64,000 nucleotides of DNA. It comes from Odiellus spinosus (lineage: Eukaryota > Arthropoda > Arachnida > Opiliones > Phalangiidae). Made by a program: the position numbers and the translations under genes. The number at the start of each line of letters is the position of its first letter. The first letter of the stretch is position 1. The notes beneath the pieces are model-generated. The model was not told the DNA's origin. It saw only the letters and a program-made list of their open reading frames with translations, and made no database searches. The stretch covers positions 11,387,602 to 11,451,601 of the forward strand of contig OY987227.1 in the NCBI GenBank assembly GCA_963920705.1, written 5' to 3'. Of the stretch, positions 1 to 64,000 are shown in pieces.

Positions 1-727
1 AATTAGAACGGTTACGAAAATTTCCATACTTATAGAATCGAATGCGTTCTTTAACGTGGTGAGGTCTCCCAATCTCGCAGGCGTGGGGAAAATCCGCCAT
101 CTTGGAAAATGGCCGCCAAAATTACTAAAACTATACATAACTTTAGATGTAATTATCGGATTGACTGATAGTTAGGCTCAAAATGTAGCTTAAGACACTC
201 CGCACAAAATTTGTTTTATGCATGTTTAGCGTTTATCAAACCGTAAGCTCGCAAACATGCATTGAAACTGGTGGAATGGATAAATTTAGGGAAATATGAA
301 GTTTCCACGGAAAACCATTTAAGATTTTGTTATAATTTCGCTGTTTCAATAATAGGACACGTTTTTCTAAGTATTGTTGCCTTTAAAACGTTTAATGAAG
401 AGAAAATATTCCGCCATTTTGGAAAATGGCGACCAAAATTATAAAAACTTCATAACATAACCAGGTATACTTAAAATGTAGTTTAGTTATTTAAGTTCAT
501 TTGCTACCAGTTTTAACGGTTCAGCTAACCTAATTCCAATAACTTTGGACTTATTTTTAAAAGAAGTGTCGGGAAAAAAAAACGTTTCGAGATCAAGCCA
601 CGTTAAGCTTAACAGCATTGGGCACGCTATAGTAGCGGTTACAAGGCCACGTTCTTTCATATCCAAAATTCAGTTGGGCTTAGCCGTTCATCTCCACAAG
701 CAGATCGGGTCGCGTTACGTTATTGAC
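1..727 (+). repeat. Left arm of fold-back element
   Basis: Inverted partner of 1421-2147. The inner boundary is set where pairing stops after GTTACGTTATTGAC at about 727. It contains a second copy of the start of the internal reading frame. Confidence 0.85.
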
Positions 728-739
728 TATTACCGATGA
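545..739 (+). pseudogene. Second copy of the N-terminal segment of the fold-back reading frame
   Basis: About 60 codons in the left arm match the first residues of the minus-strand frame at 680-1603 almost exactly (MDLFLKEVSGKKN..., AVTRPRSFISKIQ...). The frame departs from the match at the inner end of the arm and stops soon after. It exists only because the arm duplicates that part of the gene, and it is not expected to encode a product of its own. An acceptor-like TTGCTACCAG precedes the frame, as in the other arm. Confidence 0.7.
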
Positions 740-1603
740 CAATTTCTCGGGCAACATCAAAACCATCTCTACCGCTTTAATGTATAGTGGTTGATCAAAC
801 GTAACTACACAAGATTTCTGGTCATATCGATGGCATTGGTCGACGGCAAATAAAAGAGAAGTGTAAATTGTTTTCAAGTTCGACGGATTTAAGTTAATAA
901 ATGGCAGTATGATTACTTTGCTTATAGCGTAATTATTTTCACACTTTGAACTTAATTGCATGTAACCATTCCATTCTGGGCTAGGACTTGGCTGCTTCAA
1001 TATATATCCACACATCCATATGAAGTCAAGTAATTTGGCATTTTCAAGCTCTGTAGGAATAGCGTCTTCCGATAATAAGGTTTTTACGATAATTTTGCTG
1101 AGACCGGATGTACTAGGCTTTTCATAGGGTATGATATTAACTTTTCCAAATGATCCAATAACGCTAGCTGGAATATCTTCTACTGTTCGTGACATTTTTA
1201 AAGTGGTCTTAACAGCGGAAGAAGGTGTAACACACATTATTCCTCCCATGGAATGGAAGGTTCCTAATCCGTCAAGGGTTCGAATATTAACGTCCGCATT
1301 GTCAAAAACAAATTGTTTAAACGAACAGTCCAAAATTTGGGACTCATTAGACACCAAAATACTGTTCTCAAATTTCGTTACTTCCGTGTAGGATGAACAG
1401 AAACCTAGATTGGATATTATGTCAATAACGTAACGTGACCCGATCTGCGCGTGGAGATGAACGGCTAAGCCCAACTGAATTTTGGATATGAAAGAACGTG
1501 GCCTTGTAACCGCTACTATAGCGTGCCCAATGCTGTTAAGCTTAACGTGGCTTGATCTCGAAACGTTTTTTTTTCCCGACACTTCTTTTAAAAATAGGTC
1601 CAA
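680..1603 (-). CDS. Protein of unknown function inside the fold-back element (probable captured gene fragment)
   Basis: This is a 307-codon open frame, by far the longest in the window. It starts in the right arm, crosses the spacer and ends about 16 codons inside the left arm. The frame opens with TTG rather than ATG and stays open further upstream. A CTACCAG acceptor-like site precedes it, so it is more likely an exon of a spliced gene than a complete ORF. I recognise no catalytic domain, signal peptide or membrane segment. Near its C-terminus lies FDQPLYIKAVEMV, which I recall from uncharacterised proteins that are abundant in cnidarian and chelicerate genomes. That recollection is weak and assigns no function. 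Where the frame enters the left arm, the last residues are antisense arm sequence, so the natural C-terminal part appears to be missing. It may be a gene fragment carried by a non-autonomous element. Confidence 0.55.
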   Translation of the reverse strand: MDLFLKEVSGKKNVSRSSHVKLNSIGHAIVAVTRPRSFISKIQLGLAVHLHAQIGSRYVIDIISNLGFCSSYTEVTKFENSILVSNESQILDCSFKQFVFDNADVNIRTLDGLGTFHSMGGIMCVTPSSAVKTTLKMSRTVEDIPASVIGSFGKVNIIPYEKPSTSGLSKIIVKTLLSEDAIPTELENAKLLDFIWMCGYILKQPSPSPEWNGYMQLSSKCENNYAISKVIILPFINLNPSNLKTIYTSLLFAVDQCHRYDQKSCVVTFDQPLYIKAVEMVLMLPEKLSSVIVNNVTRPDLLVEMNG

Positions 1604-2147
1604 AGTTATTGGAATTAGTTTAGCTGAACCGTTAAAACTGGTAGAAAATGAACTAAAATAACTATACTACATTTTAAGTATACCTGGTTATGTTATGAAG
1701 TTTTTATAATTTTGGTCGCCATTTTCCAAAATGGCGGAATATTTTCTCTTCATTAAACGTTTTAAAGGCAAGAATACTTAGAAAAACGCGTCCTATTATT
1801 GAAACAGCGAAATTATAACAAAATCTTAAATGGTTTTCCGCGGAAACTTCATATTTCCCTAAATTTATCAATTTCACCAGTTTCAATGCATGTTTGCGAG
1901 CTTACGGTTTGATAAACGCTAAACATGCATAGAACAAATTTTGTGCGGAGTGTCTTAAGCTACATTTTGAGCCTAACTATCAGTCAATCCGATAATTACA
2001 TCTAAAGTTATGTATAGTTTTAGTAATTTTGGCGGCCATTTTCCAAGATGGCGGATTTTCCCCACGCCTGCGAGATTGGGAGACCTCACCACGTTAAAGA
2101 GCGCATTCGATTCTATAAGTATGGAAATTTTCGTAACCGTTCTAATT
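1421..2147 (-). repeat. Right arm of fold-back element
   Basis: Inverted partner of 1-727. The inner boundary is at GTCAATAACGTAACGTGACC (1421). It carries the start of the minus-strand reading frame of this element. Confidence 0.85.
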
Positions 2148-4901
2148 TGTTCCGGGTTCTCCCTTTTTTTGGGCTAGAATGCCTGTACTATAAAAATGAA
2201 ATTCCAGTTTCGTTTAGTTTTGGCGGGAGATTGATTGATTTTTGCTTAATTAGAGTTATTCACAATTTTAAGTAGGGGTAGTTTTTGACGGGCTAACTTT
2301 TAAGATCAAAATATCAAATTTTTGGAATTTGTTAATAGTCTGTTTTAAATTTTTCCTTGTACAGTTTTTCTTTAGGTATTAATACACATTAGGTTTAGTT
2401 GCTTTTTAAATGCAATAACAGGTTTAACGTTAAGTAGTAATTTAAACTAAATTTGAACTTCAATAGCTGGTATTAAAAAATATCCTTGGAACCAGCAAAA
2501 AGTTGCCTTTTTAAAGGTTGGGGACAAGATAAAGTATTATAATACCATTTATTTCGTTTTGAATTAAATGGAAAGTCTACATTTCAATCGTCTTAACTTT
2601 GAAAAACAACCACTGAAAATGTTTTGCAAAAGAACATTTTGTGTCAAACTCCTTTCAAGAAAACTATTAGTAGATTTTGTATTTATATAATGTTACAGAA
2701 CTTTGCTAGAGCTTTTAAGAGCGAGAAATGTTCTTTAAAACGTTTTTTTTTTCCTTCATCTATGTAGTTTACAACCTTCTTCGCTAAGCCTAACGGAAAA
2801 AAAAATCGTCTAAATGTTGCGTGGAATTATATGCTAAAAGAAGGAAAACAGTCGAGGCAGCTACTTGAGAGGCTCTACTTGTTGAAAATGAGAAGTTAAT
2901 GTTCTTTAGCCAGGAACTCTTCTTCTTTAAGTATCCTAGAATTCTGGCGCCTTGACTATGGCACTTGGTTAAACTTTAACCAAGGCTTAACGGCTGTTTG
3001 TAAACTACAGAAGACACCTGTCTTTCCCAAGTGAAAGAAAAAAATAACAAAAATTCAGGCCTACATTTTAAAATCTATAATATTAAAGGGATAATAAAAT
3101 GTTTTGATTATCCAAAAGATTATGATCGCAGAAGTCAGACCTAGGACCCAATACGAAATAAGTCCTATTCTTGTTTATTTGAATGGGCGACATTGTAATT
3201 AACCTTAATTTATTTTAAAACTGAATCTTTAATGTTGGAATTTTAGATAAAAATCACTTTTGAATAATAAAACCTTAATATATAGGCCCCTAAATTTCGA
3301 ATACCCTCTATCTTAATATCGTCTGCTAATGACGTTTAGTTTATTCGTTAACCCTAAAATTGAGCTTCGAAATTCGTCCTTGAAGTTATCGTTCAAGTAT
3401 CGGTAGTGAAACCGTAATCAGTAAGGTTATCGACATTCCACAGACAATTTTGAAAATGAGGCTTAACTTGAGTTAAGAGAAAGTCGAATTAAAGCTGAAA
3501 TACAGAAAAAATTACATTTTCGACAAAACACAGTCTACATCAAAAATAATTATAATTTAGGCCTATTTTTTAGGGTTAAGTTCACCACCACTTTGAAGGT
3601 TTATAAATCCTCTGTTCCAAACTTCTAAAATAGACGCCTGTAGAGTGCCAAGAACGCGTTCTCACGGTCGAAATGAAACGAGGTATAATTAAACTATTAA
3701 TAATTAAGACGATGCGGATATTTTAATTGCTTTTAATATGATGTAGACTCAATAATTAACTCGAGCGAGATAACTCGCGCACAAATAATATTATAGTTAT
3801 TTGACCTACAAATTATAGTTTTGGGAAATGCATATCAAAACAAATTAATGAACCTTGGATGGAATATTCACCGATTTCAAAGGGTTAGTGGCAAGTGTTT
3901 AAGAAATAACCGTATTGATATGCATTTTTAATTAAATAAAATTCTAGTGTCTGTAGTCTAATTTACTTGAATATCAATCATTTTGTTGGCCATATAAGTA
4001 TAGATATTTAATGTTAAATACTTCGTTAAATAATATTAAATGCTTTAGCTTAACATGTTTGGAAAATATGTGCATGTAGATCATAAAGAGGAATTTTCTT
4101 AAAATAGTTACATTGTATATAAAAACCGGAATGAAAAGCAATTTCGTAAAAACAAGGTAGTTTGCACGGACTATTTTATTTTATATTAGACTTGTCATTG
4201 TGTATCAAACCGCCCGCAGTTGTTCCATTATGCCAAATCAAAATTCATGTTGAACTGACGCTAAATGTATTTATGCTAAATAATAATTTATATTCTGATG
4301 GTAAATGAAACGGCTCTTTATGTATATTTAATGGTGTTTAGTATCGTTATTCCACGAATGAATAAAAATGAGTATTTGACGTGATTTTATATTTTATCTT
4401 TGTATAATGGTCGCTCTGGCAGTCACTGGGTCACCAGTGCATCTAAGCGACAACAGCAGCAGCGGTTATATATACTAGATCGATAAAAGGGGGTGGAATT
4501 AAAACTTATTAAGCCTCGTTTCTAAGCCTATGCTTCTTTTATCCGCAATGAATTAATGTTTGAAGAGAAATATGACCGACTTTCCTTTCCAGTTCGAAAT
4601 CGCTTCTTTTTTTTTTTTCAAATACTTCCACCCGATGGATTTAAAAATGTTTCAAAGTTTATGTAAATGAAGATATTTTTTTAATCAATCCGGATTGTTA
4701 ATATATTCGTGGTAATTTACAATTAATGATCGAAGTTGCGAACCGATCTCGCTAAGCCTAAATCAGTTTTCCAAAAAATTCGGACTAAAAATTCTGGAAA
4801 ATTCGAAGTAAAGAAGCATTATTTACCCGTACTAATGCCAAAGAGAGACCACATATAATTTCGAGTGGACCAATAGAACTCTGATTTTGGCATTCAATTT
4901 A
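2148..4901. other. AT-rich non-coding stretch
   Basis: No gene is recognised on either strand. It contains a perfect palindrome with 10-bp arms at 2964-2984, scattered copies of the octamer TAAGCCTA (for example 2785-2796 and 4750-4760), and a 13-base T run near 4607-4618. Nothing else could be supported. Confidence 0.5.
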
Positions 4902-5061
4902 AAGAACCCCGGACTAATCAACAGACATCCTACCGTTGGATTAGTAGAATCCCTAAGACACGTGCTGCGACAAACTCTTTGAATCGCGCTAAATCTCGTT
5001 CAATTCAGTACCACATTAGCGCGTGTCGCGTGTACTTTATGGAGCCAAAGGTACAGGACTC
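4902..5061 (+). repeat. Interspersed repeat family F, copy 1
   Basis: Similar to 20854-21056. Both contain GGACTAATCA or CGACTAATCA near the left end, then ACACGTG, the shared run CTCTTTGAATCGCGCTAAAT, and GCGCGTGTCGCG followed by a CAAAGGT block. The better copy has inverted ends, so this is probably a non-autonomous DNA transposon. Confidence 0.6.
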
Positions 5062-7682
5062 AAATTTAATCGAAATTGAAAAAATTTCACCAACTTTTAA
5101 ATATTTATATTAGGCTTCTATCTTTACATACCCTTTAAAAACGCGTGTGATAGTACGGTTAGCTTCGAAAAATATACACAAACACGAATAATAACCACAA
5201 AATAAATATCAAGGGCAAGTTTATCTAAAATATATGTATACATATATATAAAAGAAACCATTAAACAGAAAATTTCATCTACTGATGGTATTTCTATTGA
5301 ATTTTCAATACAACAAGAAAATACTTCATAGAAGAGATTCAACGATTGCCGAGTGCACTATAGATACAGTATTAGTAGGCCGAAAAATCGTCTATTGATT
5401 TGATAGCGTCTGGGAACAAAAAAATCCAGACCAATCGGCGCAAAAGGGGGAACATTGGAAAGAACACGTAATGGTCATGGACGTCGTTGGACGACTCATC
5501 GGCTCATCTGACCCTCTCTCCCCTAACTCCTTCTCCCTATTTCATCGTCAACTAAAACCAACAACATCCGAAAAAAAGGGAATAAAGAAACAATTGAAAA
5601 TGATCAGTATCTCTTACAGTCAGTGGCGACGCCAAGGGGGTAGGCTGAGTGGAAATTACAAATCCACTGAAAGGAACCTCAAAAGCCCCAAATTCCTCTC
5701 AGCTACCATCTCAACTAGGACTTCTCAAAGTTATCAACAATGTAAAAAAAAGTAAAACAAATCAACTGAGTACTTTGCAGGATAGTCAAAGCTGATGAGT
5801 ATTAATACAATGTTTAAGAACTATATATATGGAGCTAACAGCCCCGATTTTACGTTACACCCTTCTAGATAACGTGTTACTTTAACACAGCCTTAGAGGT
5901 TTATTTAATGAAAACGTTGACGTTAGTGAAATGTAATTGAATTAGTAATCAACGTTTTATTTATTCGATTTATCATTCTTGCTTAAAGTTACTCGCAACG
6001 AAGCTAAAACTTTAACAGAAGTTCGAACTTGCTCTTAATTATCGTATAGGAGAAATGTTTTAGTAGGAAAATTACGCCTTATTTGACTCAAGGTTTTCCC
6101 CTTAATTTGGTTACGTCAAAAGTCCGGAGAATCTGGACCACCGAATCTGGGTCCTGCAATCTCGCTCGTCGTAATATTATTTATGAACTATCGACCTTGA
6201 TTCGTTCCAACGTAAGTTGATCGCGTACTATATCAAAAGCGCTTTCCCCTACGACTTCCCAATTGATTTATCCAATTTAGGTTTTAGAAATAGAGTCAAT
6301 CATGATTCATAAATAAGACGACTCAGCCTCTGCCTATTATAGTTCCGCAGATTAATGATAGGATCTTGGATTAATAATGTCTCCTTCGAAAAAGCGCCTA
6401 ACAAATTAACTCAACCACCAACTTTTTTTCTGGGACAAATAGAGCAGTCACATGATCACGTGGTAAAGTTTTAAGCCTCGTTTTCATGAAAACGATTTGC
6501 GTGAAAAAAAAAGACAAAAGAAATAGAGTTATTGCCCCAATCAATTTCATATTTATTTTGAAATCGTTTCAAATATCGTTCTCACGAAAACGAGTCTTTA
6601 AAGGGACTATCTGCGATTTTTAAACTCCGTTTAAAGTCGCCTTCTTTTCCAGATTAGCAGACGACGTTGTCCATTAAAACATTGTACAGTCAAAGCTAGG
6701 CTGTTTGCATAAGGGAAGAACATTTCAAAGGGGCAAATTTCAGAGTAGATGGGGCACTTTTAGAATTAAAAGTAGGCTTAAATCATGGCGAAGGGACTAA
6801 ATAATGTTGTATCGCTAAGCCTAAAATTGAAATTTACATAAATTTCGAACCATACTAAGCCTTTGTCTTTTACGCTTTTAAATTAATTTCTTAATAAAAC
6901 TTCCTGCTAATTAGATCAATAAAAGTTAACTTCTAGCTCAATAATTCGTAATTTTAATAATGAAATTTCCGGACTAAAATAGTTAATTATAGCTGGAAGA
7001 CTTACAACTGCCATATATTGAAGGAGTGATTATTCAATAACTCGATTTATACATTCATATAGCCCGACGGCCACTTCCTATCGCTTTCGAGTCATTCATA
7101 ATGCAATTTGAATTGACTTTAATAAAGATTGATTGAAATTGCACGCGAATCTAGTTCCGCTGACCTCCATATCTATTGGTATTAGATTATTTTATTCTTA
7201 ATCTAAAATGATGTTAAACCCATGCAGAGTTAGTACAAGTTTTTGGAAATAAAGATTTACCTGATACAGGTTTTCAAGAGTACTTTTGCCAAAAATCCCT
7301 GTATATATTTTTTAAATAATGGGGTATTAGGTTAGAAATATAATAAATTAGGCTTGAAAAATAAACTTTGAGACTCGGTTTTCAAGGGCAATTCATAAAT
7401 TTGCAACAGTTTTGAGTATGAACATTTTTAATCATAAATTGGTCTGATTTAGTGCCTCTATGTGAATTAAATACCTTATAATGAGTTTAACCCGTAAAAA
7501 GAATAGAGATTTTAAAATAATTGGTCTGATTTTACTGATTTTGTCAAATAATTGTGGTTTTCCCTGATATTTTAAGGTTTTAACTGCTTTTTAAGTTCAA
7601 ATGAATGGAACTGAACTGCCTTTGTCCAATTATTCCTCGCTTAAACAATCTTAGTTCAAGTTTGTGATATTTTAGTTATGAT
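5062..7682. other. AT-rich non-coding stretch
   Basis: No gene is recognised. The longest open frame (5471-5755, 94 codons) has no recognisable domain, no splice support and a low-complexity composition. Several TAAGCCTA words occur (6470s, 6774, 6812, 6855, 7349). Confidence 0.5.
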
Positions 7683-7800
7683 TATTAACAATGGATACCT
7701 ATTTTAATAGATAAAGATGAATAATAAAACCTGGCGTTCATAAGCTTCCTCTAACGGCAAACAGTGCAGGCAAAAATAGGAGGTAACAAAACCACTGTGC
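7683..7800 (+). repeat. Repeat family E, half copy
   Basis: Matches one half of the palindromic element at 35261-35521: a TATTAACAnnGGAnACC end, AATAGATAAAGATGAATAA, then CGTTCATAAGC..CCTCTAACGGCAAACAG. The other half is absent. Confidence 0.6.
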
Positions 7801-8083
7801 TTAACTTAAAATTGAGCTTTAATTTAACTGATTTTAACTCAATTGCTTGTATTTGACGGAACAGAGTTCATAAAATATAAAAGTGTAGACTTTCACTCTG
7901 CGCACGTTTCAGAATCTATATTTTTGAAAAAGCAGGGAGTTTCATGGGGTAATTGGATTTATCAGAAGTTTCTCTGGGTCCACTATATATAAAATAAAGA
8001 TAAAGTTTTAGGCACGAAAAGAGTTTTGCTATAAAGATACGAAGACATCCCCAAGAAGAAGAAAAAAACTACAAACCCAATTT

Positions 8084-8121
<38 letters not shown>

Positions 8122-9057
8122 ATATTGACCTTATCTGACCTTTTATGTGTATGCACGTTTTCATGACTGAAGTTCAAGTTTGAGTCTAGGTCTACGTACT
8201 GGTGCCCTGATTTACAAAAAGTATAATAATGCCAATTTTAAAAAGAAAGTTTATAGCGATTCAACCAATCGAGGGGTTTTTAAGGTTTTAACTTTCAGGA
8301 GATAGCGAGGGCGTTTTCAATTGGTTCAAGCGACATTTTTAAACAGACTTTCATAGGCATTAACAATACACAACTTCGACGAGAAATGCGACCCCTTAAA
8401 CTTTATTAGTTTCGTCCGCTAAACCTCCAAAATGTTACGTATTTTTCTCAGTTCGCAACGCAAGGTGACCTCTAAATATTGGAATATGTGGAATTGTAAA
8501 CGAAATTTTGTTACATCCCTTTTTTCGTATAGGTTAAACTTTCCCTTTAGATTTGAAAAAAAAAAAAAAAAAAAACATTGAAGTGGTTTCAGATTCCACG
8601 GGTTTAATATTTTGATGAAATTAAATCCATATATACGGAGTCAGGATGCGTTAATTTAATATCTCGAACATCCCAAAGGAAATCATGAGGCCATGAGGAT
8701 TTTACAAAAACACATGAGATGATGTTGATGAGAGGCTAAGGTATTCCGTAAAACCACGTTTTGAAAGTTCCCACACTTGCTTACTTTTTACTAAGTTTAA
8801 AGCTATAGCTTCTCTCTTATAAAGAAATAGCTTACACTATCCTAACACTATCGAGTTGCGCATGGGCCAACTAAGATACGTTCACACTAGACACCTTGAA
8901 ATCGTTTCGTATGTTAAAATCAACTTTAAACAAATAATTCCATTTACTGACAATGAATCTCTATATTTGACCCCAAATTTTGACCTTTCCAAAGCGGTTC
9001 CAAGTTCATAGAAAGGATATGGTCATGTCATATAAGAATTCACAAGGTAACTGGTAT
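7801..9057. other. AT-rich stretch with long A tracts
   Basis: No gene seen. It holds an uninterrupted run of 31 A (8089-8119) and another A run near 8555-8574. The end of a family K repeat (GTTCACACTAGACACCTTGAAATCG) lies near 8880-8910. Confidence 0.5.
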
Positions 9058-9230
9058 CCGAGGGGGCAGACACTCGCGAACTCAGGTGTACAAAATTTTT
9101 GAACTCTTTGCCCTATCAAAGCTGAACTCAGAGTTCATGAGAGTACGACCTCAGAGTTCATGAGAGTTCGAACTCAATGCACTGTCAAAGCTGAACTCAG
9201 GTGTACAGCGAATTCAAGAGTGTCTGACCC
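9058..9230 (+). repeat. Repeat family D, copy 1
   Basis: Begins with CGAGGGGGCAGACACTCG and ends with GAGTGTCTGACCCCTTG, which are inverted ends. The interior contains AACTCAGGTGTACA at both sides and a short internal duplication of CAGAGTTCATGAGAGT. Related copies lie at 10881-11040 and 30098-30204, with a fragment near 44540-44593. Confidence 0.65.
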
Positions 9231-9430
9231 CTTGCTAATTGTATCCTTTCTTGATATTAAAGTTTAAAAATATTAAAGAAAATGTTACTAAAACGATGGA
9301 AAATATTATTCCCAAACAATTGCACCTAAATCGAGAATTAAAATGAGATTCAATTTAATTCCTAAATCTTAATCATTGATATTTCTCAAATATATCTCAT
9401 TTTTTTAACCAATCATCGCAATATTTCGAC

Positions 9431-9459
<29 letters not shown>
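9431..9459. repeat. Poly(A) tract, 29 bases
   Basis: Uninterrupted A run. No retroposon body was recognised next to it. Confidence 0.9.
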
Positions 9460-9465
<6 letters not shown>

Positions 9466-10725
9466 AAATAAGGGTATGGTATACAAAACAAATTTTCCAC
9501 TTTAAAAAGGACTCCTCGTTATACCTAAAATAATAACATAATAAAAAGTAAATCTCAAATTTCATTTTCATTTCCTCGATAAGAAAAAAAGATATTTTAG
9601 AATAAATTATAAAATCATAAAACAATGCACGAAGTTATCTTAATATGGGGAGAGAGTCGTGACCTGATTTTTATATTATTTTACTTATAATTCCAGAAAA
9701 CTTCCAAGAAAGCGTAAAAATTTGAGATTGTATGTAAAACCATAAACAAAAGACGCAACGTGCAGTATAATACTGTTCAGTGAATAGATACTAATAGAGA
9801 TATATTAGGGGAATAAGCATAAAAATGTAAACTTTCGTGATATGAATGCCTTCAACTTAATTCGGTTTCATTCAATGGACAAAATACAATCAGAATCAAT
9901 TCTGAATTTCACCAAATACAAAGCTACTTTCCCACGTAACTCTAATAAAACAAAGATATGGAAAATAAAAAGGGGTTAGTTTTATATTCGCTAAAAAAAA
10001 TAACTGATATCTGCCCAAAATACGTGATCAGCTTGAAGCATGCATTGGGTGAAAAATTAGGCCGTTGTATATTAGTTATTGGATATGGTTCATTGCTAAA
10101 GTCTATTCCACCTCGAGTTGGCAGAGCAAACAAAGTTAGTATCACGTATCTCTAACTAAAACAAAAATCACAGAGAAAGAAGAGTGTATAGACTTAGTCC
10201 CGGTGCTAATTCGAGGTGAACTTGACTGAAAAGTTGAGAACGGTTGAGAATTCAATAGAGACAAAGGTACTACGAAACTAAGGAATACCTTTAGTTATAT
10301 TGAGTTTTACAATTGAAACTCCTTTTATATCTCATCTCTCAAAGTTAAATAAGAAAACGATAAAAAATTAGGAGACGCCAGATACGTGTGGCTGATTTTC
10401 AAATAGGCACACCCATTTTGTTATAGTTAGAGAATTTACCACGTAGAAAGCAATATCTCGCCCAAAATCTCTAAGAAAATCACGCGTAGAGATAAAGGGG
10501 ATTACAGCCTTTTATTCGCTGTATGCTCCGTTGGAAATGAACTCTAAACGTGAAAGGGAAATCTAATTTAGTAATATCAGAACTCGCCATAGTCGTATTA
10601 TTACGCCCACAACTTTTTTTTCTTAGTTATACCGTTATATGTAAAATTCTTTAGGTTAACGTATTAATTTTAGCAAGGGCTGCGTAATAAAGAATAGGTT
10701 ACTGGACTTAAAGTGATACTGAAAT
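9460..10725. other. AT-rich non-coding stretch
   Basis: No gene or repeat family recognised. The overlapping short frames at 9942-10155 on both strands have no domain content. Confidence 0.45.
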
Positions 10726-11098
10726 GCTTAGCTGGATTTATGGAAACCTTGGAAGTCTCACGGAGATCTCGCCTTAACGACGGGCCTTTGCTCCATGAAT
10801 CCAGCTAAGCCTATTTTCCATTTAAGTTTTTATTTCTAGTTTTAATATTTGTTTGTAAAGGTTTTCACTAGTGGATTAGGCGAGGGGGAAGTCACTCTCG
10901 ATTTTGTTGTACACCCGAGTTCACGTGATTCAGCTTTGATTGTGCAAAGAGTTCGAACTCTTGTGAACTGAATCTAGCTATGGTAGGGCTAAGATTTCAA
11001 ACATTTTGTACACCTGAGTTCTCAAGTGTCTGATACCTCGGGATTAGACCTATTTAAACGATAAAACAAATCACTTGTTGTTAGGTTGCATTCTCCCT
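10726..11098 (+). mobile_element. Family A MITE, 5'-truncated, interrupted by a family D element
   Basis: Starts within the family A interior at GCTTAGCTGGATTTATGGA. It continues through GAGATCTCGCCTTAACGACGGG, ATCCAGCTAAGCCTATTT and the TTTCTAGTTTnAATATTTGTTTG block, and ends with GTTAGGTTGCATTCTCCCT. A family D element (10881-11040) sits inside the right part. The left terminal repeat is missing. Confidence 0.7.
10881..11040 (+). mobile_element. Family D element nested in family A
   Basis: Ends CGAGGGGGAAGTCACTC and AAGTGTCTGATACCTCG are inverted. It is flanked by GGATTAGG (10873-10880) and GGATTAGA (11041-11048), an 8-bp target duplication with one mismatch. Removing it restores the family A reading GGATTAGACCTATTTAAACG. 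An 8-bp duplication fits a hAT-like element, but no transposase is present. Confidence 0.7.
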
Positions 11099-11418
11099 TT
11101 ATAGGGCTTACCCTGAAACCACTTTGCCACCCAAAAACTCTATTGTTAGCTCGTTCCTTACACCTTAAGCAACCCTAACACGTAATGTAAAAATAAGCAT
11201 TTAATTTAGACGATAATGTCCAATAAATTCGAAGGAAAAATGACATTGAGAACGTTTTAAAGGGATAGTAGGAAAAAAATTTAAAAATGTTAACCATGCC
11301 GCCAGTATTGCGTTTAGAGGGTAACTTTAGATTTTTGGTTTATATTCCCTTAACCTACTTTTTATTCGTATTCTGTCCATATTATATTTATGAAACATAT
11401 TTGGCTAGGACGGAAATT

Positions 11419-11421
<3 letters not shown>

Positions 11422-11451
<30 letters not shown>
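11422..11451. repeat. Poly(T) tract, 30 bases
   Basis: Uninterrupted T run, with nothing recognised beside it. Confidence 0.9.
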
Positions 11452-11456
<5 letters not shown>

Positions 11457-11992
11457 GATATGTACACGTTATCGCGTAAAATTCCGAAGGTTGTTATGCT
11501 AAAATTTTGCGTGTCTATAAACTTGACTACTAAATATTTACAAATGACCTTTTCAAAAATGGATAATGACTCACTGGAAGGATACTAGAGGATCAATAGA
11601 GCTAAAATGACCCTTATTGTTATCATTCTAAAAGTTTTACAAGTCACAGTCACTCCTAAAAATAACGTATCCAACGAAATAAGGGATTTTTCTGGTTTGT
11701 AAGAGTTCAAGTACGGTTTACTCTACAGAGAAACTATTCGACCTAGCCGCCATTCTGTACAAATTTTGGAATACTTAGGGTGAATCTATTGCACGAGAGA
11801 ATCATCATGCCTTCTTAAAAACTTGAAGCATTATTTACCACAGTGCAAATTTATTTTCGAAGTAAACGAATCACCAGACAGCGAGTCTACTTTGAAAAAG
11901 AATTTAAATTAAGATAAACCGCTACACGAAGTAAAATCGCGTCCTTGGCTCCACCGGTACCGGTTTTAAAATTAATATATAAAAAACCTTAT
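11452..11992. other. AT-rich non-coding stretch
   Basis: No gene or repeat family recognised between the T tract and the next family A copy. Confidence 0.4.
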
Positions 11993-12375
11993 AGGGAGAA
12001 TGGAACCTAATAAAGTAATTTTTAATCGATTCCTTATTGATTAAATATAAATAGGTCTAATCCACCAGTAAAATAAATACAAACAAATACAAATTTAAAC
12101 TTAGCTGGATTCATGGAGATCCTGAATTTTTTCGCGTTGATAAGATCGAATTACATTGGAAGTCTAATGGAGATCTCGCCTTAACGACGGGTCTTTGCTC
12201 ATTGGTCGCCGACTCATCAACGCGAAGAAATTCAGGATCTCCATAAATCCAGCTAAGCCTAATTTCTGAGTTTCAAATTTATTTCTAGTTTAATATTTGT
12301 TTCTAATTTTTTTACTGATGGATTAAACGATAAGGAATCGAGAAAAAAAATCACTTATTAGATTTCATTCTCCCT
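11993..12375 (+). mobile_element. Family A MITE, complete copy
   Basis: Inverted ends AGGGAGAATGGAACCTAA and TTAGATTTCATTCTCCCT. The subterminal regions are also inverted: GCTTAGCTGGATTCATGGAG against CTCCATAAATCCAGCTAAGC. The flanks are TTAT on the left and TTAA on the right, which suggests a TTAA-like target. Other copies are at 10726, 31655, 45294 and 59390. The element is about 380-440 bp with no coding capacity. Confidence 0.75.
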
Positions 12376-12454
12376 TTAAATAATCAAACCTACATGTGAT
12401 GAAAATGATTTCGAGGGAAAAGATCAATATACGCCCGTATAACGAGTTGCAAAG

Positions 12455-12459
<5 letters not shown>

Positions 12460-12486
<27 letters not shown>
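12460..12486. repeat. Poly(A) tract, 27 bases
   Basis: Uninterrupted A run. Confidence 0.9.
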
Positions 12487-12959
12487 CTGGACGAACAACG
12501 ATAGGGTTTTTACCCCAACTAAAGTCCCTTGATCTAAATAATAATTTAAATCTTCTATACGGGAAGGAAAAACAATGAAATTCTCTCTCGTGGGATTTTA
12601 TACGCCTCGAAAACCACGAACAATAGGGATGAAACGTCAAAAAATATAATTGGATTTCACAAATTTATACTAGGGTAGGGAATATTTGAAAACTGTGTTC
12701 AACTGTGATGGTAACCAACTACCAAAATTTTCTTTTATTATGGAAAGTTACCGGGCAACTACTTTCTAAATATAAATATACCTTTCTAAAAGACACAAGA
12801 GCGAATGCACAAAAGTATTAGCACCAATTAATTTAAAGGGAAACTCGCAGTTAAAATTAAACTGCTTTCGAATTTATTTAAAAACGTAGTCGAGAATTTA
12901 TAGACCCCTTTTTAAATTAAACACCAAAAATGTATCTTGAAATTGGGAAAAAATATCTA

Positions 12960-13045
12960 GAATACGTTTTTTGGCATGGCGATTACGAAAATAAATTAAA
13001 AAGCTGTTCCATTTTTAGCTCCAAGATTCCCTTTATGTTAACACA
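12960..13045 (+). repeat. Repeat family G fragment
   Basis: Shares AATACGTTTTTnGnCATGGnGATT and AAAGCTGTTCCATTTTTAGC with 28971-29055, and the second block with 48120-48190. Confidence 0.5.
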
Positions 13046-13324
13046 CAAATACGTAACTGTTTCTGATTAGTTTTTCTAAAATGTTGCTCAGAGATGGATC
13101 AGAATTAGAGTTCTAAATTGGAAATGGAAATTTATAATTTAAAACCTTTTGGGTAAAAAGTGAACTATTGAAAGAGGTCAAATTGCAACGTTTTCAATCA
13201 TCTATAAGTTTACTTTTCCATAAAGTGTTTCGTGTTTAGTCAGAAACAAGAATTTTGAAGAGTTTGGACAAGAAATTCAACATTTAAAATCACAGAAATT
13301 CAAATACAAATTATGTAATTTACA

Positions 13325-13410
13325 AAATTTGAGGATCATTCCGAAAATTAAACTAAATTTGCATATGAAGTTCGTGAAAAATCCGTTGTAGCCTCAATTT
13401 GAAGATTCCC
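13325..13410 (-). repeat. Repeat family B, end fragment
   Basis: Reads as the reverse complement of the family B start (TTCCGAAAAT...GAAGTTCGTGAAAAATCCGTTG..GCCTCA), compared with 26592-26660 and 56550-56612. Confidence 0.45.
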
Positions 13411-14399
13411 CTTCCCCCAATACGTTAATCTTTTCTTAGGTAACGTCCTTAATTATCCTTAACTACTATTTACTTCTGTTGTACTAATTTATTTATATTT
13501 CTAATGCCTTTATCGAGAATCGTACAAACGAACTCCTTTCCCCAAAATCACAACAGTCAAAGAATTCAACGAGTACGATTTAAAGATACCAGCCTATCTT
13601 CCTGAAATTAAATCACAATGAAAACTACGTTTGAACGCCCTCGAATCATCATCCGACCAGTAATCAATTTATACGGTGACCAAAACAGGAAAGAATGAGG
13701 TCAATTAATGATAAAAATACTCGAGAAAGTCATCAACAAGCCCGGGCCGGTAAGACAATAGATTAAATTCGCGGCTATCGCGAGGAATTCTTCGAATTTA
13801 CTCAATCATAGTTCACACTGTATGGAGTTAGAACTAAGCCTAAACCAGATATTGACAGATATGATTTAATAATCCAATCTTATCGTTATGTTATTGTGTT
13901 TGTTTGTTTTCAAAACAGGCTTGTAGTAGAAAATAAAAGGTGCATACGCGGAACACACTTGTTACTAAATGACGTTGCAAATCTTATCAAGGTTTATTGG
14001 GGAATGAGTGTAGACTGTCAAGAGAAAAACTAGAAGGAAACAATGACATTGCATATTTTGGAAGTGGTTTGAAAACAAAATTTGTACAGAGACTCTTGTT
14101 TTTCTATAAATGCGATGAAATTAGTACCGCCCTCTATTCGATCCAAATGGCAGCATAAATATTTTGCGCGAAAAATGGTCTTTAACGTTAACTGAAGTAG
14201 TTCTTCCTACAATATCTGGTTAATCAGGTTGAAATGGTAAGATATCTGTTTCGATTAGGTCCCATGCCCCTCTGAATTTTGAGGCCATAAATGAAATCTG
14301 AGCCCCACTTGTTAAATCATACAGGTGGTGCCAAAGCTAATCTTCCTGATTAACGGATTATAGTTTGGTTAGATTAAACTTGGTTATTGTATACACACT
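13411..14399. other. AT-rich non-coding stretch
   Basis: Nothing recognisable on either strand apart from isolated TAAGCCTA words. Confidence 0.4.
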
Positions 14400-14830
14400 G
14401 AAACGACGTGAACTGACACTCGGTGTGAACCGAGCTTCGGAAAAACCAACGTACACCCCATCGTGCGCGCTAAAAGAAAGAGAAAGAAAAGAGACGAGGA
14501 AAATAAAAAGATCATTATGTGAGAAACAGTAGACGAAGGGATTCTTCGCTAAGCCTCGTTAGGCATTCCTTTTCCTTACTACATACATGTATATACGACC
14601 ATAGGACTTCAAAGGCGGGGGGATCAAGAGAAAGAGCTTCCCAAAAGCTATATGAGAAGCGAATCTACGCGATGAGAATGATTATGATGGACGGTTCTTA
14701 ATTCGCCAGAGAGCTAGCTATAAGAGTGACGTCAAGGATCAGGCGGTATCGCTAGGGACCCTTAATTACGTCACATCGCGGTTCAAATTGAGAGAACAGA
14801 AAGTTTCAGAGTTCGTCCGGCCCACGTAAA
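14400..14830. promoter_or_regulatory. GC-richer island with two CRE-like sites
   Basis: This segment is richer in GC than its surroundings. It contains GTGACGTCA (about 14726-14734, a full CRE palindrome) and TTACGTCA (about 14765-14772), with GA-rich stretches at 14470-14510. It could be an enhancer or an unassigned promoter. No TATA box at a convincing spacing and no coding exon were found nearby. Confidence 0.25.
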
Positions 14831-16049
14831 CTCGCTTAAAGGGCTGCGATAGAAAAAATGTTTAATCACGTTTATTCTTAAGCCTAAATGGTCTTTCAAA
14901 TTATGAAACGTGAGGACAAGATCTTGGACGAGGCTTAAATAGTCTGGTTTATTTTCAGAACTTTAAATAAACTGATTAACTAAAACTACTTAGGTCAAAA
15001 TTTCCTTTACCAGTTGGTTTCCAAAAATTCCAAAACGATTGTTTTCAAGAATATTTATTTTTGGGTTTCATTGTCCCTTTCATTAGAGGCATTCTCGAGA
15101 GTAAAAAGATAAAATCCTGGATTCGAAAAAAAAGATTATCACAAAAATGGTTATGTTAAGCTCGGATGAGAGAAAAGTAGACGATGGAAACCGACAATAT
15201 CACGAAACAAGTGGAAGTTGCGAAGATTGGAGGTCGTGCTTACGTGACACGACTTGCAACAACACAAAAACAAACGCAAACCTTTGTACCGGATAAATTT
15301 TTTGATTTAAACCGAGTTTTCATATTAAACCAGAAACTAAATAGTTCAAAGGTTAAAAGAACGATTTATGGGTATTGGTCAGCGATTTTCAGATCAGCTT
15401 TGCCCGTTTCAGCGTGTTCAAATTAACTAATACTTAATCCATTCTAATGATATTAATGCTGCTTTGTATGAACGTCCTTTTGGTAACGCTGTATAGGAAA
15501 CCGCTATTATGTCTAAACAATATCAAAAGAACATGTACAACTGAAAAGGCATTTAGTCTATATATATTGAAGAATGGAAAAGGTATTATTTTTGGGTAAA
15601 TGTTTTAATATTTAGAAATAGCAGAACTTATAGGAGAATACAGAAAAAATTATGAGAATTTATAGAAGGAAAAATTTCCTGAAATTTGGAAAATTTTGTG
15701 AAAAAAAAATGGTAGTACTTGCATATAATATAGAATTGTTTATATTTGAATAACGTAATTTATTCAAAATGAAAAAAATTAGCACAGTTTAAAAGATATA
15801 GAAAATTAGCAAGCAGTATTCGTAAGAAAATGAAATTGAAGTAAGCAGAGCTCATAGGGTAATTCAGAAAAACATTTCATATATAATTTTCTCAAATTTC
15901 TCCACAATAGCTCAAAATAAACTTTAAATTTTCTATTTTATTAGGCATAATATTGAATCGACTGGTCTACCGGTGGTGCCTCTTTTCCTCAAAACCACGG
16001 TTTTCCGTCCATCCCAATATCCCAGGTTTTAATTGGGAAAACAATCTAT
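14831..16049. other. Non-coding stretch
   Basis: Contains an 80-codon open frame (15184-15426) with no recognisable domain and no splice or homology support. AT-rich DNA otherwise. Confidence 0.4.
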
Positions 16050-16470
16050 ATATGGAGACGTTGCTTTATACGTCATCACGCGTCCTTCACTTCAGACATC
16101 ATCTTCTCCCGCATCCTCTTCCTTCTCCTCCCTCTCCCATCCTCCTCTTCATCCCCAGTTCTTATCAGGCGGAAAAAATAAAAACTCAATTTCCTACAGT
16201 ACTACACGAAAGAGAGAGAAAGAGGTTTAGGTGCCTGCCAGCTACAACTATACGATAAAGGAAGCCGAGCTTTTGGCCCACGGAGGAAAAGCCTCGAGGG
16301 AAAAGCCGCCAGCGACTTCTAAACAAGATGGTATACGCTATATACCAAGTATGGGCCCAAATGGTTCCTCGGAGAATGTTAAGATTGTTGGATATAAATG
16401 GACCCTTTTGGGCGATGGAATTTCGAGAAATATTCCTAAGATGTTTAGAATCGCGAAGGCGTAATAATCC
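16050..16470. other. Pyrimidine-rich, GC-richer island
   Basis: CT-rich block (16080-16165) preceded by TACGTCATCACG and followed by a purine-rich block AGAGAGAGAAAGAGG. The composition resembles the 5' flanks of the two Ig cassettes, but no exon was recognised. Overlapping short frames on both strands look like by-products of composition. Confidence 0.3.
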
Positions 16471-16732
16471 CACCAAGTTTCGGCGATTTCAATGTATATA
16501 TTGCTAAAATAGGCTGATATTTGAATAATTTTGATATATTGTTAATTAAATCAAGAGTAGTTTTTTGCTTATTGTTAATTTTACATCGAAAATGACAGTA
16601 TTATTATTATTATTATTAGTATATTAGCTTTTTAGAATAGAGTTATAAAATTACAATTATTTTACTACTATGCACTACTTGCAACCAACGAATTCAAACT
16701 TTAGTAATATCAATGAATACAAACTAACTTAA

Positions 16733-16916
16733 TAGGAGCCGCGTTCATAATAGGCCTTGAAATCAATTTAAAACGTTTCCTTTAGTCGTGTGAACAGGAA
16801 ACCGTCTTTTCTCGAATCGATTTGATTCGATTTCTCGAAACCGCTTCGGGAACCAGTTTCATACCGATTCGGTTTCAACAACCGATATAGATGAAGCTAC
16901 TAAATCGATTCATAAA
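16733..16916 (+). repeat. Repeat family C, left part
   Basis: Nearly identical to 61374-61565 over GCGTTCATA..AGGCCTTG, TCGTGTGAACAGGAAACCG, AACCAGTTTCATACCGATTC and ATAGATGAAGCTAC. Inverted copy at 27728-27921. The 61.4-kb copy shows inverted ends, so this is a DNA-transposon derivative. Confidence 0.75.
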
Positions 16917-19900
16917 GATAATGAGTGAACAAGTGACGCAACGATTCCTGACAATTTGAATATTGGTCTGATTTTACGGTTTCAAATCGAATAAAAAATA
17001 CTAGTGTGACAGTAGCTAATCGATATTTAACCTCACTTTCGCTTAACTGGGCTAACTTCCACCCTGGCTTTCGAATGTATAACAGGGACGTGACGTGGTT
17101 AAAAAAATTGTCCTTTACTATTGGCCACTCACCAGCCCTGGCCAAATCCTTCTGACATCCTTTGAAATATTCGTCCAACTGACATTCTAATTTTCGCGAG
17201 CGTCCCTTGGAGACAAATGAATTCCCGCCCGTACCAAATGTCGCGAATCGTCGTAGTTACCTTTGATAATTGGACTATTCCAAATTTGATCGAGTACGTA
17301 GTTGCGCTATCAGAAACCCTCGACCAGAGGACATAGAGTAAACTGTTCATTTCAGCCGCGACTGTGGTTAACAGAATTTGGTTTACGCCTAACTTTGTAC
17401 GCGCTATCAATAAGTGAGAACTCGTTTTATTTCTCGTCTGTTTCGACCAAATATAGTCGCGCTATGAAATGACAGTTCTAACAATGTCGAGAAAAATGAA
17501 GGGATATATTTTAGGGCCAGAAATGAGTGAAAGCTAAGAAAAGGAATCAACGAAAATAACGAAGAAGGGGGTATAATATTAAACATCAATGTAACTGTAA
17601 CTCGTAGCGTGCTATGATGAAAAAACGCCTACGAATCTACACGAAATACGAGCCCAACTTCGTACAATAGGGCGTCAAATAAGCACCCTCCTATACTGCC
17701 TGCTTCGAGAACCCGTTTCCGAGACGAGAAAGGAGAAACCCACACGATTTTCTAACATACATCAATCGCGCAAGCTTCTAACACGCTATCCAACTATATA
17801 CCTTCGTATCCCTTTCAAAGGTGTAGCGAAACGCAAAATAAAATATCAGCCTGCGTGATAGATATTTAAAAAAAAAATCAACACGTATGTTAAAAACTTA
17901 TTATTTACCATGGTGAAATGGTAGTTAAAAATGTTTAATTAATATAACGAATGAAACCTAGGACTCATCACGCTGCACGTAATTGGTGTACGAACCTGTA
18001 GCTTTGACGGTAATAAAGTGATTATGTAATGGAGTAGATATTTAGTATTACCAAACGATGTAATCAGTTACGTAATCGCGTAGTCGGAGTACAGATTTTA
18101 CAGGGAAAACGACAGTCTTTAAATATCACATAACTTAACGAGGCGTTTTGAGCCAAGACCTTTCTTCTGTCGAATGTTAGTGCTACAATTAGGGATGTCT
18201 AAAACTTTTTAATTTTGAAAATGTAATTTTTTTTTTTTTTTTTGCGGTCAGTTTTTGTATCTTCATTTTATTACGCCCGAAGACCTCGAGGCAGGTCGAA
18301 AGCTCGCTATCTTTAACTAATTAAAGATTAAAATTATATATCCAGGAGTACCTTCTTTTAAATATTTATTATGTTACAAGTTTGTCACAAATTCCCTAAT
18401 ATTTAACCTCACTAAATGAATATATTCTTATTTTTCCATGATTTTATCTGTCACGAGCCATCGTTAGTAGCGATACCAATTTTGGTGATAAAATACCATT
18501 ATTTTTCTCTAAAATTTTTGGCGCAATTACTAAATTAAGCCCAATTTTCATATTCCCTGACCAGCGGCAACCCTGGTGTTAAATTACTCACTTTTGTACC
18601 TTCGAGAGTGAATTAATGACGCAGTAATACTCGATACTATTCAAATTCAAGACGAGTTGGCATAAACTACTTTCTTTTCTATGTAAATTAACATCATGTA
18701 TCCATCCATTTCACCTTTCCTTATTAAGCCAACTCATCTCGAACGAAAGTATATCTATTCAAATATCTAGAAACTACACTTCGACGCTTTCATAAGTCTC
18801 AATAAATTAGCATATTCAAAGATTTCTCTGGGAAATTTAATTTATACAATTTTAAATTTTCAATAAAGTCATAATTTTAAATAAATTCTTCGTTGTTCAA
18901 CTTTCCTTTAAAAGCCTCCGCGTGATTGCGACCAATTTTTTTTCTTCCTTCGCAAGTTTTTTATAAGTTCATAAGTATAATTTATGTATATATTATATAG
19001 ATATATAGCACACTCCTGAACTTCGCGCGCAGTCTACCGGTCTTCTACGTACAGCCCGCACCCCATTTAACCCTTCTAGCTTTTTAATATTGACCCATAT
19101 TTCTTCATCTTTTCGCTGCTGTAGCGAGAGAGCGAGAGAAAAAAAAAAAAAAAAAGCGAAAATTGCCGATTCACTAGCGCAAAAGAACCGGAAAAATCGC
19201 CTGCCATTTCGCCTACATATATCTTGAAAAACATAAAAGGCCGTGGACTCAAACGAGTCATTAGCATATAGCGGCGCCTTCATCGACAACCCAAAAAAAA
19301 AGATAGGAAAAGAAATATAACCGAACCCTGAACATAAGCCCAAAATATTACGAGCGATGGTCTTGCTGGAATTAAGGGCAACTCTCGCGATAATTCAACA
19401 TTTAATATGTTCGCCCTATAACTCTTATCCAAGGCCGCAAGGTAATTCTGGCCCTTATATGTAATGTATACGGTTGTATTTCTAAACAAGGTCAAAAATA
19501 AAGTTAAACCTATTAACATTGTAAAACATTATGGTGTTTTGCTTTGGGTTGCTTTAACTGCATCCGGAGCACTCCGAAAATACATTGACGCGTTGCATTT
19601 TGGGAGCTTTCTGAGCAGTTCAAAGAAAAACGCCATAAGTTTTGTTTTCGTACAGAGAAAATATATCCAAGGTGCGTCAGATAGAAAATAAATAAACTGT
19701 AGATGATGCTTCTCCACGTATCTCTCTTCCTTTAGTCATCTCCCACCCCTCCACCGACCGCTGCCTCCCACTAAGATTACCCGTGTCTACTAAAATTCAA
19801 CCTACAATGGGTGTGTCACTGTAAAAGGTTCTTTGCCTATTTCATAAATAAATCTGTTGCCATAATCTCGAATCATAATACACAAATATTTCTTACGCGC

Positions 19901-20853
19901 GTTTGCAATGTGAAAATGTTTTGTCAACCTTATGGAACAATAGCATCATCCGATTTTAATTGCTCTATGGTTGCAATACAACTTTCACAAATTTCCTTTC
20001 AAAATCAAGGAGTCTAGAAAACTCTAGGGATATTAGCCATTTCTTAACCTAAGAGAGGATATGAGAGAAAGTTCAATTACCGCGATATTTCTCCTTCATA
20101 TAACCCCCATATCTAGACACGTTTATTGGTGGATGCATGCCACGCAGAACCAGCGAAACAATAACCAAGGTATACTTAGGTTAAGAACAACAATCTTGAG
20201 CAATGTTGACATCTCCCGTGATTATTAATTCATGTTTCGTAGCGGCTATGAGTGCAATCCGCCTTATCTATTAATCAACTTTAACATTTGTTATTTTCTT
20301 TCAAAATGGTTTATTTTCTTATTTATTTGCCTATATATAATCAAAAATTTGTAAAAGACAACTTCGGATGAAGTTTCTAACTCTCTTTATTCTTAATGTT
20401 GATATCATTAACTCAATAATTCAACAGGGAGCGTGTGAAATAAATAATAGCAACTTATGAGTATCGTTTCCGTTTCCCCTTGACGCCAACTTAAGCCAAA
20501 ACCTTAAGCTCGAAGGGCTGACGTCAAATAAATATAGTGATATTTTTGGGGAAGGAAACGCGCCAGCTTATGAATGTCCCTATGTAGCTTTAGCTCGCGG
20601 ACTCGTTTTCTCCGAATATAAATAAAATTGTATACTAACATTGCTTTTCAGCTCGGCACGAACAAACTCTTCAGTTTCATTAAAACTCGAGTGTAGGAAT
20701 CTGACCCCCAAGATTGTAAAGGGAGGTTGAAGAGATAAATGAAGTTATTTTTTTATTGATTTTGCTTCTAAAAATTAGACATGCTTGCTCAGTAAAACAT
20801 TTAGGAATTGTACAGAAAATCTGAAACCTGATTTTAACATTTAATTATTAAAG
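16917..20853. other. Long non-coding stretch
   Basis: No gene recognised. It holds short open frames only, a 17-base T run (18227-18243), an A run at 19140-19155 beside a GAGAG block, and a small GC-richer patch near 19015-19070. The 75-codon frame at 19464-19691 and its antisense partner have no recognisable domain. Confidence 0.45.
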
Positions 20854-21056
20854 GGAGAACCTTCGACTAATCAAAAGACACCCCTGTCTTTGGTTTAATA
20901 AAATCCCCGCGACACGTGTTAAGGAAAACTCTTTGAATCGCGCTAAATCTCATTCTCTCTTATTTTCAAGCGCACAATCGCGCGTACAACAGCGCGTGTC
21001 GCGAATATTTAACGAAGACAAAGGTGTGGAGTCTTTTGATTAGTCGGAGGTTCTTC
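20854..21056 (+). mobile_element. Family F element with inverted ends
   Basis: Left end GAGAACCTTCGACTAATCAAAAGACACC pairs with right end GGTGTGGAGTCTTTTGATTAGTCGGAGGTTCTTC. The inner parts also pair: GCGACACGTGTTAAG with the GCGCGTGTCGCGAATATTTAA region. About 200 bp with no coding capacity. A more diverged copy lies at 4902-5061. Confidence 0.7.
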
Positions 21057-22533
21057 TTTTAGTGCCAAAATCTAATCTTCTCCGATTTTTCTGCACACAT
21101 CACTGATATTTTCTGAATGTTTTAATGAACGAACTAGTTCTCATTTTTAATAGTAGAATCAATCTTTCCTCTTCACTCTCACTTTTGCAAAACATGTTTT
21201 AACATTACGACAGAGCGTATCGCTCCGCATCAACTTTCTCTAGTTTGCGAACATAAGTATAGTCGTAAGTAAGTTTAAACACAAGTATAAACGCCGGAAC
21301 TGCGTATTGGAATAACGGGAATTACGCCGAATACGAGGCACGATAATGAAGGCAGCCCTTTGACCTTTAATATACGGCGTTATATAGCGGCCGCCCTCTC
21401 CTGACTTTAATTCGAGTAGTTTGAACTCTAGTACGTCGGGGCATTTTATGATCGCGCGGCCTAGATATAATCTAAGTAGGGTCGATTGTATTGTATTTTT
21501 TTCTTCTTCTTTGAGGCGGACATTAATCTTTGCGCCTGGATGGAATTAGTCACGGTAAACGCGTAGGGTACTTGTGTTTTGACAAAGTTTAAAGGGAGAC
21601 GGTCAGAAAAAACATCTGTTAAAATATCTTGAAAAGATAGACGTATTATTCTATAACAAGATGGAAAGTCCATAACGAAGCCACACCGATCGAGAGACCA
21701 TTTTGATTTAAATTTTAAGCTGGAAATGTTTTGTAAGACGAGTTTTCTGAGATTTAAGTTTTTCTGAGAATAGACGTTTTAGATTGAGATTTTTTTTGGA
21801 TTATTTGAATTTTTTTAAGTTGGAATTATATTGTGAGACTATACTTTTTTAGATTGAATTATTTTGCTTTTGTTGTTGACCCGTTGTTCGAGAGAGAGAG
21901 AGAGTGATTTCAATTTATCAGGAAATCTAGCTATCCTGACCTGAATCGACACGAAGGGCCTACTTTGGTTTATTAATTTTTAAAAATGCGCGTGAAAAAT
22001 CTATTTTAAAATTTCAATTTTCTTTGATTGGGAAAGACATCAAAGTGGATAAGGGCTAAATTTTAATCTCTGGATCTCGGATTTTTGGAATAAGTTGTCT
22101 GTCCTCCTTTAAAATTGTCGTAGAATTAATAATTTTGGGAGAAATGGCGCCACACCAGCTGGTTTTTTATACCAACCATAATTGAAAATGAACCGGGTTT
22201 AGCACTGGGTTTTATAAGGTTAAAAGGGGTTTAAAATTTTCTTTTAAAATCGATTCGTTACGATTTTGAAACAGTTGTTAAACAAAATAAAATTATGTAT
22301 ATATTAAACTGCGTAGGTGAAATTATAATCGACATTTTCCGTGCATGCAGCTATGGGATATAAAATTTTACATAAGCCTATCAAACTTTTAAAAAGCTGT
22401 TTTGTTTGTTCAATTGTTTAAATACTAACACACGCGTATCGTATATGATATAACACGCATCAAAATTTAAAACTTTCAGTATCATATTAGAAACATATAA
22501 GTCGCGTTCACATCAAAGATTTTAAAAAGGTTT
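21057..22533. other. AT-rich non-coding stretch
   Basis: No gene recognised. A (GA)n run lies at about 21890-21905. Confidence 0.4.
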
Positions 22534-23030
22534 TTAAAGTGAGGCTGTCACTATTTTTTTTAGTTTTATCAGAGTGTTAAAACGCCACATTCAAAATTTT
22601 ATACCGTTGGGTTGAAAAGTTATGTCAAAAATATACAAGTCATTATTTTTTCGATAAATGACTTGGTTTATTTCTGGAACGTAATTAACGATAATTTTCA
22701 CACGAAAGTTAAGACTTCCGGATTAAAGACGGATTCACACAGACCTATTTTCGCGCGCTAATGGTACTTCTATGAGCGCACGAGCGTGAAACGCATAAAA
22801 ATAGGTCTGTGACTGTGTGCATGCTCCTAACGTACTTTTACGAAAAATACCGCGCGAAAGCAACCTTATCACGAGCTAGAACGCGCGAAAATCAACTGTA
22901 GGCTGTACAATAGTCACGTGACCATAGTGATGACGTAGTATTGCGCGGAATTTTTATTTAAAATTTCATAAATGGTGATTATAAAATATGATTTTTACTA
23001 TAAGGCGGTAAATTACGGTATTTTGACTAT
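22534..23030 (-). mobile_element. Family B element with a nested small palindrome
   Basis: The left edge is TTTAAAGTGAGGCTGTCAC. On the minus strand the interior matches 26592-26990 (TACGTTCCAGAAATAAAC, TATCGAAAAAA.ATGAC, ATACGTCATCACTATGGTC equivalents, GATTATAAAATATG). A palindrome of about 90 bp (22733-22822, CACACAGACCTATTTTCGCG against ATAGGTCTGTGACTGTGTG) interrupts it, which looks like an insertion of another small inverted-repeat element. Confidence 0.65.
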
Positions 23031-24683
23031 CCCTAGATATGTTCCGATTTAATTTAAGACACTAACACTTTTTAAATAAATAAATAAATTAGTACAAGCT
23101 GTTTTAGACCTTAATGAGATTTAATTAACAAATGGAATTAAAGCATTCAGGTTGTTCTATATACTCTCCACCTTTAATTTAAGGTAAACTTATAAAATAG
23201 GGAATTAAACCTATAGGGAACACCTGATCAAACACGTTGCTCGCTCAAATTCTGTCCAAGACGTCTTAAAATGGAATATATACCGCCTAAGGAGAAATAT
23301 TCTACCTCTCTCATCTCATCTTAAAAGTCTCCTTGACCCTCGCCTATGCCACGAAGTTTCCATCGAAATTTTAACAAAATTAATTGACATTCAATGCATT
23401 TTTAATTTTGAACATTGGCCTGGCTTTCGAAGTTTCACCATGGGGAGGAGAAATTCACGATTCTGAAAATGAAAAGGATCTAAAAAATAAAATTGAGATC
23501 TCTTTCCGAGTGTTAAATAAAAAATGTATTATATTTTATGGTATCTTATATGTTTGAAGGAAAAATGGTTCGTCTACACTCCCGATGATAGCCTGCATTG
23601 TTTTTAACCCTCGGCTAAAAATACGGATTTCCTCTCAATATTTGATCAACCGGAATTAATCGATATTTGAAAGTTTAAGGCCCTTTCGTCAGTGCGTTTT
23701 GGCTTAAGAAATGCTTGGTGCTCACGAGCGCTATGACGTGGACGAGCAACATTCCCTAATTTTATGATAGCAACTATTGAATGACAATATTTATGAAGAT
23801 TTTCATTCAATACCATGTCGTTTTCTCGATAAAAAGGTTTATTTTCAACAACACAGCATAGCTTCACAGAAATTGAATGCCTTGAACTATAGTTAAGATT
23901 AAAATTTGAAATAAATAAATTTGTAACTAATTTTTAGTAAAAAATCGTGGTCACGAACGAGATATATCTTATTATAGAATTAAAATCGGTCAAAACTGTA
24001 AATTTTTACGATGTGCATTACAGCTTCAAATTGTTTTCCAACCAAATTTGGGTCGAAAGATGATTAACACCCGATAAAATTTCTTTGAAAAAAAATTATG
24101 AAAGCTAGACAGGACCTTTTCCGATATATCGATGAAGAAAATCCATCTTCCGCCTTTGGGGTAAAAAAAAACTATATTCTTTGGAATGTTTAGAAATCCT
24201 CTCGTGTACTACTTTCAACGAGAGTTGAGAACAAAATGGCTTAAATGGGAACGAGTTGACATATTTCGGCTTCCCTCAAACAAAAAAATATTATCTAACA
24301 ATATATTAAAATGAGAAAACCAACACTTTAGCCTACATAAAGCCCATAGAGCTTTTAAAGTCAGAACTTTGATAAGTGTTGGACAGTTTTAACCCAACGT
24401 TGCGGCATTTACCGATTTTGGGAGTAAAATTAGAATATATTTAAATGTATAAAATAGTGAAGAGAGATGAAATATATAACTACATAGGAATACACGCAAT
24501 GATGGTTTAGATTCAATAAAAACATTATAAAAGTAAGATATATACTGAGCGATGGAAGCCTAGTAATGAGCCACAATTTTAATAAATATTGAAATAAGCT
24601 ATATCGCTTGAGTGCGGAATAAACAAACAAACAAAGACCAGTTATGATAAACAAAGACCAGTTATGATAGGAATGGAATATGG
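23031..24683. other. AT-rich non-coding stretch
   Basis: No gene or repeat family recognised. The short antisense frames here (for example 23646-23867) carry no domain. Confidence 0.4.
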
Positions 24684-24957
24684 ATGGCCGGATTAAGGGG
24701 GGGGGCACCTGCCCCGGGCGCTATTATAAATGGGGGCGCCCAAGAAATCTGGTGGTACCCAAATCCGAGCGATTATTTTACTAAAATTTGGAAAGACGTT
24801 AGTTATTGAATCTGAAATCATTTCTGAGCGCGAAGCTATGGAGAGGGCGCGATGAATTAAAGTCTTTTCCGCGAGTGATGAAGGTTGGATTTTCAAATTT
24901 GAGGGCGCGTATTAACTTTTGCCCTCGGGCGCGAAATCGCTTAATCAGGCCCTGATA
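24684..24957. mobile_element. hAT-like non-autonomous element
   Basis: Left end GGCCGGATTAAGGGGGGGGG...CCCCGGGCGC pairs with right end GCCCTCGGGCGCG...CGCTTAATCAGGCCCTG. CAGGGCC-type ends with a GGATTAA subterminal motif are common in hAT elements. The composition is far more GC-rich than the flanks. No transposase is present. Confidence 0.55.
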
Positions 24958-26591
24958 ATTTAAAAATATCGCAGTAAAATGTCTATTAGCGGAATTAAAC
25001 ATCAGAAGAAAATTATACGACAGAGTGCGCCATAATACATTTTAGAAGTGTGAGCGAGAGAATAGCAGACGAATTTTGGCTACAAAGTATGCGAGGATAT
25101 CAGTACGAGAGGCTAATGCTACACTCCTATATACTTACTTGAATGCAAATAAAATTAAAGGATGAGTTTTAAGGCTAAAACCATGTCTTTTAATATCAAC
25201 TATATTTTTACCATGGTAAATAATAAGTTTAATATAAAGGATAAATGTTTCAAACCAATATACGATTATTTCGAAATTACAGGAATTATTTTGGATCTTA
25301 TTGACAGATTATTAAACTTCAGTAAATTTCAACTAAATTCCACGCAGTTTACTCGCCTAATAACAACATTGTAATTACAAGATATATATATTTTCCGTGC
25401 AATTAACAATTAACGATCCATTAAAACAAATTTAGGTCTACTTTATCGCGTCCGAAACAATATTTACCGATTTCTGATGGTACTTGTCGCGTGTGTTACT
25501 CCACCTAGTTATCGTGACTATTATCGTTACGCAACAACTATCCTGTCAACAGATACTGTTTTGATGGGTTCGAGTGGTTTTTCCCGATAAGACAAGGCTT
25601 AAGGGTGGGGGTTAAAATAAACGCCCAAAATTTACATAGACATTGTCAGACTTATAAAATATTATTATTTTAAAACAATGAAAGAGGTTTTAACAAACCA
25701 TATTTGGGTTGATATACAAACATTAACGATATCATTTTTTAAGCACTGAAAATTGACAAAGAAGTCAGTGTAGTTAGTAAATTATGATTGATAAAACTAG
25801 AACTAAATGAGGTTGTCATAATTTTTTAAAGGCTAACGGATTATATTTTTAGTTTTTTCATTCTTTATAGAAAACTACATTTAAACCATCTTTGGGGATT
25901 TTAAGAAGAAAAAAAATTTAATTTTTACCGATCAATTACGTAGAACAGATTCTCGAACTTAATTAAAAGGCGGGACTTTCTGCATTAAATACTTTCACGA
26001 GAAAGACCCCGTGAAAGCGACCATTTCTATTGCAACTCGATCATAGTGATGACGTTATATTTTTGTTTTAAACAAAATCTAAGAACATGGCATTGTTTTT
26101 TAACAATCTTTCCGAAATTGATACACATGAAAAATCAGTAAAATAAAATACTTCATTGGTTCGCAGACTTCATTTATTAATTCTTGCAACAGCTTCAATG
26201 TTTCAAGTACAAGTAAAGTGTTGGGTGTGACATTACGGGTGTTTTATTTCGCAGTCACTTTTTGATATCGATTTCGGTACCTTTACCCACCTTATAAAAA
26301 GATCCTGACAAGAGACACGCACACATCGTACAAGGATAGCCAGTGGGTAAATATTATAGGTTTAGTTAAAGGGTAGGTTAAACCGTGGGCGAATAATTAG
26401 AAATGTATATACGCTATTACCGCCAACAATTTCACGGAGTGCCTACATTAAAATAATTAAATATCTTTACTAATCTCGCGTTAATATTAAAAAAAAAAAA
26501 ACTGGTTCGTCACTAGAAAATTATATTATTTTTAATGGAAAATGAAATAAGGGATTCGTTGCGGTAGATCATGGCTATATATTCACGTCTT
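24958..26591. other. AT-rich non-coding stretch with a diverged family B fragment
   Basis: At about 25800-26060 a diverged family B copy is suggested by ATGAGGTTGTCAT at one side and GTGAAAGCGACC..ATCATAGTGATGACGT at the other. No gene recognised. Confidence 0.4.
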
Positions 26592-26990
26592 AAAGTGAGG
26601 CTATCACGAATTTTTCATGAACTCTAAATGGAATTTGAGTAGCACTTTCGGAAAGATCGTTAAAAAAATGACTAAAAATATATATACATATATCATAGAA
26701 AAAAATTACAGCGACAGTAAAAATACATATTTTATAATCGTAATAAAAATTCTCCGCAATACTACGTCATCACTACGGTCGCGTGGCTATTGTAGAGCCT
26801 ACGGTTGATTCTTCCGCGTTTATATACGTGATATGGTCGCTTTCGCGCGATCTTTTTCGTAAAAGTACTTAGACCAGAAAGTACTACCTTTCGTATGAAT
26901 AATACCGCTAATTAGGCCTACGTTCCAGAAATAAACTGCGTCATATATCGAAAAAAATGACCTATTTGATTTTTAAGTTTATTTATCGTC
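26592..26990 (+). mobile_element. Family B element, plus orientation
   Basis: Begins TTAAAGTGAGGCTATCACG, then TTTTCATGAACTCTAAATGG. The interior holds ACTACGTCATCACTACGGTC, GGCTATTGTAGAGCCTACGG, GGTCGCTTTCGCGCGA and ACGTTCCAGAAATAAACTGC. Other full or partial copies lie at 22534, 32150, 50490, 56390 and 57337. The shared (A)AGTGAGGCTGTCA terminal motif at both ends points to a terminal-inverted-repeat transposon without coding sequence. Confidence 0.7.
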
Positions 26991-27727
26991 TGAACAGAAC
27001 TTTATAAAGTTCTGTACATTTTATATTCAAAGTATTCACCGCGTTATATTGACTTTTACACAAGGACACGATGTTAAATTTAGTCAAAAATTATTTAGTA
27101 AAAGCTTCCCACTGCAGCAGCAGTCTATTTGCAGACTTACAAACTCCAATAAAGTCAGAGCGAATAAAGCCCGGAAGGTGTATATTTAAAAGCGATCAAA
27201 GTACGTGCCAATTCTCTTTCCCCCAAACCTGGGTGTATTGACTTCAATATGTCGAACTATCTAAAAGTCACGGAGGACCTCAATTTCCCACGAAAGAGCT
27301 GCAAATCTAATAAAGAAAGTGTATATATATATAGCTTATATAAACTTGTCCATAGAAGTAACGAGAGTGAATGAAAATCTTGTTATAGTCCAGAGAGCAA
27401 ATAGATTTTACGAGTGCAAAGCTAAATATCTTTCCTCGAAGTTGTACTGACGTATATACTTATATTTAAGATACTTATAACAGAACAAAGAAGCTCTATA
27501 TTTACACGTACCACTACGCGTTAAGGCGCGTTTCCAATCAAGAGTCGAGCTTTTGCGTCAAAACAAAGGTCAAACTTAAAATCAAGCTTTTCATAGTTTC
27601 GAGTGAAAAAGAAGCGGATATCTATAGCTACGGTAACACCAGTATTTCTTAATCGATTTGAAACGGTAAAATCAAAACGATATTCAAATAGCCAGGAATC
27701 GTTTTAAGCGTCACGCGTTCACGCATT
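26991..27727. other. AT-rich non-coding stretch
   Basis: Nothing recognised. Confidence 0.35.
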
Positions 27728-27921
27728 ATCTTTATAAATCGATTTATTGTACCTTCATCTTACGGTTTTTGAAACCGAATTGGTATGAAACTGGTTCCCG
27801 ATGCAGTTTCGATAATTCGAATCAAATCAATTCAAGAAAGACGGTTTCCCGTTCAAACGACTCTAGCGAAAAGTTTGGAAACGGTCTAAATCGATTTCAA
27901 GGCCTAGTAGGAACACAGCTT
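27728..27921 (-). repeat. Repeat family C, inverted copy
   Basis: Reverse complement of 16733-16916: CTTCATCTtACGGTTTTTGAAACCGAATTGGTATGAAAC..., GACGGTTTCCCGTTC, TTTCAAGGCCTAGTAGGAACAC. The open frame at 27769-27972 lies mostly within it and is not a gene. Confidence 0.7.
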
Positions 27922-28184
27922 TTAAATGAGTTTGATATACGCTTCTTTTGGAAAATAAAGCAAAAACATTGATTTAAAACGAGGCTTAAGAGTCTCGGAG
28001 GAAAACCACGCAATCGTTAATAAAACTTAGTAAAACAGTCTCGTTAATATTTAATGAAGTTTTAAAGTAGTAAATTTTAGACCTAAAAGAGTTGCCTACC
28101 GCGAGATTCCAAAGCGTATATAAATTATATACATTGTTCTCACTAAAAGGGGGAAAATGCAGTTAGGCCAGTGTTGTCAAGCGC

Positions 28185-28260
28185 TTGCGAGCGCAAATAG
28201 AAAGAGTATAGTAATTCAGTTTTGGATCTAATCCGTTTGGAACTGCGCTCGCAAGCTCCT
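28185..28260. repeat. Short inverted repeat
   Basis: AGCGCTTGCGAGCGCA pairs with TGCGCTCGCAAGCT about 45 bases later. Function unknown. Confidence 0.5.
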
Positions 28261-28689
28261 GGCAGCCATGCAGCAAGGGAAAGATGGGTAAGAGAAGTGC
28301 AATTATTTTTCGTTTGGCTGTTTAGATAAAACTACGTCCTGGCTATATTATTTTTTAAAAGGGCGAAATATTATACCCATGGTTTTACACGCGTAAAAGA
28401 AAACAAACACCGTATAACGCGAGAATATTTGGCGCAAAATTTTAGAAAAAGGATCTTTGGGAGGCCTTTCAAGATTTAAATGAAACAAGATGCTCCTTGG
28501 GGCTACGGTAATTACGCAACGTCGTTAATTAGTTAAGTTGATAATTAAAACCGAAGTTACTAGACTCGGAGGATGTTCTGATCAAGTTGGACATAATTAA
28601 AACTTATCATTTTGCTAGAAATAATTTTACTTAAATTCTCCCTTAAATGGAAATGGAAGAGCTTTTGAATTTATCTTTGCAGGAATCAC

Positions 28690-29055
28690 CATGCGAAAAA
28701 AACGTATCTGAGGATTTTCAAGTAATTTTTAGACACGTTTTTGCGTTTAAATTAATTTCTGAAGTTTAATAAAATTTGAAAAAAAAAAAGAGTGAATATA
28801 AATTCGGACCAATCATATTATTTCAGCCTTCAACAGCGCTTTTAATGTCTTAACAATAAAAGAATAGATCGGCGTTTGATACCGAAGGTCTTAGGCATCA
28901 AACACCGGCCTATTCTTTTAACGTTAGCAAATTAAAAGCGCTTCAAAAATTTATTTAAAAATTACGAAAATATTCTTGAATACGTTTTTGACATGGTGAT
29001 TCCTAAGATAAATTCAAAAGCTGTTCCATTTTTAGCTCCAAGTTTCCCTTTAAAT
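28690..29055 (+). mobile_element. Family G element with a central palindrome
   Basis: Resembles 63745-64000: TAGACACGTTTTTG.GTTTAAATTAATTTC, then a central palindrome (28857-28920; AAAAGAATAGATCGGCGTTTG against CAAACACCGGCCTATTCTTTT), then a CATGGTGATTCC ... AAAGCTGTTCCATTTTTAGC block shared with 12960-13045 and 48120-48190. The 84-codon frame at 28993-29247 overlaps this repeat and is not taken as a gene. Confidence 0.55.
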
Positions 29056-29756
29056 TTAGAAGAGTCACTACAAAAACTCAAACAACTACTTATCTTACTC
29101 TTAACTGTATTAGGCCTTTGCTCAGTGGATGGACTTTATATCCCAAACGTTTATCAGAGAAAACTTGGTTGGGGGAATCTATTATACGATCGTACGAAAA
29201 TGGTAGACTTGAAAATGGAAAAAAATATACGCGGGGAATGGGTGTAGAGAATTGGAATGGACAGAGCTCCAAATTCAAGTACCATTAAGTTTAAGGGGAG
29301 GTAAAAAGAAGTAGAAAAAAACTTTTAGTGCAATAGTAGAAAAACCTTTCTGGTGAGATCTCTTTATTGTATTTTCCAAATTTCAATCGGAAAAAACGAT
29401 TGAATTGAAAGGTACATCCAAGTAGTTTTGTACTCATCTTTTAAAAAATGGGAAGGAATGGAAACTTTCAGGTTTGACTCTGGTATTATTTCACCTTGAA
29501 AAAATAATATAGGCCAGAAACCCTAGAGACTAAATGGGAGATTGTGTAAAGTATAGAAAAGTTACGTGCGAGCAATAACAGAAATAACACTTAGGTTTAG
29601 AGGTTTTTCAGAAACATAAAACTTTTTCTAAATTAAAAAAATTAAATATGTTGCAATTACGAACAACTTGAAATATACTGGGCAGTTAGTATACGAGTTC
29701 AAAATGTAAACTACACCTCAACTATACAATGAACACTTATTGAAGTTCATACTTTT
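29056..29756. other. AT-rich non-coding stretch
   Basis: No feature recognised. Confidence 0.35.
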
Positions 29757-29853
29757 GTCTGCCAACACTGTTTGGGCCGTTAGAGGAAGCTTATGAACAC
29801 AAGGGTTATTATTCATCTTTATCCATTAAGATCATAGGTGTCTAATGTTAATA
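29757..29853 (-). repeat. Repeat family E, inverted half copy
   Basis: Contains CTGTTTGGGCCGTTAGAGGAAGCTTATGAAC and TTATTATTCATCTTTATCCATTAAGATCATAGGTGTC, the reverse complement of 7683-7800. Confidence 0.6.
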
Positions 29854-30097
29854 TTCCTAGATGGAGGCATGTCATAACGTGAGCTGCGGGACTCCGACAT
29901 ATTACTAAACCTAAATTTGAAAAGAAAACTAAATCGTGGAATTGATATTAACCTACATAGATTTTAAACGCGAATTATTCTTAATCCGACAGTATACAGA
30001 TATTGTTAACTTCATAAATATTACTCTCAATTGAATTACAGTAACGTTAATTCATTGTGCTATGACAAACAAATTATTTTTAACGTCGATGTACATT

Positions 30098-30204
30098 CGA
30101 GGAGGAAGACACTCGCGAACTTAGGTGTACAAAATGTTTGAACTCTTTGCACTATCAAAGCTGAACTCAGGTGTACAGCGAATGAGAGTGTGTCGGACCC
30201 CTCG
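30098..30204 (+). mobile_element. Family D element with 8-bp target duplication
   Basis: Ends CGAGGAGGAAGACACTCG and GAGTGTGTCGGACCCCTCG. Flanked by TGTACATT (30090-30097) and TGTACAAT (30205-30212), an 8-bp duplication with one mismatch. Confidence 0.7.
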
Positions 30205-30327
30205 TGTACAATATAGTTGTTCAGTCGACCCACTTGAAATTATCTTTCGACGCCCCTGTCCTTGTCTAATATCCTTTTCAGACTAGTCGTAAAGCCGGTT
30301 TAATCAGATTTAATCTAGGTTTAATCA

Positions 30328-30400
30328 CAATGAACCGAGGTTTATGGAACTGAGAAGGCTACGTAAACCTCGGTTAATTGTGATTACACCACGGCTAATT
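30328..30400. repeat. Inverted repeat
   Basis: GGTTTAATCACAATGAACCGAGGTTTA pairs with TAAACCTCGGTTAATTGTGATTACACC across a spacer of about 16 bases. Probably a small fold-back element. Confidence 0.6.
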
Positions 30401-31654
30401 ACGCCTCGTCTAAACTATAACTTCACGTGAAAGGCAAGTAAGAGGGCGTGGAAATATTTTATATTTCTGACGTTTTTTTGCACGAGGGGTCCAATACAGT
30501 CCGATTGGTCGTTTCAAAGCACGCAACTTTCTTATAATGATGCCTAGGTAAAAGTAAAAACATCCAAGAAGCAGCAGCGCCTAGAACTTTCGCTAAAATA
30601 AGATGGATGATTTCCGAAATTGAAGCGAAACTTTTTTTCTTAGAGATATTACTCCTGTAATGTTTTTTTACGATTTTTATTCTAGAATGAACTTGAATTT
30701 GCAATAAACTCAAAAGCTATACTGAAAGCAATCCAACCAGATTCTTCGATAGATTAAAATCTAGTCCATGATGTTTACTACGTTACAACCTGGAAAGTCA
30801 CTTAAATTACCATTAAAAACCAGTTTTTCAAAGAGAGAAAAAGTCAAATTCAAGCTTGTATAACTTCTAAAAGTGACAGTATACAATTTTATTTGAAGAA
30901 AGTAGCTCATCCTTTGGCTAATTATATATGATACAAGTACTTTTACATTCGTAGATTGAGGGAGGGGGCAATTATTGTTCGTAGATAGGTTTAAAAAAAC
31001 CGGGTAACCGGTTATATCAGTAATACGTTAAAAAAAAAAATTCCGAGTACTGATGTACTAGTTTAACATAGTAAGATTGGGGTTCTTATCACAGTAAGTT
31101 TTTACTGAAGCCAGTACGGTGTACCATGTACCTTAGCCTCAAATTTATATCTCTAATGTGTAACTTTACATAATTAACCTGCACGAATTTTTTCCACCGT
31201 TCCATCTCAAAGATTTTTGAAAAGCATATTGAGGAAATAAAATATAATTTATGTTAGAAACTTAAGAATGTATCAATATCAAACTAATTCGTAGTAATTT
31301 CATATTGGTTTAAATTTCGCTTCCGCAAAGAATTTGTTACGCGTAGTTTTAATTGGCGAAGTGGATGAATGAAAATAAATAAATAAAAAGTATTGCATCA
31401 ATTTTTCCAATAATTTAGAACCGAAAATTTTCAAATTATCATTTTCTTTCTCAAACTGGTAAAGTTAAAGTTATCAAAGCGAAAACGTTTAATCTAAATG
31501 ATTGTGATGAAGCGGGTTTTCACGTGTACACGTGTTCAACCACGCTTATATTGTAGGTTAAACGATATCTTTTAATCATTTAGATTTTTTTTTCTAATTA
31601 TCGAGATCTATATATATCTGTAACTTAAGATTTTTTTATAAATGGAACCATAAA
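30401..31654. other. AT-rich non-coding stretch
   Basis: Nothing recognised. The 84-codon antisense frame at 30459-30713 has no domain support. Confidence 0.4.
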
Positions 31655-32094
31655 AGGGAGAATGCAACCTAACAACAAGTGATTTTTATCGATTCCTTAT
31701 TGTTTAAATAGGCGAAATCCACCAGTATAAAAATTGACAGTCAATTATTAAACTAGAAATAAATTTAAAACTTACCATCAAAATAGGCTTAGCTGGATTC
31801 GTGGATATATCCCAAACTCACTGTATAAGGACTAAAGACAAATGGCATTGATCATGGAGATTCCGCATTCTCCATATAAGAGCCAATGAACAATGATGTC
31901 ATTGGTCGCTAGTCCTTATACGGGGAGTTCAGGTAATCTCCATGAATCCAGCTAAGCCTTTTTTGATGGTAAGTTTTAAATCTATTTCTAGTTTAATATT
32001 TGTTTGTAAATTTTTTTTAATGTTAGATTAGGCCTATTTAAACGATAAGGTATCGTTAAAAAAATCATGTAACTTTTCAGGTTACATTCTCCCT
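31655..32094 (+). mobile_element. Family A MITE, complete copy
   Basis: Inverted ends AGGGAGAATGCAACCTAAC and CAGGTTACATTCTCCCT. Inner inverted segments run from AAACTAGAAATAAATTTAAAAC..TAGGCTTAGCTGGATTC to GAATCCAGCTAAGCC..GTTTTAAATCTATTTCTAGTTT. This is the best-preserved example of the family in the window. Confidence 0.8.
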
Positions 32095-32149
32095 TGAAGT
32101 AACTTAACAATTGCACCAGTTTTTCCAATAATGTAGAATAATATTATCT

Positions 32150-32290
32150 AAAACGAGGCTGCCATCATTTTTTTCGAATGCATATGGGTATTTATTTTTA
32201 GTTTTATCATACTATTAAAACACGATATTCAAAATTTTATACATCTAAAGGTTGACGCGATCTTAAGAAACTACAAAATGAAAATATCAA
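32150..32290 (+). repeat. Repeat family B, end fragment
   Basis: AACGAGGCTGCCATCATTTTTTTCG and TTTTTAGTTTTATCATACTATTAAAACACGATATTCAAAATTTTATAC match 22534-22615. Confidence 0.55.
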
Positions 32291-33600
32291 TTATATAATG
32301 TAATTAACTGCACTTGAAATTCATTTATAAAATAAATGTTTCATCATTTCACTATCCCTTTAAATTCTACGTAACAAGCAAGCGTATATTTGTGTAAACA
32401 TTACGTTCTACGTTTCTAAACAAAATATTTCCTGTGCCTTTATATTGATGTACTCAAAGCGCTCAAGCGTAGGTTTTTAAACTAAATAATCATTACAATC
32501 TTGTTTTTTTATCTTTTTCTTGGGAATTTTATTTGAGGGTTTTAACTAATGTCGAGTAATAAAACTGTAGCAAGATTTTGTTTTCCGAAAAAACATATTA
32601 GCCAAGAAATATCTGATTCTACAAGATATAACTAAGGAAATTCAATATATCGTGAAGAAAATGTTTATTCAAAAAAGATTTATGTAATATACTCTGATAT
32701 GAGGTTCGGTTTCCTATAATAATTTCCTAATCAATTTCCAAACAAAATTCCCGAAATATCTTAAAAACGGAAATTGAAATTTTTTCTCAAAATTACGCCT
32801 AAATTAACTAAGTGTGTATCTTGGCTTCAATATTTTGTAGACAATAGGCCTCGTAGAAAAAAACCCGATTTGTTTTTTCCACGGTGCACTAAACATATCC
32901 TTATCTTTCAAATTCTAAAAACAAGAAAAGTGAGCTAAGACTAAAAGTCTACTACTCATTAGCGCAAACCTTAAATATTTCCCAAAAACTTTTCCCCAAA
33001 AATATACGAATTTCTATGATATTTCCCTGTCAAATTCAAATTCATGGATATTCCCAGGTTTACAAGGTTTGAGCGAACTCTGAATTACATTTATCATTCG
33101 CCTTTGCGTTAGTACCATCTAAAAACCACAACAACAAAGCTGTCACACATGACAACAAGCTGTAAGATTGTTTTCAAAACCCTCTTACATTACTACATAC
33201 TTGGCTACACTAAATTAGTCTTCGCAATGCTCAATACGTAATCATTCGAGAACCAAAGCTAATCACGCAATTAATTCCAAATTAATTAACCCATTAAACA
33301 TCACGTAAAATTCCACATGCATTAAATGATTCAATATATTTCAAATTAAATCCATAACCTTCAACAATTCATTTCGAATCAATCTCAAATTAACTATAAT
33401 TCATATAATAAAGTTCATTAAACTTACGTTTTTAATAAATGCGAATATTCTTGTTGAAATAAACGTTAAATGTTGACGGGAATGTTTCTTTGTTTAAATA
33501 TCAATCACTTCTTTTCAGTATTTAAATATATATAGGCTTATGCCCAAGTTTTTCAAGTAACAGTAACAGTGTATAAATTAAATGGCGCGAACGCGACGAC
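32291..33600. other. AT-rich non-coding stretch
   Basis: Nothing recognised. Confidence 0.4.
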
Positions 33601-33639
33601 ACTGAATTTTAATTTCCCCGTTTGTTATTAAAAAAACAA

Positions 33640-33850
33640 AAAAGGGTTAGCTAGGCCTAACGCAAACGCTTCCGCTGGCTGCTAATACAAAGCAGCTGAG
33701 AGAAACGACAGCTGAGTTTTTGGCGCTCTCGCGTAGGACCGTCCTCTCTTCGAACAACGTCGAAAACGAAATGACGTATAAAACGAGGGGAATATACAGC
33801 GAAAGGGTTCAGTGACGATGCTGACCCCCCTACATCCATTAAATTTAATC
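33640..33850 (+). promoter_or_regulatory. Candidate core promoter with TATA box and initiator
   Basis: In a GC-richer island, TATAAAA (33777-33783) is followed by TCAGTG (33809-33814), the arthropod initiator form. About 34 bases separate the first T from the initiator A, close to the canonical spacing. A TGACGTA CRE-like site overlaps the TATA box and another (ACGTCACT) lies about 60 bases downstream of the start. No coding exon was recognised in the next few kb, so its target is unknown. It could serve a non-coding RNA, a distant 5' exon of the Ig gene or an unseen cassette. Confidence 0.4.
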
Positions 33851-34202
33851 AAGGAAGTAAAAAGAGAATGTTTACGTCACTACTTTTCATAAACTAAGAC
33901 GCGACATCTATTAGAAAAGGAAAGAACTAAGACATGTCTTAACTATAATTAAAAATCGTATTTTTTTCGTTCTTTGTCTACAAATTATCATTTGTAGTTA
34001 CTAATTTTTTATAGGTATTTTCTTTTTAATTTGGTGATAATATAATTTCGGTAGTTTTTGGGTCAATAACCTTAAAATCGACGCCTTAAGACGGTATGTA
34101 GTTGAAGATTTCTTAGATCAATATATCTTGAAGATTACATATCTTGAAGAACCTATAAAGATGAACTTCTAAGAATTGGCAGTGAAAGGGGGCTCTTTTC
34201 TT

Positions 34203-34550
34203 AAAGGGGTAATGAAGACGAGAAATGTTATTTAGATTACAAGCTTCAAAATATGTTTTAAAACACTATTAAAGGTTTCTTGGTTTGAAGTTGATTGACA
34301 AAGCTATGATTTTAGCTCGCTAAGATATTAACTATATTTTGAAACTGTTAGAAACGTCAGTCAACGCGCGTGAAACATTTGAAGACGCCGTTTGATTGGC
34401 TTCCGGTTTTTCTGACATTTGATATGTTTTTATCTGTATTAAAATGGAGTTAGGCTTAGCAGTTACTCAAATTACAACTTTTTTAATTAACTGTAAATAA
34501 CCGAGAAAAATTTGGTGACTTTTTATAAATTTTTGCCGTATTTTAAAAGC
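34203..34550 (+). repeat. Repeat family J copy
   Basis: Starts AAAGGGGTAATGAAGACGAG and contains TTGATTGGCTTCCGG, GAGTTAGGCTTAGC and AATTAACTGTAAATAACCGAGAAA, all shared in order with the 49.5-50.0 kb copy. The right boundary is approximate. Confidence 0.45.
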
Positions 34551-34585
34551 CTAAATCGATTAAAAACAACTGGTTTCAAGAGTGT

Positions 34586-34664
34586 AAAACTCCGATTTCA
34601 ATCAACGTTTTTCAAACTTTTGGAAAGCAAAAGTTTGAAAAACGTTGATTGAAATCGGAGTTTT
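34586..34664. repeat. Perfect 37-bp inverted repeat with 5-base loop
   Basis: Left arm 34586-34622 and right arm 34628-34664 are exact reverse complements around GAAAG. A run of T follows the right arm. Transcribed RNA would form a very stable hairpin. It may be a tiny fold-back element, a recent inverted duplication or a hairpin RNA source. Confidence 0.9.
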
Positions 34665-34970
34665 TTTTTAGATACCCGCTTCTCCGTCACCCGAAGCCTG
34701 TTAAGGTGGGTTAAAGTAAAATCTTGATTGAAATATGGTCTCAAACAAAAGGCTATATAAAAAAATTGATTTTGAGGAGAAAAATCTTAACACTGGGTGG
34801 CGCTCAGTTCTTTTAATTTCAAGCTCAATAAAAATCATCTTATCATTGGAAAACTGGTCCTCTATGGTTATTTAGAAAAATATGTTTTTTTTCGTATAGG
34901 TAATAAATTTTAGGCTTACCAGTGTCAATGTCGTGAAGTGAATGACATGGTGGACAAAATCACTGGATTG

Positions 34971-35095
34971 TTTTAGGGGCATAGAGTAATAAATGAAGCC
35001 TAAAGAGGGAATGAATTAACTTTTCAATAGTACTAAAGTAATAAGTTTACTCAGCTCCTTTTTTTCGCTACGTTTATTACTCTATGCTCCTAAAA
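34971..35095. repeat. Inverted-repeat element, ~125 bp
   Basis: Ends TTTTAGGGGCATAGAGTAATAAA and TTTATTACTCTATGCTCCTAAAA are near-perfect reverse complements around a spacer of about 80 bp. Confidence 0.75.
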
Positions 35096-35260
35096 ATAAT
35101 GATTTGCTCACCATTACCGCTAATGGACTATGTTCAGTTACATTTTATACTGTAAAGCAAGTATCCTAAAAGTAAGAATTATCAGAAACTAGAGAAAAAC
35201 GTGGTGTCGTTTCGCTTGGGTCATGCGCAGTAGTTTATTTCATTCGGTTTCGTCTAGGCC

Positions 35261-35521
35261 TATTAACACTGGACACAGATCTTAATAGACAAATATTTAT
35301 AACAAAAACCTGCCGTTCATAAGCGTCCTCTAACGGCAAACAGATGCAAAAGTTGGAACTAACAAAACCACGTACCTGGCTGCTATGAATAAAGAATAGA
35401 CAGACTTAGTACGTGGTTTGTTAGTTATTACTTTTTCCACTGTTTGCAGTTAGAGGACGCTGATGAAACCCAGGATTTGTTATTCATCTTTATGCATAAA
35501 GATAGGTGTCCTTTGTTGATA
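35261..35521. mobile_element. Family E palindromic element, full copy
   Basis: The left half (TATTAACACTGGACAC..., CGTTCATAAGCGTCCTCTAACGGCAAACAG, AACTAACAAAACCACGTAC) pairs with the right half (GTACGTGGTTTGTTAGTTA, CTGTTTGCAGTTAGAGGACGCTGATGA, ATAGGTGTCCTTTGTTGATA). Half copies lie at 7683 and 29757. Confidence 0.75.
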
Positions 35522-38264
35522 GTCCCAGGTTTCGTCCAAGACAAATCTTGCCGTGAATGTAAAATAAACGGCAGCTGGTTCTCAACACCAAGCTTTCCCT
35601 AAGTTCAAAAGAAGTTAACAAATTGAGAAAAGCCGAGGCAGTTTCACACGCTACATTTAAACTCTTATAAAGTTATTGTAGGATATCTCATTCTGGTGAA
35701 GCACGGAAATTTACGAGGGAGCTCGTAGTTCTGCAAACCGAGCGGCTTTCGAAGCTCTCTAAATAGCAAGCGTTAGATTGCAACGTAGAAAGGCTAGTGT
35801 TTCTGATCCTTAGATAAAAAATCCTTGTTAAGTTGGAATAATGGGGATTTTATTTGGGATACTAAATCGGTTCTTATATCCGCTTGAGAAAATACTTATA
35901 AAATACAATTTTTAAGCCTAAATCAATATCTTTTTATTTAAAACTATATAATATTAGCTAACATTCAAATCGAAAGGGATTTAAACCAAACGGGGCGGAA
36001 AAAAATGGTCTGAACTGAACTTAACGAGCAAAACATGTACCTACACATTTCTAAAAGTGGTAGTTTACGCCGATTTCCTTTGAACAAGAGGTTTTTTTCT
36101 TACATCTACGTGATTGCACCACGTTCAAATTAAGGTCTATACAGAAACGGATATATCTAAAATAGATTCTGTATATCTACGTGTATTGTTAAACTGACAA
36201 TAGGGAGCGATAAATAGGCTTAGCGATCTGGCTATTTCAAACAAGCAACCCGATGTAATTTACCGTTTCGCATCCATTTCGGGATTAATTTCGATTCAAT
36301 TTAGCTCCCGCAACAAATGTTACATACTCCCCGTTCGATATCTATTGTATAAGGCCTACTTTTATCCTACGAGGTTTAAAATTGCGTATTATTCCGCAAC
36401 AATTACGGCTAGTTTGCAAACTTCACGTCAAATAGAGTATAAATAGGTTTACGGGCTTTGTATTACGGCCATTTAGTTCCTACCTCACCCGGAAACTAGA
36501 ATCTTTATGGTTTTCGACTCCAACCCGAACGTTGGGAATTATATACGACATAAACTTTCATTTCCGGAGCGGTTTAAGAAACTATTTTTAACCCGTATAG
36601 GGGTTTACCATTAGATATAAATCCGCTGCAGTATTTACTACAGTTTTTAAACCTCATTTTAGTAGAATTTTATTTAGAATTGTAGAATCATTTCGAGTTC
36701 GCAATACGTACAAAGTTAAGTTGACTTTTCATCTTTAATTTGTTTTCTTATAGATATCAAAGTTAAGCCTAGGTTTGTAAACTCGTGAAGACTTAGACCG
36801 ATTCTGGCAGGGTATAACCAACTCAACTTCGTTTCAATTTAGGGAGAACTATGAACGTAAAATAAAAGAGAAAAAGTTGTGGAAACAGTTGGAAGAAAAA
36901 CTGTTTTCTTTCTTTTTTGATAGAGAAATTTTCAGCTTGAGGTTAAACCAAAGGCAATGGTAGGGTTTGCTGGTTTGGGTTTATATATATACAGTCCAAG
37001 CTTTCGTTTTCTCCGTTTTGAAGCATTCCAGAAATAAATAGAATTACGAGAAATGAATTATGACTCGACTAAATACATGTACAGATTTGAGTTCATAATA
37101 AAATAACAAATAATTAGGAAGATATCTCCATATGTCAAATTTTGGCCCCCTCTACGTGACCATGGGTCCAATCATATATATTCTAAATTATATATTCCAA
37201 AGACTCCCCGGGTTCTCCTGACCCCTCGACATACAACTGATAAGTTAGTATCAACAATAAAAAAAATTCTAGCGATTTCTCGTCCTTTATAGGGTGTAAC
37301 TAAATTAATATGTTATTAAATGCCTCTTATAATCAAGAAAAGTTGAAGCAACCTTTACTACAGCGACTATTTTTATTTATGAGGTTAAACATTATGTATC
37401 AATCCTCCTTAACTTTTCGTCTAGTATAATAAAATAAATTCACAAACAAATAATAAAGGGCAACCTTGAGTTTGAAAATAGAGTTAAAACTAACCAAAGC
37501 TTCGCACACCGATATTAAATCATTTCCAATCAAATTGAAGAGTAAATTAAAAGATATTAAAGGAAGATAGAGATAACGGAGGTACGTTTTTACAATAATA
37601 ATATTAAATAAACTATTTCAAAATTGTTTAGTTACTGTCAAATCTTACAAGGGTACCGTTTCTTTTTTTGTGTTCTACTTCCTTTTAGGTTGCCTATATA
37701 CCTTTATTTTCTGATATAATAAATATATCTACTACTCTACAACTTTTTACGAGTTATAGATTGTACCAAACCAGTATTTCACGCTGTTCTATTTTAATAT
37801 TTTTCCAAATATCCTCTAACACGATGGAATAAGTCTCCAAAAAAATTAATAACTCCCGTCTGGACTTAAATCGATAAGTGGGTACGCCAAAAAAGTCCAT
37901 TACTTAATTTAATTTGAATAAATTTGAATAATACGGCAGTAAATTTGATTTTCCGAAACTTTGTTGCCATTTCGCATTTTTCTCCATTATATAATCGCTT
38001 ATTTCACGTTTACATATATATTTCTATCAACATCCAATATCAAGACGATAAGGTTTTGCTAGTTGAGTCTCGTGTTGAAAAAAAAAAAAAAAAAAAAAAC
38101 AGAATTACGGAAAAAGCGTCAAGAAAAGAAAAAAATCATGTGAGTGAAAAAAGGAGGCCTACCACAAACCACCATGGTGTAATAACAAAAAATAAAAAAA
38201 TAAAAAAAAAAGGAAAATACGAAAGAAAATCGCTTTCGGAAACAGTTTCGTTGGTGGCTGAATT
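35522..38264. other. AT-rich stretch upstream of the first Ig cassette
   Basis: No exon recognised. A 22-base A tract lies at 38078-38099 in the purine-rich end of the stretch. Short open frames (37924-38274 and antisense) are lysine- or phenylalanine-rich products of the A tracts. Confidence 0.45.
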
Positions 38265-38980
38265 GACGTCGTAAAGAGAGTGGATGTATCAGAGAGACAT
38301 TCTCATACACACACACACACACACAGATGAGAGTATAACGGAAGCTGAAGAGTATACTGCGGGCTTTAACCTAGCATCAGTCTCTTTCGATGGAGTTTTA
38401 GAAGCTAGGGAAACTATAAGGATTCCAGAAAAGTAAGAAGCGTGGGAAATGTGTTTCTGGAAATTAGCACCGGCGGCGTCGTTGCTGTTGCGCGCGAATT
38501 AGCGAATGGCCAAACAAAAAAGTGTACCCCCTTCTCTCTCTAACAACTCCCTTCCCCTATCCCTATCCAGAACTCTTACTCAGGAGAGAACCGTGGCAGA
38601 AACTCCTTAGTGACAACTTCCCTGGCGAGATTCGTTGGGCCCAGACTTTTCTCAATACCTCGGAACCCGTTAACCAAGTCCCGCGTGTACCCAACGACGT
38701 CTGCAGAGTTTAGAAAGGAACCCCCGGAAAGCGATAACCGTCCTAAAACCGCGCGAAACGAAAATTTCTCTCATTCTCTCATCTCTCTTTCTATCTCATA
38801 TCGCTTTATCCGTTTCTCCGGGACTGGGAAAATCAACGTACTTCGTTAATAAATTCAGAATTTAAAATATATATTGTGATTTTGCGTATAATTAAAACTT
38901 GGAAAATGAATTTAATTTAGTGTTAAAGTTCGGTTTTAAAAAGTTTTTAAACAAAAATACAAACAAAAACAAATTGGATT
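38265..38980 (+). promoter_or_regulatory. Promoter and 5' UTR block of sDscam-like cassette 1
   Basis: A GC- and pyrimidine-richer block lies directly upstream of the signal-peptide exon. An (AC)n run occupies 38307-38325. TCAGTC at 38377-38382 fits an arthropod initiator, with TATAC at 38353, about 26 bases upstream of the initiator A. CT-rich tracts at 38528-38560 and 38765-38800 are echoed in the equivalent block of cassette 2 (51240-51470). The start site is a proposal, and the 5' UTR could contain an intron. Confidence 0.4.
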
Positions 38981-39053
38981 ATGGATAACGTGAAGTTTTG
39001 GTGTTGGTTTTTCGCGATTCTGTTACGCGTGGCGAGATACGCGTGCGAAAAAA
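38981..39053 (+). CDS. sDscam: Cassette 1 exon 1: signal peptide
   Basis: Encodes 24 residues from ATG plus one base of the next codon, beginning MDNVKFWCWFFAILL and ending YACEK. It has a short N-terminal segment, a hydrophobic core FWCWFFAILL, and a small residue before the end (A-C) suitable for signal peptidase cleavage. The ATG has A at -3 and G at +4. The donor is AAAA|GTAAGT. Splicing to 40666 creates codon AAT and reads K-NEPKIQ. It directs the variable Ig domains into the secretory pathway, for display as a type I membrane protein. Confidence 0.75.
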
Positions 39054-40665
39054 GTAAGTTTGAATTTTATTTTAATTAGGTTTAATATTTGAATCCATTG
39101 ACTTCTAAAATTTTGAAATTAGGAATTTTTTATTTAGAAGTTCGGTATTATAATTATTTTAGATACGTTAAGAAGTTTCCAAGTATTAAGATAATCCAGA
39201 ATAATTGATAGAACATACAAAACATTTAGGTATCTTGTCTAAAGCCCCGTTTTCAATCAAGATTTTTGACGTCCAAAAAAAGTAACTTGTTTCGACGAAA
39301 AAATCTTGATTTAAAACGTGCTTTTAAATTATGTTCAAATACTGGAATTATTTTTAATTGGGTGATATTTAAAGTACTTAGAAGGTAATTAAATTTATAA
39401 TTAACTCTAGAAGAATCGTTAAGACGCAATCCTCTTTATCAAAAGATTTATAAGGACATCATAAAGGAAAAGAAAAAAAGAAATCCAATCAAAAATGACA
39501 TTCCAAAAGTATTTGGGATTGGTCGGATTTTTCCAATTTCTAAGCGAAGGAATGTTAGGAATGAATTACAGAATGTCCTTTTGCTCGAAATTGGTTGGAT
39601 AGTTTTTCCATACCAACTCAAAGATACCATTAAAAAGGCCAAAACTAACTCTAACTATAACATTCGCGTACGTATCCCAATCAGAAAATACAGTAGAAGT
39701 TTCAAACCAATGATATTATTTTATTTGAAACGAAACTCCTAACGTACCGATCTCTCTCTCTCTATAGGGTGTATATAGTTTATTTTATTACCTCCGTTCC
39801 CTCAACGTACTGGACACAACTCCCAAATATTTCTAGGATACTATTTCGTCCGTCAGTCCTATTTATAGGGCGCCTTCACAATGTTACGCTCGCACGAGAA
39901 TGGTCATAAAAGTTTGTTTTTATATTTGGTTTCATTTAAATCAAATGCTTTAAATATGCACCGTTTGATTAATGAGAAAGTGCTTCGTTGAAAAAAATTG
40001 TTGGCCATGATGAATAGCTTAATTACTTTTAAATTTGTAATTAGGCTAAAATGGTATCGCGAAAGAAATAATTAAAATTATGATTTATCGGTAATTATAA
40101 ACTTTGTTATTATTAATTTTTGCTAAAATACGTTTAAATGGATAATTAAGAGAAGTAACATCTTAATTTTATTCGATTAATAGCGTTAAATATTTATAAA
40201 AACATTAAAAACACACCAAACCTTTCTCGTTAATTTACAGTTAATTAGCGAGGTTGCATTATTAATTAATTAAAGTCTAATTTTATTTTAATACGGATAA
40301 AAAAGGGAGAAAATTTGCAACCAATTAAAGAGCGACTTAAAAACGGACTTTGTTAATTCTAAATTAAATGGTTGGTGAGTTTTAATAATTTTTTGGTCAA
40401 ATTCTATTGGAACCATTTTTGACCAAAATAGAAGATTTTTACGCTCACGCAAATGGCCTTTTACTCTACTTAATTACCCCTTTAACTTGAAATGAGATAT
40501 TGTCCGTTATTTTAAATATAAAACTCCGCTAAGCCTAACTCTTATATTTATCTCTATTCGCGCCTAATTTCTTTTCATCCATCTAAACTTAAAACTCGCG
40601 AATTTTTCTAAATTTTGTTTTTCGAAAGTTTAAAGCGAAGGCACCTTTTTATATCAACTTTTCAG
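39054..40665 (+). other. Intron 1 of cassette 1
   Basis: AT-rich, from donor GTAAGT to acceptor TATATCAACTTTTCAG. It contains a weak inverted pair near 39250-39330 (TTTTCAATCAAGATTTTT against AAAAAATCTTGATTTAAAA) and family J-like sequence near 40200-40280. No other exon seen. Confidence 0.6.
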
Positions 40666-40944
40666 ATGAACCGAAAATTCAGTCTTTCGCGTTTCCGGAA
40701 TTCGTGTTGACGGGGGAACGAACGACGGTGACGTGCAGTCTGAAATCTGGGACGGCTCCCTTCGCATTCCGGTGGTTAAAAAACGCTCACGAAATTCGCG
40801 AGACGAACGTTCAAGCCCGCGATCTCGAAGTCGAAACAGTTCTCCGAATCGAGAGCGTCACTCTAGACAATTCCGGAAATTACACGTGCATCGCCAATAA
40901 TGACTACGGAACCGATAGTCATACGGCCACGCTCAACGTCAAAG
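40666..40944 (+). CDS. sDscam: Cassette 1 exon 2: Ig1 domain (Dscam Ig7-like)
   Basis: One 279-bp exon encodes a whole I-set type Ig domain of 93 residues. Counting from NEPKIQSF, the B-strand cysteine is residue 24 (TVTCSLKSG), the core tryptophan 37 (FRWLK), and the F-strand cysteine 75 in DNSGNYTCIANN. The domain ends TLNVK. The opening PKIQ.F.FP..VL.GE is characteristic of Dscam Ig7, the exon 9-type variable domain of insects and the first Ig of chelicerate sDscam. The acceptor is CTTTTCAG| and the donor AAAG|GTAAAA. The exon is more GC-rich than its introns. It is expected to take part in homophilic recognition outside the cell. Confidence 0.88.
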
Positions 40945-42086
40945 GTAAAAATAATCACCCCGAAACTCCTCTTCACTCATTTACTGTTTAATTACGTCGC
41001 TAATTGTCCCTTAGAGCCAAAGTGGCTAATTAACTAATTACATCGATGACAAGCAGTCGGAAAAGATGCTATATACATATTAAGTCCAAATTATCTTGAA
41101 TTTACAGAGACTTCCTTTTAATTAGTATAGACCTATCCCTTCGCCATAGCTTCCCAAGTGCTGAAAAATCATACCGATTTTAGTTTCTTGATTTGACAGA
41201 ATTTACAAAACTAAGCTATATAAGTGTGTTATCTCTAATATATGTTTATTGCTACCATAAGTACAATAATTAAACCTAAGTATGCCAATAAAGATTATCC
41301 GACAAGAAGTGATTTTGACGTCGTCTGCTTATATTCTAGCGCAGCGCCCCAAGCGCCCGGCAAATATCCCTATGGGGAAGCATGGATTAATTTATAGGTG
41401 CCATAAGGATAGACAGCGCAGGAACGTCTCTTCAGCAATGAAGCTAAAAATATTCGTACCGAAGTTCTAAGCTTCAGCATCCTCTTTACCCTTCTTTAAA
41501 TGGATCAAACCTAAATGTATATAGTAATTGTCTCTGAATTTAAATTAATTATCACAATTAGCTAGAAATATGGTTTCCTACGCGGGATAAAACATTTTTC
41601 TGACTACAGGATCTCTTAAACCAAAAATAAATAAATTTGCTTAATCTGCTTTATGAATTAATATTATTATCATTATAATATCCCAAAATTTGCATTATAA
41701 ACAACTCAGTATTTAGTCAAATATTTGAATTAAAATCTAGAAAAAAAGCATTTCAGGTAATTGAAATGATTTATTGTTAAAGTAACAATTAATTTGTATT
41801 TGTAAAGTTTCCTGTTAGGCAGTGAACATTTTCCAAAAACAAATCTCGTAAAAAATGTTTTACCCCTGATCGGTATCTTTCCTTATCGCGCCAAAGTAGT
41901 TAGGTTGGAACACTTTTACAGGCGCTCAATGAAAATTGAATCAAAATAATAAACCCGTAATGCTGGCTTTGTTACCAACTAATTTGCATGGTTTACGATC
42001 CCCCCTGTTATAAAAGGGACTTTGTATATAAAAAAGTAAATATTCATTCATACGGCAGGAGATATATTTCTGTTCTATAAGGATTA

Positions 42087-42467
42087 AAAGGGATAACGAA
42101 AACGAGTTACACGTTATTTATAATCGATTAGAAGTGTTAAAATACGCATAAAACATAAAAACTCACTAAACAATTATAGTTAATTTAGAATTAATTAACA
42201 AAGTTTAGATTTCCATTTTCATACAATTTGACAATTAAAACAAATGTTACCAACTCGCGGTTAATCAAAGAGCGTTATTGGGGTTCGGTTGACAAGATTA
42301 GACAAGATATTTCAAGATAGGCTTAGCAGAGATAAATAGCTACTTTGGGTTAATTAACTCTAAATGGACGAAAAACCTCTGGTGAGTTTTAATATCGTTT
42401 TTATGAATATATTAACTTTCCTAATCGATAAAAAATATCGTGTTATATAAGTCTTCAATATCCCTTT
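42087..42467 (+). mobile_element. Family J element
   Basis: Inverted ends AAAGGGATAACGAAAAC and TTCAATATCCCTTT, with GTTAATTTAGAATTAATTAACAAAGTTT inside. Related copies at 34203, about 49540-50013 and 55815-56160. Confidence 0.55.
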
Positions 42468-44239
42468 GACAGAACCCGCAAAGCTAGAATACCCTTTATC
42501 TTTATAATTTGATAACTTGTAGATAAAGGTTGTTTAGCTTTGCACATACTGCCAACTCGAGGTGTAATGAAATATGTAGGAATTTACAAATAACGCGGAT
42601 TGATGAGTAATATTAAATGAGATTGCAAAAAAGTAGTCATTGTCAAAATCATCTTGAACACGAGTATATTTAATTTAAAAACCCATTTTCACATACGAGA
42701 CTTATAAGTTTATGAAATATATAAACCTTATAAATTTATTCAATATAAGAATTTAATCCCATAGCTTTTCTTCCTAAGGATTAAGATGGAACAAATAGCG
42801 TGGAAAAGATCCCCGTCCCTTTCCAGTCCTCGTTAGTCTTAATATCTGAGCCAATAACACTAAGCTGGGTGAAGATGAAAACCCAATAGGAGAGCTTTGA
42901 AACTCTCCAGCTTTATAACAAGCATTGGTTCAAAGAAATTGAACGAACATAGTTTATCCTTTGATGTAGAAACAATAAAGTAAAATATGTTTTAAAGGAA
43001 TACTTAAATGTTACTATAAGTATTTTTTTATTTCGGGCCATGCGGACATAAAAACAACAGAATCCGTTGAAAATTTCGGGTCTAAGTAAGATACTAAAGT
43101 TTAAGTCGCTATTTCAAAGAAAAAAATTTGAATTAAACTTCGTGACCAACTAAGGCGTTTTGTTAATTTATGCGTAATAGAGAAGAATCTTGGTATTGGT
43201 GAGGGTCCTATCTGAAGGGCGTGCCTTGACGAAGAGGAAACTTAATCTCACGATCTTTGTATGTTAACTACCAGGCGCAAAGGTTTGGGCATCTAGGTAT
43301 GTATCAAATAAAAACCTATGAGTTTTCTGACATCCTGGTGAAGCAAATTCTTCGCTTCATCACCGAAATCGGACTTTTCAAGTCTTCTTTATAGCTTTTC
43401 ATCCCTTTTTCTCATTTAAAAAATTGTAAAAACCTCTTTCACCACAATATTACTCTCTATAGCGCGTGAATTATCAAGCGCCGTCATTGGTCAAGGAGAT
43501 TAAATGAAGATAAAAATAAATTATCGTATCTTAAAAAAGGTGATTTTGTTAAAATTACAACGGATATGGAAAGTTTTATGTACAAAGATTAAAAAAAAAG
43601 AAAATTTAAGCGTTTAAGTATCCCTTTAAAAGCGTCTCTTCCCACTGACGGCTTTCACTTCATTGCCTCTATAGTAGTGGATAGAAAAAGTCTCGGCATG
43701 AAGGAGAGGCTGTAGCATCAATGGGGGTCCCGAAATGTAAACTTATCCCCGCTCGCGTTGTACTTTAATTCCCGTTCGCGTCTGAATCTCTTGATTTATT
43801 TAAAAGAACGAGTTTTTGCTCCTCATCCTCGCGAGAAGATGGAGAGCAAAAAAATGTATTTTTTCATTTTCTCTCCTTCCGAAGATGGGCTGTCTTAAAT
43901 AATATAGAGGGTCTTAAATCAACTCTACATTAATCTTTAATTATCATGGCGGGCTATCTATTTCGAGGTATACGTATACGACGAGAGAGGCGCCGCGACC
44001 GCCCATTCTCCTAAATATCTTTGGTTGAATAATGGAACATCCATCGATATTTTAGAGGAAGGGATAGAGAGGAAGGTCCCTTTCAGTTTTAGAGAAAAAA
44101 CGTACGAAAAATATAAACGATACATCATTTCTAGGTTAGAGTATATATACACCTAGAACAAACTTTATACCGTGATTTTTTCTCGCTTCTACTCTTAAAA
44201 GTCTTCAAAAGGATGTGTGAAAATGAGTAGTTGAATCTT

Positions 44240-44410
44240 TTACACCAAGTCGCTATGCCTATTTAATAATGTTGATGCCAAATCGATAAGCTTAGTCGCT
44301 AAGCCTATTTCACAATGTCTAGCCAAAATCACTAAGCCTATTTTACATAATTTGGAATAAGTTGCTTTGCTTCTTTCACAATGTAAATGAATTTTCGCTA
44401 AGGCTATTTC
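44240..44410 (+). repeat. Cluster of CTAAGCCTATTT words
   Basis: Four near-copies of (A)GTCGCTAAGCCTATTTCACAATGT occur at roughly 40-60 base intervals (about 44248, 44290, 44330 and 44393), with some drift. This is a degenerate short tandem array. Confidence 0.55.
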
Positions 44411-44798
44411 TTAATATATTCACTATATTTATGACAATTTTTGACCATACAAAGACAAAATATCTTTATTTGTGTATGCTTTGACGACATAACTTATGAT
44501 AACCCGATTTCACAAAATTTGATGATCAGATCTCACTACCAGAGCTGAATTCAACGTGAAACAAATTCAAGAGTGATGCCCCCCTCGTATAGTAGTTCGG
44601 CGCAAAAGTCTTTTGTCTTTATTAATTAGGTAATTTGTAAAAAAAAGTATTTAAACGTGAGGCAGTTCGCAAATAAACTTTTTGCTAAGTTTCAATGGAT
44701 AAATCAATCTATAATGTTATTACGTTCCACAATTCCATTAGGTTTGAAACTAAACTATAAAGAATCTCTAGTAATTTATTTTCTTGGATTTGGCTTCC

Positions 44799-44825
44799 TT
44801 TTTTTTTTTTTTTTTTTTTTTTTTT
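44799..44825 (+). repeat. 27-base T tract before an Ig2 acceptor
   Basis: An uninterrupted T run ends 26 bases upstream of the acceptor AG at 44851-44852. It lies on the coding strand and could act as the polypyrimidine tract. Confidence 0.8.
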
Positions 44826-44852
44826 GGGCATCATCGAATTTCAACCGATCAG

Positions 44853-44969
44853 TTCCACCACGATGGATCGCGACACCTCGCGACCTAAATGCAGTTTTGG
44901 GGAGCAGCTTGAAAATGGCGTGTCAAGCCGAAGGAATCCCTATCCCGAACATCACGTGGATCAAAGAGA
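44853..44969 (+). CDS. sDscam: Cassette 1 exon 3: first half of Ig2 (Dscam Ig8-like)
   Basis: 117 bp, acceptor ACCGATCAG|, donor GAGA|GTAAGC. Joined to Ig1 it reads NVK-VPPRW, the usual Dscam inter-domain junction. The 39 residues carry PRW at 3-5, the B-strand cysteine at residue 24 (KMACQAEG) and the core tryptophan at 36 (NITWIKE), with a possible N-glycosylation site NIT. The domain is completed by exon 4. A split of this domain after W.KE matches the split in cassette 2, so the two are paralogous cassettes. Confidence 0.85.
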
Positions 44970-46241
44970 GTAAGCTAGCCTAATGTTCTTCAAATGTTTA
45001 TCTACTTCTCCCTCTCCCCACAACCATCTCTACCATCACCATCACAATCTTCACTCATTTTCCCCCGTCTCACTGGCCGAATATATCCCATATTACTCCC
45101 ATCATCAAAATCCCCTTCGATCTCTTATACAACCTGTAGCCATTCCTATAGCCCTACCTCAACAACCTCACCCAAAAAGAGAAACACCAAAAGGCGTCAA
45201 TAGACTTTTGGTAGAGTCTTACACGCGCGCGAGTCTATCTCTAACTCAAGCGAGGGTAGATTCGATTTTGGTGCTATGGTATAGTATTGTTAAAGGGAGA
45301 ATACAACCTAACAAGCAAGTGATTTTTTTTTATCAATTCCTTATCTTTTAAATAGGCCTAATCCACCAGAAAAAAAAAATGCAAACAAATATTAAACTAG
45401 AAATAAATTTAAAACTTACCAGAAAAATAGGCTTAGCTGGATTTATGGAGATCCTGAATTTCTTCGCATTGATGGGTCAGCAACCAATGAGCAAAGGCCG
45501 GTCGTTAAGGCGAGATCTCCATGAAACTTCCACTAATATTCGATTGGTCGCTGAATCATCAATTTAAAGAAATTCGGGATCTCCATGAATCCAACTAAGT
45601 CTATATTGATTGATTTCTAGTTCAATATTTGTTTCTAGATTTTTTCTACTGGTCGTTAAGGTCGATAAAAAATTACGTGTTAGTTATTAGGTTGCATTCT
45701 CACTGATACGAAACGGATCAATTACACCGGATTTAAAAATGAAGACTAGAAAATTATTATTTCCAAAGATGATTAAATGACCAGAAGAATTAAACCCAAG
45801 TTGGAGGCGCAAGAGCAAAAATTCGAATATTTAAGTTCCTTATAAACATCTGGTTAAATGTTTCGTAAACAATATTACTCAGAATATAAATAATTATTGA
45901 TACAAGTTTCTGATATTTTAAACATTCGTGGTAAAATTTTTGAATTTTTTATCTTAATTATTCCTTGCCCAACTTTTACGTAACTGGCCTTGATTCCGAA
46001 TCTCTCTTAAATTAAACTCTACCCCGATCCGAAACTTAATTTTGTCGTAACTTATAACTTTAAGGGAACGAGTTATCCAAAACTTCAGAAACTGATTAAT
46101 GTTTGCAATTTTTTAACATATTCTCATTAATTCGTAGGCCGATTTTGACGTCAATTTTCAAATTTTTAATACGTTTTTAATTAAAACCTGTCCAAACCCG
46201 TAACTTTTTATTTTAACGAGACTGGACCTTTGAACTCGTAG
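44970..46241 (+). other. Intron 3 of cassette 1
   Basis: 1.27 kb. It begins with a pyrimidine-rich, CCATCACC-containing stretch (44990-45180) and contains a complete family A element (45294-45703). The short frames at 44983-45351 reflect composition only. Confidence 0.6.
45294..45703 (+). mobile_element. Family A MITE in intron 3
   Basis: Ends AGGGAGAATACAACCTAAC and TTAGGTTGCATTCTCAC, preceded by TTAA (45290-45293). The interior matches the other copies (TAGGCTTAGCTGGATTTATGG, GGCGAGATCTCCATGA, TTTCTAGTTCAATATTTGTTTC). Confidence 0.75.
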
Positions 46242-46424
46242 GTGGCTTGTCGCCTGAAAATTCTAGTTCTATGATGGCCGGAGAAGGGAGGCGATCGGTA
46301 ACTGGGGGAAAAGCGGAATGGACCTTCAACAAATTGGAAAAGTCGGACGAGGGTCGCTATTTGTGCCAAGCTAGCAACGGAATCGGAAAGCCCATCAACG
46401 CCTCCTTTACCTTGGACGTATACG
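46242..46424 (+). CDS. sDscam: Cassette 1 exon 4: second half of Ig2
   Basis: 183 bp, acceptor AACTCGTAG|, donor TACG|GTAGGG. With exon 3 it completes the Ig domain: IKE-SGLSPENSSS, then LEKSDEGRYLCQASNGIGK with the F-strand cysteine and the typical D.G.Y.C motif, ending SFTLDVY. Possible N-glycosylation sites are NSS and NAS. The exon ends in phase 1 like every other junction here, as needed for splicing to a shared constant exon. Sequence after the donor stays open for a few codons, but the GTAGGG donor and the phase match support the end chosen. Confidence 0.82.
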
Positions 46425-46575
46425 GTAGGGGATTTCGATCCGTCCATATAGCCCACCCCCAATTCGTTCCCTCTATATTTAAAAGGAGAAACTAGGCCTA
46501 ATTAAATCTTCCAGCTCGGTATAAAACGGTAATCAAGCGGAAGCTTTCCTCTCTTCGAAATACTAGCTCACTCTA

Positions 46576-47171
46576 AAGCAGCCTTCACACTAGATACTTT
46601 GAAATAGTTTAGAACCGTATTCGAAGGATCAAATTGTTCAATTTTGGAGATCAATCGTATCATAAGTTAATTACTAACTATTCCCTGTAAGTTTAACAGC
46701 CGCGTTCAATTTAAAGCAGCCAGCAATTTATACCACGTCCTTAAAAAAATGGCGATATATACGCAACGCGCCGTGAACTAAATTCAAATTCAAAAAGTAG
46801 GTTTCAAAAGCTAACTTCATACCATCAATGGTTTCCAATGTAACCAGTTAAATAATTCAATTTCTCAAAATTTGTAAACCATAATAAATTATAATAATAT
46901 TAAAATAATTTACGAGACTGTTCCTTTTTAACAGAAACAGTTTATTAGATAAATGTTTATTTAATGAAAGTTTTCTCTTAAATTCCATACAGTAGCAGTC
47001 TCAAAAATTATTTTAATATTTTTAATTATTATAATTAATTCCATATTTTGTCAAACAATCTCTAAAGTTGACCTTACTAATTTCTATATTTTGACATTTC
47101 AAAAATGGCTAAAAATGGTTTCAAAATCTCTAGTACGAACGTGGCTATCGTGTCTAATGTGAACGTTGCTT
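46576..47171. mobile_element. Family K element with inverted ends
   Basis: Left end AAGCAGCCTTCACACTAGATACTTTGAAAT pairs with right end TTTCAAAATCTC...GTGTCTAATGTGAACGTTGCTT. About 600 bp, no coding capacity. Related ends lie at about 8880 and 49618, and the family C copy at 61374 has similar termini. Confidence 0.6.
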
Positions 47172-48119
47172 ATATATATCGCAAATCGGCAGCGCGACAA
47201 CGACGTGTTTTGATGGAAATGAAAATGCAAGGGCGCGTCAACTGGACTTAACGAGTTCATTTCAGAGAGAGATATAATTTCTTAGACCACAGACGATGGC
47301 TTATAAGAATTACATTCGTTGAAACCAGGGACTGGTTCCGACTACTGTTCGTTTTAGTTCGAAAACTCCGCGCTCACAAAGCTTGACCATATAACTTTAT
47401 CTCTCTCAATTTCAGTTAAGGTAAATTGAAATTGACGGAGAGTTCTTAGGTTTGCGCGTATTGAATTCTCCGACGGATTCCCACTAATGTTCATTTCAAT
47501 AGGAGAGTTCCGCGTATAAAGGTATATACACCCATGTCACCATTAGTGGATTTTTGAAACGTATTCTGGCAATTTAAGGTTTGATTTGAATTGAAATCTC
47601 GCATTGATAAATATGGAATATACGGGTTTTAACATTAACAGCAGCTTGTTGGGTGGTTATAACGCTAGTTGAAGTCGTTCGTGCATATAACGATGGCTGA
47701 TTTGTATATATAAAACAGTTTAAGACAGAAATACGTCGAAAAGGGGGATTACTGATCAGGTTACAAATGACATTACCTACATAAACTTCCGATTCTAAAA
47801 CCAGGGTTTTTATCGCTATAATTATTCAAACTAAGATTATTAATCAATATATATTAAGAATACATTTTAAAAATGGGGGAAAAGTATTATTTTGGGTTTG
47901 ATAGTGCAGCAGACCTATCTGTCCGTCTGTCAATTAGGAGTTTCAATTTTAATTTGGTGGATGAATAACTTCTGACGTTCAGTTTGACCTTCGTTTAAAA
48001 TAGCCCTCCAATAATACCATACATATGGCGCGTGGGTTATTAGTAAATACTTATGTAAAAAACGGTACAAAACTTGCAGCCTAATTGATTTGATTCAAAA
48101 AAGCATAGATGATAGATGA

Positions 48120-48190
48120 ATTTTTAGATACGTTTTTGGTGTTTAAAAATTCAAAAGCTGTTCCATTTTTAGCTCCAAGTTTCCCATTAA
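48120..48190 (+). repeat. Repeat family G fragment
   Basis: AATTTTTAGATACGTTTTTGGTGTTTAAA followed by AAAAGCTGTTCCATTTTTAGC, shared with 12960, 28971 and 63760. Confidence 0.55.
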
Positions 48191-49539
48191 TTTCAATATC
48201 GTGAGTCTTTTAAACCCGCAATCTTTCACACGTACGAGATATCACGTTTTTGAATTAAGAAGTTCCGGCGAAAAAGGGGTTGAATATAAGCTAGATATTC
48301 AGATGGCAATCGAGCTAGTCTTTGACAGAAGTAATGGTGTCTGATATACGAAGGACAGACTCGCGACTTCTTAACGATTCAGCGCTTTGGCCAATTTGGG
48401 AACATGGCCATCAATGTACCCACTCTTTTTCCGAACTATATAAAATTCAGGCGGAGATCGGAGTAACTACTGGGGGTCGTCGTACAAAACGGAATCAGTT
48501 TTATAACGGAACCGGAATTGAATTAAGGGATGTCACGGAGGAGAAAAGAAGTGTATACACTGCGGTTTTATAGTCTCTTGGGGACGTGGTTCTCTATTAC
48601 GTATCGGTGTATACAAGAACCAATTTATGAAACCCGAGAACCAGTATCCATGGGGATTTTACGTGTCCATGAAGTCATTATTTTTGATTGTGGTGAATTG
48701 TTTGAATCTTCTCAAATATATTATTGGCATTTATAGAGAGTTACATTTTTAATTCAAGTTATTTTTCACTTTAATATTTTTGTACTCTTGAAATATGACT
48801 ACTTAAACGTTAAAGAATCATTAGAAAATCACTTTTTTAGTAAATAATATCATAAATTTACGGAAATTTCGTAATAGAGGTCGCTAGAAGTATACTGTTT
48901 TAGAGAAAGGGGTAGGAAAAAACCTGACATGTCGATCCTATACAATCCCATTGAATATCGTTCCCATGTTTCATAAATTAGTTCTTGGTGTATATAATAT
49001 ACTATAAAAGCGAAACGAATAAGAGAACTTTGAGGATAGAAAACATAAACATACCTTGAAGAGCGTTAATTCGTCGCTCGTTCGTTCTCATATGTCAATC
49101 CATCCTGTTAATTCGACCGTTTCGACTTGGACGGCAGTTTGTAGTGACAGTTACGGACCTTTCTACTTGATGGGTTTCCCCCGTGGCTTTTATTATAGTT
49201 CATTTTACAACAGACGAGCCGTTTGTTTCCGAGAGACGATTAAGACCGTGTCGTTTCATTTTCTATTAAAAGATAAAGATAAAGTTCGCATTTAGGATAA
49301 ATAAAAGAACTTTTTACTAATTTCTTAATTATCTTATAAAGTTACGATCCATTTAACTTCGATTAAAAAGTGTTACCAATTAACAGCTACAAAAACCACT
49401 AATTGCACGTTATCAATATTATCGAAGATTGCAGCAGCTAGGGAAAGTAATAGGAGTTATTTGAACTTTGAAATTCAACGGGTGCACACATTTTGAATTG
49501 GTTATTCTGGGCTAAATTAAGTCCTTGATAAAGTTCTGA

Positions 49540-50013
49540 TTACACAATTAATGAAGATAAGTAACGTGAGATTCTAATCAATTGCGAACTCAAATTTCTC
49601 GTTAATTTACAGTTAAGTATTGTTCACACTAGACACTTTGAAAGCGTTTTTAACGGACGTTTCTGCATGGAATTATTTCAGATTGTAAACTTTTGAGGTC
49701 AGCTGTAAAGATCTTTTGTCCAAAAAGATTCAAAGCCTACTGACTTTATTTATATTCTGATGAAAACCTGGATCCAGCAAAAACTTCCAGCTAATCAAAG
49801 AATGTTTTAAAATATTTCAAGCGAGAGTTTTAACACGCTCTTTGATTAGCTGTAGATTTCTGTCATTTTACCAGTGCGAGAATGGAATTAGGCTTAGCTT
49901 GTTTAAAACGCACCGCTGTTAATTAACTGTAAATTAATGAGAAACGTTTAGTTAGTTTTGATAATATTGCTGGTTATCAAAATATTTTTAGGATGATCGT
50001 GAAAGTATCCCTT
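49540..50013 (+). repeat. Family J-like copy
   Basis: Contains CTCGTTAATTTACAGTTAA and its inverse TTAATTAACTGTAAATTAATGAG, GGAATTAGGCTTAGC, and a right end AAAGTATCCCTTTAAA. A family K-type end (GTTCACACTAGACACTTTG) at 49623-49641 suggests a nested insertion. The left boundary is uncertain. Confidence 0.4.
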
Positions 50014-50929
50014 TAAATAGATTAATATTAATGTCTACTTTATATAGTTATAAGTGGAAATCTAGAAGAAGGATCTTCCATCTACGTAACTATACGTTTG
50101 AACCTAACAGCCCGAGGTCATACGTTATATAATGATGGTTTTTGACACACAAACTCTAGAAATACCATATCCATAAGTGGAGAAAAATTGAACAACGAAA
50201 ACCATTACTTTCGCGCAACGTTTTGGCGAAGCATTTGGCCCACACGCATTCCTATTGGTCAAAAAATGTTTGTTTCTCGATTTGGAAAAAAACAAAAAGC
50301 ATAGGAAAAAAAATATAAAACCCCCAAGATATACGTTCGGGTGATTTTTCGAAGCAGGTGGCTAGGCAATATTTCGTCGGAATTCTATACATCGAAAGCT
50401 AGATTTCCATATCCGATAGATAAAAGCAAAGAAAATTTTAAAGCTTAGTGTATAAATTTTTTGAATCCTTTTTCAATGATCTTTCCGAAAATGCTACTCA
50501 ATTTCCATTTGGAGTTCATGAAAAACCCGTAACAACTTCACTTTAAAGTCGGAGTGAAGAGAAAATTAGACTACTAAAAAAAAATGTTTTTCTGAAATTG
50601 GAATTGAATTGAAAATAGTCCCTTCCACCAATGAAAAAAAGGTCTCGTCCCGTCATAATCATAGTTAAAATTTTCACACGGGCACATTCACCCTTATATT
50701 TAACTTAAACCAAAGGGGTGAGATCTTGTAATTGGTCGGATGAGATATCAAAATCAAAATATTTTCCAATTTTTTACACAAGTCAGATACATTTTCCGAA
50801 TGTTTTATCACACAAAGAAATTCTTACGTTTATTAGCTGAATTGATTAAAAATAGAATTTCTTATTCACCCTCCCTTTAAAGGTAAACATAAACAGAGTT
50901 GGAACTGAAAGGTTGCGCAGATAAACATT

Positions 50930-51833
50930 TATGAAAACGCGGTTTAAACGTCTCCGATGAAGCGAAATGTACGTGGCTACGTGAAGGGGGAGGTAACGAG
51001 GGTGGGCGATGGTGGGCAAGAAAGAAACTGCGGGGGCTATAGCCCTTAGTGCGCGCTAGGCGTGAAAATGGGCCGCCGGACGCGCCTTCTATACTATACA
51101 CAACACGAAGCACCACGCGAGCCAAAACAACCGAAGCAACCAAAATAATGTTGCGACGAGGCGAGCTTAGGTCTTCGGGCATCGCGGCCCCGCGATTCTT
51201 TTACTAAGCATTCTAGCATTCTAGTATTGAAAAGGATTGGTAGAAAAACGAACGAAACATTTGCTCTCTAGCTCTCTTCGCGTTCTTTGCTCTCTGCCGA
51301 ATACTTCTCCCTCCATCCTTTTAGTCTTCTCTCGAAGTCGTGTATCTCGATTTTTCTTGTTTTCTTCGTCAAATTCCCGAAGAGGCCGCGAGAACCGAGC
51401 GCTCTTTCTCTGTCTCTCTCTCTCTCTATCTTTCTCTCTCCTCGCGTTTCCTCTTTTCCGGGATACACAGAGCTACTTTTGCCTTTTTAAGAAACGGTCG
51501 CGCTCTTTTCTCAAAAGTCGAATCTCGAAATTCGTTCACAATCCCAAGATTCAACAGATTTCTTACGCGGTGTAATGACGCTTGGTGCGGGCATTGTATT
51601 CGCGATTTCATCTCTATAAGAGAGACGTTAATACTCCGTTAATATCTAGTGATGTCAGCGAAAAGTATTTTATCTTCTTAAAACTCAAATAATCTTCGTT
51701 TTGGATAAAATATATATTGAGATATGTTTTTTTACATTTTTAAATAAACCAATGAGGAACAGCTGTCGGTTCTAATTAACGTTTAATAAGACGTACTCAA
51801 AACATATCAACAGTAAAAACGTACAAAAACAAG
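50930..51833 (+). promoter_or_regulatory. Promoter and 5' UTR block of sDscam-like cassette 2
   Basis: A GC-richer block (50930-51200) is followed by a CT-rich block (51260-51470, including a (CT)n run at about 51409-51430) and an AT-rich leader up to the ATG at 51834. It lies in the same position relative to the signal exon as the block before cassette 1. No unambiguous initiator or TATA box could be chosen. Open frames on both strands in this block (50877-51642) are treated as products of the biased composition. Confidence 0.4.
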
Positions 51834-51909
51834 ATGAAAATTTATTACGCTCGTGTTATTGTGATGCCATTCATATTGGGACAATTTTTTCACGGATTAC
51901 TTTGCGCTG
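51834..51909 (+). CDS. sDscam: Cassette 2 exon 1: signal peptide
   Basis: 25 residues plus one base, from ATG with A at -3. Begins MKIYYARVIVMPFILG and ends GLLCA. It has a basic/polar N-terminal segment with a lysine and an arginine, a hydrophobic core VIVMPFILG, and C-A at the end as a cleavage region. Donor GCTG|GTAAGA. Joined to 53362 it reads LLCA-DEPKIQ. The sequence is unrelated to the signal peptide of cassette 1 beyond general character, as expected of independent first exons driven by separate promoters. Confidence 0.78.
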
Positions 51910-53361
51910 GTAAGAATATATTTGCGTTTAAAAATTAGGTTAAGACATTATACTGCAGATTTTTGTAATAACCATGAAACTTTTACATATTTCCACTTAA
52001 ATTTATTACGGTAATTTTAAATTTTAATTAATATCACTCTTTAAACTAGGAAGTGAATAATTATTTTAATATTAATCGCGTAAACTTGCCAAATTAATAA
52101 TTTTAATTCAATCTCTTAAATAATAATTAAATTAATATATTAATAATATATTTTAAAAGTCAATGGTTTAAAAATCTGGAGTTTTGAATATTAATTTACA
52201 CTGATTGCAATGAGATTCAAACAAATACCCGGTATTTAAACGTTAACTAGAGCTCTAACTATACTAATATTTATGATTTTAGTAAATTTTATAAACAGAT
52301 AAATCGACAATTCATTATTTCTATCTTCAAATTTTTAGCTAAGTGTGAGAAATAAAAGTTAATTACTAATATTATAAAGATAATGCACTCGAATTTCTAA
52401 ACATACGTTCACAATGTATTAAATTTTGAAACCGTTTCGAATACTGCGTTTTAGTTTTACTAAAAAATAATTTAGTTTTCAAATTAAAAAACCAGGAAAA
52501 TGACGCTTTCTTAAAATGCTCATAACTTTTCTCCGCGACTTCCTAGGCAAAAACCGATTGCACCATTGCAAAGTAGACATTCCTTAGATTATTTTAAAAT
52601 AATAAAATTCTGTTTCGCCACTTGAAAAAGATGTTTCGCAAATCGATAGAAATCGAGCAAAAAGTTCAAACATTACCCCTTTATTAAAATAGTCATATCT
52701 TTTCTCTGCGACTTCCTAGGCATAAACCGATGTACCATTACAAAGTAGACACTCCTTAGATTATTTTAAAATAATAAAATTCTGTTTCGCCACTCGATAG
52801 AAATCGAGGAAAAAGTTCAAAAATTACCCCTTTAATAAAATGGTCATATCTTTTCTCTACAACTTCCTAGGCATAAACCAATTGCTCTATTATAAAGAAG
52901 ACATTCGCCACTAGAAAAAGATGTTTCGCCACTCGATAGAAATGGTGCAAAAAATCCAAAAATTATCCCTTTCTTAAATGGTTATAACTTTTTTCTACGA
53001 CCTCCTAGGCATAAATCGATTGCACCATTACACAGTAGACATTTCTTACATTATTTTAAAATAATAAAATTCTGTTTCTCCAATTGAAAAAAAAATGTTT
53101 CGAAACTCGATAGAAATCGAGGAAAACCATATGGAATTTGAAGCTTATTTGATCCGATAAGTTAATTTACAAGAGTTTTAAACTGCTTTTCAAAACGGTT
53201 TCAATGACAATGTATTGTGATAATAATTAGCTATTAACTCTCTAGCAAGCATATACGTCTCAATGCAATCGGAAACTAAAACTGTCTCGAATAGTTTTAG
53301 TTCAATTTCAAAAATTGCGGCTACTCCGAAACGTCAATGTTTTTCTTTCAAAAAAATCTAG
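51910..53361 (+). other. Intron 1 of cassette 2
   Basis: 1.45 kb, AT-rich. More than 40 percent of it is a tandem satellite (52511-53130). The acceptor CAAAAAAATCTAG is poor in pyrimidines next to the AG, unlike the one in cassette 1. Confidence 0.65.
52511..53130 (+). repeat. Tandem satellite, about four units of 140-175 bp
   Basis: Units start near 52511, 52684, 52835 and 52974 with TTAAAATGNTCATANCTTTTCTC. Each contains GACTTCCTAGGCATAAACCG, ATTGCACCATTACAAAGTAGACA and TTATTTTAAAATAATAAAATTCTG, then TCGATAGAAATCGAG. The third unit lacks part of the interior. An inverted, diverged two-unit array of the same family lies at 62570-62925. Confidence 0.85.
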
Positions 53362-53661
53362 ACGAGCCCAAAATCCAGCCTTTCAATTTCCCGCCGTTCG
53401 TTCTGGCGGGCGAGAAAGCGACGGTGACGTGCTCCGTCAAATCGGGCAGCGGACCGCTCACTTTCACTTGGCTGAAAGAAGGACGGCAACTAGGATCCGA
53501 ACAACGATCGGATTCCGACAGAGGAATCAAAATCACAAACTTGGACGAAGTGACCATCATCAAAATCGAGGACGCCAACGCCCTCAGCTCCGGAAACTAC
53601 ACGTGCCTCGTTTCCAACGCCCAGGGGAGCGACAGCTACTCGGCCCTTCTTCTAGTTAAAG
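53362..53661 (+). CDS. sDscam: Cassette 2 exon 2: Ig1 domain (Dscam Ig7-like)
   Basis: A 300-bp exon encoding a whole Ig domain of 100 residues. Counting from DEPKIQPF, cysteines are at 24 (ATVTCSVKSG) and 82 (SSGNYTCLVSN), with tryptophan at 37 (FTWLKEG) and the end LLLVK. It shares PKIQ.F.FP.FVL.GE.TVTC and SGNYTC with the cassette 1 exon. The main difference is a longer D-E region (residues 42-60), the part of Dscam Ig7 that tends to vary. Acceptor ATCTAG|, donor AAAG|GTAAGA. Codon use is GC-rich compared with the flanks. Confidence 0.9.
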
Positions 53662-55814
53662 GTAAGACTCCTTTCATATAAAGCCGCGTTTTCACGCCCG
53701 TTTAATCTTGACGCGACTAACTCTTGGAAAAATTCTCTCGATACTGACTGACCTATCTTCATGCACGACTTTGTCTATGCAATGAGAGTTAACTGTTAAA
53801 GTTTACGTATCCGTGTACGAATTCTTCGCATACGCATAAAGTCAGACGCGAGGGAAGGGAATTCTTTCTTTGTCTCGGATGACGTAAGAATTCTCTAATT
53901 CTTGGGGTATAAGTTATAATTGCCATGAAAGCTGAGCTTGCTGTTTCTATCCTCACACTCCCTTCTCTTCTCTATCTCAGCAACTACATCTTTATATATC
54001 ATTTCTACGGAAAATTCGGGTCATATGGGCTTAAGGGCTATCGCGATATTACGCCGCGGCCATATTGGGGTCTCTTGGGGTACAAGCGGCGAGTGCGGGA
54101 AAATAGCTTTTTGGAACAACTTATATATAAACATATACATATACTTCCTCGAAAAAGAGGTGTTTTAGAGGCTTTACTTTGGACCATAAGCCAGGATTCC
54201 AAAATGTAAACAGGATTCAAAATATAAACTTGTATTGAAATATTGAATATTTAATAAAACTTCGACGATAGAAACAAAACCAATACTCGTCGAATAGAAT
54301 AATCGATAGCCAAATTTGGTTTTAAAAGAGAGGGTGAAACAAAAAAATACAGATTATTTATAAAAATATTACGAAATAGACAAAAACAAATCATTTTAAA
54401 ATCGATTTATATTGATTAGATTGCTGCGATTGCAATAGAACAAATTTCATTAGGAAATATCTGTAATTTACTGATATATTGAAGTTTGTAGACTTCGAAT
54501 AAACCACGAGTTTTAATTTTACGAAATTCGATTTTAAGGTTCACGAAAAGGTAATATTTTAACAATACTATTTAAATAATAACTTTTAAATTTAAGATTT
54601 ACCCTTATGGAATACATTTAAAATAAGTTTTAAATATTCATTACGTTAAAATGTTTCTAGGAAAATTTCAAATAGTACTTATAGAAGATGTTATTGTAGC
54701 TTAACAAATAATAAAATATAAAACTTTAACTCGAAAAAGAATTCGGTATTAAATATTAAAGGCATTTGAAATATAGCCGCAAAGTTAAAACCAGGGATCT
54801 AGATTCCATCTCAATAGTGGGAACGAAATTATAAATATTTTCTAATCCCACATTTCTACGTTTGCAATCAATTCTCATTGATAAAGTCTACTTTTATCAC
54901 TACTGCCTTATTCGAGGTAAAAAAGGCTCATTTTATCTCGGTGAAGATAAGAAAAATGTCGTGGTGAAAAATGGAAAAATTCCACACTCCATCTTCGTGC
55001 GTAAACTGCTTTGATTTGCAAAATGATAACATATTAGAGAGTGCGTAATTTTCAAAACCCGACAAAGCTAACGCGTATTGATACGCAATTTTAAATTTCA
55101 AATGGTATAAAAATAGTTTAGCAAAGTACATTATTTTAAACAGAAATATAATTTGTGAAATATTTAGCTAAAAGAAATAAATTATTATTTTTCCATTTTT
55201 TTTTTTCAATTTTTAAATCTTATTTTATTAAAAGTAAAAAAAGCTGTCTACGCTCGTAAATTGGTTTTGATATCCTTTAGCATTGTTCCCCGCAACATAT
55301 AAAATAGAAATATATCCTTAATTCAGTTTAACTTGGCGCTAGTAGCCTAGTATACCAGTTTAAAACATAAGCCTTTATTTCCTGTACCGAGTGAAATATG
55401 ATATAAAAAAATTCAATATTACTTAACACTACAAACAAAGGCTACGAGAACCCATTTAAGTCTCTATTCTTAGGTGCAGGTGAAGTTGAATTTCAAGTTA
55501 TTCCAGAAGGTTTCTGGCTGGCGACGACAACCTGGCAATCGCTTGACTGCCCATTTTAGGAGAGAGATATATGTATATATTTTGGGCGGAAACCGTATCC
55601 CATATACAGCGGGCTGTGAAAGCCAACAAGACAGACCCGCTGTTACCGTCAAAGTCGGATAAAATTTTTACGCCAAGGGCCATTTAATTGAATTTATAAA
55701 TTTGGAAAGGAATTATACTGCACCCTTGTAGAAAGAACTACTTTAGTCACTATGATCCTCAACATTGTTGTATCAATACGCCTTAGCGTTTCACATTACA
55801 TCAAATAAACTCGT

Positions 55815-56160
55815 AAAGGGATAATGAAAACGTTAAATTATAAGTAAAAATATTAATAAAATTCAAAAAATAATTCTCCTTAATTCACAATTAATTAACA
55901 AAGTTTCATTTGAGTTCGCTAAGCCTATTTTCATTTTCACATTGATAAAAACACGAATATAATAATTAATTTGGGATATTGAAAGAACTTATAATAATTA
56001 ATTTTACTTGAATTAATAATAATAGTAATTTTAAAATAATTGAGTTGTAGATTTTTAAGAGTTGGAAAATATAGTAAAGTTTAGCGGTCTCAAATCGTAG
56101 CTTCGTTAACTAGTTGCGAATTAATTAGAAACGCACTTTACTAGTCTTAATTATCCCTTT
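55815..56160 (+). mobile_element. Family J element
   Basis: Ends AAAGGGATAATGAAAACG and GTCTTAATTATCCCTTT are inverted. The interior has CACAATTAATTAACAAAGTTTC and CGCTAAGCCTATTTTC. About 346 bp, no coding capacity. Confidence 0.65.
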
Positions 56161-56389
56161 AAATTTTATTTACACGGAAATTAGGAAGAACTATAATTTT
56201 ATTTTGCGTATGTAAAAGCCATAAATGCAAGCGAGGGAATATTCATGTCGCAGATCACGATGAAACTGACCATATGGGTCGTAATTCTTTACGAGTTTGC
56301 TAAATTTGTGAAATAAAAAGTCAAGCTCAGCCTAATTTTAACAGAATTTAAAGCACACTATGAAAAAAGGGGGTACATAATTTTGTCTC

Positions 56390-56612
56390 GATTGCGTTCT
56401 AAAAATTGAATCAACTGTAAGCTCTACAACAGCCACGCGATCAAAGTGATGACGTATTAATACATGAATTTTAATTTTAAAAATTTCGAAAATACATATT
56501 TTTTCTGTCGCGGCAAATTATTTAAGTATTTTTAATTTGTTCAACGATTCATCCGAAAATGCTACTCGATTTCCAAGAAAACCTTGACAGCCTCACTTTA
56601 AAGTAAGCGGGA
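56390..56612 (-). repeat. Repeat family B, minus-strand part copy
   Basis: Reverse complement of family B: AATCAACTGTAAGCTCTACAACAGCCACGCGATC..GTGATGACGT ... CCGAAAATGCTACTCGATTTCC ... CTTGACAGCCTCACTTTAAAG. Confidence 0.65.
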
Positions 56613-57336
56613 ATGGCCGGAGAATCGTGTAAGCCTAATGACGACACTACATGCAGGTGTCTCTGGTTTCTTCCACTTCATTGGGTCTAAACCTTAAAGA
56701 GTTTAAACCATAACTCTAAAGAGAGTTATAGAATCAATTCAGGTGGGAATTTTTAACAATACAACCGTTCGCGCCTGCTTAGAATCCATAATTTCCCAAC
56801 AAATAATAAATATAGAAAGCGATTCTATAGACCAAGGCTTAGCTCGCCAAAAGTTTTGTAGTTTCGGAACGAGCGCTATATTCATTAATAGCTTAACTGA
56901 CCCGAGGATTTAAGGGCCGTAAATTAAACGAGGAACTTTGGACGTATACTCGAAAGGCGGGGGTTTGAAATGTGTTTATCGAATAAGGATGAAAATACCT
57001 CCCTAGCGTATAAGATGGTCTCCAAAATATGGTAACTTATTACCCGGTACTAAATTATAAGTGTTGTTAGGTTACGAGTAACCATCAGCTTCAGTGTCAA
57101 GTTGATTTGGTTTAGTTATATACGTATATAACAACTTAGCACATTCTTGATGAATGATATTTCCTTTCGATTAAGCCTCGGCCTCGTCTCTTTCCCTGGC
57201 AAGCTTTGTATACGTCTTGCAAAGGTCTAGCTCTTATGCAAAGTTTGTTCATAGGGTACCAACGAATAAGGTTCAATGTCGAAGGGGTTGGATTTGTAAA
57301 GGTCATGTCTCGTGAAAAGAACATTGTAATAAGATG

Positions 57337-57625
57337 GTTGTCTTAAAGTGAAGTCACGGATTTTTCATGAACTTCAAATTAAATTTGAGTATCATTTTCA
57401 GAAAATATATATGTAAATGTCGTAGAAAAAATGCTTCAATAGTAAAAATATATAATATTTTATAATCGCTATTTTCAAAATTTTTAAAATAAAAATTCCC
57501 CGCAATATTACGTCATCAATATGGTCGCTTGGCTATTGTAGAGCCTTCAGTTGATTCTCGCGCGTTACGGCACGTGATAAGGTCGCTTTCACGCGGTATT
57601 TTTTCGTAAAAAATACTTAATCTAA
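57337..57625 (+). repeat. Repeat family B, plus-strand part copy
   Basis: TCTTAAAGTGAAGTCACGGATTTTTCATGAAC ... AATATTACGTCATCAATATGGTCGC ... GGCTATTGTAGAGCCTTCAG ... GATAAGGTCGCTTTCACGCG, parallel to 26592-26870. Confidence 0.7.
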
Positions 57626-59389
57626 AAAGATCTACATTTCACACAATAATATACGTTAACTACACGAATTTTTAGTTTCATCCTCTCTTTATCCTCAATC
57701 GAAAGAAAATTTTATATTCTTTCCCGTAAGATATTTTTTTACTTGTGCTATTAAACGCTTATAAGAAAGAAAATGTCCATTAAGTATTTAGGAGAACATA
57801 AAGAGCTACAATTTGGAAATTTCTTATCGATTGGGGTTAAGGATCAAAATCGACCATAAACAGGAACGTGTACGGATATACGAATCGTTAAATTTGGCAA
57901 AAAGAATTTTTCTTTGAAACTAATCCATTTGATCGATTTAAATCGTAACATGTGAATACCTAAATAAGTATTTATTTCCTTACCATGACTACAAACATGT
58001 AGAAAATCACAGAAAATCCTTGTTTACAATCAAAATATAACGACTAAAAAGTATCAGGAAGTAATACTAATTAATTAATAATAAGAAGAACAATTAATAA
58101 TATGAAGTAAGTAGTTCAAATTAATTTCAATTAAAAATAAATAAAATTAAGAATTTGGACAAAAAACAACTAAGCTTTCTTAATAGTATTTGGCCCCAAA
58201 AAACTTTAAAATTAAGTATTTCAAAAAGGTGAAAAACCTGCAGTTTTAAAGTCTCTAGCGCATCAACCATTGTTATATTTTCCTTTACCGGGCCTTAACA
58301 TCTTATTCTTATCCCTTCCGTTAACTCGGCTTAATTCGGCTTTGTTTCTTGTCTGAATTTTAGTTTTGTATACATCAACTTATATTAAAGAGAATGAATT
58401 GAACAAAGTTCATTCAACTCCGCCCTTTCTCTCCCATTTCTCGGTAAGGGATCGAGTTTGGTTGGTCCGAGACTCCGAGAACATCGCGTGCTATAAGGAC
58501 TATATCCAAAGGAGAAGGGACGGGACCCCGCTTGAATTGATAACAGTATGTTTTGGAGAAAGCCCGCGCGTCAAAGCAAAGCAAAGCGTAGCGAAACTAA
58601 GAAAGGCAAAAGCGCGGGAAAAGGGGGGGGGGGGATGCTAGGAATTACCAAGGCGGTAAATTTATGCGGAGAATTTCAACTTATAAGTATAAAATGATGA
58701 AGAGCGAATCGGAGATAGATTTAGCCTGATTTATTTACGAGCGCGTGTACGAGAGATCGTAATTCTTCGAGTAACATATTCTATTACTTAGCTAAATCGT
58801 TAAATAAGAATTTCTACGAGGCTATATATTTCAAGAATTTAAATCTAAATTTAAAAGGAGTTTCCACTGTTTTATCGTAATTAATATTAAATTTAAAGTA
58901 TGCTGAATTAATGTACTACGAATTAATATTGGTAGGGAGTGTGTGAAATATTAATATTGGTCAAATCCTTAAGGGTATAAAACTATTAAATTTTTCGTTT
59001 TTAGTCACCATTTTCTTATGGATTTTAATTCAACTATTTCAAATTATATTCTAAATTTTGTATATTTCGCGCGAAAATTAAGCAACAAATGCAAATATTC
59101 CCCTATCAGTTAGACTTTACCCTGAACACCAAAGCTAAGAGGTTGGAACACTTTTACAGGCTTTAAATAAAAATATTCCACAAATATTTTACAAAAAATA
59201 CTCTTCTTAATAAATTCGCGAGCTACTTTTTGGTCCAATAGGGGTATACTTTAAAAAGCATTTAATTATATGTATATTTTAATCACCACCAAGTGGCAGA
59301 TCACTTCCACGATTAAATACTGCTCGATTAATCAATATTATCAAATTATCGAATACCAGTGCATTGATTTTTTTTGGTTTAAATCAGAT

Positions 59390-59750
59390 TAAAGATAACA
59401 TGCAACCTATAAAGTTATTTTTCATCGATTCCTTATCGTTTAAATCGGTCTAACCCACCATTAAAATATTTACAAACAAATATTAAATTAGAAATAAATT
59501 GAAAACTTACTTTTAAAATAATCTTAGCTGGATTTCATGGAGATCCTGAATTTCTTCGCGTTGATTGGTAAGCGACCAATGAGCAACGGTCCGTCGTTAA
59601 GGCGAGATCTCAACGAGACTTTAAATATAATTAAATTGGTCGCTGACCCATCATTGCGAAGAAATTTAAGATCTCCATTAATCCAGCTAAGCCTATTTTC
59701 CTGTTAAGTTTTAAATTTATTTCTAGTTTAATATTTGTTTGTAATTTTAA
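59390..59750 (+). mobile_element. Family A MITE, right end eroded
   Basis: Left end TTAAAGATAACATGCAACCT, then TCATCGATTCCTTATCGTTTAAAT, AATCTTAGCTGGATTTCATGG, GGCGAGATCTCAACGAGA, ATCCAGCTAAGCCTATTTTCC. It stops at the TTTGTTTGTAATTTT block without the terminal ATTCTCCCT. Confidence 0.7.
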
Positions 59751-60152
59751 TTCTTAAACAACAAAGACCTAAATAGTCACGTTCATTTAAAATTATATGG
59801 TTCTACGAAAAATATTAAAAATAGATATAATTTTCTAAGATCATTTTGAATAACTACAGGTAAATGCGTAATCCTATTAAAAATAAAACTACTTAGTGCT
59901 TCGTCAACTGTACCGTAATGAGTTACAGCCTCAGAAAATTTATAAATACATATTATAAAAACGTGCTTTCCTGAAGAAATTAGGTCACTTTCAAGGTTGT
60001 AACTGCTTCTCACAAAATTCTAATTTAAAACAACATATAACGGGTATATGATAAATTCCATGTAGAAAGATAATTATTCAAAACTAACCAGAACTACGTA
60101 AGGGGTACATTTACAACATATATATTTAATTTTCTTTTTCCGTTTCAAATAG

Positions 60153-60272
60153 CCGCTCCCCGTTGGGTGACGAAACCGGAGGAACAGAAAGTTCACAGCG
60201 GTCGAACAGCAACGCTCAGATGCAGAGCCGATGGAAACCCGAAACCCTCGATCACGTGGTTGAAAGAAACGG
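60153..60272 (+). CDS. sDscam: Cassette 2 exon 3: first half of Ig2 (Dscam Ig8-like)
   Basis: 120 bp encoding 40 residues, acceptor CGTTTCAAATAG| preceded by a TTTTCTTTTTCCG tract, donor ACGG|GTAAGG. Joined to Ig1 it reads LLVK-AAPRWVTKP. PRW is at residues 3-5, the B-strand cysteine at 24 (TLRCRADGN), and the core tryptophan at 36 (SITWLKET). Length, phase and split point match the cassette 1 exon at 44853-44969. Its continuation, with the D.G.Y.C motif, was not found before the window end. Confidence 0.86.
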
Positions 60273-61373
60273 GTAAGGGATTTAACCAAGCCTTATATCT
60301 CTATTTTCTAACGAGAAAGAGGCAATAGAATGAAAAGCACTAGAGAAAGAGACTTACTACAGTTCTCTTTATTGCCTCTAATCTCACGAACCCAGGGCCA
60401 GGAAGGGTAATAACCCCTTATATATATATGAAAATCAGAGAGAAAATCCTACACCTTAAACTGATATAAATCAATTCAAACATTCAATAATATTTTTGGG
60501 AATGGAATTTGAAAGGTTCACTCTCTTTTCATAATGCACCATAGTTACGTTGATAATTTCGAAACTGACTTCTCTGATTACTAATTTTTCTCATTAACTA
60601 TATAAAGAGTTCGCTATAAATTTGACAGCGAGTACAAAGCTACTTTACGAGTAATTTAGATATTTATTTACTTGGAGATATAAAAGTGCGTAGCTTCGCT
60701 TGTGCTGCGGCAAAATAAGGTGACATATGCAATCATCTTTGGAACAATTAACAATCTTGAACTTTAATTATCTTATGGCAGTTACAAGTTTGAAAGACCT
60801 TATTTTTGCATTATTTTTGAACAGCATCGCTGTCGCTATTTGGCAGCGATTTAAAGAAAACGGTAGTCAAGCTGAGATAGATATTACTACCTCTTTGAAA
60901 ATCAATTAAGAATGAAGAGAGATTAGAAGAAAGTCTATATGCATTGCTTTGTGTTTAGTACAATTTTAAATAGAAATACGGCAATTAAACCCATAGATGC
61001 GAATTAGATTAAAACTACGCCTATAAAACTGTGGGATTAAAGCTTCGAACGTATCGTATTCTCGCGTTGAAATTATCTTCAGACCTTAATCTGTCCCGTC
61101 AGTCGCAGAATTCATCGGGTATAGGAGTGTATCGCTATTTAATCGAACCTAGAAATTCAATTCAACGCGCGGGGATAGAGATTAACGCGGTGTCTTCCAT
61201 GTATCCTATTAATGGGATGGGCTCATTGGCTCTCTTTCCTTAAAGGGAAACTATACCACGAGCTGGTCTTAATTTAAATTGGGTCAAAAACAATCGGGAA
61301 GGAAAGCCTAAAAGAGACGGGATAAATAATACCAAAAATTCATAACAGTTTGCGGAAAGTTCTAAGCAAACTT

Positions 61374-61700
61374 AATAGCCGCGTTCATACTCGGCCTTGG
61401 AATCGATTTAAACCAGTTTAAAACGTTTCGCTAGAGTCGTGTGAACAGGAAACCGTCTTTTCTCGAATGGGTATGATTCGATTTCTCGAAACTGCTTCGG
61501 GAACCAGTTTCATACCGATTCGGTTTCAACAGCCGATAGATGAAGCTACAACAAAACGATTTATAAAGACAGGCTTAAAATGATTTCTATAGCGATATTA
61601 AAGTTGTCAAAATATTCAATTATTATAACTTGAATAATTGATTTGAACAATCAAAACATTTTGAAAACTATTTTTTAAGTGCTTAGTGTGAACGTAGCTT
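61374..61700 (+). mobile_element. Family C element with inverted ends
   Basis: Left end AATAGCCGCGTTCATACTCGG pairs loosely with right end GCTTAGTGTGAACGTAGCTT. The interior is nearly identical to 16733-16916 (AACAGGAAACCGTC, GGGAACCAGTTTCATACCG). These ends resemble those of family K. Confidence 0.7.
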
Positions 61701-62569
61701 AATACAAATGGGCTCAAAATAGCGTGGAGGTATCCCTTTAACTCATTTACGCGGTACAGAAAACGGAGTCTACACAGCGCGAGGGAGGGAAAATTGCTCC
61801 TCCAAATTCGGTTAAAACTAATTTGGGACCCAAGAATCGATCGCGAAGAGGAGCTAGCTTCTACAGGGGTTTGGAGGAATATAGGTTTAGGTTCTATATA
61901 AGCAAAGGCGTTTGTAGAGGGATATGGTCGTGTTAGCTAAGGGTATTCGGGAATGCCCAAAATGCTAATAAGCGAAGGCAGGCCGGTTTCGGAAGAGATT
62001 TTGACTAATTGAGCGAATTATATTAATAGAGAAAACGCTGATAGTGAAAATTCCTGGTTCGATCTTCTCCAATTTCTCTCTTTTAGGCCTTAAACATTTT
62101 ACGCCGAAGTTACTCGAAGCGTGATATATAATTTTAAACGCTAAGCCATAGAATGTTTATACCAGAAATTTTATCTCCCTCGGGATATGTTGTGTCACCC
62201 AAAATACCAATTTCCCTGATGGCAAAGTCTAACTTGTTCGAAATCGAAACTTTCGTCAACTTGGAAAATATGAGATTAGATAAGTCAATATTATTGCCAA
62301 TCCAATATTTTAGATCATTCCGTTATAATTAGATTTAATTTCAATCAATTTAATTGTTTCTGGATTAATAAATTAAATATTTTAAAATTTGGTATAAAAT
62401 AGGCTAAAATTCATTACCGTACAAAATTTGTTAAATATAAAGATAATTAGATTTAATTTGAAAGTAATGGTTCTATTATAAAACATCAATTCTTGCTAAA
62501 AGATAACACGAATGTGATAAGTTATAACGTTATAATCTCCAAAACATAATGAAGCTCTCTGTTCTCACT

Positions 62570-62925
62570 TTGAAATTGCTCAATTCGTATCTAGTGTCGA
62601 GGCATCTTTTCGAGTGGCTCATGTCAATTTTTTTATTCTAAAATCTACGGAATGTGTTCTTTCTAATGGTGCAATCAGTTTTGGCCTAGGTAATTGTAGT
62701 GAAAAATTACGGTCTTTTCAAGATAGGGGTCAATTCTGTACTTTTGCTCAATTTGTATCCAGTGGCGAGGCATCTTTTTCGTGTAGCTCATGTCTATTTT
62801 ATTATTATAAATGTATCCACGGAATATCTATTTTCTAACGGTGCAATCAGTTTTGGTCTAGGAGATGGTAGTGAAACATTATGGCCATTTCCAAGATAGG
62901 GGTTATTTGTGGACTTTTGACGGCT
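62570..62925 (-). repeat. Two-unit tandem repeat, inverted relative of the 52.5-kb satellite
   Basis: Units begin near 62578 and 62746 (period about 168): GCTCAATTnGTATCnAGTGnCGAGG, then GGTGCAATCAGTTTTGGNCTAGG and CAAGATAGGGGT. Read on the minus strand, it aligns with the 52511-53130 units (TAGGCnnAAACNGATTGCACCnTTA and the TTATTnTnAAATAATA-type block). Confidence 0.75.
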
Positions 62926-63744
62926 GTTTTTAAAATTGAGATCAAATGTAGGCCTATGTTATAAAATCTGGGTCCTATAATAAAATTACAAAACAAACCA
63001 CACCAAACTTCCGAATTACGCGCGCAATAACGATGAATTGTCTGTGTTACAATGACACAAATCTTTATGTTTATCGCTCTCGTCACCAATCAAATTTATT
63101 AACGACTAAAGTTGTACGGTCATTTATTCAGAACCGACTGAGATTTAGGCTTAATGATTGTTTAAAAGCAAACGAGGGCAAACTATAAAATCAGAACGAC
63201 TGTATATTCAAGCGAGGTTCATCCATGACACGCGGTGAAGAATATCATAAAAGACAGGAGGATAAACGTAACAACCTGATAGTGAACCTGAGGACGGCCA
63301 AAGTATATTTATACTTGGATTATATAATATGGTCCCTTCTTACCCCTTTGAAACCTAAATTTAAACACGTACTCCATAGTGAACTATCTAAATTCTGAAG
63401 GACCAAGCGTGAGCGGAGGTTTAGATAACAACGTAGTTTTCATTCCCTCCTCCCCTAAAGTCCTCATCGACCCTTTCTCGTATCTCTCAAAACTATACTA
63501 GTTACGTCCACCGTGCTTCGATGAATATGTATCTTGCGAAAGTATCAAGAACAAATTTATGAAATACGAGAAATATACAAAGTTCGGGATCTAAATTTTG
63601 GAAATTGGTAAATTACTCGAGGTATGATTGACCTACGCTGAAATTAAAACTTAACCCAACTGCAGAATTTAAACTGTACACTAAAATATCGTCTAACAAA
63701 ACAGCTTTCTGAATTTATTTTCGGAAACACCATGCCAAACAAAA

Positions 63745-64000
63745 ATACTAGAATTGTTTGGGAATATTTAGACACGTTTTTGGTGTTTAAATTAATTTCG
63801 GAAGTTAGGTAATTTCTAACATTAAAAGAATAGGCAGGCGTTAGATGCCTAAGACCTTGGCCGTCAAACGTCGGCCTATTCTTTTAATGTTAAGACATTA
63901 CAAGCACATGCTGAAGGCTGAAATATAATGATTGGCCAGAATTTAATTTACTTTTTTATTTCAAATTTTACCAAACTTCAGAAATTAATTTTAACACCAA
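63745..64000 (+). mobile_element. Family G element with a central palindrome, reaching the window end
   Basis: TTTAGACACGTTTTTGGTGTTTAAATTAATTTCGGAAGTT at the left. A central palindrome (63818-63891) pairs AACATTAAAAGAATAGGC with GCCTATTCTTTTAATGTT. The right side ends CCAAACTTCAGAAATTAATTTTAACACCAA, the inverse of the left part. The element therefore has inverted ends and probably closes at or just beyond 64000. Confidence 0.7.

Follow-up and report, generated by a model that had tools for sequence, protein, structure and literature searches.

This locus raises the question of whether the Dscam-like exons of the window (the whole stretch of 64,000 nucleotides analysed) belong to a single gene with several starts, and how such starts might be selected here and in the neighbouring genes. 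The gene is an sDscam-beta, a further member of a gene type already described in scorpions, spiders and ticks, and the window very probably represents its 5′ variable region, the complete gene having a length of at least 124 kb, three widely spaced cassettes and presumably an expression mode typical of the family.

Cassettes of the window gene

An earlier note on this DNA had described two paralogous cassettes on the same strand, each beginning with its own ATG and signal peptide and continuing with Ig1 and a split Ig2. Both cassettes were found (Table 1), with leader exons in which the signal peptide was judged by hydrophobicity only, and their Ig1 exons are paralogues (49% identity, E=2.4e-21). 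Cassette 1 (38,981-46,424) lies whole within the window, with signal exon, Ig1 and split Ig2. The Ig2b exon of cassette 2 lies past the window end, and only cassette 1 therefore shows both halves of Ig2 within the window. A search of the flanks, as the earlier note had advised, revealed a third cassette, which likewise begins with a signal exon of its own.

Table 1. Features of the window gene. Positions are in window numbering; those marked C3 refer to the same contig, and window numbering equals the C3 position minus 11,387,601.
Feature	Position	Strand	Remarks
GC-richer 5′ block before cassette 1	38265..38980	+	putative promoter / 5′ UTR; promoter role presumed
Cassette 1 exon 1, coding part	38981..39053	+	ATG and leader, phase-1 donor; signal peptide by hydrophobicity only; sequence given as MDNVKFWCWFFAILLRVARYACEK
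Cassette 1 Ig1	40666..40944	+	homologue of Dscam Ig7
Cassette 1 Ig2a	44853..44969	+	first half of Ig2 (Dscam Ig8)
Cassette 1 Ig2b	46242..46424	+	second half of Ig2; phase-1 donor fits constant Ig3 exon
GC-rich, partly CT-rich 5′ block before cassette 2	50901..51833	+	putative promoter / 5′ UTR; promoter role presumed
Cassette 2 exon 1, coding part	51834..51909	+	ATG and leader, phase-1 donor; sequence given as MKIYYARVIVMPFILGQFFHGLLCA
Cassette 2 Ig1	53362..53661	+	
Cassette 2 Ig2a	60153..60272	+	first half of Ig2
Cassette 2 Ig2b	C3:11,459,534-11,459,701		past window end
Cassette 3 exon 1	C3:11,461,743		outside window, 10 kb beyond its end
Cassette 3 Ig1	C3:11,464,385		outside window
Cassette 3 Ig2 halves	C3:11,470,320 and 11,481,778		outside window
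Constant region (Ig3, three FNIII, TM, tail)	C3:11,539,472-11,550,069		88-98 kb past window

All three cassettes consist of four exons coding the equivalents of Ig7-8, all of them open and with intact splice sites; the introns of cassettes 1 and 2 are GT-AG and in phase 1. The distances from Ig1 to Ig1 are 12.7 and 23.4 kb, the three cassettes span 55 kb, and introns inside a cassette reach 11.7 kb. Both window Ig1 match Dscam structures, although the top PDB match of each alone is a titin chain, whose score adds up several Ig domains. Ig1 of this type carries an N-glycosylation site on the F strand (N-X-S/T-C); it is present in 47 of the 48 Ig1 of the region, including all three of the window gene, and the remaining one has NGT two residues off. 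In an Ig1 tree (90 columns; rows B_11, B_14 and B_17 dropped, and array E represented by 10 of its 25 cassettes) cassettes 1-3 do not group, a point against the single-gene reading, though one clade for them is not rejected (AU p=0.597).

Every cassette has its own exon 1 with a hydrophobic leader and an in-frame stop upstream, 33, 57 and 93 nt before the ATG in cassettes 1, 2 and 3, respectively. There is one exon-1 candidate in the 6 kb upstream of each Ig1, versus three in a 54-kb control stretch. A separate promoter for each cassette is not the only arrangement compatible with the reading frame, since the Ig1, Ig2a and Ig2b exons have lengths that are multiples of three and phase-1 borders, which would keep the frame under serial splicing; the splice from cassette 1 to the Ig1 of cassette 2 is in frame too, and some inter-cassette splicing is reported for the scorpion (PMC4835542). 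However, a long transcript from a single promoter, with the cassettes in series (at least six variable Ig) or used as exclusive internal exons like those of insect Dscam1, is quite improbable given that each cassette has an ATG, a leader and an in-frame stop just upstream, and that Ig1 and Ig2 profiles detected no Ig exon between the window start and cassette 1. Separate promoters, one per cassette, are likely.

The blocks upstream of the cassettes had been described as both GC-richer and CT-rich. The first property holds for both window cassettes: of the five most GC-rich among 635 500-base windows, three start at 50,901, 51,001 and 38,301 (the other two are the cassette 2 Ig1 exon), and the block of cassette 1 has a GC of 0.51 and 0.45 in the two 250-nt bins from -750 to -250, against a background of 0.35. 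The second applies to cassette 2 (CT 0.63 between 500 and 250 nt upstream of the ATG) and hardly to cassette 1 (at most 0.54), and the sequence within 1 kb of cassette 3 is not CT-rich (0.32-0.45). No motif common to the three blocks was found, which also counts against the single-gene reading, and the idea of a shared promoter sequence was rejected: the best blastn match had an E value of 0.007 over 18 nt, and among 11 element-poor promoters, including these three, no k-mer exceeded the shuffled controls.

Constant region and gene identity

Constant exons were not found between or just after cassettes 1-3; there is a single downstream block, 57 kb of intron beyond the last cassette. In all three cassettes the last exon has a phase-1 donor, and its junction with the constant Ig3 exons is in frame and free of stops. 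The layout proposed by the earlier note, that of a chelicerate shortened Dscam with a shared constant region, is thus borne out, the outcome named there as a refutation (a missing common constant region) not having occurred, and it matches the cassette layout in the Results of PMC4835542. Three Ig and three fn3 domains were returned by Pfam on the spliced protein, which was joined by hand with approximate joins after Ig3. Three Ig, three FNIII and a TM, without the Ig1-6, Ig10, FNIII3-4 and FNIII6 of Dscam, are the composition of sDscam-beta, and the tandem 5′ cassettes, together with the lack of upstream Ig1-6 in the window, do not fit mDscam or sDscam-gamma.

The wide Ig1 spacing, far above that of the neighbouring arrays, could indicate decayed copies or several independent genes of the sDscam-gamma or mDscam type rather than the cassettes of one gene. 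This is very improbable, as no constant exon was found between cassettes and the exons all remain open and keep their splice sites; mDscam is further disfavoured in that no Ig exon was found upstream of cassette 1 in the window. For the single sDscam-beta gene, the family precedent suggests that each cassette would be transcribed from its own promoter, that splicing would skip whatever cassettes follow and link its last exon to the constant Ig3 exon, and that the products would be surface receptors in which the variable Ig1 confers isoform-specific homophilic recognition.

The closest PDB match of FNIII1-3 is 7Y8S (scorpion sDscam-beta2v6; 395.8 bits, E=8e-118), and the sDscam-alpha7 entries 7Y5R and 7Y8H, both single domains, score 85 and 63.7 bits. 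The spliced Ig1-Ig3 of cassette 1 matches 7Y6O best (213.6 bits, full length), which is Ig1-3 of scorpion sDscam-alpha25 (PMC10154414). Kinship is with beta rather than alpha by FNIII1-3, where the margin is large; the Ig1-3 match to alpha25 points the other way, but Ig1-3 of a beta is not among the structures in PMC10154414. The scores do not single out any one scorpion beta gene as the orthologue, because the FNIII2-3 of neighbouring array A does no worse against 7Y6E (266.5 bits) than that of the window gene (252.2 bits). The sDscam genes themselves point to a chelicerate host. Hox-type matches in the genome number ten and form a single cluster, on C4, so that the host is probably not one of the surveyed spiders, scorpions or horseshoe crabs.

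A shared element in the neighbouring arrays

Next downstream of the window gene are two compact sDscam genes, arrays A and B, with 20 and 25 cassettes at median spacings of 1,063 and 1,169.5 bp. These 45 compact cassettes, 38 of them with a leader exon, remained from 54 Ig1-profile matches after nine Ig2 pieces were dropped. A sense-strand element, AGGTGGCGC(T/C)AT.G..TCcA, precedes 37 of the 45, with 0.5 expected for the exact 8-base seed (AGGTGGCG), and the seed does not occur antisense in 57 kb. The median distance from element to ATG is 211 bp (33 cassettes with a called ATG), and CGCT lies within most array A copies. In the element alignment the seed columns are 1.0 by construction and only the other columns are evidence; conservation extends beyond a CTCF-like core to columns +13, +17 and +19. 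The AGGTGGCGC of PMC7883824 proved to be a rice gene.

The exact seed is missing from A_16, A_17, A_19, A_20, B_01 and the last three cassettes of B. Five of these eight have degenerate forms close to the expected position (scores 8.1-18.1), and no form was detected in A_16, A_19 or A_20. Most cassettes next to the constant region are thus without the exact seed, yet the element is not simply lacking there. Array E carries an altered element (exact seed in 0 of the 12 cassettes scanned, of 25), and none was found at the D locus or the sampled C12 sDscam-like loci.

The window cassettes do not carry the element (0/3). The best score upstream of them is 6.7, at cassette 2, which in another scan scored 5.9, equal to the background 95th percentile, and there are only one-mismatch words: AGGTTGCGC at 50,910, 0.9 kb before the cassette 2 ATG, and GGGTGGCGC at 34,795, 4.2 kb before that of cassette 1.

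In position and core, the array element recalls the CTCF-bound element of the clustered protocadherins, making it a candidate for CTCF binding; a CTCF-like exon is present in the genome. If CTCF were bound, one sense-oriented site about 200 bp before the start in most arrayed cassettes could support looping and random promoter choice on each allele, and the site-less low-copy genes (such as the window gene) and some constant-adjacent cassettes would be steadily expressed, in the manner of C-type isoforms. That sDscam arrays choose promoters in this way, with site-less cassettes giving the steady isoforms, is a tentative proposal and rather doubtful.

The element is probably something else: a binding site for a factor other than CTCF, a signal acting in RNA, or an old piece of retroelement copied along with the cassettes. 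This reading is favoured by the conservation past the CTCF-like core, and by the altered form in array E and the lack of the element at the D locus and the sampled C12 loci. Within 253 kb there is a single strong site in reverse orientation, close to the window gene, and it precedes by 0.8 kb a retroelement-like open frame (gag-pol-like, recognised by eye); the same word occurs in a repeat family. Other results speak against this reading. The nine-base core has no exact sense-strand complement in either array gene (two and four places with one mismatch), which rules out a simple RNA docking-selector role. From a distance of 20 nt outwards, the flanking sequences of arrays A and B are no more alike than expected by chance (identity 0.22-0.30) while the element is kept, which makes a passive relic unlikely. 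A tRNA or Rfam origin was excluded, with 0 matches in the arrays.

Several words of the element are in excess genome-wide: AGGTGGCGCCA occurs 725 times versus 41 for the reversed word, AGGTGGCGCC 1,054 versus 125, and AGGTGGCGCTA 252 versus 76, with AGGGGGCGCTA hardly enriched (96 versus 75) and the one-base change AGGTCGCGCTA not enriched (50 versus 87). CCANNAGGTGGCGCC was found at 176 places, and CCAAAAGG was read in 86 of 100 among the matches listed. The excess is at least partly due to repeats and was rejected as evidence for CTCF.

The element of arrays A and B resembles one used in vertebrate protocadherin promoter choice, and it stands at most starts of two neighbouring many-start genes.

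Comparison with known systems

The element of the arrayed cassettes is considered more important than the window gene itself, a gene of known kind. PMC5775551 suggested that dispersed sDscam clusters may be transcribed in another way than protocadherins, whose regulation is loop-based. The opposite view becomes testable with an element that has the position, orientation and core required, and which promoters should differ, arrayed or lone, is predicted by it. If CTCF did act there, neuronal self-identity would rest on one chromatin device that two unrelated receptor families had each recruited.

Vertebrate clustered protocadherins, as described in the parts of PMC7811963 and PMC4978886 used here, carry a CTCF-bound CSE with a CGCT box. 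Arrays A and B are alike in having one conserved, sense-oriented element about 200 bp before the start codon of most variable exons, in the CGCT of most array A copies, and in lacking the exact seed in most cassettes nearest the constant region. They differ in the receptor family, in that their elements are putative CTCF sites, and in that no reverse-oriented partner at an enhancer was found; the three window cassettes differ further in having no element.

Ig1-Ig2 of the window gene align to Ig7-Ig8 of insect Dscam1 (Drosophila, 3DMK). Unlike in Dscam1, no equivalents of Ig1-6 were found upstream in the window, and diversity would arise from separate starts rather than exclusive internal exons.

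The closest known counterparts are the sDscam-beta genes of Chelicerata, such as Mesobuthus martensii sDscam-beta1-6 (PMC4835542, PMC5775551). The window gene seems to be distinguished by having only three cassettes over 55 kb, with introns of up to 11.7 kb inside a cassette and of 57 kb before its constant region. It shares with them the four-exon Ig7-8 cassettes with their own first exons, a single constant region with Ig9, three FNIII, TM and tail, and clustering with other sDscam genes. Few large cassettes next to many small ones recall the inverse relation of number and size (PMC5775551), and this low-copy, large-cassette sDscam-beta, beside compact relatives of 20 and 25 cassettes in one genome, offers a natural comparison for that trade-off.

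Structure and extent of the gene

The layout read earlier in two cassettes, each with its own leader exon, an Ig1 exon and a split Ig2, was confirmed in whole for cassette 1 and for the most part for cassette 2. Both Ig2 pieces of cassette 1 lie within the window; Ig2b of cassette 2 lies beyond it, 11.7 kb after Ig2a. The first exons of the two cassettes are 73 and 76 nt long with phase-1 donors, while the remaining cassette exons inside the window have lengths divisible by three and are preceded by AG and followed by GT. Pfam recognises clear Ig domains in them (I-set and Ig_3). As to the 5′ blocks, the GC content proposed in the earlier note is distinct, and the CT-richness is borne out for cassette 2 and not clear for the others.

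Several repeats are present in the window. A unit of about 140–170 bp occurs in four head-to-tail copies directly upstream of the cassette 2 Ig1 exon (52497-53152), and a dispersed family, direct and inverted (12145-12328, 31683-32018, 45327-45607 and 59418-59748), has copies in one intron per cassette. An inverted repeat at 1-2147 (arms of 727 nt, 98% complementary, 693 nt between) resembles a mobile element or a foldback, and overlaps a 328-aa open frame (680-1666, minus strand).

With the first Ig1 exon as query, at least 107 matching places were found in the 443-Mb assembly (150 of 229 candidates scored), many of them on contig OY987227.1 (C3) between 11.43 and 11.77 Mb. The window itself occupies C3:11,387,602-11,451,601. 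The 253 kb from its start through C3:11,640,500 were searched with constant exons of the neighbouring genes, giving three sets of FNIII/TM/Ig3 exons and none between the window cassettes. Two sets lie directly behind the two compact arrays. The downstream flank, where the earlier note had proposed to look for constant exons and more cassettes, yielded one constant region and one third cassette. Ig1, Ig2a and Ig2b profiles detected no further cassette exons in the stretch separating cassette 3 from the constant region, nor in the part of the window upstream of cassette 1. Because of the third cassette, the single downstream constant set and the lack of further cassette exons in these intervals, this is a three-cassette gene, extending from about 11,425,900 to at least 11,550,069. 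Each cassette joined to Ig3 is stop-free over 317–321 codons. A long open frame of an LTR-type retroelement, gag-pol-like as judged by eye, lies on the minus strand at C3:11,528,880-11,533,163, inside the 57-kb intron that separates cassette 3 from the constant region.

In scorpion, data from 5′ RACE, RNA-seq and reporter assays support promoter choice with subsequent splicing onto the constant exon (PMC4835542). To judge from its anatomy, the window gene would most likely behave in the same way, cassette by cassette. Serial splicing of the cassettes is possible; it would keep the frame, and the scorpion genes show 10–40% non-canonical isoforms (PMC4835542).

Features located on contig C3
Feature	Position	Strand	Remarks
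Cassette 3 start	11,461,743		own leader exon
Constant region, window gene	11,539,472-11,550,069		match to constant exons of neighbouring genes
Element AGGTGGCGC(T/C)AT.G..TCcA, ~20 nt	11,554,445-11,605,656	sense only	37/45 array A/B cassettes
D locus Ig1 exons	11,636,010 and 11,642,574		beyond array B
Array E	11,743,949-11,760,811	minus	25 Ig1 exons

Family assignment

When Ig1, Ig2 and Ig3 of cassette 1 are joined, they align over their full length with 7Y6O, scorpion sDscam alpha25 Ig1-3 (PMC10154414), at 213.6 bits; the Ig1-Ig2 portion also matches the Ig7-Ig8 part of Drosophila Dscam (3DMK). The three FNIII domains match 7Y8S, scorpion sDscam beta2v6 FNIII1-3 (PMC10154414), over 290 residues (395.8 bits, E=8e-118). 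In the joined protein, which was assembled by hand and is approximate at its junctions downstream of Ig3, there are three Ig domains, three fn3 domains and a hydrophobic segment resembling the TM of a neighbouring gene. Single Ig1 exons are less telling than joined domains: a titin chain is the top match for all three, and the best sDscam chain is 7Y95 (beta6v2) for cassettes 1 and 3 and 7Y6O for cassette 2. By its testable features, set beside PMC4835542 and PMC5775551, the window gene is an sDscam-beta.

An element shared by the neighbouring arrays

Directly downstream on the same strand lies array A, with 20 cassettes (median spacing 1,063 bp), followed on that strand by array B, with 25 (1,169.5 bp). 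A leader exon was called in 38 of the 45 by the rule used for the window leaders, Ig2 pieces being dropped. In three array B cassettes (C3:11,592,515, 11,594,819 and 11,597,063) a single open frame covers both Ig2 halves, as would result from loss of the Ig2 intron.

Common words were counted in the 350 bases ahead of the called leader exons. AGGTGGCG occurs in 13/15 upstream regions of A and 20/23 of B (expected 0.07 and 0.14), and over the 57 kb of the arrays 37 times in sense and never in antisense (expected 0.53 per strand). It is found once per cassette in 37 cassettes (A 16/20, B 21/25), 66–277 bp upstream of the ATG (median 211; 33 cassettes with a called ATG). Non-seed columns are also conserved between the arrays (+8, 0.76; +10, 0.74; +13, 0.66; +17, 0.81). 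Flanks at least 20 bases away show chance identity (0.22–0.30) and Ig1 a median identity of 33%, which suggests that the element is under selection or has been gained repeatedly. The two arrays very probably do share a genuine element close to their promoters.

The element is absent at the three window cassettes (0/3). Two window words, AGGTTGCGC at 50910 (+) and GGGTGGCGC at 34795 (+), differ from it by one mismatch; outside the arrays, the sense strand holds just five words of this kind in 196 kb, these two included. AGGTTGCGC lies 0.9 kb upstream of the cassette 2 ATG and is identical to the array E form; as element copies, both are too weak to use.

A possible relation to CTCF sites

Whether the element is a CTCF site is doubtful. 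Its AGGTGGCGC(T/C)A part fits the CTCF core, AGRKGGCRSYR, at all 11 places. The genome carries a CTCF-like exon (69% identity to human fingers over 151 residues, 98 bits above the next match) with nearly unchanged DNA-reading parts in fingers 3–5. However, conservation of the element runs past the core, no counterpart of the vertebrate motif's 5′ half can be seen, and the genome-wide excess of the word is confounded by repeats. The element is also absent at the D locus and two sampled C12 loci, and exact copies are found in 0/12 array E cassettes examined. Seven of these carry GGTNNCGC instead, at -344 to -389 from Ig1, a distance as for the element; TCGCGCCA is present in 7/12 and TTTCGCGC in 6/12, the latter also resembling an E2F site.

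Ten Hox-type homeobox matches form one cluster on contig C4 (11.9–13.2 Mb), and a single cluster suggests a chelicerate other than the spiders, scorpions and horseshoe crabs of the sDscam surveys. The cluster (11,906,172-13,224,094) is flanked by convergent AGGTGGCGCTA sites at 11,742,804 (+) and 13,265,417 (-), a pair seen post hoc on a contig with at least 13 such sites among the matches listed.

Comparison with known systems

In flies, the CTCF motif is strongly similar to its vertebrate counterpart (PMC2797089). Clustered protocadherins have a conserved CGCT-box element, bound by CTCF, at a near-constant distance upstream of the start codon, except in alpha-c2, beta1, gamma-c4 and gamma-c5; the sites of the alpha cluster are forward-oriented, and C-type genes mostly lack one (PMC7811963). 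The distance is about 200 bp (PMC4978886). CGCT is present in most array A copies of the element. CTCF is not mentioned in PMC4835542, and among the open-licence papers searched it appears jointly with sDscam in PMC5775551 only, where a single reference title contains it. For sDscam, PMC5775551 describes an inverse relation between cassette number and size, and the three giant cassettes of the window gene versus the many small ones of its neighbours fit this relation.
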